Positions 1 through 34,688 of a stretch of 34,688 nt of DNA are shown one piece after another. Under the pieces are notes generated by a model. It was not told the origin of the DNA and made no database searches. It worked only from the letters and a program-made list of their open reading frames with translations. Source of the DNA: a virus. The stretch covers positions 1-34,688 of IMG/VR virus record IMGVR_UViG_3300036826_000134; one strand, written 5' to 3'. The position numbers and the translations under genes were made by a program. The number at the start of each line of letters is the position of its first letter. Position 1 is the stretch's first letter.

Positions 1-20
1 GGCGATAAGGGGGAAGTCCT

Positions 21-100
21 GGCACGGCCCGGCTCGGCGGGGCTCGGCGCGGCCCGGCGAGGCATGGCAAGGCTGGGCAAGGCGAGGCAGGGCACGGCAA
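21..100. repeat. GGCNN pentamer array, 16 units
   Basis: Sixteen consecutive 5-bp units each begin with GGC and vary in the last two bases (AC, CC, TC, GG, TC, GC, CC, GA, AT, AA, TG, AA, GA, AG, AC, AA). No unit breaks the phase. The tract lies in non-coding DNA directly upstream of the first early promoter. A 5-bp period places GGC on alternating faces of the helix every half turn. Role unknown; protein binding, an origin-associated tract or slippage are possible. It may extend left of the window. Confidence 0.85.
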
Positions 101-119
101 AATTCCTGCTCATAAAGCC

Positions 120-148
120 TTGCATCATAGGCGTCGCCTTCCTATGTG
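120..148 (+). promoter_or_regulatory. early promoter with TAGG-N9-CCTA operator (copy 1)
   Basis: The -35 box is TTGCAT (120-125), the spacer is 17 bp and the -10 box is TATGTG (143-148). An inverted repeat TAGG (128-131), 9 bp, CCTA (141-144) overlaps the spacer and the first two bases of the -10 box. Three other promoters in the window have this arrangement at the same register. It precedes the gene at 193, whose ribosome-binding site ATAGGAGGGT (180-189) is nearly identical to that of the gene at 33482. Confidence 0.7.
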
Positions 149-192
149 TTTAGTGCCTGGGCATGGGGCTCGGGCTGACATAGGAGGGTCTG

Positions 193-651
193 ATGGAAAT
201 TCTCAAGGGACACACCACGCGGGAGACGGCCTACGTGGTTGACGATTATCCCTACGGGTTCCGTCTGCGGTGCAAAATCCGCTACTGGCTGGAGTATCAC
301 CCCAAGCACGGGTTCCGGTTCGTCTCCGAGACCACGAACCCCAAGCGGCCGGGCGAGGTCTGGAACAAGCCGAAGGCTTCCACTTACTGTCGGTTCGGCG
401 GCGCCATGTTCCTCAATGATGAGGGTCATGTGAAATGGGCGGGCCTGACCGAATACTCCACCGGCGCCGAAGCGAAAGCCTGGGCGGACAAGTACGGCGA
501 GGGAGTGCCGGAGGCGGGCCGCGACACCCTGGCGAAGTGGGTCGCCGCCAAGCTCGCGTATGACGGGGCACGCAAGCCCGACGATCCGCTCAACGTCGGC
601 CTGCCCGAGGCCCGCAAGGCGTTCTTTGAAACCAAGGGAGAGGACCGATGA
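193..651 (+). CDS. conserved hypothetical phage protein, 152 aa
   Basis: First gene of the rightward early cluster, starting 7-8 nt after a strong AGGAGGG site and 45 nt after a promoter/operator. The 152-residue protein is soluble, with no signal peptide or membrane segment. It is rich in aromatic residues near the start (a VDDYPYGFRLRCKIRYWLEY stretch at about residues 16-35) and has a charged C-terminus. Proteins of this type recur in early regions of temperate phages, but I know of no established function. Its stop overlaps the next start (ATGA), so translation of the two is probably coupled. Control by the TAGG-N9-CCTA operator suggests it is repressed together with three other transcription units. 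Confidence 0.85.
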   Translation: MEILKGHTTRETAYVVDDYPYGFRLRCKIRYWLEYHPKHGFRFVSETTNPKRPGEVWNKPKASTYCRFGGAMFLNDEGHVKWAGLTEYSTGAEAKAWADKYGEGVPEAGRDTLAKWVAAKLAYDGARKPDDPLNVGLPEARKAFFETKGEDR

Positions 652-863
652 AATACTTCACCGACAAGGTCACCCTGCATCGCCGCACGAGTGTGTTCGG
701 GTACGAGCCGACGCTCTGCCGGGTCGATGTGGCGATAAACATGGAGGCGCTCTTTCGCCTGATCGGTGAGCGCGCTCTCGACAACAAGAACAAGCGCACC
801 CGGCTACTCGGCGGGATAGTCACCGGCGAGGTGCGAATGCCCGAGCCGATGACGACGAACTAG
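648..863 (+). CDS. hypothetical protein, 71 aa
   Basis: The start overlaps the stop of the preceding gene by 4 nt, and GGGAGAGG lies just upstream, so it is very probably co-translated with it. The 71-residue product is basic in the middle (a DNKNKRTR stretch), has no cysteine pairs beyond a single Cys and no membrane segment, and matches no family I recognise. Its TAG stop begins a sequence (861-885) that closely resembles one at 33389-33413. A rho-independent terminator follows 22 nt later, so it ends the first early transcript. Confidence 0.75.
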   Translation: MKYFTDKVTLHRRTSVFGYEPTLCRVDVAINMEALFRLIGERALDNKNKRTRLLGGIVTGEVRMPEPMTTN

Positions 864-885
864 GAATTTTCCGCATAGCTGCCAT

Positions 886-917
886 GAGGCCCGGCCTAGT
901 GTCGGGCCTCTTGTTAT
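886..917 (+). terminator. rho-independent terminator after first early operon
   Basis: A 10-bp stem with one G-U pair is formed by GAGGCCCGGC (886-895) and GTCGGGCCTC (901-910), with a 5-nt loop, followed by a T-rich tail TTGTTATT. The tail doubles as the -35 region of the next promoter, so termination and initiation sites are interleaved. Confidence 0.75.
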
Positions 918-938
918 TAGGCATTCCCCGCCTATGTA
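911..938 (+). promoter_or_regulatory. early promoter with TAGG-N9-CCTA operator (copy 2)
   Basis: The -35 is TTGTTA (911-916), the spacer 16 bp and the -10 TATGTA (933-938). TAGG (918-921), 9 bp, CCTA (931-934) sits in the same register as in copies 1, 3 and 4: the last TA of the right arm is the first TA of the -10 box. It precedes the gene at 982. Downstream, a TGCCTGGGC block is shared with copy 1. Confidence 0.65.
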
Positions 939-981
939 CGTGATGCCTGGGCGAGGTTCCAGGCAGAAAGGGGAAACCAAG

Positions 982-1248
982 ATGAAACCGCTCACCAGGA
1001 ATGAAAAGCTCGGGATGGTCTGGCGGGCCACGCATCCCGACTACCGCGGCAAGGTCGACGGCATCCGCATGGTGCTGGTTCTCGATCGGCCCACCGGCGC
1101 GACGGTGCTGGTCCCGCTCGACGGGCTCACCGACGACGACCTGAACGCCAAGCTGCCGGCGCATGTGCGCGCCTGCCTGAAATACGAGGACGCCACCGGC
1201 TGGGGGCGCGTGCCGACGAACCGCGCCGACGATTACCACGGAGCCTAG
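982..1248 (+). CDS. hypothetical protein, 88 aa
   Basis: I chose ATG 982 because AAGGGG (968-973) is correctly spaced before it; an in-frame ATG at 934 lies inside the promoter -10 box. The 88-residue protein begins MKPLTRNEKLGMVW and has no cysteine pairs, membrane segments or known motif. A short beta-rich middle (IRMVLVLDRPTGATVLVPL) suggests a small folded domain. It is expressed from its own TAGG-N9-CCTA promoter and is followed 10 nt later by the small zinc-binding gene, so the two form an operon. Function unknown. Confidence 0.8.
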   Translation: MKPLTRNEKLGMVWRATHPDYRGKVDGIRMVLVLDRPTGATVLVPLDGLTDDDLNAKLPAHVRACLKYEDATGWGRVPTNRADDYHGA

Positions 1249-1258
1249 GGAGGGAGCC

Positions 1259-1486
1259 ATGACCATGATCCGACGCGATGCGTTCGCCCGCACCGAGCTG
1301 CACCGGCGCACGGTGAAGGATGATCCGCCCCGCTGCTTCTGGGGCTGTGATTGGTGCGGCCGCCGACGCCGAGGCGATCGGCTGTTCGTCTACCGCACCG
1401 AGACCGACGGCGGCCGCACCTTCGAGCACCGCGGCCGGTTCTGCTGCCTCGACTGTCACAACGCCTGGCATGGAGTTGACGCCTAG
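1259..1486 (+). CDS. small zinc-ribbon-like protein, 75 aa
   Basis: A 75-residue basic protein with two cysteine pairs, CDWC and CLDC, about 27 residues apart, plus nearby His residues (HRGRF and CHNAWH). This is the signature of a small zinc ribbon or treble-clef fold. AGGGAG lies immediately upstream. Three other small double-CxxC proteins occur in the window (30319, 30528, 21896). Such phage proteins often bind DNA, RNA or host polymerase, but nothing here shows which. Its TAG stop forms part of the next TAGG-N9-CCTA operator. Confidence 0.75.
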   Translation: MTMIRRDAFARTELHRRTVKDDPPRCFWGCDWCGRRRRGDRLFVYRTETDGGRTFEHRGRFCCLDCHNAWHGVDA

Positions 1487-1504
1487 GTGCCGGGCGCCTA
1501 GCAT
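1476..1504 (+). promoter_or_regulatory. promoter with TAGG-N9-CCTA operator (copy 3)
   Basis: The -35 is TTGACG (1476-1481), the spacer 17 bp and the -10 TAGCAT (1499-1504). The operator arms are TAGG (1484-1487) and CCTA (1497-1500), in the same register as the other copies. The site overlaps the end of the upstream gene and reads into the HTH gene at 1524, which suggests autoregulation by that protein. This is inference. Confidence 0.65.
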
Positions 1505-1523
1505 CAGAACAGGAGGTGCCGAC

Positions 1524-1787
1524 ATGAAACCCGATCCCACACGAATGACGGCCGAGCAGTTCAACGCCGCGTTGATCAAGCTCGGCTTCCCGATGTCCGG
1601 GCTCGCGAGCGACCTCGGACAAAGCGAGTGCGCGCGCTTCTTCGGGCACGCCGCTCGGCAGGTCCGCGCCTGGGCGCTGGGCGATGTACGAGTACCGCCC
1701 GGCGTCTCGATCGCGCTCAACCTGATGTTGAAGCTCAACGTCAACCGCGACAAGGCGGTGAAGCTCCTGGGCCTGGCCCGTGAGTGA
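1524..1787 (+). CDS. small HTH DNA-binding protein (XRE-like), 87 aa
   Basis: The start at ATG 1524 is fixed by AGGAGGT (1511-1517). The 87-residue protein has the layout of small alphaproteobacterial HTH regulators: an initial helix (AEQFNAALIKLG), an ARFFG turn, a putative recognition segment RQVRAWALGD, then VPPGVSIALNLML. It is a candidate repressor or regulator of the phage. Its own promoter carries a TAGG-N9-CCTA operator, and the total 17-bp symmetric site suits a dimer of such a protein. It overlaps the integrase reading frame by 8 nt if the upstream GTG (1780) is used. No CI- or Cro-type protein is otherwise obvious in the early region. Confidence 0.75.
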   Translation: MKPDPTRMTAEQFNAALIKLGFPMSGLASDLGQSECARFFGHAARQVRAWALGDVRVPPGVSIALNLMLKLNVNRDKAVKLLGLARE

Positions 1788-1809
1788 ACCGCCAAGCAGG
1801 AGGGGGAAG

Positions 1810-2751
1810 ATGAGCAAACGACCTGATCCACACATCAAGGGAGGGACCTTCGCCAAGGTGATCTCCGAATACATGCAGAGCCCGCATTTCAACAGCCTCG
1901 CCGAGAGCAGCCGTTACAAGTACCGGCGCCTGTTCAAGATCGCCGAGGCGCCCGAGGCGCTCGGTCTGGTCGCGGTCGAGCAGATGCACCCGGCGATCGT
2001 GCAAGCCTTCCTCGACGGCTTCGCCGATCGGCCCGGTGCCCAGTACGGCGCGCTGGCGGCGATCAAGGCGGTCGAGAAATGGGCGATCGTGCGCCGCAAG
2101 CTGCCGGGCACCATCACGCTCGGTTGCGAGCTGATCGGCGGCGGCGACGGCAACCGGCCCTGGACCGAGGAGCAAGTCTACTTCGCCGAGCACCGCCTGC
2201 CGGAAACCTGGTCTCGCGTCGTCACCCTCATGGTCAATACTGGACAGAGGGGGAGCGACATCGTCAAGATGGGATGGACCGACCTGGAGACCTACGACGG
2301 CCACCGCGGGATCAACGTGATCCAGAAAAAGACCGGCCGGCAAATCTGGATACCCTGCACCGCCGAGCTCAATGCCGCGATCGACAGATGGGAGCGCGCG
2401 GGGGAGCGGGGGCCGCGTCCGTTCATCCTCAAAGCCCGCGGAACCAAGTGGACGCGGGAGGACCTGTCGACCTACTGGACGCCGCTGCGCAACAAGCATC
2501 CCGAGCTGGCCGGCTGCAAGCTGCACGGGCTGCGCGCGGTTGCCTGCGTGCGGCTCTTGCGAGCGGGGGCGAATACCAGGCAGATCGGCGACATGGTCGG
2601 CATGTCCGAGCAGATGGTCGCCCGCTATACCCGGTTTGCCGAGCAACGCAAGAATGCGCTTGCCGCGGTCGCCATCCTGGAAGAACGCAATGTGGCGACG
2701 GGGATGAACGGGGAACGAACCTCTCGCGAACGCAGCATGCGGAAAACCTGA
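1810..2751 (+). CDS. int: tyrosine-family site-specific integrase, 313 aa
   Basis: Lambda-integrase-family recombinase that would insert and excise the phage by strand exchange between attP and attB. Residue numbers count from ATG 1810. An N-terminal core-binding SAM-like region covers about residues 1-110. The catalytic domain shows Arg in the GQRGSD motif (about 145), Lys in the QKKTGRQ beta-turn (about 170), HGLR (box II His-x-x-Arg, about 238-241), and the nucleophile Tyr in VARYTRF (about 273). The length is typical. ATG 1810 follows GGAGGGGG (1799-1806) well; GTG 1780 is an alternative. A strong terminator follows. No tRNA-like att core was found beside it. Confidence 0.93.
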   Translation: MSKRPDPHIKGGTFAKVISEYMQSPHFNSLAESSRYKYRRLFKIAEAPEALGLVAVEQMHPAIVQAFLDGFADRPGAQYGALAAIKAVEKWAIVRRKLPGTITLGCELIGGGDGNRPWTEEQVYFAEHRLPETWSRVVTLMVNTGQRGSDIVKMGWTDLETYDGHRGINVIQKKTGRQIWIPCTAELNAAIDRWERAGERGPRPFILKARGTKWTREDLSTYWTPLRNKHPELAGCKLHGLRAVACVRLLRAGANTRQIGDMVGMSEQMVARYTRFAEQRKNALAAVAILEERNVATGMNGERTSRERSMRKT

Positions 2752-2774
2752 CCTAACCCATTGAAAACAAAGGG

Positions 2775-2813
2775 AACGACGGTATGACCTAAAAGCTCAT
2801 ACCGTCGTTTTTT
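2775..2813 (+). terminator. rho-independent terminator after integrase
   Basis: A perfect 13-bp stem is formed by AACGACGGTATGA (2775-2787) and TCATACCGTCGTT (2797-2809), with a 9-nt loop and a run of six T (2808-2813). It is the clearest terminator in the window and ends the integrase transcript. The A-rich flank upstream could give weak bidirectional function. Confidence 0.92.
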
Positions 2814-2845
2814 CAACGGCTTACGAGGGGGGTCGCTGCCGAGAG

Positions 2846-2874
2846 TAGCCGGAAATAGCCGGATTTTGCCGGCT
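2846..2874. repeat. TAGCCGGA tandem repeat and small hairpin
   Basis: TAGCCGGA occurs at 2846-2853 and again at 2856-2863, a 10-bp period. The second copy forms a 6-bp stem AGCCGG (2857-2862)/CCGGCT (2869-2874) with a 6-nt loop. It lies between the integrase terminator and the next promoter, where an attP or recombinase arm site could be. That role is only positional inference. The block 2831-2852 also matches 33036-33057 at 19 of 22 bases. Confidence 0.5.
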
Positions 2875-2889
2875 CTTCGCTGGCGCATC

Positions 2890-2933
2890 TGTCCAGTTGC
2901 CGCTGGACAAAGTGTCTAACAATCGGGTATGAG
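2890..2933 (+). promoter_or_regulatory. putative promoter with inverted repeats upstream of gene 2965
   Basis: TGTCCAG (2890-2896) and CTGGACA (2903-2909) form a 7-bp inverted repeat. TGGACA (2904-2909) could be a -35 box with TATGAG (2928-2933) as -10 after 18 bp. TGGAC-N5-GTCTA (2904-2918) is a second symmetric element; a close match, TGGAC-N5-GTCCA, lies upstream of the other rightward gene group at 30319. AGGAGG follows at 2955-2960 for the GTG start. Confidence 0.4.
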
Positions 2934-2964
2934 GCTCCCCTTTGCTCAAAGGTAGGAGGAGCCA

Positions 2965-3414
2965 GTGTTTGGAAAGCAAGACAAGGGAGCGATCAGACGG
3001 GGCGGCCCAGGTCCGGGGCCATTGCCGCGGGCCGACGATCTCGAAAGGGAGTTCGCCGAGATACTCGACCGTGAGGCGCCGTCCGGGCCGACTGCCGCTG
3101 CCTCCGACGTGCGCCTGGCGATCATGGCCTCGTGCGAGAGCACGACCAAGCAATTCCTCGCCCGGCTCGATGCTGCCGATCGCCGGCTCGCCGAGGCCCG
3201 GCGGCTGGTCGTGCAGCTCGCCGACGTGCTCGGCAAGATCGGCAACGAACTCGCCGATCAGATCGACAACACCATGCTCGATCTCGATGACCTGACGAAC
3301 AAGGTGCGGGCGAGCCCGCTGGCGAAGCAGCTCCCGAGATACCCGGCGCCCCCGCCACCGAACGACAACCGGGTGCCGCCGACGATGGACCTCAACGGCG
3401 GGAAGCCCGTGTGA
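2965..3414 (+). CDS. coiled-coil hypothetical protein, 149 aa
   Basis: Starts at GTG 2965, supported by AGGAGG (2954-2959) at good spacing. The 149-residue protein has a Gly/Pro-rich N-terminus (RRGGPGPGPLPRAD), a long helical, heptad-like middle from about residue 25 to 115 (rich in Ala, Leu, Arg, Asp and Glu), and a Pro-rich tail. No catalytic motif, cysteine or membrane segment is visible. It has its own putative promoter and is followed by a terminator, so it is a single-gene unit between the integrase and the convergent lysis genes. That position is typical of accessory (moron) or lysogeny-expressed genes. Function unknown. Confidence 0.75.
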   Translation: MFGKQDKGAIRRGGPGPGPLPRADDLEREFAEILDREAPSGPTAAASDVRLAIMASCESTTKQFLARLDAADRRLAEARRLVVQLADVLGKIGNELADQIDNTMLDLDDLTNKVRASPLAKQLPRYPAPPPPNDNRVPPTMDLNGGKPV

Positions 3415-3494
3415 TGCTGCGGCATTTCTCATGCGCGCATTGCATCAGCACAGACAAGGCTAGACAGAGCGCGCTGTTCGTTCGAGTACCGCGC

Positions 3495-3542
3495 AAACCC
3501 GGCCGCTCCAGGTCTCGCATCGGCGGCCGGGTTTTCCTTTTT
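3495..3542 (+). terminator. terminator between convergent early and late blocks
   Basis: A 12-bp stem AAACCCGGCCGC (3495-3506)/GCGGCCGGGTTT (3523-3534) has a 16-nt loop, followed by TTTTCCTTTTT. The T-tract is on the rightward side, so it mainly stops the transcript of the gene at 2965. Its tail touches the stop codon of the leftward endolysin gene. Leftward transcripts would form the same stem without a good T-run. Confidence 0.8.
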
Positions 3543-5098
3543 CAGGCGACCTCGATCTCCTCGTCTACGATCGTCTGCACCTCGAACAACAGCCGATCGG
3601 CCTCCGGCAGGACCTCGGCCTCGTGCCGGTTGATCGGTCCCCAGTGCTGGCGGATCAATCGCAGGCCCACCGCGGTCGTCTCGACCGCAAATTGCGGGCA
3701 CGCCTTCGCAAGCTCCTGGTACTCGCGGCCGGTGCCGGAGCCGTAGCTCTCCCAGTCCGAGGCGGAGCAGCTCACGTCGTCGGCGAAGATCGAGCGGTGG
3801 CATTGCGGCGGCTGGCTCGCGTACTGGTCGAGCAGGTTGATGAACGAGGTGGTCGAGCTCGAAGCGTTCCAGCTTGTCTGAAACAGCCCAGCCTCCGCGG
3901 TGTCGGCGCTGACGTTGTCGGCGCTCGTATCCCGCCCTTCGCAATGCCGGCCCGAGCTTTCCCGCATACCGAGCCCGATCAACAGCACGAACACGTGCCG
4001 CAGGGTCTCCGGGCCGTCGGCATGATTGCTCATGGCAAGGTCGACGAAGATGTGATCGTACCAGGCGAGCGCATCGACCTCATCGTTGCGGGTGTCGGCC
4101 TTCGCCATCTCCTTGGCGGTGAGATCGTCGGCCAGGAGCTTGCGGTAGACCAGCGCGTAAGCGACCGCCATGCCCTTGGTGTAGCCGATCGGGGCGATGC
4201 CGCGATCCTGCCAGGAGTAGCGCGCGAGCGCGGACCGCTCGGCGGCGGAGAGAATGCGGTTGATCGTCTGCGCGGACAGCATCTCCGGCAACGGCGGCGG
4301 ATACGGTGGCAGATCGAAATCACGCTCCAGCGCGCCCCAGGTGTCGTTGCCGATGATGCCATCGGCGGCGAGCGCATTGCGGCGCTGATAGTCGATCACC
4401 GCGGCTTCCGTCTGCGGCCCAAAATCGCTGTCACGATCGAGCCCGAGCGCCTGCTGCACGATCAGCACATCGGGACCATAATCGCCCTTGCCGATCATCG
4501 GCCGGCCGGTGTCGGACGGCGGCGCCGGCGGCTCGATCGGCGGCCGCTCGGGCCGCTCCGGCGGCTCCGGCGGCTCCTCGACGGAGACCCCACCGATTGC
4601 CTCGGCGATCGCGGCGCAGATGTCGACGAAGTTTGCGCGGTAGAGATCGGCATCGGCCCGGCTGTCCACAAAGCACGTCTCGATCAGGATCGCCGGCTGC
4701 TCGGTGTTGTTGAGGAAGAACAGATCGGAGCGGTATTTCGCCCCGCGATCGATGAACCCGCCGGCGCCGGCGATCGCCGCCGAAACCTTGTAGGCGAGCT
4801 CCTTCTGCGTGACGTAGAGGCACTCCGTCCCCATCGGCGAGCTTGTCACCTGGTAGGCATTGAAATGCACGCTCACGTCGAGGTCGCGGGTCTGCGCGTT
4901 GTGGTAGGCGACGATGGTGTTGAGGTTCTGGTTCTGCGTGGTCGAGGTGTTGTCATGGAACGTCTTTACCGTCACGCCGGCATCGCGCAGATAGTCAGCA
5001 ACCCTCTCGACCACCTTGCGCGCCTCATCGACCTCATCGAGGTAGAACATGGCGCCGCGCACGTACTTGCCGTGCCCGCTGCTGATGACGATTGCCAT
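3542..5098 (-). CDS. modular endolysin: amidase, peptidoglycan-binding domain, transglycosylase-like C-terminus
   Basis: A 518-residue lysis enzyme without a signal peptide. Residues 1-170 resemble zinc N-acetylmuramoyl-L-alanine amidase of the Amidase_3 type: SSGHG with His9, an acidic segment with Glu22/Glu25, SVHFNA with His78, and ETCFVD with Glu140. A Pro/Glu linker (about 175-200) leads to a PG_binding_1-like domain (about 203-258, with QQALGL, FGPQTEAAVIDYQ and GIIGNDTW). The rest (about 275-510) contains RESSG (Glu380) and AGLFQTSW (403-410), an arrangement like the ES-G and GL-Q motifs of soluble lytic transglycosylases; this part is less certain. It would cut both stem-peptide and glycan bonds. 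It starts 3 nt after the holin-candidate stop, with GAGGATGAAGG as ribosome-binding site. Confidence 0.87.
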   Translation of the reverse strand: MAIVISSGHGKYVRGAMFYLDEVDEARKVVERVADYLRDAGVTVKTFHDNTSTTQNQNLNTIVAYHNAQTRDLDVSVHFNAYQVTSSPMGTECLYVTQKELAYKVSAAIAGAGGFIDRGAKYRSDLFFLNNTEQPAILIETCFVDSRADADLYRANFVDICAAIAEAIGGVSVEEPPEPPERPERPPIEPPAPPSDTGRPMIGKGDYGPDVLIVQQALGLDRDSDFGPQTEAAVIDYQRRNALAADGIIGNDTWGALERDFDLPPYPPPLPEMLSAQTINRILSAAERSALARYSWQDRGIAPIGYTKGMAVAYALVYRKLLADDLTAKEMAKADTRNDEVDALAWYDHIFVDLAMSNHADGPETLRHVFVLLIGLGMRESSGRHCEGRDTSADNVSADTAEAGLFQTSWNASSSTTSFINLLDQYASQPPQCHRSIFADDVSCSASDWESYGSGTGREYQELAKACPQFAVETTAVGLRLIRQHWGPINRHEAEVLPEADRLLFEVQTIVDEEIEVA

Positions 5099-5101
5099 CC
5101 T

Positions 5102-5359
5102 TCATCCTCTGTCGATGTCGGGAACGTCGCTGCGCGGCACCACGCAGCGCGAGAGCAGATCGCTGATCTCCCGCTGGTACTCGTATTGATGCTTGAGCAT
5201 CTCATTGCGGAAGGTCGCCGCCGCGCTCAGCGCATAGAATAGGAACGCCAGCATCCCCAAATTGGCGACGACCAGCGCCAGCACCGCCGGCTGTGAACCG
5301 AGCGCGGATACAATCCCGCCGGCGACCTTGCCGGCTTCCTCGACGGGACCGGGGTTCAT
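5102..5359 (-). CDS. putative holin, single transmembrane segment, 85 aa
   Basis: A small 85-residue protein with one strong hydrophobic span (about residues 26-48, rich in Val, Ala, Leu and Phe) flanked by a short N-terminus and a charged, coiled C-terminal tail. Size, topology and position immediately upstream of the endolysin fit a phage holin or other lysis membrane protein. No family signature proves this, and a spanin-like role is possible. It begins 31 nt after a copy of the GTGCGTTGAGC element, which may control the lysis pair. The ribosome-binding site is weak. Confidence 0.65.
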   Translation of the reverse strand: MNPGPVEEAGKVAGGIVSALGSQPAVLALVVANLGMLAFLFYALSAAATFRNEMLKHQYEYQREISDLLSRCVVPRSDVPDIDRG

Positions 5360-5390
5360 GGAAGCCCGTGTTACGGCGGCCAGGCCCCCG

Positions 5391-5402
5391 GCTCAACGCA
5401 CT
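5391..5402 (-). promoter_or_regulatory. late-block element GTGCGTTGAGC (copy 1)
   Basis: On the leftward strand AGTGCGTTGAGC reads toward the holin-candidate gene. It contains the stop codon of the polyvalent protein gene (GTG CGT TGA). Seventeen bp downstream is TAACAC, a possible -10, if TTGAGC acts as -35. The distance to the next ATG is 31 nt, the same as for copy 2. Confidence 0.6.
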
Positions 5403-8400
5403 CCATTTGCGCGCTCCAGGCGCTGCCTCTGCTCCGGCGTCGCGTAGAGATAGAAATCGCGCAGCGTGCGACCCGAGAGCCTGGTCGCCGGATTGAGCCC
5501 GGTGCGGATGTAGAATTTCTGCAGCCCCGGCGGGATGCCCAGCTCGGTCATGCGCTCGCTGGCGCCGGCGATGTCGCCCCGCTGTATCTGCTTCCTGATG
5601 TCGGGCAACGCCATGTCGACCCGGTACTGATGCTGCGTCCGCGCAGCGTACAGCTCGCCCACCGCCGGGCCGCCGGGCGCGCCCTTGCTGAAAGTGACGC
5701 CGGCCATCGGCCCGAGCACTTGCAGCGCCGGGAGCGTGTATTCGCCCCCGCTGATGATGTCCTTGGCGAGTTCGCCTACCGGCCGCCGCGGGGCGCCTGG
5801 CTGGCCGCCGAGCGCGTGGGTGACCATCTCGGCGCCGGCGGCGATCGGGCCGACCGGGAATTGCGCCTCGACCAGGTGCGCCGCGATCAACCCCATGTTC
5901 CGCAGATACTTCTCCGGCGCGTCGGCGCCTGGATCATAAATCTTGCGACCGAAGCCGCGATCGTTCGCCATGATCTGCCAGGCCGGCCGGGCGATCGTGC
6001 CGAGCTTGCGGTGGATCATGTCGAGTGGCCCGGTCATCCAGCCGATGAACTCCTCGCCGATCTTGCCGGCCGGGTTGCGCGCGTAGATTGCGGTGCCGTC
6101 CTTGAGGTAGCCGACCCGGATGCGGTCCCGCCGTCCCGGCTCGTTCTCGTAGGTCGAGCTGACGTGCTCCATGAAGTCGAGCGGCTGCAGGAGCTTCATC
6201 GGATTTTCCTGCCGCTCGGCGAACGCCTCTTTGGCGCGTTGCGCATAGCCGCGCATCTCATCATCGAGCGTGCGGTCGGTGGACAGTACGTTGATCGCGC
6301 TCTGCAGGATCGAGTTGCCGATATACATGAGCCCCATGTCGGCCATCACGACGGCAACGGCTTTCCGCACGGCCAGGTTTCGGATGTAGCCCTTCGCCTT
6401 CGGATCGAGCGAGCCCACGTCGCGCTCGATTTGTGCCATCACGTCGCGCGGCAGGCCGGTGAGCATGTCTTTCATCACGCCGATATTGCCGAGCGTGAAC
6501 GAGCGCGAGAACAGCAACAGATTGGCGGTCTTGCGCGCCGCCTCCGACATGGCCTCGACCGGCAGCGCGCCGGCGTAGCGGTTAGCCCAGTGCGCCGCGG
6601 CGCGAGCGGCGGTTTGCTGATCCACCCCTTTCTGCACGAGGTTGTCGCGGAAATTGGTGTAGAGCCCCATCTGCAGATCGCCGATGCGATCCCAGAGCAG
6701 CGTGTTGTGCCAGAAGTCGCCCATCCTATCGATGCCGGCCTTGACCGCGGTCCCGGCCCGCTCATCGAACAGCCCCGGCACGGAGCCCAGCACCTTGGCG
6801 GTCCAGGACCGGCCCGGCGTCAGATCGGGCGCCTCGGCGATCGACGTGATGTCCTGGTTGAAGAAGCGGTTCCCGATCGGCACCAGACCGGCGTCGATCG
6901 CCTCGCGCATGATGGCGGGATTGTTCTTCGCCCGATTGCCGTCGAAGTAGACCCGGAAGGTGAGCACCTTGCCCGGCATCGCCGGCAGCGCGCGGCCCCA
7001 CTCCACCGCGTTGTGAATGATCGGCGAATACATGATGATGCTCATGCTCTTGCCTTTGAGGCTCATCAGCGCGCCGTAAATCCTATTGTTGTTCTGCGCC
7101 AGCACCGCCCGGAGCGGCCCCTCAAAATCGCGATGCACGTAGAGCGGCACCCGCTCGAAAATGATGTTGCCTTCCTTGTCGGTCGCCGCGCGCATGGTGC
7201 CCCCAAGCGGCCCCGGCTCCTCCATCTTCTCTAGCTTTGGTCGCCAGGTCTGAAACGCCGGATGGTCGAGGGTGAACCAGCCAGGGCCGGGCTTGCTGCC
7301 TTCGCTCACCGTGTCCTGGCCGGTACGCTGACCGTATTCCTTGATGTTGTTGATGAGCATGCGGCCGGCAATCGCATCCTCCAGCCTGGCGGTCGCGAGC
7401 GGCAGCACCCGGATGTCGCGCACGAGCTCGGCCGCCTCGCCACCTCTTGCCTTGGCGGCGGCCTCGGTTTCCTCCGCGGTCAGGTATTTGCGGCCGCGCA
7501 GGAACGGCGTGCTTACCCGCAGGTTGCGGCCGATGGAGTTGAGCGGCATGCTTCCGCCCTCGCCGAAGGCCATGTTGACTATCGCGCGCGGGGTGTAGGC
7601 GGGGAGCCCTTCGCCCTCGACCATGCCGAGATCGCGCGCCTTTACCCAGGCCCCTTGCGCGCGTCCCTGCTCGCTCTCGACCAGGGCGCGTTGCTCGGGA
7701 GTGAGCATCTGCAGGCCGCGCTGGGCGAGCTGCATGTGCTCCGGGGTGACGCCGAGCTGCCGGCCGACGCTTTCCTGGTCGGCTGCATCCCACATCGCCT
7801 TGCGGATAGCGCGCGGGAACCGTCTGACGATGTCGCTGTCGATCCGCATCCATTCCCAGCGGTTGCGGCGCAATGCGTTGGCGAAGTCCTTGGCCGCGGC
7901 CCTGGCCCAGCTGTTGAGCCTGCCGCCGACGGCCATCGGCGTTGCGAGCATCTGAATGTCGCGGCCGATGTCGAGGAGCTGCTCACCCGCATTGGTGATT
8001 GCCGCCACGATCCGGCCAGGCGGCGGAGCGGGTTGCTGGAACAGGCTCGGCTGCGCCGGGCTCGGGCTCACCGCGGCGCCGAGCGGGAACAGGGTCGGCT
8101 CCTCGGGTTCCGGCGCGGCGAACATGCCGCCCGGTTCTTCCTGCGGGACCTTGGCGCGCAGGGTCTCGCCGCGGGCCGCCGCCGCCTGCCTGGCGCTGCG
8201 CTCGGCGCCCGGCAGCACAAACTGCGCGCCCTTGCCGCGGGCGAGCTGCACCTCCTCGGTGGCGGCGGCGCCGAGCGCGTGCGGCTGGATCAGATCGGAG
8301 ATTTGCTCGGCCGCGATCGCGGCGGCCTGCGGGCTCTCTAGCTCTGCTGCCTTGTCGAGCGTAGCTGTGCGAGCTTCATCGCCAACATGTAGCGGGCCTC

Positions 8401-11400
8401 GCTCGACACGGCTTGCGATACGAACGAGTTGATCCTCCTCCAGGAGTGATCGGAGATGCCCGACGAAGTCTCGGACGGCTGGTCCGAGCTTGCCGGTGTC
8501 CCTGACGGCTCGGGCGGCGGTGCCGAGAGCGTCGGAGATTGGTCCTGCGCGGTTGGCGAGGACCTGGAGGAGCTGGATCGCCTGGGCATCGGCTGCGGCT
8601 CGCTTCTCGTTGACGGTCGCGGCCAGGCGATTGCCGGCCGCCTCGATTTCGGTCTGCTCCTTGGTGAGCACGGAGAAAACCGCCTTATCCTTCTTTATCT
8701 CCTTGAGCGCCCGGTCAAGCACTTTCGCCCGCTCGACGTAGAGGCTCTCGGCCACCTCTTCCTCGCCGAACAGCCCCGCCTGGGCGCCGGCCTGGCGCTT
8801 GGCAACCCCGGCCTCGATCCCCTGGCGGACGATCGCCTCGGCCTGGATCGCATTGGCGGGGTCGGTCCTGGCGAGCAGCGTGAGCATCGCCGACTGCAGC
8901 TCGGGGTCGGCGGGGACCAGGCGACCGACGACCGCGGCATAGTGCGGCGGCACCACGCCGTTGATCACCATGCCGAAAGCATCGGGGGACAGGTTGGTGA
9001 GGTCCCGCGCCTGGCGGTAAAGCTCGGACCTGGGCGGCAGCTCGGCGGCCCGCTCGGGGTTGTCGCGCAGCACCTTGGCGGCATCAACCGCGGTGCCGGT
9101 CCCCTCGGCGATGTTGCGCAGCGCGGCGGTGACCCGCGCCTCGGCGTCGGTGACGCCTTCGGCCTCGCACAGCACCCGTGCCAGGAGCTGCGGCTGCTGG
9201 CTCGGATCGGCCGCCTCGATGCGCCTGGCGAGACCGAGCCGCTGATGCCCGTCGATGATGAAATTCTTGCCGGTCTTGTCCTGCCAAACGAGGACCATGC
9301 CGGCCTTCACCGGGTCCCAGCGGGTGACGCCTTTCAGGCGCTCGGTGACCCCCGCCTCGTCGCTGTCCGCCTTGAATTGGAACCGCTTGGCGTCGACCGT
9401 CAGCTCATCGGGGCGGAACGCGGCAACGCTGTTGGGAAGGGGATTGCCGGCTACGAGAGGCCGGACTTCCGCCTGCGTTCCTCGTACTCCGAGCCTTGCC
9501 GCCGGCCCCTCTCCTCCTCCTCTTCCCAGTTGTAGAACGCGGGCGAGGTCGGTTTCGGCTCCGTCTTTGGCGTAGGCGGTTCCTCTGGGACCGTTGGCGT
9601 CGATTTCGAGGGTTTCATGGAATGCCCCTTCTCCTTTGAATATATGGTAATTTCTCTCCGGTTTGCTATCGACCCATTCGAGGAATTCCCTGGAGATCAA
9701 ACGTCCGGTGTCCATGAACCGGCTGATCATCCGCCGATACGCCTCGGCAGGATCGATGCTCATGTTGACCAGGTTCACCTCATAGCCGCGATTTTGCAGT
9801 TGTGCGACCATGTCGTGAATTTGACCGAGCTTGCCGCCGACCTTGGGCAGGACGAGGTTCGTGCCCTGGGCAATCTCCCGCTCCAGGGTTGCTTGCGCGA
9901 GCTTGGTGCTTTCGATGTGGGTAGCTACCGCTCCGGCGCCGCCATCGTATTCCGGCAAGATCATCTTGGCGTCGTCGGCATCGTTGATCGCCATCCGTAG
10001 TCGGGTGGCAAGCGTCTCGGCAAAGTGTGATTTGCCTGCGGCCGGCGGACCGATGACGATGACCGCCCGGCGATCCTGGCCCACCGGCTTGTCCTTGGAA
10101 TACGACCGACCCTTGGCAATGAGCCAGTTGATCGCCGCCTCGTAACCGCGTGCCGGCTTGCCGTCGAGATTGAACTCCCGCGCCGCCTCGAACTCCGGCG
10201 TGCCGTAACCGGGCAGGCTCTCGGTTTTGGGGCGGCTTTCGACGTCAGCATTGGCGCGCTTGATGGAGGCGTGGCTCTCGATCTCCTCCGCGGGCGCCTT
10301 GCGCTCGATCATCGCCCGCAGATCGGCTTCCTCGGCCTCGGTGGCATAGCGGCGGATGATCGTGGTGTTGCCGGTAGCCTTGGCCGCGGTCTCGGCGGCC
10401 TTTACCTGGTCGGCCTCGACCGATGCCTTCGCCACGCCGGCGGGGATGCCGGTGGTGCTGCCGAACGGCTCGAACAGTGTGGGCGGCGCCTCGACCCCCA
10501 GTCGCCGGAGCTCGCCGGCGATGAGCTGCTCGGAGAGGATCGCGCGCGCCTGGGCAACCTCGGAGGGGGTCGGCTTGGCCTCGGCGAACGCCTCATGCGC
10601 GGCGGCCGACGGCTGATCGTGAGGATAGGGACGCGGGTAGAGATTGGGCGGCAGATTTTCCGCCTTCTCCTTCTGGATCGCTTCCATGTAGGGTTGGTAA
10701 GCGGCCTCGGCCTTCGCCTGGTCGATGCCATGCGACTTGTACCATTGCCCCTCGGCCTTCTCGGCAAATTCCCAATGCGCGATCTTGTAGGCGAGCGCGT
10801 CGTCCATGCCGCCCCGGCGCAGCATCTCCATGACGTGATGCTCCAGGTTCTCGTGGATAGCGAACGGATCGGCCGGATCGAAAGTGACGCCGTCGATGGT
10901 AAATGAGCGGGGGAAATGCCGGTCGATGAAAATGGTCGGGTCCTCCAGCGGGACCGAGCCGCCGGCGGTGTAGGGCACGTCGAAGTCGCGATTGACCGTC
11001 GGGTTGTCGATGACCTGCCGCGTCGGCGCGCTGTCGAGGATGGCGTTCAAGTGATCGTCGCCGGGAACGCGGGCAAGCTCGGCGCGCGGCGTGCCGATCG
11101 GCACGGGTGAGCTTGTCGCCGGCGGAATGTTTGAGGTGTCGCGCGGCTCGGGGTCAAGCTCGTGCAGGAGCTTGCGCAGGAAGGCGTCGCGCTGCGCGTC
11201 GTGGACCGCCTCGGCCGGGTGAATGCCGTCCTCCTCCCACATCCGGCGCAGGTTCGTGTAGATCGATTTCCTGATTATTTCCGAGGGTGCGCCGTCGGGT
11301 GGCAGATGCAGGGCCTCGGCGGCGGCCCTGAAATCCGCCTCCTTGGGCAGGGTGCCGATCGTCTGGTCGGACATCTTCCCGCTCGCCGGGTCGTGACCGA

Positions 11401-11971
11401 GGCGGCCAAACGCCTTGTCGCCGCGCATCAGCTCGTACTGCAGGAAGTTGACCACCTCCTTTTGCACCGCCTTCGGCTCGGCCAGGCCAGTCTCCTCGGC
11501 CGCGGCCCCGGCCATCGCGCCCAACCCGTAGATGCCGGCATTGACCGAGCGGAGGATCGCATCGCCGAGCACGGAGGCGGGCTGCATGATCGCCTCATTC
11601 GCCAGGCGCAGCATCCCGCCGCGCCCGGTAACCGGGTCGCGATAGATGCCGACTTGCTGCAGTTGCTGAATGTGCTCATCGGAGAAGCCCAGGCGATCCT
11701 CGCCGAACCCTTGCTTGAGCGCCTCGACGAAGCCGGCGCCCTGCGCCCGCCTGCGCGCCTCGGTCTGCACCGCGGTCGCATCCTCGATCTGTTGCTGGAC
11801 CTGCATGCGCCGGCGAAATCGGTCCATGAAGGACGGTGGAATGTTGCTCTGCGGCGGCCCGAATGGATCGCCGTCAACCGGAGTGAGCGTCGGCTCCGGT
11901 GGCGGCGCCGGCGGTGCCGCTGCCTTGGGCTCGAATGGGTTGCCCTCGATGGGGATGAAATCGACCGCCAT
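5393..11971 (-). CDS. giant polyvalent internal virion protein with zeta-like P-loop kinase and ParB-like domains, 2192 aa
   Basis: Largest gene of the window, in the position of the T7 gp16-like internal core protein. Two related short motifs occur at the N-terminus (PIEGNPFEPK and PVDGDPFGPP). Residues about 340-440 hold an HENLEHH-containing helical domain of the kind associated with large polyvalent phage proteins. Residues about 635-800 form a zeta-toxin-like P-loop kinase domain with Walker A GPPAAGKS (641-648). Residues about 848-960 are ParB/Srx-like, with IIDGHQRLGLARR. Residues from about 1320 to the end are long and mostly helical, without a motif I can name. I saw no convincing transglycosylase triad. 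By analogy with polyvalent proteins it is probably packaged and delivered to the host with DNA; its substrates are unknown. It starts directly after the previous stop (TGA then ATG). Confidence 0.85.
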   Translation of the reverse strand: MAVDFIPIEGNPFEPKAAAPPAPPPEPTLTPVDGDPFGPPQSNIPPSFMDRFRRRMQVQQQIEDATAVQTEARRRAQGAGFVEALKQGFGEDRLGFSDEHIQQLQQVGIYRDPVTGRGGMLRLANEAIMQPASVLGDAILRSVNAGIYGLGAMAGAAAEETGLAEPKAVQKEVVNFLQYELMRGDKAFGRLGHDPASGKMSDQTIGTLPKEADFRAAAEALHLPPDGAPSEIIRKSIYTNLRRMWEEDGIHPAEAVHDAQRDAFLRKLLHELDPEPRDTSNIPPATSSPVPIGTPRAELARVPGDDHLNAILDSAPTRQVIDNPTVNRDFDVPYTAGGSVPLEDPTIFIDRHFPRSFTIDGVTFDPADPFAIHENLEHHVMEMLRRGGMDDALAYKIAHWEFAEKAEGQWYKSHGIDQAKAEAAYQPYMEAIQKEKAENLPPNLYPRPYPHDQPSAAAHEAFAEAKPTPSEVAQARAILSEQLIAGELRRLGVEAPPTLFEPFGSTTGIPAGVAKASVEADQVKAAETAAKATGNTTIIRRYATEAEEADLRAMIERKAPAEEIESHASIKRANADVESRPKTESLPGYGTPEFEAAREFNLDGKPARGYEAAINWLIAKGRSYSKDKPVGQDRRAVIVIGPPAAGKSHFAETLATRLRMAINDADDAKMILPEYDGGAGAVATHIESTKLAQATLEREIAQGTNLVLPKVGGKLGQIHDMVAQLQNRGYEVNLVNMSIDPAEAYRRMISRFMDTGRLISREFLEWVDSKPERNYHIFKGEGAFHETLEIDANGPRGTAYAKDGAETDLARVLQLGRGGGEGPAARLGVRGTQAEVRPLVAGNPLPNSVAAFRPDELTVDAKRFQFKADSDEAGVTERLKGVTRWDPVKAGMVLVWQDKTGKNFIIDGHQRLGLARRIEAADPSQQPQLLARVLCEAEGVTDAEARVTAALRNIAEGTGTAVDAAKVLRDNPERAAELPPRSELYRQARDLTNLSPDAFGMVINGVVPPHYAAVVGRLVPADPELQSAMLTLLARTDPANAIQAEAIVRQGIEAGVAKRQAGAQAGLFGEEEVAESLYVERAKVLDRALKEIKKDKAVFSVLTKEQTEIEAAGNRLAATVNEKRAAADAQAIQLLQVLANRAGPISDALGTAARAVRDTGKLGPAVRDFVGHLRSLLEEDQLVRIASRVERGPLHVGDEARTATLDKAAELESPQAAAIAAEQISDLIQPHALGAAATEEVQLARGKGAQFVLPGAERSARQAAAARGETLRAKVPQEEPGGMFAAPEPEEPTLFPLGAAVSPSPAQPSLFQQPAPPPGRIVAAITNAGEQLLDIGRDIQMLATPMAVGGRLNSWARAAAKDFANALRRNRWEWMRIDSDIVRRFPRAIRKAMWDAADQESVGRQLGVTPEHMQLAQRGLQMLTPEQRALVESEQGRAQGAWVKARDLGMVEGEGLPAYTPRAIVNMAFGEGGSMPLNSIGRNLRVSTPFLRGRKYLTAEETEAAAKARGGEAAELVRDIRVLPLATARLEDAIAGRMLINNIKEYGQRTGQDTVSEGSKPGPGWFTLDHPAFQTWRPKLEKMEEPGPLGGTMRAATDKEGNIIFERVPLYVHRDFEGPLRAVLAQNNNRIYGALMSLKGKSMSIIMYSPIIHNAVEWGRALPAMPGKVLTFRVYFDGNRAKNNPAIMREAIDAGLVPIGNRFFNQDITSIAEAPDLTPGRSWTAKVLGSVPGLFDERAGTAVKAGIDRMGDFWHNTLLWDRIGDLQMGLYTNFRDNLVQKGVDQQTAARAAAHWANRYAGALPVEAMSEAARKTANLLLFSRSFTLGNIGVMKDMLTGLPRDVMAQIERDVGSLDPKAKGYIRNLAVRKAVAVVMADMGLMYIGNSILQSAINVLSTDRTLDDEMRGYAQRAKEAFAERQENPMKLLQPLDFMEHVSSTYENEPGRRDRIRVGYLKDGTAIYARNPAGKIGEEFIGWMTGPLDMIHRKLGTIARPAWQIMANDRGFGRKIYDPGADAPEKYLRNMGLIAAHLVEAQFPVGPIAAGAEMVTHALGGQPGAPRRPVGELAKDIISGGEYTLPALQVLGPMAGVTFSKGAPGGPAVGELYAARTQHQYRVDMALPDIRKQIQRGDIAGASERMTELGIPPGLQKFYIRTGLNPATRLSGRTLRDFYLYATPEQRQRLERANGVR

Positions 11972-13681
11972 TCACCGCGCCTGGACCTTGAAGAATTTTC
12001 CGTCTCGCTCGACGTACCAGTTTCCGTCGGGCGCCTGGCGCGCGTCCGCCGGGAAACCAGGCGGGCGCGCGGGCGCCTGCGGTGCCGCCGGTGCAGCCGG
12101 TGCGGCGGAAGGAGCGGCCGGCGGCGGCTTGTTCTTCGCCGCGGCTTCCGCGGCCGCCGCCGCGGCGACATCCATCGCCTGCAGCGTCTTGTCGTAGCTC
12201 TGCGCCTCCTGCATCGAGACGCGATACTTGGCGACGTTCTCCGGCCGGCCGAAGAAGTATTCCGAGCGGGGGTCGTAGATGAGGTGCGGATCGAGCCCCT
12301 TGCCGCGCAGCACCTGCTCCTGCCGGCGGGCATCCATCTCGAACTCGTACATGCGCTGCGTGCCGAGCACCGAATGAATGCCGGCCTCGTTCATGCTGCC
12401 GTCGATGAGACGGGCGAAGCTCTTGACGAACCCGGCGCGGTCCTTCTCCAGGGCGAAGCCCTCCGGCGAGCGCAGGTTGGAAAACTCTCGATTGAGGAAG
12501 TTGAAATCGGCGCTGTTGAGCTTGCCTTGCTGGAAAGCGTCGTAGATCGGCCCGTTGTCGGTGAGCCTGCTCTCATCGGTCGCCCGCATGCGGGCGAGGA
12601 GCTGCATGGTCGTGTCGTGCGAGGTGCGCCCGAGTGGCTCGGGCTTCGACAACCGCTCGGTGATCACCTCGCCGTTGTTGATCATTGTGCGCAGGCGGCC
12701 GGGCTCTAGCTGGGCACCGGGATGCTTGGCAAGCTCGCGCATCTTGTCCCAGTAGTCGTCCGGCAGTTGCGGACGGTCGCCGGCCCTCTCCGGGATCGTC
12801 GACAGCTCCAGGTCGTTCACCTTGGCGTTGAAGTCGGTGCGCGCGTCGTGCTCGGCATCCGCGCGTTTCTGCCGGGCCTCGCTCTCCTCCATCCGCCTAT
12901 AGGTCTTGTCGGCGCGGACGAAGCTCTCCAGCTCGGCGCGATCGACATAAGCCGAGTATCGGTCGGCTATTCCCTGCCAGTCGCCGCCCTTGGCGATGGC
13001 GCCGGCGATCGCCGCATGCACGATCTGCTTGGTGCCATTCTCCGTCATCTCGCGGCTGACACGGCTCGCCACGGCAGGCGTCAGCGTCGGGCTCGATCCG
13101 GTGATGGCGCGGGTCGAGCTGGTCAGCACGGAAATCTGGTTGTCGACGGAGCTGGGGTCCTTGTAGGCGGTGCCGGCGAGCGTGTTGATGGTGCCGACCG
13201 ACTGCATGTGCACGGCGTCGGCCGCGTGCTCGGCCATGTCCGCCGTCGTCTGATGAAACATGTGCTGGCGGAATTGATTGGTCTGTGCTTCCGCCCATCT
13301 GCGGCCGTTCTCGGTGGTAAAGCCGGAGACGAATTGCTGCAGCCGCGGCTCCAGTTTCTCCTCGCGCCATTGCTGACCAACCGACGGATCGCCGGGGTCG
13401 GCGGTCTTGGCGATGCCGTTCCATTCGGTGACCGCGTCATCCTGGAGCTTGGCGAAACCGAGCGCGCCGGCGCTGATCTGCTGATGGTCGACGTATTTGA
13501 CGGCGGTATCACCGGCGGCTCGGATTGCCCCGCCGACGCGCTGACCGATGTCGCTGATCGCGCCGGCCGCCTCGTGGAAGAAGGCGCCGACCCGGCGGCC
13601 GGCGGCGGCGGTGCTCTCGATCCCGATCTCGGTCGGGCGAACGTCAAGCGCCGGCGTCTCGTATTCGCGGATGTTGGGCAT
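11972..13681 (-). CDS. internal virion protein (T7 gp15-like position), 569 aa
   Basis: A 569-residue, mostly alpha-helical protein with no membrane segment and no enzymatic motif that I can see. It has an Ala/Pro-rich linker near the C-terminus (about 505-545) and a short terminal module (DGNWYVERDGKFFKV). It sits between a small internal-virion-type protein and the giant polyvalent protein, the order used for the inner-core proteins of T7-like phages. I therefore infer a structural or ejection role. Sequence similarity to gp15 itself is not evident by eye. Its start overlaps the upstream stop by one base (TGATG), indicating coupled translation. Confidence 0.75.
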   Translation of the reverse strand: MPNIREYETPALDVRPTEIGIESTAAAGRRVGAFFHEAAGAISDIGQRVGGAIRAAGDTAVKYVDHQQISAGALGFAKLQDDAVTEWNGIAKTADPGDPSVGQQWREEKLEPRLQQFVSGFTTENGRRWAEAQTNQFRQHMFHQTTADMAEHAADAVHMQSVGTINTLAGTAYKDPSSVDNQISVLTSSTRAITGSSPTLTPAVASRVSREMTENGTKQIVHAAIAGAIAKGGDWQGIADRYSAYVDRAELESFVRADKTYRRMEESEARQKRADAEHDARTDFNAKVNDLELSTIPERAGDRPQLPDDYWDKMRELAKHPGAQLEPGRLRTMINNGEVITERLSKPEPLGRTSHDTTMQLLARMRATDESRLTDNGPIYDAFQQGKLNSADFNFLNREFSNLRSPEGFALEKDRAGFVKSFARLIDGSMNEAGIHSVLGTQRMYEFEMDARRQEQVLRGKGLDPHLIYDPRSEYFFGRPENVAKYRVSMQEAQSYDKTLQAMDVAAAAAAEAAAKNKPPPAAPSAAPAAPAAPQAPARPPGFPADARQAPDGNWYVERDGKFFKVQAR

Positions 13682-14172
13682 CAGATGAACAGCGTTCCGA
13701 TCGCCGCCGCTCCCTTGATTGCGCCGGTTATCTCGGCCCCGGTTGCCGCCGTCCGTTCAGCCTCGGCGGCGATCTGCGCGCCGAACGACATGATCCGGTA
13801 GCTTTGCGCCTGCTCCTTGTAGCCCTCCTGGGTGATCAGCCCCTGCTCGGTGAGCACCGCCTTGGCGAGTGCGCCCTGACTCGCGCTCTCGCGCAGGATG
13901 TCCAGCGCGCTTCCCGAGGTGGCAAACCCCGCGCCAGCGATGTCGGCGGTGGTCTGGCCGAGCGATTTGTAGAGATTGCGGTCGGCCTGGCCGGCCTTGA
14001 TCCTGGTCGACATGGCCGTGTATTGCGCGTTTTTGTCGGCCATGCCGGCGGCGAGCAGGTATTCCTGCTCCTCCAGCTCGGCGCCCTGGGCGCGCATCCG
14101 ATGGGCCTCGGCGGCGAACAGGTCCGACACCGCGCCGGCGGCAAAGTCAAAGGTCGATGTCCCGAGTGCCAT
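13681..14172 (-). CDS. small internal virion protein (T7 gp14-like position), 163 aa
   Basis: I chose ATG 14172, 2 nt after the tail tubular B stop; a longer frame to 14247 would overlap that gene and gives an arginine-rich artefact. The 163-residue protein is helical and Ala-rich, with heptad-like stretches (SDLFAAEAHRMRAQGAELEEQEYLL) and Gly/Ala-rich ends. It resembles small ejection proteins that lie just downstream of tail tubular B in podoviruses. The assignment rests on order, size and composition. It probably forms part of the inner core and is ejected first to help DNA cross the envelope. Confidence 0.72.
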   Translation of the reverse strand: MALGTSTFDFAAGAVSDLFAAEAHRMRAQGAELEEQEYLLAAGMADKNAQYTAMSTRIKAGQADRNLYKSLGQTTADIAGAGFATSGSALDILRESASQGALAKAVLTEQGLITQEGYKEQAQSYRIMSFGAQIAAEAERTAATGAEITGAIKGAAAIGTLFI

Positions 14173-14174
14173 GA

Positions 14175-17100
14175 TCAGAGGTCCTGGGCTTCGATGAAGG
14201 CGCCGGCGGCGGCGACGTTCCAGGGCCTCGGCCTGGTCACCCGCCAAGCGAGCATGCTGTCGAGGCTCTCGGTGTCGCGTAGCGTCGCCCGCTTGATCGC
14301 GTTGAAGGGCTGCAGCGCGGTGAGCGGGGCGCCGTTGTCGGCGGCGAGCACGATCGGATCGAGCTTGCCGTAGTCGGTGCCGATGCCGCCGTCGGCGCCA
14401 GCGGTCGAGTTATAGAGCTCCAGCGCGTACCAGTGCGATCGCCGCAGCTTGCCGAACGCCGGACCGTTGCGGGCGCCGGTATCCTCGCGCGAGCTGGGGC
14501 GCACGAGCTGCGCCTGCGACGTGTAGGTGAAGCCGATCACGTAGGTCGCGGTCGCGGCGAAGCCCGAGGTGAACAGCCCGCCGGCGACGCCGAAGGGGAC
14601 TGTCACCGAGCCGTTGCTCACGGTGAAATCGCCGCAGTCGAGCCCACTCGCGTAGACAGTTACGGTCTTGCCGTTGAGGTGCCACAGCCCGTTGATCGTG
14701 GTGTTGCTCCCGGTCGCGGTGCGCGAGGACGGAGAGACGGCATCATCGAGCAGCCATTCTGCGGCGAGCGTGCTGGTCTCCTCGGCCAGGTCCGCCATCA
14801 CCTCGACGTGGCGCACGCCGGTCGCCGGGTCGTTCGTGACCATCGTCAGCGCGTCGAGGTTGCCGCCGGCCGAGATGCCGACGGTGATGCTTTCGACCTG
14901 GCGGCCGGAGCCGAGCGTGTGCTTGTGCATCCCGGCGAAGGTCGGCCCGCTCGCGGTCGAGAGCGTGTCGCGCTTGTAGCTGATGCCGAGCAGCGTGCCG
15001 TCGGTGAGCCGCAGCCAGACGATCGGGGCCAACTCTTGTTGGTAGGCGATCTCGGCGATTGCCGGCGCGGTCAGGTGCTTGCCCCGCTCGGTCAGATGTG
15101 GAGCGGTGAACTTGCCACTGAAAACATCGGCGAAATACTCCATCACCTTGCGCTGGAATTTCTGCACGAAGATCGTGGTGTGCTCGGTGCGGCGCGGCTC
15201 GATGTTGGCGCAGCCGATCGCGGTGACCCGGCGGGCGACGATGTTGAACGGGGTGATCGGCCCCGAGCTCGGTGCCTGCACCAGCCATTCCCCCATCTTG
15301 GTGCCGCAGATGATGCCTTGCAGATCGGGGATCATCCAGAACATCGGGTTAACGTCGGGGGCATTGAACGTGTAATCCATCGCACTCGAATTGAGCACGT
15401 TGCCGTAGAGGTCGGTCGGCGCCCAGTTGACGGTGCCGCCGACGATGCCATTCGACACGCAGGCATCAATCCGGTTGGGGACCACGCCAGAGAGCCAGAG
15501 CCGGCCCTCGTGGTAGGTGCCGCAGGTCGGCCAGCCGGTGGTGTTGGAGAAGGTGCCGAGGCGCCAGGTGCGGATCGGGGTGGTGTAGAGGAGCGGCGGA
15601 CCGAGTATCTCGACGCTGACGCCGGAGCCGGTGCTGGCGCCGGCCGGAGCGAAGAATTGCGCCTCGCAAATATATGCGTTGAGCGTGAACTGGGTGCCGC
15701 CCAATGATCCGACCGTGCCGCTGACGATAATCTCGATCCAGACAAAATTCCATGTCGTCGTCGTATCCGACGAAGTGACGCTGACCGGCGTGGTGGTGTC
15801 GGCGATGTTGCCGGTGGTGCCGAGCAAGGTGCCGTCGGAGGAGCTCGCCGGGGCGGTCGCCTTGGCGCGGAGATTGAGCCTGACGCTCGTGCTCGAAAAG
15901 TTGGCGCTGGCGAAATTGCCGCCCCCCTGGTCGAAGATATAGCTGCCGTCGAGGAAGCCCTTGTTGGTCGAGGGATAGACGGTCGCGTGCTCGATCCGCT
16001 GGGCGCCAGGCGTGGTGTAATTCTTGCCGACATAGCTGGAGGTCGAGACGGTGGCATTGGCGCCGATGCCCCCGATCGTGGTCACGTTTCTCGCCGCGCA
16101 CGCGCCGGAAGCCTGCTCCAGGTTCGTGTCGAACGCCGCGGCGAGCCCGCCGTTGGCGGTCATGGTGCCGATGTTGACGCTGCCGGCGAGCGAGGGCGAG
16201 ATGAGGTTGAGCAGCCCAGTGATCTTGCCCCAGGTCCAGATCGCCGGCGAGTTCAGCCCGCCCTGCTGCATGAGCTGCCAGTGATTGGTGTCGGTGCCGG
16301 GGATGAAGTTGAGGTTCGATCCGGTCAGCGACGACCAGTAGGTGACCTGGCCGGGAAGCCCGCTCGGATTGTAGGAGACCACCGCGTTCGCCGCGTAGGT
16401 CGTAGTCGAGGACCACAGGTCGGGCTCCGAGAACAATCGGACCAGGCGACCGACGTCGGAGCCCTGGAAGCCGTCGGGGCTGATCGCCTGGCCGGCCGAG
16501 ACCGCGGCCCATTGTGCGGGATGAGTGTCGGGCTGGTTATTGACGTTCTGATCGACCAGCGAGGTGTAGTTGTTACCGCCGAAGGTGACGAACGCATCCT
16601 TGGCATAGGCTTGGGTCGCGACATAGGCCGGGAAGTTGAGCGTGATGTTGACGATGCCGGATTTGGCCGAGGGGTTGGCCTGCACCCCGTTGACGAAAGG
16701 ATCGTCGTAGGGGCCATCGTTGAATACCGCCGGATTGAGCGCGAAGGTGGCGAACGAGGTGTCGGTCGGATCGGTCGCCACAGTCAGCGCATAGGGCATG
16801 GTATCGCCCTGGAGCAGGAACGAGGTCTTTTCGGTCTGCACCGAGCGCAGGCTCTGCCACAGCGAGCCGACGTAGGGCGTGGCGATGTCGGTGATGCTCG
16901 ACGCAGTCGCCGAGGCGCCGACCGAGCCGATGCCGGTGCCGACGATGTTCTGCCCGGTCACCGCGTCCTGCAGCGAGTAGGTGGTCGTGCTGATGCGGGT
17001 GATCGAGAAGACCCGGTTCTGGATCGTCGGCGCGTTGGTGCCGAGCCCGCTGAAAAACACCTGATCGCCGGTCTGGAACGGATGCGTGCCGCCGGTCACC

Positions 17101-17441
17101 ACCGCCGGCGTCGCCGTCGAGATCGACGTGACGGTGATGGCCTCGGCATTGTTGACCAGGGTCAGCCCGGCGAAGAAGCGCAAATGCCCATCGGTGAACT
17201 CCATCGTGTAGGGGTTCGCCGCCGAGAAATCGAACTTGATGACCCGGCCCGCCGCCCCGGAACGGGTTGTTTGCGCGAAGCGGGTGCCGGAGCGGCGCAC
17301 CATCGCCCCGGTCTCGATCGGCACCGCGTTGATGCAGTCATTGAGCGCGGTCGGATAATCGGGCCGGTCGGTGCGTCCCTGCATCGACTGCGACCAGACG
17401 CCCCCGAGGAACGACGATCGCATGTATGAGGCGAGAGGCAT
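14175..17441 (-). CDS. tail tubular protein B-like tail nozzle protein with inserted modules, 1088 aa
   Basis: Would form the distal nozzle of the short tail. The N-terminus (residues 1-95: SSFLGGVWSQSMQGRTDRPD, then GAMVRRSGTRF) and the middle (CGTYHEGRLWLSG, later NIVARRVTAIGCANIEPRRTEHTTIFVQ) are typical of podoviral tail tubular B proteins. Residues about 103-160 look like an FCCH-type beta-barrel module (THPFQTGDQVFFSG). Residues about 272-312 and 341-390 are two modules of the Trp/Tyr, VxY, NYTS type that resemble family 5/12 carbohydrate-binding domains. At 1088 residues it is longer than T7 gp12 (about 790). It starts 3 nt after the tail tubular A stop. Confidence 0.88.
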   Translation of the reverse strand: MPLASYMRSSFLGGVWSQSMQGRTDRPDYPTALNDCINAVPIETGAMVRRSGTRFAQTTRSGAAGRVIKFDFSAANPYTMEFTDGHLRFFAGLTLVNNAEAITVTSISTATPAVVTGGTHPFQTGDQVFFSGLGTNAPTIQNRVFSITRISTTTYSLQDAVTGQNIVGTGIGSVGASATASSITDIATPYVGSLWQSLRSVQTEKTSFLLQGDTMPYALTVATDPTDTSFATFALNPAVFNDGPYDDPFVNGVQANPSAKSGIVNITLNFPAYVATQAYAKDAFVTFGGNNYTSLVDQNVNNQPDTHPAQWAAVSAGQAISPDGFQGSDVGRLVRLFSEPDLWSSTTTYAANAVVSYNPSGLPGQVTYWSSLTGSNLNFIPGTDTNHWQLMQQGGLNSPAIWTWGKITGLLNLISPSLAGSVNIGTMTANGGLAAAFDTNLEQASGACAARNVTTIGGIGANATVSTSSYVGKNYTTPGAQRIEHATVYPSTNKGFLDGSYIFDQGGGNFASANFSSTSVRLNLRAKATAPASSSDGTLLGTTGNIADTTTPVSVTSSDTTTTWNFVWIEIIVSGTVGSLGGTQFTLNAYICEAQFFAPAGASTGSGVSVEILGPPLLYTTPIRTWRLGTFSNTTGWPTCGTYHEGRLWLSGVVPNRIDACVSNGIVGGTVNWAPTDLYGNVLNSSAMDYTFNAPDVNPMFWMIPDLQGIICGTKMGEWLVQAPSSGPITPFNIVARRVTAIGCANIEPRRTEHTTIFVQKFQRKVMEYFADVFSGKFTAPHLTERGKHLTAPAIAEIAYQQELAPIVWLRLTDGTLLGISYKRDTLSTASGPTFAGMHKHTLGSGRQVESITVGISAGGNLDALTMVTNDPATGVRHVEVMADLAEETSTLAAEWLLDDAVSPSSRTATGSNTTINGLWHLNGKTVTVYASGLDCGDFTVSNGSVTVPFGVAGGLFTSGFAATATYVIGFTYTSQAQLVRPSSREDTGARNGPAFGKLRRSHWYALELYNSTAGADGGIGTDYGKLDPIVLAADNGAPLTALQPFNAIKRATLRDTESLDSMLAWRVTRPRPWNVAAAGAFIEAQDL

Positions 17442-17444
17442 CCA

Positions 17445-19124
17445 TCAAATCCGGCATGCGATGTAATCATCGAGCGGCTCCTCGGTGGGGCCGGTCTCGA
17501 TGCCGTTGACGATGCGCGCCTCGCCCATGAAACGCTCGTAGAGCTTGCCGATGTCGGCGAGCTTGGCGGAGGACTGGGTCAGCACCTGGCAGCTTTCCAG
17601 CGCGATCCGGGCGCCGAGCCCCTCGCAAAACATGTCGTTCATGCGGGCGACGTCGGTGAAGTCGGCGACGAAGCGATAGACGATCGGCAGGACGTCGCGC
17701 GAGCGGATGAAATCGTTCTCGTATTCCCAGTCGGTGTAATAGAGGTGGCCCGGCGTGCCGAGTGAGGAGCTGGACCCGGCGCGACTGTCCTGCGGCGCCT
17801 CGCGCAGGTAGTTCGCCGGCAGACGGAAGATGTTGCGGGTCGAGAGCTGCTGGGTCGGCCCGGTATTGATCGGATAGATGATGTCGAGCTTTTTCAGCGC
17901 GACCCCGGCGGGGAAGCTCGCCCCGCCGATCTGCGTCCACTGGCTGTTGCCGCCGCCCTGCACGAAGGTCGTGACCCAGGGATCGAGCACGCCGGTATTC
18001 TGCCAGAAGGTCGGGGCGGCGCCGTTGGCGGGGTTGTGGTTGAGGTTGCCGTTCTGCAGCGATTTGTAGATCAGACCATCGGTGGCCGCGACCAGCGCGT
18101 TGATCGCGTAGGTGGTCGCCGAGGACCAGGCCGGCGGGTTGACGGTCGCGCTGGTCGGGTCATTGCCGAAATTGAGGTCGATCGCGCTCATGTAGAGCGT
18201 GCCGCCGGTGGTGACCGCCCACACCCCGTTGAGATCGGGGAAATTGCCGGTGTTGAACGGGGTCAGCGAGACGTAGACCAGGCCGTTGAACAGCACGAAG
18301 TCGCCGAGCGCATAGCTCTCGGTCTGCGACCATTCGGTGATTGCGGTCTGCGACGGCGGCTGCACGACCGAGGTGATCGGCACCGCCTGGGTCTCCAGCG
18401 TCAAGGTCGGCATCGGCGCCCATTGGAAGAACGACAGGTTCGGGGGGTTGCCGAGATTGGCATTGACCAGCGAGGAGTAGATCAGGCCGTCGGTATAGGC
18501 GACCGTCTGCCCGACGGTGTAAGTGGTGCCGCTCGACCAGGCGGGAAACGCCTGCACCACATCGTTCTTGAAATAGGTGGTGTAGGTACTCCACTGATTG
18601 GGGAGCGCCGGATGCACCGCGTTGGCGTTCACCTTGGACAGATAAATGTTGGCGGTGCCGTCGCCGGCGGCGGTGTAGACCACCTCGCCGGAATAGTAGG
18701 TCTGGCTGCTGTCGTAGAGCGCGACGGTGAGCGGCCCGTAATAGGGCTCCCAGGCAAAATCGGTCGCGGCGATGCCGGTGGCGTTGCCTGGCTGGTTGCC
18801 GAGGTTGTTCTGGACACGGCTGATCCAGAGATAGCCGTCGGTGTCGGCGACGATCGAGCCCACGAAATAGGTGGCTCCCGACTGCCAGGCGGTCGGCGAG
18901 AGGAGCAGCGTGTTGGTGTCGATCGCGCGCAGGATCGCGGTGCGGGTGGCGAATTTCCAGATGTTGCGCTGCAGCTCGGCGCGTCGGAGCTTGGGATAGT
19001 TCACCCCGATGTGCTGGGCGGCGCGGCTGACCTCGGCGAAGCCCTGCGCGGTCGAGATCAGGTCGACGCCGACGTGCTGGCAGGCCCGGTTCGCGATGTC
19101 GAGCGGATTGAGAAACTGCCCCAT
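17445..19124 (-). CDS. tail tubular protein A interrupted by five carbohydrate-binding-like modules, 559 aa
   Basis: Would form the ring joining portal and nozzle. The family signature is split: residues 1-75 carry the start (FLNPLDIANRACQHVG, RRAELQRNIWKFATR), and residues about 425-559 the end (FRLPANYLREAPQD, YTDWEYENDFIRS, VYRFVADFTDV). Between them lie five repeats of 35-65 residues opening near W80, Y137, W196, W265 and W333, each with the pattern Trp-S-x-x-Tyr-x-x-G-x-x-Val followed by DG-x-x-Y-x-S and N-x-G-N-x-P. This resembles chitin-binding (CBM5/12-like) modules. T7 gp11 is under 200 residues, so the insert is most of the protein. A copy of GTGCGTTGAGC lies 31 nt upstream of the start. 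Confidence 0.87.
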   Translation of the reverse strand: MGQFLNPLDIANRACQHVGVDLISTAQGFAEVSRAAQHIGVNYPKLRRAELQRNIWKFATRTAILRAIDTNTLLLSPTAWQSGATYFVGSIVADTDGYLWISRVQNNLGNQPGNATGIAATDFAWEPYYGPLTVALYDSSQTYYSGEVVYTAAGDGTANIYLSKVNANAVHPALPNQWSTYTTYFKNDVVQAFPAWSSGTTYTVGQTVAYTDGLIYSSLVNANLGNPPNLSFFQWAPMPTLTLETQAVPITSVVQPPSQTAITEWSQTESYALGDFVLFNGLVYVSLTPFNTGNFPDLNGVWAVTTGGTLYMSAIDLNFGNDPTSATVNPPAWSSATTYAINALVAATDGLIYKSLQNGNLNHNPANGAAPTFWQNTGVLDPWVTTFVQGGGNSQWTQIGGASFPAGVALKKLDIIYPINTGPTQQLSTRNIFRLPANYLREAPQDSRAGSSSSLGTPGHLYYTDWEYENDFIRSRDVLPIVYRFVADFTDVARMNDMFCEGLGARIALESCQVLTQSSAKLADIGKLYERFMGEARIVNGIETGPTEEPLDDYIACRI

Positions 19125-19136
19125 GATGACGCAAGC

Positions 19137-19154
19137 ATCGGCATATTCGCCGAT
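19137..19154 (-). other. hairpin between late element and tail tubular A start
   Basis: ATCGGC (19137-19142) and GCCGAT (19149-19154) form a 6-bp stem with a 6-nt loop, between the late element and the ATG at 19124. With no T-run it is not a classical terminator. It could shape the 5' leader of tail tubular A. Confidence 0.4.
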
Positions 19155-19155
19155 C

Positions 19156-19167
19156 GCTCAACGCACT
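19156..19167 (-). promoter_or_regulatory. late-block element GTGCGTTGAGC (copy 2)
   Basis: AGTGCGTTGAGC on the leftward strand begins at the TAG stop of the repeat-protein gene and points to tail tubular A. The gap to ATG 19124 is 31 nt. No good -10 box is found 16-18 bp downstream of TTGAGC, which argues against a plain host promoter at this copy. Confidence 0.6.
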
Positions 19168-20188
19168 AGTGCAACCGCTGGATTTGACTGCGTTCCTTGA
19201 GCGCGGCGGCGAGGCCGGCCTCGACGTTGGGCACGATCACGTTGTTTTGGCGGGCGCAGATGATCACGGTCTGGAAATACTTGATGTCAGCTGCGAGCAT
19301 GGCGTTGCGCAGCGCCCGCGACTGGTCCGGGTCGGTGAAGGTCTCCCGCGCCGCCTGCTGCTCGCCCTGGCGGATCATCTCGGCGAGATGCACGCACTCG
19401 GCAAAGGTGGTGAGGACCGCCGGCGGCCGGGTCGACAGATCGCCGGCCGCGCCCTGGTAAAGCGCATATCGCGCCATCGCATTGTTGGCGAGGAACTGGG
19501 TCGCGGTGAAGCGCCGCGTGTAGTTCTGCGGGGTCGAGCCCTGCGGGCCGAGCGCGGCGCCCAGATAGGCGGGGGTGAAGAAGCGCAGGCCCGGCAGGAT
19601 GCGATGGCTGACGGGGACGTGCCGGGCGATCCAATGGGTGTTGGTCTCCGGCTGGATCGTGCCCGTGAGGTCCTGGGCCGTGTTCTGCATCAGCCACGGC
19701 CGCAGGGTGTATTTCACCGGGACATGGCGGGCGATGAAATCGATGTTGGTCTCGGGTTGCGGCCCGAGCGGCACGCTGTCGTCCCAGGCCGCACCTTGCA
19801 GGAACCGCGCCTGCAGATTGTGAACGACCGGCGAGTGCCGGGCGATGAAGTCGATGTTGGTCTCGAATATCGGGGGTGGAATGAATTCCTGCACCGAGCG
19901 GGGGCTGCGGAGCGCCAGCGGCACGGTATGCCGGACCGGATTGAAGCGACCGATGAAATGCGGATTGCCGGTGAGGGGAGCCTGATCGGGCACGAAGGAA
20001 AAATCGGCAGCGACGTTGTGCCGGTAGAGAGCGAGCAGCGTATGCTGGGCGGGGGTGTGCCGAGCGACGAAATTGATCGGCGTCGTCGGCTCGGGATCAG
20101 GCTCGGTCGATTGATTGAAGTAGACGAGCCGCGACTGATAGGGCTGGAGCCGCGGAACGTCATAGACGATGACCTGGATTTCGGCCAC
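19166..20188 (-). CDS. virion-associated repeat protein with about 36-residue repeats, 340 aa
   Basis: Starts at GTG 20188, 4 nt after the fibre stop, with GAGG upstream. Five clear degenerate repeats carry the core (D/H)FIARHxPVxHxL: cores begin near residues 38, 76, 112, 149 and 184, so the period is 35-38 residues. A weaker sixth is near 222. After residue 240 the chain is helical and charged. No enzyme motif, cysteine pair or membrane span is visible. Its place between the fibre and tail genes suggests a structural tail component. I do not recognise the family. The repeat could form a solenoid or a set of equivalent binding modules. The last codon is followed by TAG, which overlaps a late element. 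Confidence 0.8.
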   Translation of the reverse strand: MAEIQVIVYDVPRLQPYQSRLVYFNQSTEPDPEPTTPINFVARHTPAQHTLLALYRHNVAADFSFVPDQAPLTGNPHFIGRFNPVRHTVPLALRSPRSVQEFIPPPIFETNIDFIARHSPVVHNLQARFLQGAAWDDSVPLGPQPETNIDFIARHVPVKYTLRPWLMQNTAQDLTGTIQPETNTHWIARHVPVSHRILPGLRFFTPAYLGAALGPQGSTPQNYTRRFTATQFLANNAMARYALYQGAAGDLSTRPPAVLTTFAECVHLAEMIRQGEQQAARETFTDPDQSRALRNAMLAADIKYFQTVIICARQNNVIVPNVEAGLAAALKERSQIQRLH

Positions 20189-20192
20189 GCCC

Positions 20193-21422
20193 TCATCTCC
20201 ATTGCGGCGAGTGCATGCGGTAAATCCGGTTGACGCCCCAGCCTTCGCCTATGACTGCCGTTGTATAAGTGATGACCACGATGCCCACACTACCGGCGGT
20301 CGCAGTTCCGCCTGCAGCACCCGTTGCCCCACCGCTGCCGCCGCCGTAGCGCCCTCCTGCCCCGGAGGTGGCACTACCGGCGACCCTGGCACACCCCCCC
20401 GATCCTCCCCCCGAGCCATGCGTGGAGTCCCATTCGGTGCCGGCAACGCCTGCGGCGGTGCTTGTCGAGCCGGTCGTGCCCGGCGTTCCGGCGCCGCCGG
20501 CACCGTTATCTCCGGTGCCGCCGGCGGTTGCGACAGTGCTTGTCGAGGAATTGTCGCCGCCATTGCCGCCGACGCCATTTGGTCCCGCTCCCCCACCCCC
20601 TCCCGAGGAACCTGTCCCGCTCGCCCCGGTCAGATTTCCGCCGCGACCTCCGCTGGTACGGACCTGCCCCCAGCCGTTCGTCCCGACGCCTCCCGGTCCA
20701 CCGTTCTGACTGCCCGTCGCTTTTATTCCGCCCGAGCCACCATCCGCAGCCAACCTCGTATTGTCGGTTCCGGTGCCGGGATCGCTTGCGCTGTTGAACC
20801 ATGTCGTGCCGCCGGGGTTGCCATTGGCGGCCCCGACCTGCGCGCCGCCGGCGCCCACTTGGAGCGTTGCTGTTGTGGTTCCTGGCGTAGCAACCACGAA
20901 ATTGTCGATAGAGGAGTAAGCGCCTCCCCCGCCGCCCGTGCAATGGTTGGGCTGAGCGTTGGTGCCCCCTCCCGACGCACCGCCGCCGATTGCCTCAATT
21001 TGATTGTTGGCGTTGTTCCAGTCGCTCGGGGAGGTCCACGTCTGGTTGGAGCCCGCCGACGTGGTAAAGAAGCTGACACTGGCAAATTCGTAGAATAGGG
21101 GCAGATCGGCCCATTCACGAAACCACTCGCCCGCATGCAGCGGTTGCTTGAAGTTGTTATACCAGCCAACGGCTCCGTTGTTGCTGCGCATTGGCAAGCG
21201 ACAGAGCGCCGGATCATATCGCAGCGAGCCGGTGGCTAACCCCCATAGGAAGCGATCGGCATCATCGCGATCATCGAACCAGCCGCGCCAGAACAGCGCA
21301 CCGTCACTCGTGCGCGCCTGTAGCCGGAACCAGGTGCGGTTCTCCTCCTCCCAGTTGCCACAGCGGCGCTGCGACGGCTCGCGCCATTCGCGCTGCGGCA
21401 CCGGCGAGAGAAAAAGCGTCAT
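20193..21422 (-). CDS. glycine-rich tail fibre or receptor-binding protein, 409 aa
   Basis: Residues 1-115 form an ordinary globular domain rich in Trp (NWEEENRTWFRLQ, FWRGWFDDRDDADRFLWG), probably the virion-attachment part. Residues about 140-395 are extremely glycine-rich, with runs such as GGGASGGG, TGGGGGAY and SGGGGGAGPNGVGGNGG, ending in the GSVGIVVITYT motif often seen at the end of such phage domains. Glycine-rich loops of this kind form receptor-binding surfaces in some phage adhesins. I infer host recognition; the receptor is unknown. The gene follows small virion genes and precedes the repeat protein with 4-nt spacing. Confidence 0.75.
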   Translation of the reverse strand: MTLFLSPVPQREWREPSQRRCGNWEEENRTWFRLQARTSDGALFWRGWFDDRDDADRFLWGLATGSLRYDPALCRLPMRSNNGAVGWYNNFKQPLHAGEWFREWADLPLFYEFASVSFFTTSAGSNQTWTSPSDWNNANNQIEAIGGGASGGGTNAQPNHCTGGGGGAYSSIDNFVVATPGTTTATLQVGAGGAQVGAANGNPGGTTWFNSASDPGTGTDNTRLAADGGSGGIKATGSQNGGPGGVGTNGWGQVRTSGGRGGNLTGASGTGSSGGGGGAGPNGVGGNGGDNSSTSTVATAGGTGDNGAGGAGTPGTTGSTSTAAGVAGTEWDSTHGSGGGSGGCARVAGSATSGAGGRYGGGSGGATGAAGGTATAGSVGIVVITYTTAVIGEGWGVNRIYRMHSPQWR

Positions 21423-21899
21423 TCACCGTCTGCCTCGCTTGTGATGCCCGGCGCGCTGTGTGGCGGCCCGCGCCGGTGGCGGCTCCTCGATCTCCTCGGG
21501 GGGCGGCTCCTCCGGCGGGGGCTCCTCGATCATCTCCTCGGCCGGCTCGACATAGCCGAAGAAACCGAGCTGCTCCTGGTAATGGGCCGAGAGGTCGGCG
21601 ATGAGCTGATCGGCGCGGCCGAGAATGTCGTTCTTGCGGGTCGCGGCGTCCCAGTTGGGATCATCGCGCCACTGGAAGCTGCCTTCCAGCGTGGTGCCGG
21701 CGTTGACTGCGTTGTTCTCGGCCTCGGTGATCTGCCCCGGTCCCGGCCCCTTCACCATCTGCGATTTGGCGAGGCCCGCATTCTTGATTGCCGTCGACCA
21801 GGCGACGCCGGCGCGGTTGTTGCCGGCCGGCGCCAGGCCATGCACGACGACGTGATAGAGGTTCGGGCCGACGCTGTGCAGGACATGTATCTGGCTCAT
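21423..21899 (-). CDS. hypothetical protein with acidic proline-rich tail, 158 aa
   Basis: A 158-residue protein with an N-terminal beta-rich section (QIHVLHSVGPNLYHVVVHG) that looks like a small folded domain, a Gly/Asn-rich middle, and a low-complexity tail made of EEPPP units (about 118-145) followed by a basic end (HHKRGRR). No known family was recognised. It overlaps the end of the zinc-ribbon gene upstream by 4 nt and touches the fibre gene downstream, so it belongs to the tail/fibre operon and may assist adsorption-apparatus assembly. That role is only inferred from position. Confidence 0.75.
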   Translation of the reverse strand: MSQIHVLHSVGPNLYHVVVHGLAPAGNNRAGVAWSTAIKNAGLAKSQMVKGPGPGQITEAENNAVNAGTTLEGSFQWRDDPNWDAATRKNDILGRADQLIADLSAHYQEQLGFFGYVEPAEEMIEEPPPEEPPPEEIEEPPPARAATQRAGHHKRGRR

Positions 21900-22192
21900 C
21901 GTCCCTCGCCGTAGCCGCGGACAATCTCATCGGGTGCCTGCTGCAGGCCGAGCTGCTGCTCGGCGCCCCAGGCGGCGCAGCGGTCGCACAGATAAAAGAC
22001 GTGCGGCGTCCATTCGGCGGTGACCATGCCGCCCTCCTTGCCGCAGTTGGCGCAGAACACCAGCTCCCATTCCATGTGCGCGCGCATGATGGTTCGCGCG
22101 CGCGCGGTGCCGCGTAGCCGGCAATCGGGCAGGCGGCCCTGGTTGCCGGCGAGCGCGCGGACCTCCAGTTGCCGGTCCCAGCTCTCCGTCAT
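21896..22192 (-). CDS. small zinc-ribbon-like protein in late block, 98 aa
   Basis: A 98-residue protein with CANC and CDRC pairs separated by about 20 residues (VFCANCGKEGGMV then FYLCDRCAAWG), typical of a zinc ribbon. The N-terminus is basic. It resembles in layout the small double-CxxC proteins at 1259, 30319 and 30528, but this one lies inside the structural operon, overlapping its neighbours by 1 and 4 nt. Virion genes do not usually include zinc ribbons, so it may act in gene control or in DNA or protein handling late in infection. Function unknown. Confidence 0.75.
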   Translation of the reverse strand: MTESWDRQLEVRALAGNQGRLPDCRLRGTARARTIMRAHMEWELVFCANCGKEGGMVTAEWTPHVFYLCDRCAAWGAEQQLGLQQAPDEIVRGYGEGR

Positions 22193-22674
22193 CAGATGCC
22201 CTCGCCGAACTCCACGGTGGTGGTGGCGGTGACGCTCGCCACCGAGCAGTTCGAGGTAATCTCGATGTCCACCGGATTGGTTGCGTTGGGCATCATCTGG
22301 ATCGCATCACTGGGCACGATCGGCACCCATCCGCCCATGCCGCCGGTCTGCGCAAAGCCGACGGTGAGCCGCACCACCAACGTGGCGCCGGCGGTGATGG
22401 TGGTTGCGTCGTTGTTCCAGGTCATGCTCGCCGCCGGCAGGCGCATGTTCTTCGGATTGGGAGTGGTGCCGGTGCCGCCGGAGGCAGTGGTGCCGGTGTT
22501 GGTCTTGACGTTGATCTGGCCGCCGCCGGCGGTGGCGAAGCGGGCGGCGCAGTAGACGCCGACGATGCCGGCGGTCTCCTGGTTGGCGGCGGTCTTCCCC
22601 CAGAGATGGGTGACCTCGGTGCCGGCCGAGCCGGAGGAGGTGAAGGCCCTGTTGACGTCATAGAATACCGGCAT
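22192..22674 (-). CDS. hypothetical virion-associated protein, 160 aa
   Basis: A 160-residue, Gly/Thr/Ala-rich protein of beta character without cysteine pairs or membrane segments. It starts MPVFYDVNRAFTSSG and ends with TATTTVEFGEGI. Composition (Gly, Thr and Asn rich, few charges) is that of many phage head or tail surface proteins. Context supports this: it lies between capsid-proximal and tail genes in a densely packed leftward operon, and its stop overlaps the next start (TGATG style). No family recognised. Confidence 0.72.
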   Translation of the reverse strand: MPVFYDVNRAFTSSGSAGTEVTHLWGKTAANQETAGIVGVYCAARFATAGGGQINVKTNTGTTASGGTGTTPNPKNMRLPAASMTWNNDATTITAGATLVVRLTVGFAQTGGMGGWVPIVPSDAIQMMPNATNPVDIEITSNCSVASVTATTTVEFGEGI

Positions 22675-22687
22675 GGTCGGTCTCCTC

Positions 22688-22966
22688 TCAGGTCGGAATG
22701 CTCACGAGGCTCGCGTAGAGCGCACTCGCGGTGCCAGACAGTCGATAGGTTCCCGGCGGCAGGTCGAAGGTCCCCGCGCCGGCGGCGGTGAGCGCGGTGC
22801 CGTAGTTCACCCAGGTCGTGCCGTCGAGCGAGAGCGCTTGGAGCTGCACCGAGGTGATCGTGCCGCTGACGATCAGCGCGTATTTCCCGCCCTTGAGCGT
22901 CCCGATCGAGGCGGTGCCGAGCGAGATGTTGGAGAAGTTGACGGCCTGGGTCGCGGAGAAGCCCAT
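22688..22966 (-). CDS. hypothetical small beta-rich virion protein, 92 aa
   Basis: A 92-residue protein with alternating hydrophobic residues (YALIVSGTITSVQLQALSLDGTTWVNYG) that suggests a small beta-sandwich or Ig-like fold. It has no cysteines and few charges. It is separated from the next gene by 13 nt and immediately follows the stop of the upstream gene. A structural (decoration or tail) role is inferred from context and composition only. Confidence 0.7.
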   Translation of the reverse strand: MGFSATQAVNFSNISLGTASIGTLKGGKYALIVSGTITSVQLQALSLDGTTWVNYGTALTAAGAGTFDLPPGTYRLSGTASALYASLVSIPT

Positions 22967-23260
22967 TCAGCTTCCTCCGGTGCCGAGCTGCTGCAATGCG
23001 CGGACGAACGGCTCAGTGCTGCAGTTGTTGGCAATCGCCGAGGCGAGGCACGCGCGATAGCGGGCAATCTCGGCGTCGCGCACCGTCGCCGCGGTCGAGG
23101 CCGCGGCCACCGCCGCCTGGCGCACGCCTTCGGTCTGCACGAGCGTCTGCCGATGGGCGAGCAGCTCGGCGGGGCTCGTGCCGGTGTCCGCGGGAGGCGT
23201 GCCGCGCAATGGTGCCGCAGCGGGCGGCGGCACGTCGCGGTGTTTTACATCGCCCTTCAT
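22967..23260 (-). CDS. hypothetical protein, 97 aa
   Basis: I chose ATG 23260 because it overlaps the upstream stop (ATGA); the longer open frame to 23395 runs inside the neighbour. The product begins MKGDVKHRDVPPP, has a Pro/Ala-rich N-terminal third and an Ala-rich helical remainder with two Cys. It shares an ESVRQAA/EGVRQAA-type helical stretch with its upstream neighbour at 23257-23574 (VVVAESVRQAARAAA against VQTEGVRQAAVAAA), so the two may be diverged duplicates. Function unknown. Confidence 0.7.
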   Translation of the reverse strand: MKGDVKHRDVPPPAAAPLRGTPPADTGTSPAELLAHRQTLVQTEGVRQAAVAAASTAATVRDAEIARYRACLASAIANNCSTEPFVRALQQLGTGGS

Positions 23261-23574
23261 GCCACCGATCCGTAAGTGTGCGAGCCCACCGGCAGGCTGG
23301 AGCAGTCGCCGACATTGCCGAGGTTGACGTGCGGGGTCTGCACCGAGGGGCCGGCATTGGGGACGCTGATGCCGATCGCGCCGGCGGTGTTGCACGCCGC
23401 CTGCACCGCGGTGATGTAGGCGTTGTCGGCCGCGGTCAGCGCGGCCATGTAGGTGGTCAGCGCCGAGCCGGTGCCATAGGCCCAGGTGGCGAAGGCGGCC
23501 GCCCTGGCGGCCTGGCGGACGCTTTCCGCGACCACCACGGCGCGCATGAACGTAAGCTCTGCCGAGGTAGCCAT
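23257..23574 (-). CDS. hypothetical Ala-rich helical protein, 105 aa
   Basis: A 105-residue Ala-rich helical protein with a Gly/Ser-rich C-terminal tail. Its helix around residues 12-28 resembles that of the following gene, suggesting duplication followed by divergence. It overlaps that gene by 4 nt (ATGA) and starts 7 nt after the previous stop. No motif is recognised. The position between capsid and tail genes suggests a head-completion, tail or virion accessory role, not demonstrated. Confidence 0.7.
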   Translation of the reverse strand: MATSAELTFMRAVVVAESVRQAARAAAFATWAYGTGSALTTYMAALTAADNAYITAVQAACNTAGAIGISVPNAGPSVQTPHVNLGNVGDCSSLPVGSHTYGSVA

Positions 23575-23581
23575 GTCTGCC

Positions 23582-23800
23582 TCATGTGGTCAGGAAGCCG
23601 TGCGCGATCGTCTGCCGGCGGATGTCGGCCACCAGGCTGTCCCAGGTCGCCAGGCTGGTGACCACCGCGCTGTCCCAGCACAGCGTCAAATCGAGCGCAT
23701 CGGCGTTGCTGTGAGTGACGATGTTCACATGGTCGCCAGGGTCGGGCTTGTTCGCCGCGTTCTTGTCGGCCGTCGCGTTGAACCAGACGTCGATCGCCAT
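23582..23800 (-). CDS. hypothetical protein, 72 aa
   Basis: ATG 23800 lies one base after the upstream TGA and is preferred to the in-frame ATG at 23818, which lies inside that gene. The 72-residue product (start MAIDVWFNATADKN) is acidic to neutral, without membrane span or cysteine pairs. It is part of the tightly packed chain of small genes between the capsid and tail genes. No family was recognised. Confidence 0.68.
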   Translation of the reverse strand: MAIDVWFNATADKNAANKPDPGDHVNIVTHSNADALDLTLCWDSAVVTSLATWDSLVADIRRQTIAHGFLTT

Positions 23801-23801
23801 C

Positions 23802-24365
23802 TCACACCACGTAATCAACTTCGACTGAGAACAGGCCCGCCGCCACGGTGAGCGCGGTGGTCAGCTTGGCGACAATGTCGAAGAACCCGCCCGGATCGGC
23901 GGTGAACTGCGTCGCCCCGAGCGCGACCAGCACCTGCCACAGCGGCAGGTTCTGATGCTGCGCGGTGAAGGTGTTGGCAAACGTGATGTCGCTGTTCTTG
24001 AGCGCCGAGGTGAGCGCGGTCGCCGAGCCGAACAGCTTGTTGTCGACCGGGCCAGTGAGCTGGACGATGCCGCCGGCGAGCGAGGGCTGGGTGCCGTCGT
24101 TGGCGCTGTCGGAGAACGCCACGTCGATGTCGGTTGCCCCCGCGGTCGAGGCGGTCGGATAGGTGAGCAACACCCGCTTGACCTTGGCATTGGTCGGGAT
24201 GCGGCAGAGCCGATACACCGAGCCGATGCTGTCGCCGACGGTCGCGGTCACGCTGTCATTGATCTCGCGCAGGAACCCGCTTTCGCCTTCGCCGGTGGCG
24301 CCGGCGACGACCGGAGACGCATCCAGATTGGTGATGCTGCCAGATTTGACGGTGACGACAGCCAT
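23802..24365 (-). CDS. hypothetical head or decoration-type virion protein, 187 aa
   Basis: A 187-residue beta-rich protein, low in charge and high in Thr, Ala, Val and Gly. It starts MAVVTVKSGSITNLDAS and contains IGSVYRLCRIPTNAKVKRVLLTYP in its first half. This is the composition and opening of phage head-decoration or other major virion components, and it lies two genes after the major capsid gene. I therefore call it a probable abundant virion protein; nothing distinguishes head from tail. Confidence 0.72.
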   Translation of the reverse strand: MAVVTVKSGSITNLDASPVVAGATGEGESGFLREINDSVTATVGDSIGSVYRLCRIPTNAKVKRVLLTYPTASTAGATDIDVAFSDSANDGTQPSLAGGIVQLTGPVDNKLFGSATALTSALKNSDITFANTFTAQHQNLPLWQVLVALGATQFTADPGGFFDIVAKLTTALTVAAGLFSVEVDYVV

Positions 24366-24374
24366 GATGATCTC

Positions 24375-24596
24375 CTAGGGCTGGATGACGAAACCGGCGG
24401 TGGCCCAGAGCTGCGGATTGCTAAAGAACATCTGCAGCATCTCCATTGCCTTCTCGACGTCGACAGGGCGGAAGCCGCCGGCGTCGTCGATGCGTACCTC
24501 AATGGTGTTGGCGGCGTTGGTCGTGGTGCCGGTGACGAAGTCCGAGTATTTCGTCCCTTCGACCCCGCGCGCGAACCCTACGAAATGCGATGCCAT
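24375..24596 (-). CDS. hypothetical protein after capsid gene, 73 aa
   Basis: A 73-residue protein beginning MASHFVGFARGVEGTKYSDF, separated from the capsid gene by 10 nt and from the next gene by 9 nt. The C-terminal half (KAMEMLQMFFSNPQLW) looks like an amphipathic helix. No family was recognised. Position between capsid and decoration-type genes suggests a virion or head-assembly role. Confidence 0.72.
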   Translation of the reverse strand: MASHFVGFARGVEGTKYSDFVTGTTTNAANTIEVRIDDAGGFRPVDVEKAMEMLQMFFSNPQLWATAGFVIQP

Positions 24597-24606
24597 CGGC
24601 GTCTCC

Positions 24607-25527
24607 CTACGGGGTCACATCGGACGCGGCCGAGGTGTCGGCGCACAGCACCTGCAGGAGCCGGCCGGGCTCCAGCCGGGTCGCCCCCGACGACATGCGG
24701 GTGTAGAGCTGGTAGGGCAGCGAGGAGAGGTCCTTGCGCTGGGTGACGTCGTTGTAGGTATCCTCCCAAATTCCGAGATAGATACCGTCCGGGACCCACA
24801 CGATGTTCTGCCGCTGGCTCGACGTCGAGGTGAGGCGCTCGCTGTAGATGATGTCGAAGCCCATGAACCTCGTCACTTTGCCGTCCATCAACGTGGCGCG
24901 GTCGCCGGCAAAATCGGTCGACACGACCTGGACCTGGTTGAGCAGATCGCTTTCGCCCTGGCTGTTGGTGATCCAGGTGAGCGCCAGGTCGTCGACCGGG
25001 ACCTGGGCCTTGCGGAAGATGCGCTTGGCCTCGATCATCTTCGCCACGGTCAAGCCGGTGTTGCCGGAGGCGGCGAAGTTGACGGCGACCTGGTAGAGCG
25101 CGGTGTTGAAGGTTTCCGACGACAGTCCGCCGGCGTCCTGGCCGATCTGCGCGGTGGCGAATGCGGCCCCGATCAAGCGGTCGTCCCACTCGCGGGCGAC
25201 GGCGGCGGCGGCGACGCTCGAATACTGCGCGGTCGGGTCCATGAGCAGCTTCAATTTGTCGAAGCTGTCGATCAGCTGTTGGGCCTCTTTGTCTACGGGA
25301 AAGACCCACCTTCTCGTGAAGTCAACGTCTTGGCGCTCGATCGGTGCGAACTTGCCGGCCGGCGCGCGCATCTGGATCGCGCCGATGTATTGCACCGGGC
25401 TTGCCTGCTTGCCGTAGTGCTGCCCCTCATGGCAGCGCCCGCGCAATTTCGAGCGTTCCTGTTGCAGCTTGAGCTTCAAGATCGCCGAGAATTGCGTGAC
25501 GAACAATTTGAACAAATTCTCGCTCAT
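24607..25527 (-). CDS. major capsid protein, 306 aa
   Basis: Coat protein that would assemble the icosahedral head. The 306-residue sequence, beginning MSENLFKLFVTQFSAILKLK, has the look of podoviral capsid proteins: an ERQDVDFTRRWVFPVDKEAQQLIDSF segment, then long Ala-rich helices (AKMIEAKRIFRKAQVP) and VTRFMGFDIIYSERL in the second half. I selected ATG 25527; the open frame extends to 25602 but the extra residues are arginine-rich and unlike a capsid start. It lies downstream of scaffold and portal, the usual order. The start codon lacks a strong ribosome-binding site, and the leader is unusually long (see 25528-25740). Confidence 0.85.
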   Translation of the reverse strand: MSENLFKLFVTQFSAILKLKLQQERSKLRGRCHEGQHYGKQASPVQYIGAIQMRAPAGKFAPIERQDVDFTRRWVFPVDKEAQQLIDSFDKLKLLMDPTAQYSSVAAAAVAREWDDRLIGAAFATAQIGQDAGGLSSETFNTALYQVAVNFAASGNTGLTVAKMIEAKRIFRKAQVPVDDLALTWITNSQGESDLLNQVQVVSTDFAGDRATLMDGKVTRFMGFDIIYSERLTSTSSQRQNIVWVPDGIYLGIWEDTYNDVTQRKDLSSLPYQLYTRMSSGATRLEPGRLLQVLCADTSAASDVTP

Positions 25528-25740
25528 GGCAGGCGTCCCGTGTGAGTTGGACCGAGCGCGGACGCGAGCTGCGCCGCACGAGCTTTCGGCCTTGCCCCTC
25601 ACGGGGGACCGTCATGTGCTGAAAATGTCGCCTTGCCCGCCTTGCCAGCGCGGCGGGGGCGTCACTGCCTCGACGCGGCTTGTCCCGAAGGGGCCGCTAC
25701 TCCGAGGGAATGCGCGCGATTATCGCCGGCACGCGCGAGT
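25528..25740 (-). promoter_or_regulatory. long structured leader of the capsid gene
   Basis: A non-coding stretch of 213 nt before the capsid ATG. It contains GC hairpins: CCCGCC (25636-25641)/GGCGGG (25652-25657), and CCCC (25595-25598)/GGGG (25603-25606) with a 4-nt loop. At its far end a late element supplies TTGAGC, and 16 bp later GATAAT (complement of 25719-25724) is a good -10 candidate. I infer a dedicated capsid promoter and a structured, possibly stabilising, 5' untranslated region. Confidence 0.5.
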
Positions 25741-25752
25741 GCTCAACGCACT
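25741..25752 (-). promoter_or_regulatory. late-block element GTGCGTTGAGC (copy 3)
   Basis: AGTGCGTTGAGC on the leftward strand follows the stop codon of the small gene upstream (TGAGTGCGTTGAGC). It points to the capsid gene 214 nt away. This copy has the best -10 candidate of the seven (GATAAT after 16 bp). Confidence 0.62.
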
Positions 25753-25931
25753 CATTTCCTGGCGACGTGATGGGCGAGCTTGCCGATCTTGCGGCCCTTG
25801 TCGGCCTGCATGTATTCGTTCGCCACCGACACCGGCATCGGCTTTTTCCCGTGTGCGCGCAGCTTCGCTCGACCGGCGGCGGTGCGCGACATTGCCGCAA
25901 ATCCGTGCTGGGCCTGGCTCGTGCTAGGCAT
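25752..25931 (-). CDS. small basic phage protein, 59 aa
   Basis: A 59-residue open frame beginning MPSTSQAQHGFAAMS and ending KIGKLAHHVARK. It overlaps the end of the preceding gene by 8 nt, as the other genes of the operon do. It is basic, with several Lys/Arg and no cysteine, and opens in the MPxxSxxQ style of small DUF3008-like phage proteins; I do not claim membership. Between head genes and capsid, it may be a minor virion or assembly factor. Its stop codon adjoins a late element. Confidence 0.7.
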   Translation of the reverse strand: MPSTSQAQHGFAAMSRTAAGRAKLRAHGKKPMPVSVANEYMQADKGRKIGKLAHHVARK

Positions 25932-26133
25932 GCTGCACCTCCACTCCGATCCCCAGGGCCTTCAAGACGCCGATCGCCATGTCGCTCGCGAGCTTGGGAG
26001 AAAGCAACACCGTCTCCTTGCCGACGGTGAGCAGGATGCCGCCGCTGATGTGCTTCTTGGTGACGACCAGCACCTGGTCGCCGCCGATCTGCTGCAGGAT
26101 GCCGTTCTTCATCATCATCTGCGGCTCAGGCAT
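25924..26133 (-). CDS. hypothetical protein, 69 aa
   Basis: A 69-residue beta-rich protein (GDQVLVVTKKHISGGILLTVGKETVLLS) followed by an amphipathic helix. It starts inside the end of the upstream gene (8-nt overlap) and its stop overlaps the next start region. There are no cysteines and no membrane span long enough to call. It is probably a minor structural or assembly protein by location. Family not recognised. Confidence 0.7.
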   Translation of the reverse strand: MPEPQMMMKNGILQQIGGDQVLVVTKKHISGGILLTVGKETVLLSPKLASDMAIGVLKALGIGVEVQHA

Positions 26134-26476
26134 ATCGTTTCTCCGCTTTCTTGATCGCGAGGTACTGCATCGCCTGCCTCCGGCGCTCGACCACGTCGGG
26201 GATCAACGCATGCTTGGGCTGCAGGCCCTGCGCTGGATGCCCGCAAATCTCATCGTGGGTGATGACGCAATGGCCCTGCCGGCAGGCGGCGGCGCAGCTC
26301 GGCAGCGCCGAGAGCCCCTCGAACGGGGAAGTAGCCTCGACCGGCGGTGCGGCCGCCAGCCGAGGCTTGACCGGCCGGGGGCGCAGCTTCGGCCGGCCAC
26401 GCTTGCGCTTGGGTTTGGGCTCCGGCGCATCGGTGCCGCGGGTGTCGAGATCGGTCAGGCTCGGCGCATCGTCCAT
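26126..26476 (-). CDS. basic protein with AT-hook-like motif, 116 aa
   Basis: A 116-residue protein. Residues about 19-32 (PKPKRKRGRPKLRP) contain the GRP core flanked by basic residues typical of an AT-hook, a minor-groove DNA-binding motif. The middle has several Cys and His residues (SCAAACRQGHCVITHDEICGH), which could bind a metal. The C-terminus is helical and basic. Function unknown; DNA binding in the head or during packaging is a possibility. It lies 8 nt after the scaffold gene and overlaps the next gene by 8 nt. Confidence 0.7.
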   Translation of the reverse strand: MDDAPSLTDLDTRGTDAPEPKPKRKRGRPKLRPRPVKPRLAAAPPVEATSPFEGLSALPSCAAACRQGHCVITHDEICGHPAQGLQPKHALIPDVVERRRQAMQYLAIKKAEKRYA

Positions 26477-26484
26477 CGTTCACC

Positions 26485-27384
26485 TCATGCGGGGTCGGGT
26501 ACCCAGCCGGTCGCTTGTATCTGCAGGCTGTGAAACTCCTCCCTGGCGCGGGCGTCGCCCTTGAGGAGGCGATCGACCCACGCCCTGTCCTTCTGCAGCT
26601 CATCGAGCCGCGAAGCGGCGGCCTCGCGCGTGGCCGGCTGGCCGCCGTTGCCCTGGGTCCCCGGATGGAACGTGTCCTCCTTGGTGCCGGCGCCGATCCT
26701 TCGGAACAGCTCGGCGACCCGGTCGCGGCCGATCACGTCGGCCATCGCCTTGACTTCCTCCGGCTTCACCCCGAGCCGCTGCGCGCCCTGGTCGGCGTCG
26801 AGCATGTTTTTTGACTTGTTGGTGCCCCAGCTCGCATCGAGGCGGGCGGTCTCGGCCGCCCATTTTGCCTCCTGCGCCGCGGTCTCGGCGGTCTCCTGGC
26901 CTTCCAGCCACTTGACCACCGCGCCGACGATCGGGGCGGCGCGCTCTTTCGGAATGAAGTTGTCGAGGAGTGCCTGGCGCATGGTGTCGGCAAAGCCCTG
27001 TTCCAGGTCGGCGCCGTTGAACTTGACGGAGGCGAGGTCGTACTCGGTCGCCGCCTTCGGCACGCCGAGCCGTTCCCAGAACGCCTTGACGTCGGTCGCC
27101 GCCGCGGTCGGCTTGGGGATGCGGAGGAGCTCCTGCGGCGGGGCGCCGATGTGGCGCTCGGCCTCGCGATATTGCTTGGTGACCTCGATCGCCACCTTGG
27201 CGGGGTCGCTCAGGTCTAGCCCGCGGGTCTGCCAATGCCCGATGATCTCCGGTGCCGCGGCGGAATACCAAAGAGGCGGCGCTGCGCCGCCCGCACCCTG
27301 ACCCCCGCCACTCGCTTGACCTTGCGCGCCGCTGCCCGCGCCGCCTCCAGCTCCTGCAGCTCCCGCTTGTGCCTGTTCACTCAT
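26485..27384 (-). CDS. scaffolding / capsid assembly protein, 299 aa
   Basis: A 299-residue acidic, helical protein with a very Gly/Ala/Gln-rich N-terminus (first 35 residues) and charged coiled regions, including KWLEGQETAETAAQEAKWAAETARLDASWG (about 158-187). Composition, size and position between portal and capsid genes fit a podoviral scaffolding (capsid assembly) protein, which guides shell formation and leaves before DNA packaging. It overlaps the end of the Bbp19-like gene by 8 nt. Identification is by context and composition more than by a discrete motif. Confidence 0.78.
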   Translation of the reverse strand: MSEQAQAGAAGAGGGAGSGAQGQASGGGQGAGGAAPPLWYSAAAPEIIGHWQTRGLDLSDPAKVAIEVTKQYREAERHIGAPPQELLRIPKPTAAATDVKAFWERLGVPKAATEYDLASVKFNGADLEQGFADTMRQALLDNFIPKERAAPIVGAVVKWLEGQETAETAAQEAKWAAETARLDASWGTNKSKNMLDADQGAQRLGVKPEEVKAMADVIGRDRVAELFRRIGAGTKEDTFHPGTQGNGGQPATREAAASRLDELQKDRAWVDRLLKGDARAREEFHSLQIQATGWVPDPA

Positions 27385-27622
27385 CCATGTCCCTCTGCAG
27401 GCTGATCGTGCGATCCGAGAACAGCCAGTGAATTTGCTCGATCGTCAGCGCCACGAACGTCTCGATCCGCAGGAACACCTGGCGCTTGCCCTCATCTATC
27501 TGGTTGTCGATGGCGACCCGGAACTTGCAAAATTTCATCAGGTCGAGGAGCACCTCTTGGCCGGCCGGCGACCCGAAACAAATTTTGTAGGCAGCGACCA
27601 GATCGCGGTCCGCTTCCGTCAT
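27377..27622 (-). CDS. Bbp19-like phage protein, 81 aa
   Basis: An 81-residue protein with the pattern of the Bbp19 family, named after a protein of the Bordetella podovirus BPP-1: YKICFGSPAGQEVLLDLMKFCKF, then EGKRQVFLRIETFVALT. These proteins lie near portal and scaffold genes; their function is not established. ATG 27622 is preferred because the longer frame overlaps the portal gene. It starts 26 nt after the portal stop and overlaps the scaffold start by 8 nt. Confidence 0.72.
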   Translation of the reverse strand: MTEADRDLVAAYKICFGSPAGQEVLLDLMKFCKFRVAIDNQIDEGKRQVFLRIETFVALTIEQIHWLFSDRTISLQRDMDE

Positions 27623-27648
27623 TGTACAACGGTGTACATCAACCTCTC

Positions 27649-29421
27649 CTATCCCTGCGGGAATGCCGGCTGCGGGCCGCCGAGGCCGGCGGTGCCAAGC
27701 CCCGGCTGGTTCTTCGCCACCGCGGCCTGCGCTTTCAGCATTGCCGCCTGCGCCGGCATCGCCTGTATCTGCGCCTGCTGCTGCTGGCTCTGCGCCCGCG
27801 CCTGGCGCTTCCTGGCGATCGCCTCGGGGTCGGCCATCCACCGCTCCGGGACCGCCTGTATCTGCGCAATCTCGGGGATTGCGGTATCGAAATCGAACGG
27901 GTCGAGGTAGGACGGGTCCTGGGTGATGTTGACGATCTCCTTCGCCGTCTCCACGGTGCGGACGAAGCCCGCGGCCATGCCGGCGCGCTGCGAGAGCGCG
28001 AGCGGGCTCGTGTAGATCACCTGGTACTCGCCTCTTGCCTCGCGCAGGCGCGGCGGCATCGGCGGCAGCAAGCCAAGGCGCATCAGCACATCAAGCTCCC
28101 GATCGATCATCGGGCCGAGCTTCTCGGTCTCCTGGCGGCCGAGCGTGGGCGCCACCAGGATGCCCTTCTCGTTGACGAGCTCGATCACCTGGGTCGCGGT
28201 CATGTTGGGATGCTCGGAGAGCACCTTGAACAGCGAGACCAGGAACATGTCATCGATGATGGCGCGCTCCTCGGCCATCATCTCCTTGCTGATCTCGATC
28301 TTGCCGGTGGGCAGGACATGCACGAGCGGCCGGCCGTCGGGGTTGACCCCACCCTTGTTGACTGCGCCCGGCCGGTTCTTGAAGTCGGTGAGCCCGTCGT
28401 CGGCGGTGATCAGGACCGGGTCGGAAGCCTTGTGCCCCTGTTTCAGGAAGGTCGCTTTCTGCGCGTTGAGTGTTTTCAGCGCCGGCAGCACCTGCTGCGC
28501 GGGGCCGCGTCCGTAGACCTCCAGCGGCGCCTGGTCGTAGCGGCTGACCGCGTAGGGAAAGACGTTGAAGCCGCCTTCCTCCTGCATCAGGCATTGCCCC
28601 TCGATCGCGACGTAGAACGAGGAGAACGGCATGCTCCGCACATCGAGCCGCTGCGGGTCGTAGTTGTCGCGCGGCTTGACGACGTGCAGGAAGTTGTAGG
28701 GCCACTGGCTCGACTGGATCAGCGGGGCGTGCAGGTTGGCCGGGAGGCGCTCCATCCCCCACCGCTGCGCCGCCTGTGCCGCGGTCATGCGGAACCAGCG
28801 GGTGATGCGGTCGACCTGGCCCTGATGGTTCTCGCCGTAGAAGGTCTCGCCCAGCGGGCAGGCGCGATAGCGCAGGCCGCGCAGGCCGTGATGGGTGCGG
28901 CCGTCGAAAGCGTCGATGAACAGCGTCGAGTTGCCGTAGCAGCCGAGGCTCCTCCAGCTCTTGTAATTCTCGCCGCGGAAGTTGGCGGTCGGGGCGCGGC
29001 GGTGCTTGAACAGGAGCTTGGTGACCAGGTCGAACCACATCCGGGTCGCCCGATCCTTCATCACGTAATCGTCGGAAGCCTCCAGCGAGTGCCACTGGCT
29101 GTTGGCCGGCGTGAGCAGGCTGTCGCAGATCGCGGCGAAGCGGTGCAGCGCGAGCATCCCGGTGGCGTCGATCTGCTGCTGGGTCTTCTTCTGCCCCTGC
29201 CAGTAGAAATTCTGGTAGAAGAAGGTGTTCCGGCTGGCGACGTCGATGAGCGAAGCGACCTCCTCCCATTGCGAGGCGAAGGTGTTGCGCCAGGAGTAGA
29301 GCTGGGCGAACTCGCGCAGCAATTCGCCGACCAGGTTTCTTTCCCAGTCGGGAACGATGCGGCCGCCGGCGGCGATCGCCAGCGGGGCGGCGCGCTCACT
29401 GACGGCTACGGCGGCGGCCAT
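27649..29421 (-). CDS. portal (head-to-tail connecting) protein, 590 aa
   Basis: A 590-residue protein of the podoviral head-to-tail connector family, which forms the dodecameric ring through which DNA is packaged and ejected. Typical features are the YSWRNTFASQWEEVASLIDV segment near residue 42, LALHRFAAICDSLLTPANSQWHSL (about 90-113), the TMFIDAF-like NSTLFIDAFDG and YRACPLGETFY segments, and the long helical second half ending in a Gln-rich tail (ARAQSQQQQAQIQAMPAQA). GGAG precedes the ATG by about 8 nt. It follows the small head-gene pair and precedes the Bbp19-like gene, as in BPP-1-like phages. Confidence 0.92.
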   Translation of the reverse strand: MAAAVAVSERAAPLAIAAGGRIVPDWERNLVGELLREFAQLYSWRNTFASQWEEVASLIDVASRNTFFYQNFYWQGQKKTQQQIDATGMLALHRFAAICDSLLTPANSQWHSLEASDDYVMKDRATRMWFDLVTKLLFKHRRAPTANFRGENYKSWRSLGCYGNSTLFIDAFDGRTHHGLRGLRYRACPLGETFYGENHQGQVDRITRWFRMTAAQAAQRWGMERLPANLHAPLIQSSQWPYNFLHVVKPRDNYDPQRLDVRSMPFSSFYVAIEGQCLMQEEGGFNVFPYAVSRYDQAPLEVYGRGPAQQVLPALKTLNAQKATFLKQGHKASDPVLITADDGLTDFKNRPGAVNKGGVNPDGRPLVHVLPTGKIEISKEMMAEERAIIDDMFLVSLFKVLSEHPNMTATQVIELVNEKGILVAPTLGRQETEKLGPMIDRELDVLMRLGLLPPMPPRLREARGEYQVIYTSPLALSQRAGMAAGFVRTVETAKEIVNITQDPSYLDPFDFDTAIPEIAQIQAVPERWMADPEAIARKRQARAQSQQQQAQIQAMPAQAAMLKAQAAVAKNQPGLGTAGLGGPQPAFPQG

Positions 29422-29454
29422 TGCGGTTGCTCCGAGCAGGAAGCCGCGGCGGGT

Positions 29455-29928
29455 TCATTGCACCAGGCGGCGGGCATCGGGGTCTCGCGGGTCAAAGGTC
29501 GGATCGAGCCGGCGATCGGCGACTACCCAGGCGCGTACCGCCTCGAACATCTGCGTGCGCTCGGCGTCATCGAGGCGCAGCTCATCGGCGAGCTTGCGGA
29601 ACACCGCCTGCATCTGCTCGGTCGAGCGGAACACGACCATGTCGCGGACGTGGCGCTGATGCTTGTCGACGATGTCGGCGACGACGGCGCCGGAGTGGCT
29701 GATCTTGGCGGCGCTGCAGAGGAACGGCGGGGTGATCGAGCGGAAGCCGGGGAAGGTGACCGCGAGCAGCGTGGGCATGTGCTCATCGAAGGAATGGGCG
29801 AGCACCGAGAGCACGACGATGGAGAGGGGCGAGCGGCGCAGATGGCGCAGCGCGCGCGACGGCCAGGTGTCGCGCAGCTCATCGGCATGCCGCCTGGACG
29901 AGAGCTTGATGATTTCAGCGTCCGCCAC
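29455..29928 (-). CDS. hypothetical protein upstream of portal, 157 aa
   Basis: I chose GTG 29928 because GGAGG precedes it and the longer open frame up to 30216 covers another gene in a different frame. The 157-residue product begins VADAEIIKLSSRRHADELR, is helical and charged, and has a hydrophobic stretch (PLSIVVLSVLAHSF) too short to call a membrane span. The C-terminus is rich in Asp and Arg (DPTFDPRDPDARR). It overlaps the small gene upstream by 14 nt and lies 33 nt from the portal start. Family not recognised. Confidence 0.65.
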   Translation of the reverse strand: MADAEIIKLSSRRHADELRDTWPSRALRHLRRSPLSIVVLSVLAHSFDEHMPTLLAVTFPGFRSITPPFLCSAAKISHSGAVVADIVDKHQRHVRDMVVFRSTEQMQAVFRKLADELRLDDAERTQMFEAVRAWVVADRRLDPTFDPRDPDARRLVQ

Positions 29929-30139
29929 CCGCGCCTCCGAGCGCGGTCGACACCGGGCCGAGCCCGGCATTGACGCCGAACATCGAGGAGACCGGCTGCA
30001 TGATCGCGCGCGCCTGAATGCGCTGCAGGCGCTTGCGGCGCTCCTCATCGGTCTCCTGCGCCTGGTTGCGCAGCATGTCGCCGCCGAAGCCGCCGTCGTT
30101 GCCGATGCCGGCAAGCCCGAATGGATTGGTCTGCGGCAT
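29915..30139 (-). CDS. small Gly-rich protein, 74 aa
   Basis: A 74-residue protein (start MPQTNPFGLAGIGNDGGFGG) with a Gly-rich N-terminus, a charged helix (QETDEERRKRLQRIQARA) and a Gly-rich end. It is the first gene of this section of the late block, after the divergent regulatory region at 30140-30318. Similar short proteins are found just before portal genes in related podoviruses, but no function is established. ATG 30139 is the first good start; the longer frame to 30253 crosses the operator region. Confidence 0.68.
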   Translation of the reverse strand: MPQTNPFGLAGIGNDGGFGGDMLRNQAQETDEERRKRLQRIQARAIMQPVSSMFGVNAGLGPVSTALGGAGGGR

Positions 30140-30210
30140 GGCATGTGTCCGCGAAAGCGGGGACGCGATCGGGCTAGACGACCGCGCCCCCAGGTGAGAA
30201 CAACAACACA

Positions 30211-30222
30211 GCTCAACGCGGC
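30211..30222 (-). promoter_or_regulatory. late-block element CGCGTTGAGC (copy 4, diverged)
   Basis: Leftward sequence GCCGCGTTGAGC; it differs from the other copies in the first three bases of the core. It lies 37 bp from copy 5 and 72 nt from the ATG at 30139. The pair flanks a perfect palindrome. Confidence 0.5.
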
Positions 30223-30225
30223 GCA

Positions 30226-30243
30226 GGATGTGTGAACACATCC
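30226..30243. promoter_or_regulatory. perfect palindrome GGATGTGT-GA-ACACATCC, probable operator
   Basis: Eight-bp arms separated by 2 bp, in the gap between divergent genes. A perfect 18-bp symmetry in non-coding DNA between two late elements is the form expected of a repressor or activator site. Which protein binds is unknown. Confidence 0.65.
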
Positions 30244-30247
30244 AGCG

Positions 30248-30259
30248 GCTCAACGCACC
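30248..30259 (-). promoter_or_regulatory. late-block element GTGCGTTGAGC (copy 5)
   Basis: Leftward GGTGCGTTGAGC, pointing to the head-tail genes that begin at 30139 (109 nt). It adjoins the palindrome at 30226-30243. Confidence 0.6.
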
Positions 30260-30267
30260 GTGATGCG

Positions 30268-30284
30268 CTGGACATTTAGTCCAG
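30268..30284. promoter_or_regulatory. inverted repeat CTGGAC-N5-GTCCAG upstream of rightward gene pair
   Basis: Six-bp arms, 5-bp AT-rich centre (ATTTA). It resembles TGGAC-N5-GTCTA at 2904-2918, upstream of the other rightward single-gene unit. It is probably an operator or promoter element of the gene at 30319; no convincing -10 box was found. Confidence 0.5.
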
Positions 30285-30318
30285 AATGTTCCAGGCTGCC
30301 TCGGGTGAGGGGCACACC

Positions 30319-30528
30319 ATGAAGCTGAAACTGATCACCCGTCCTGGCTTCGACTGGCGCAAGGTCGCCTGGGGCAGACCCGACGCGCGGGTGCGCGAGC
30401 TCTGCGCCTATTGTCATGGCGCGCTGCCCAGGGTTCCGCTGATGCTTTGGAAGGACGATGGCAGCGCCGCTTCATTCTGCGACGATTGTGTTGAGCGGTG
30501 GTGGACGACGGACGCAGGGAGCGCGTGA
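30319..30528 (+). CDS. small zinc-finger-like protein, 69 aa
   Basis: Rightward gene inside the leftward late block. ATG 30319 follows GTGAGGGGC at good spacing. The 69-residue basic protein has CAYC and CDDC pairs about 27 residues apart (ELCAYCHGALPR then FCDDCVERWW), a zinc-ribbon-like layout. Its last base is the first base of the next start, so the two zinc proteins form a coupled pair. The reverse orientation and own regulatory region suggest expression outside the late programme, for example in early infection or in lysogens. Function unknown. Confidence 0.78.
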   Translation: MKLKLITRPGFDWRKVAWGRPDARVRELCAYCHGALPRVPLMLWKDDGSAASFCDDCVERWWTTDAGSA

Positions 30529-30746
30529 TGGGCTACATGTTTGCCACAGGCCCCTGCATCTGCTGCCTGCGCGTATTCTCCTACAACCCGACGCGGGTGC
30601 CGAGCACCTCGGCGATCACCGGCGAGCGCGAGCCGATCTGCAGCGACTGCATCGAGCGGATCAACAAGAAGCGGCTCGCACTCGGGGCCGAGCCGATCGT
30701 GCCGCTGCCTGGAGCCTACGAGCCATGCGAGGAGAGCGAGCTATGA
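30528..30746 (+). CDS. small zinc-finger-like protein, 72 aa
   Basis: Second gene of the rightward pair, starting at ATG 30528 with AGGGAG upstream and overlapping the previous TGA by one base. It has CICC near the start and CSDC about 27 residues later (PICSDCIERINKKR), then an acidic Pro-rich tail ending CEESEL. The spacing resembles its neighbour, so they may be paralogues. Its last 86 nt overlap, tail to tail, the end of the leftward sigma-domain gene. Function unknown. Confidence 0.75.
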   Translation: MGYMFATGPCICCLRVFSYNPTRVPSTSAITGEREPICSDCIERINKKRLALGAEPIVPLPGAYEPCEESEL

Positions 30747-30999
30747 ATGGGTCCAGCCTGCCCAGCCGGCGCCGGAGCGTGCGCAACCCCTTGGTCTCGA
30801 TACTGTGCACCACCTGGCGGTGGCGACCGATGATGTCGCCGATCGCCTGCAGGGTCTTGCAGTCGTCATCGAGCCCGAAACGCCAGCGGATGACGTCGCG
30901 CGTGCGTTCCGGCAGCTCGCCTATCGCCCCATGCAGGAGCGCGATGCGCTCCTTGTCCAGGAGCAGGCTCTCGGGCGTCGGCTGCAGATCAAGCAGCAT
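30661..30999 (-). CDS. stand-alone sigma-70 region 4 (-35-binding) domain protein, 112 aa
   Basis: Residues about 19-80 (IALLHGAIGELPERTRDVIRWRFGLDDD, then TLQAIGDIIGRHRQVVHSIETKGLRTLRRRL) match sigma-70 region 4: LPER, RFGL and the terminal HTH are all present. Regions 1-3 are absent, so it cannot act as a complete sigma factor. Compared with E. coli sigma-70 the recognition helix keeps Arg584 (R61) but has Gln for Glu585, Val for Arg586, His for Arg588 and Ser for Gln589. It starts 2 nt after the terminase large stop, so it is co-translated. The last 30 residues lie opposite the rightward zinc-finger gene and are Arg-rich. It may redirect host polymerase to late promoters or occlude -35 elements; this is inference. 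Confidence 0.82.
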   Translation of the reverse strand: MLLDLQPTPESLLLDKERIALLHGAIGELPERTRDVIRWRFGLDDDCKTLQAIGDIIGRHRQVVHSIETKGLRTLRRRLGRLDPFIARSPRMARRLQAAARSARPRVRAASC

Positions 31000-31001
31000 T
31001 T

Positions 31002-32480
31002 TCAGGCTAGGGCTTCAATCGGCTCCCCGGTGAAGATGTCCCAGTCGTCGGAGGTCTCGCGCTCCGGCGGCTTCTTCCCCGCCACGAACCCTAGCGGCAC
31101 GAGCCGCGCGAACCGCTTGTCCATCAGCGCAATGCGCGTCGCGCTCATCAGGTCGTCGCGCTGCTTCACCACCTGCCCGTTCTTCCGGTGATAGAGCCTT
31201 CGCTCCTCCAGCCAGTCGCTTAACTGCGCCGCGACCTTGAGCCGCCCGGTCTTTTCCCGCTCATCCCATTCGAGCAGCCCGGCCTCGGTCGACAATGAGC
31301 CGTCCGGCCAGCTCGCATGCCTGGGCAGCATCTTCAAACCCTCGCGCCGGTAGAGCGCAGCCACCGGCTCGCCGGTCCCATGATCTCTGTCGCCGGCATC
31401 CTTCGGCCAGGCCACCGGCACCTCGGCGCCGATCGGCTTCATCCGCGCCACATGCATGATCGGGATTGCATCGCTCATCCGAAACGCATGGTGCACATGC
31501 ACCACATCGTTGTCCTTGTCCCATAAAATGAGCACCGCGGCGAACGGGTGGCCGATGCCGATGTCGATGCCCCACAGCTTGGGCCAGTAGCTCGGGATGT
31601 GCATCAGCGGCGGCTCGATGATCGCCGCCTCCGGGGTCTGGAAAATCCGCCCGCTGCCCAGCATCGGCACGCCGCGGGCACGCGCCTCGCGCTCGTGCGG
31701 CAGGTAGCCGGCGAGCATCTTCTCCTTCGCCGCCTTCGACAGATGCCCGCCCTCGGGCACGTCGTCCATCGTCATCGTCACCATGCCGCGGTGATCGTTC
31801 GCCTCCTGCATGTAGCGCAGCACCACCGCGGTCGGCCCCTCCAGCGGCGTGAAGGTCAGCATCGCCAACCCGTCGCGATCGCCCAGACGCGTCAATCCCT
31901 CCGCATAGATGTCGAGCGGCGGCTCCTCATCGAACCACACCACGTCGAGACTCTCGCCCTGAAACTTCTGCCGCCCCTGCTCGTAGCTCTTGAAGCGGAT
32001 GATCGACACCCCGCCCGACTGATGCTTGACCTGCACCGTGTCATAAGCGTCGGTGATGCCTCGCGCGAGCGACTTGTCGATCAGGTCCTCGCGCGGCAGC
32101 ATCCCCGCGCCCCACGCCTCCGCCACCCCCGGCTCGCCGCAGAGCTTGGTCTGCGCCACGTCGCGAACCTCCAGCGAGGTCGGCCCCGCAACCCACACCT
32201 TCACCGGCTGCTCGAACCGCCGACCCTGCCACCACGGCGGATAACGCCCGGTCGCATGACACGCCACCTCGAACGCCCCGCACTCGGTCTTGCCCAGCCG
32301 GTTGCCGGCCATCAGCAACCGCTCGCGCTTGCTCGCCCCAAGCTCAAGAAACTCCCGCTGCCGCGGATACGGCGCAAAATACGCCCAGCGGAAAAACCGC
32401 TTGCGCTTGTCAACCCACGCGAGAACCTCGCGCCGCTCACTCGCCGTCAGCGGCTTCGCTTCTTCCTGCTGCTCGCTCAA
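31002..32480 (-). CDS. terL: terminase large subunit (ATPase and nuclease)
   Basis: Motor protein that packages DNA through the portal and cuts concatemers. With numbering from TTG 32480 it has about 492 residues. Visible motifs are Walker A MAGNRLGKT (about 58-66), Walker B LDVVWFDEEP (about 177-186), and an RNase H-like nuclease start WGIDIGIGHPFAAVLILWD (about 304-322). No ATG fits. TTG 32480 follows GGGGGAGG closely and gives MSEQQEEAKPL; TTG 32495 is the longer alternative. It overlaps the small-subunit gene by 44 nt and is followed by the sigma-domain gene. Confidence 0.93.
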   Translation of the reverse strand: MSEQQEEAKPLTASERREVLAWVDKRKRFFRWAYFAPYPRQREFLELGASKRERLLMAGNRLGKTECGAFEVACHATGRYPPWWQGRRFEQPVKVWVAGPTSLEVRDVAQTKLCGEPGVAEAWGAGMLPREDLIDKSLARGITDAYDTVQVKHQSGGVSIIRFKSYEQGRQKFQGESLDVVWFDEEPPLDIYAEGLTRLGDRDGLAMLTFTPLEGPTAVVLRYMQEANDHRGMVTMTMDDVPEGGHLSKAAKEKMLAGYLPHEREARARGVPMLGSGRIFQTPEAAIIEPPLMHIPSYWPKLWGIDIGIGHPFAAVLILWDKDNDVVHVHHAFRMSDAIPIMHVARMKPIGAEVPVAWPKDAGDRDHGTGEPVAALYRREGLKMLPRHASWPDGSLSTEAGLLEWDEREKTGRLKVAAQLSDWLEERRLYHRKNGQVVKQRDDLMSATRIALMDKRFARLVPLGFVAGKKPPERETSDDWDIFTGEPIEALA

Positions 32481-32952
32481 CAACCTCCCCCTCAATCACA
32501 TTCCCCCCAATCAGCCTCGCCTCATCAACCCCAAGCTGCCCAGCCATCCGCCGCGCAAGCTCCTCCAGGCTCCGCATGTCCGCAACATGCTCAACCGTCA
32601 CCTTGTGCTCCGTCTTCGCCGAATGCCCGCTCCGGTCCAGCACCGTCTCAATCATCCGACCATGATACGGATGCCTCGGGTTCGCCAAAATGTTGCGCGC
32701 CGCGTCAATCGCCAACGGCGCCAGCCCACGCAAAAATTTCCGCGAACACTCCTCAACCGCCGCCAACACCTTCGGGTTCTGCATCAACAGGCAGCCCCGT
32801 ACCTTCGCCCCCTCCAAATGATCCGAATACCCAGCCTCTCGCGCCGCCGCACTCTGGTTCATCCCACTCGCAACCAACCACGCAAACCGCCGCCGCCGGT
32901 CATCCCCCAGCGCATCCATCGCAGGACCATAAACATCAGGAAAATCTTCCAT
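32437..32952 (-). CDS. terS: terminase small subunit, 171 aa
   Basis: DNA-recognition partner of the large subunit. The first 75 residues form a helix-turn-helix region (RRRRFAWLVASGMNQSAAAREAGYSD) followed by MQNPKVLAAVEE, as in small terminases. The C-terminal half is helical and acidic and would mediate oligomerisation and large-subunit contact. ATG 32952 is immediately preceded by AGGGAGG, closer than ideal spacing, and lies 29 nt downstream of a late element. The frame is open further upstream to 33201 but without a supported start. It overlaps the large-subunit gene, the usual arrangement. Confidence 0.85.
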   Translation of the reverse strand: MEDFPDVYGPAMDALGDDRRRRFAWLVASGMNQSAAAREAGYSDHLEGAKVRGCLLMQNPKVLAAVEECSRKFLRGLAPLAIDAARNILANPRHPYHGRMIETVLDRSGHSAKTEHKVTVEHVADMRSLEELARRMAGQLGVDEARLIGGNVIEGEVVERAAGRSEAADGE

Positions 32953-32981
32953 CCTCCCTATTTGTCTTAACCGCGTTATCA

Positions 32982-32993
32982 ACTCAACGCACA
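32982..32993 (-). promoter_or_regulatory. late-block element GTGCGTTGAGT (copy 6)
   Basis: Leftward TGTGCGTTGAGT, 29 nt before the terminase small-subunit ATG. The spacing is close to copies 1 and 2 (31 nt). No strong -10 box follows. Confidence 0.6.
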
Positions 32994-33426
32994 CACCGCG
33001 CGAAAGAGGAGGGGCAGGTAAAAATCCTCGGGCGCGGTCGCTGTCGGGGGTAGCCGGCCCTCCCCCCCGGTCTTTTGGCCTCGGGGTGTCGAGGTGGACC
33101 GTCGCGCACCTCGCATTTGCGCGTGCGACGCTCTCGTTCATACCGTCGAACACGAGCAGGAAGAAACACTTGCTGATGTGCTCACGAGCGCCTCGACGCA
33201 TCGCGCCAGGCGCTCGATGTGCGAGCAGTTATCCCGCGTTTAGAAACATCGAGCTGCTCCGGCTGCTCCCCCGTACTCCACCGGCTGCTCCGCGGGTGCT
33301 TCCCCGGCTGCTTCTGCGGCTGGCTTGCTTGGGCGAGTGGCTGCTGCTGATCTGCTGCTTGCGGTTGGCTGACCGGGGGCTGCGATGCTAGGCGTTTTCC
33401 GCATGGCTGCCATTCCATTTTGTCTG
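32994..33426. other. non-coding region with hairpin and CCGGCTGCT repeats
   Basis: I see no convincing gene in these 433 nt. They hold a 9-bp inverted repeat CGAGCGCCT (33185-33193)/AGGCGCTCG (33208-33216). They also hold three copies of CCGGCTGCT at 33259, 33281 and 33304, spaced 22-23 bp (two helical turns), with looser GGCTGCT copies after them. GGTCGCTG...TAGCCGG (33036-33057) resembles 2831-2852. At 33388-33413, CTAGG-N2-TTTTCCGCAT is shared with 860-885. A regulatory or origin-like role is possible. Confidence 0.5.
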
Positions 33427-33455
33427 TTGCATCGTAGGCGTTCTGCTCCTATGTA
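33427..33455 (+). promoter_or_regulatory. promoter with TAGG-N9-CCTA operator (copy 4)
   Basis: The -35 is TTGCAT (33427-33432), the spacer 17 bp and the -10 TATGTA (33450-33455). Arms are TAGG (33435-33438) and CCTA (33448-33451), in the same register as copies 1-3 although over 30 kb away. It precedes the gene at 33482, which shares the ATAGGAGGGT ribosome-binding leader with the gene at 193. Confidence 0.68.
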
Positions 33456-33481
33456 TGTTTCGTCAACGATAGGAGGGTGCG

Positions 33482-33652
33482 ATGAGGAAGGTTCGGAACG
33501 TGTTGAAGGGGTGGGTGATGCGGCTTGTGGTTTGGCTGTTTGCCGACGCGGTTGCGGAGGCGGTTCGTGCGGCTGATGCGCGGGCTTGGGAGCGAGCGAA
33601 GGCTGGGCGACCGGGTGCGACGTACGACGCGACCGGGCTCGATGAGAAGTGA
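33482..33652 (+). CDS. small hypothetical protein, 56 aa
   Basis: A 56-residue product (start MRKVRNVLKGWVMRLVVWLF) from ATG 33482, with AGGAGG (33471-33476) upstream. Residues about 8-20 are hydrophobic between basic residues, which suggests membrane or amphipathic-helix character. The rest is Ala/Arg-rich and helical. It is controlled by operator copy 4 and followed 13 nt later by another small gene. Function unknown; a small regulator or membrane peptide are both possible. Confidence 0.68.
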   Translation: MRKVRNVLKGWVMRLVVWLFADAVAEAVRAADARAWERAKAGRPGATYDATGLDEK

Positions 33653-33665
33653 GGGGGAGGCGGAC

Positions 33666-33899
33666 ATGATCACAATTAGCACAATCCATCATCGGGGAAC
33701 GCGCCCCGCAGTAGACGTATTCGACGGCGGGCGCTTCATCGGTATCATCGAGCAATGGGTTAATGGAGCGTGGGCGATCCGCTATGCACGCCCACACGAA
33801 CGCTTTGCGTTTCCGAATGCCACGGAGCGCGGCTTCACAAGCCCGCATGATGCTGCACGTTTCATCGAACGCGAGGGGTATCTCTGGCCGCACGAGTAG
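33666..33899 (+). CDS. hypothetical protein, 77 aa
   Basis: I chose ATG 33666 because GAGGGGGAGG precedes it; the longer frame to 33525 covers the previous gene. The 77-residue product begins MITISTIHHRG and has a compact alpha/beta look (VDVFDGGRFIGIIEQWVNG, then SPHDAARFIEREGY). No motif recognised. It is co-transcribed with the gene at 33482 from a TAGG-N9-CCTA promoter and lies opposite to the late operon, so it is probably an early or lysogenic accessory gene. Confidence 0.75.
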   Translation: MITISTIHHRGTRPAVDVFDGGRFIGIIEQWVNGAWAIRYARPHERFAFPNATERGFTSPHDAARFIEREGYLWPHE

Positions 33900-33959
33900 C
33901 AGGACCGAGCAAACGGGGGTTGCGCGCGCGATGAAGAATGGTCGCGCGCGTAGTCGCAC

Positions 33960-33971
33960 ACTCAACGCACT
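33960..33971 (-). promoter_or_regulatory. late-block element GTGCGTTGAGT (copy 7)
   Basis: Leftward AGTGCGTTGAGT follows the TGA stop of the gene at 33971-34552 (TGAGTGCGTTGAG, as in copy 3). It points leftward through the rightward gene pair toward the terminase genes, so a transcript from it would be antisense to that pair. Confidence 0.58.
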
Positions 33972-34552
33972 CACTTTTTCTTGTGGCGCCGCCGGCGCTT
34001 ACGCTGTGGAAACACGTTTTGTGCTCGCATCTCGGCTACCTTTTTCCGCAGCTCGGCGGCGCGTTTTGCCTCTTCCCGCGCATGCGTCCACCGCACCACC
34101 CCCGCATTGCTGGCAATCAAGGCCCTTTCGCGCGCCGATAGCTGCGTCATCCGCCTAGCTGCGAGAGCTTTTCCCCATTCCGAATTGCCCAGCCGCGGAC
34201 AGATTTTCAGTCTCGTGAGCATCTCGTGAGCATAGCGCCGCCGACGGCGTTTATACGGGGCATTCTGCGCGATCTCCTTCCAGCGGTGATTGCGCCTTAG
34301 CTCGCTGATTTTCTCCGCATCGGCGACCACGATCAGGTGCAGGCCGCCGGCTTGCAGGATCGGGCCGAGCGAGACCGGGCCGAGCGCCCGCCGCGCCCGC
34401 TTGCCGATCAGCTTCTGCACGTAGCCGTCCGGCGTGCCGGCGAGGTCGTCGACCGAGCGGAGCGTGATCTTGAGCTCGGACATGAACCAGGCGCGCAGCA
34501 CCCGCACGAGCTGCGCGTACTCGGTCACCTCGGCGATGAAGCGCCGGCTCAT
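33971..34552 (-). CDS. HTH-like DNA-binding protein with basic tail, 193 aa
   Basis: I chose ATG 34552 because it overlaps the upstream stop (ATGA); the longer frame to 34609 runs into that gene. Residues about 25-75 (LKITLRSVDDLAGTPDGYVQKLIGKRARRALGPVSLGPILQAGGLHLIVVAD) resemble small HTH proteins common in rhizobial and related genomes, which supports an alphaproteobacterial host. The rest is very basic, with RRRRR (about 98-102) and a KRKRRRRHKKK-type end. It probably binds DNA or RNA. It is a candidate regulator of the late or early operators, but no direct evidence ties it to a site. Confidence 0.72.
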   Translation of the reverse strand: MSRRFIAEVTEYAQLVRVLRAWFMSELKITLRSVDDLAGTPDGYVQKLIGKRARRALGPVSLGPILQAGGLHLIVVADAEKISELRRNHRWKEIAQNAPYKRRRRRYAHEMLTRLKICPRLGNSEWGKALAARRMTQLSARERALIASNAGVVRWTHAREEAKRAAELRKKVAEMRAQNVFPQRKRRRRHKKK

Positions 34553-34688
34553 TCCGCCGCTTCGGCATTCGGTACTTTGCCGTCCATCGCCTCGCGCATC
34601 CGCTGCCAATGCGACTTGGGACCGTCGGGGATCGCGTTCCAGGCCGCATCCGAGATGCCCAGCCGCGCCTTGAATTGTGCCGCCGTCT
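34549..34688 (-). CDS. hypothetical protein, partial (5' end outside window)
   Basis: Only the last 46 residues are in the window. They start in frame at the edge and end with VPNAEAAE and TGA, overlapping the next start by 4 nt. The visible part (ARLGISDAAWNAIPDG, then SHWQRMREAMDG) is helical with several Trp and no motif. It belongs to the same leftward operon as the HTH-like gene. Its true length, start and function cannot be judged. Confidence 0.6.
   Translation of the reverse strand, partial: TAAQFKARLGISDAAWNAIPDGPKSHWQRMREAMDGKVPNAEAAE

Follow-up and report, generated by a model that had tools for sequence, protein, structure and literature searches.

Probable extended -35 elements at the late promoters of a group of uncultured short-tailed phages

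The repeats found at the late-gene borders of this viral record are probably the 8-bp extended -35 elements of sigma70-type late promoters, a family common to a large group of uncultured short-tailed phages. The window, by which we mean the whole stretch of 34,688 bp that was analysed, is a viral record with its structural genes on the - strand and its integrase on the + strand. In the mechanism that we propose, host RNA polymerase with a sigma70-type factor would read a weak -10 (CAnnTT in the family), placed 16-18 bp downstream of TTG, the last three bases of the conserved GTGCGTTG. A phage-encoded protein, most likely an XRE-fold helix-turn-helix (HTH) protein (33971-34552) that acts as an activator beside sigma region 4, would read GTGCG and the base triplet that follows GTTG. 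A separate promoter would serve each late block (terS-terL, portal, capsid, gp11/gp12-like tail genes and lysis), and messages would be leaderless where the start codon falls at +1 to +4, as predicted for terS, the gp11-like gene and about half of the remaining sites.

Repeats at late-gene borders

GTGCGTTGAGY occurs in six exact copies in the window, all on the - (late) strand and none on the + strand. First-order Markov resampling gave an expectation of 0.007 copies on the - strand (mean; maximum 1 in 300), and the reversed control pattern had zero copies. Four copies (5391, 19156, 25741 and 30248) have the form GTGCGTTGAGC and two (32982 and 33960) the form GTGCGTTGAGT. All six mark gene borders, and four touch or immediately follow a stop codon: the copy at 5391 includes the stop codon of gene 5393-11971, that at 19156 overlaps the TAG of gene 19166-20188, and TGA stops immediately precede those at 25741 and 33960. 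An earlier, sequence-only reading of the window had claimed a single orientation, a position at gene borders and a copy number above chance, and all three claims held. It had listed seven copies, of which the six exact ones stand. The seventh, CCGCGTTGAGC (30211..30221, - strand), has two mismatches and was left out of the count because matches of this kind are at chance level (24 in the window versus 24.2 expected). The leading A of the 12-mer in its title was found in only four of the six copies.

From right to left, the copy at 33960..33970 (-) lies directly after the stop codon of the HTH gene; the next recognisable ORF is on the + strand, and the absence of an obvious gene ahead of this copy counts against our reading. 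A motif copy just after the HTH gene was also seen in several relatives (e.g. G042, G043 and G025), and a plausible small + strand ORF at 33650-33900 of the window faces this copy. The copy at 32982..32992 (-) would be the extended -35 of a promoter for terS (32437..32952, -), terL (31002..32468, -) and perhaps the sigma-4-like ORF after them, with a predicted +1 at 32952, the A of the terS ATG. The copy at 30248..30258 (-) would drive the gene at 29455 together with the portal block (portal/head-tail connector, 27649..29421, -). The gene just before the portal (29455-29961), which lies between terL and portal, encodes a conserved protein of about 157 aa in 36 records. Between the sigma-4-like ORF and the copy at 30248 we observed two small + strand ORFs with CxxC pairs (zinc-ribbon-like), at 30286-30528 and about 30541-30740. 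Further along, the copy at 25741..25751 (-) would serve the major capsid protein gene (24607..25527, -) with a leader of >120 nt, and that at 19156..19166 (-) the gp11-like tail gene (p559; 17445..19124, -). The copy at 5391..5401 (-) would serve the lysis genes downstream of it, which encode a small membrane protein (5102-5359) and an amidase (3542-5098). The left end of the record (1-110) carries a run of short GGCnnGGC-like repeats.

The motif was looked for at the same junctions of related phages and was found there. As relatives we took about 150 loci from portal and capsid searches of IMG/VR, which partly overlap; 40 records, the window included, were read whole or nearly so, and their motif copies were mapped against genes. 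In the about 150 related loci GTGCGTTG occurred 276 times on the late strand versus 27 times on the opposite strand, with 32 versus 34 for the reversed control, and the fully read genomes held 144 late-strand copies versus 18 on the other strand. A count per record gave 4-10 copies in each of about 25 genomes, with almost all copies of a genome on the same strand. The core GTGCGTTG, or GTACGTTG or GTGTGTTG, stands at shared late junctions in about 24-30 uncultured podovirus genomes. Copies recur upstream of terS and of the gp11-like gene (p559), by about 40 nt in each case, upstream of the capsid gene, immediately behind terL and behind the internal virion protein gene. In G007, G009, G040, G041 and G044, GTACGTTG or GTGTGTTG takes the place of GTGCGTTG at the same positions; G044 has GTACGTTG at all seven counted sites, and at the p559 junction GTGCGTTG is replaced by GTACGTTG or GTGTGTTG in several phages.

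Comparison of the window with named phages gave no megablast match, and no enrichment of the motif was seen in Rhizobium phage RHph_Y25, podovirus ct8d5349 or BcepC6B. Scans of genome contigs with the capsid protein, aimed at a prophage or host, found no relative, and a literature search for the motif gave nothing relevant.

The -10 element and the start codons

Alignment of 201 motif contexts revealed RGTGCGTTG, a weaker CTGG and then C-A-n-n-T-T 17 bp after TTGnnn. Of 144 sites, 27% have A(-11) and T(-7) together at a spacer of 16 bp, 41% at 17 bp and 12% at 18 bp, and each of the remaining spacers between 8 and 31 bp gave 0-7%. Taken together, 78% of the 144 sites have both bases at 16-18 bp versus 8-13% at control spacers, which is the bipartite arrangement of sigma70-type promoters; spacers of 16-18 bp are those preferred by sigma70-family holoenzymes. 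On the upstream side GTGCG is conserved at -40 to -36 and joined to TTG, as for a class II-like protein site that adjoins or overlaps the -35. At capsid-gene sites the -10 is kept in 20 of 24 cases, though there is no start codon nearby, so the element belongs to the motif and not to the start codon. The 18 other-strand sites in the fully read genomes also have a CAnnTT-type element in 44% of cases, and some of them may be real promoters of that strand. Counting against our reading, CAnnTT is an unusual -10 for a primary sigma factor in GC-rich sequence.

The copies of the window itself are weaker, and only three of the six combine A(-11) with T(-7): that at 19156, with GATGCT (19134..19139, -; 16-bp spacer), that at 25741, with GATAAT (25719..25724, -; 16-bp spacer), and that at 30248, with the family-type CATCCT (30225..30230, -; 17-bp spacer). 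The copies at 5391 (TAACAC, 5368..5373, -) and 32982 (CAAATA, 32959..32964, -) have partial -10 elements at 17-bp spacers, with A(-11) only, and that at 33960 has neither base at an allowed spacer and no convincing -10. Of the two -10 boxes that had been proposed from the sequence, GATAAT is confirmed and TAACAC is reduced to a partial match; the copy at 19156, described as lacking a -10, has one.

We then considered start codons, taking every ATG that opens an ORF of >=40 codons and binning its distance from the first base of the motif in steps of 6 nt. An ATG lies at 38-43 nt in 45 of 47 terS and gp11-like (p559) sites and in 42 of 91 other sites, and neighbouring bins hold one at no more than 8 of the 91 other sites. 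This leaves about 28-31 nt between the end of the motif and the start codon. The three window copies that had been placed shortly before an ATG indeed have one 40-42 nt from their first G (42 nt at both 19156 and 5391, and within that range at 32982). The ATG falls on +1 or +2 in 25 of 32 cases, +1 being a predicted position, and nearly all starts are ATG. This phasing agrees with transcription beginning about 7 nt downstream of the -10. The Shine-Dalgarno (SD) match is 0-3 bases in 39 of 47 terS and gp11-like starts, and a clear SD is seen at the scaffold, p187 and p73 genes; the SD measure alone is not decisive, since terL and capsid genes also have a weak match. Start codons that coincide with the predicted +1 and have hardly any SD suggest leaderless late mRNAs, and on these sequence grounds we consider that leaderless initiation probably takes place at many of these promoters. 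This agrees with Sinorhizobium meliloti, in which every mapped leaderless message starts with AUG (PMC3616915).

The tight phasing of the motif to the ATG could alternatively reflect a signal acting in RNA: a translation-start element, as in the start-associated sequences of cluster K, a terminator or a processing hairpin. A GC-rich dyad around CAnnTT in many capsid-gene copies would fit a hairpin; it is centred on CAnnTT in capsid-gene promoters of relatives (e.g. G018 4990 and G019 7876), for example as GGCGCGG-CACGTT-CCGCGCC. However, roughly every second copy outside terS and the gp11-like gene lacks a start codon at that distance, as does every capsid-gene copy, and the capsid-gene copies keep CAnnTT all the same. 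Pairing of the dyad arms around the -10 was, as a class, no better than in arm-shuffled controls, and the hairpin was rejected as a candidate. We regard an RNA-level signal as extremely improbable.

The sequence-only reading had left two models standing, late promoters needing a phage factor and stoperator-like sites. The latter would be asymmetric sites for a phage repressor that keeps transcription from starting or elongating in lysogens. The example is cluster A mycobacteriophages, in which a monomeric repressor with two DNA-binding domains recognises an asymmetric site (PMC9283540). The motif sites are likewise asymmetric, intergenic and of a single orientation, and a two-domain HTH protein is encoded nearby. 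Elongation roadblocks are nevertheless not expected to show a -10 at 16-18 bp or start codons at 38-43 nt, the second element accompanies the motif also at sites that lack a nearby start codon, and the copies are confined to the heads of late genes at 4-10 per genome, which makes this model very unlikely. Of the other model the promoter half is borne out by the junctions in relatives, the -10 at 16-18 bp and the phasing of start codons, and the motif sites can be predicted with high confidence to be active promoters; the phage factor is suggested by the dialect described below. A repressor may in addition act at these late promoters. The spacer of the terS promoter holds the palindrome TAACGCGGTTA (32968..32978), its sole copy in the window, and TAAC-N1-4-GTTA was found in 17 of 21 terS promoters versus 1 of 141 others; as a rule a genome has a single copy. 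This palindrome could be a repressor operator or a packaging site.

A candidate reader of the motif

The three bases after GTTG vary between phages in a concerted way. Different junctions of one genome agreed at 1.94 of 3 bases versus 1.29 expected, and none of 1000 shuffles reached as high a value; as an example, most sites of the window read GTGCGTTGAGC and those of G013 GTGCGTTGCTG. Such concerted change suggests a trans-acting reader that differs between phages, to which host differences could contribute, and it is likely that this reader is encoded by the phage.

Alternatively, an unmodified host holoenzyme with a primary or RpoH-like sigma factor could suffice, the long -35 being simply a strong host site. 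The spacer distribution is that of sigma70-family factors, and RpoH -10 elements contain CATnT, similar to the -10 of this family. A -35 of 8-11 bp, however, is longer than region 4 of sigma normally requires, and the concerted change of the dialect within genomes, which includes GTACG and GTGTG variants, points to a fast-evolving phage reader, even if host differences could also cause it. We consider recognition by the host enzyme without a phage factor unlikely.

Our candidate for a phage-encoded reader is the 193-aa protein of 33971..34552 (-; cluster 34), which is encoded between terS and the right-hand end of the record and combines an XRE/lambda-repressor-like HTH with a basic helical C-terminus. 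Among 43 conserved protein clusters it is the only one present in 18 of 18 full motif-bearing genomes and 0 of 7 motif-less ones; the motif-less relatives are essentially one clade and one long branch, so the association amounts to about one evolutionary event. With relatedness removed, the divergence of the HTH protein correlated weakly with the motif dialect (partial Mantel test, partial r 0.14, p 0.07). The protein matched no Pfam, PHROG or NCBIfam family, the XRE family included, and nothing in named phages. Mean identity within the family is only about 25%, and scanning viral contigs gave few further members because the protein is too divergent. Its N-terminal half has an XRE/lambda-repressor-like fold in a high-confidence AlphaFold prediction; Foldseek matched it to HipB with a probability of 1.00 and a target TM-score of about 0.8, but with a weak E value (best 0.03). 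XRE-type proteins can activate transcription from a position adjacent to the -35.

A second protein of the window might read the extended -35 by replacing or displacing host sigma region 4. The 112-aa ORF directly after terL (30661..30999, -) consists of sigma-70 region 4 only (PF04545), with a Sigma70_r4 match of 2.9e-10, above the curated cut-off. It belongs to the unit for which the 32982 copy would be the promoter; TTGAG is part of the motif, and sigma recognises the -35 through its region 4. Against this, no homologue was detected in relatives that have the same motif at the same junctions, which rules the ORF out as a common reader, and the sole other region-4 match came from a record without the motif and without a recognisable portal relative. 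The protein could explain at most the window's own dialect, and we judge it quite improbable as the reader. In keeping with region 4 alone in the window, no Sigma70_r2 match was found in 19 records, in a search that detected its positive controls. T7-type RNA polymerase had no match in the same 19 records; that search was also without a match in any control genome, which makes its negative result weak.

Co-occurrence, fold and position make the XRE-fold HTH protein upstream of terS an even bet as the reader. Tentatively, and with somewhat less assurance, we suggest that it represents an undescribed family of late activators, with an XRE fold and a basic helical domain, that would read an asymmetric site fused to the -35, change together with its sites in each genome and drive conserved leaderless terS and tail mRNAs.

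Significance and comparison with known systems

These results make the late promoters of a large group of podoviruses known only from uncultured genomes readable as a code, with base-exact predictions of transcript starts in dozens of genomes, and they name a candidate regulator without a known family. The natural series of sites and readers offers material for testing how protein and promoter specificity co-evolve. Should the late mRNAs prove leaderless, this mode of initiation would be inherent in the strategy of a phage lineage and not an occasional exception. Transcript starts at the first base of the AUG are found in Sinorhizobium meliloti as well (PMC3616915), where they form a minority class of scattered host genes (171 TSS), whereas here the start is predicted and the trait is conserved in phage late units.

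Two kinds of phage repeat resemble the motif in being asymmetric and of one orientation. Cluster A stoperators (PMC9283540) are intergenic sites for a phage protein too, but they number >20 spread genome-wide, stop transcription and have no fixed -10, whereas here there are few copies, a -10 follows most of them, and many have a start codon at a fixed distance. The start-associated sequences of cluster K (PMC3203893) are repeats at gene starts, mostly ATG. They lie 3-7 bp before the start codon of non-structural genes, overlap the SD and contain AGGAG, whereas the motif lies about 30 nt from the starts of structural genes, which have little or no SD.

In the predicted HTH fold, the candidate reader is like the XRE/lambda-repressor-type activators lambda cI, ClgR and the C proteins of restriction systems. 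Those proteins bind palindromes as dimers and lack its basic helical C-terminus, and the site here is asymmetric. The nearest working analogue is the middle promoter of T4, with its MotA box and sigma appropriation (PMC2988021), where the site of a phage protein likewise overlaps the -35 and sigma70 reads the -10. In T4, however, the MotA box is centred at -30 and remodelling by AsiA is needed, whereas here the TTG is kept at -35, the genes are late ones and the candidate has an XRE fold.
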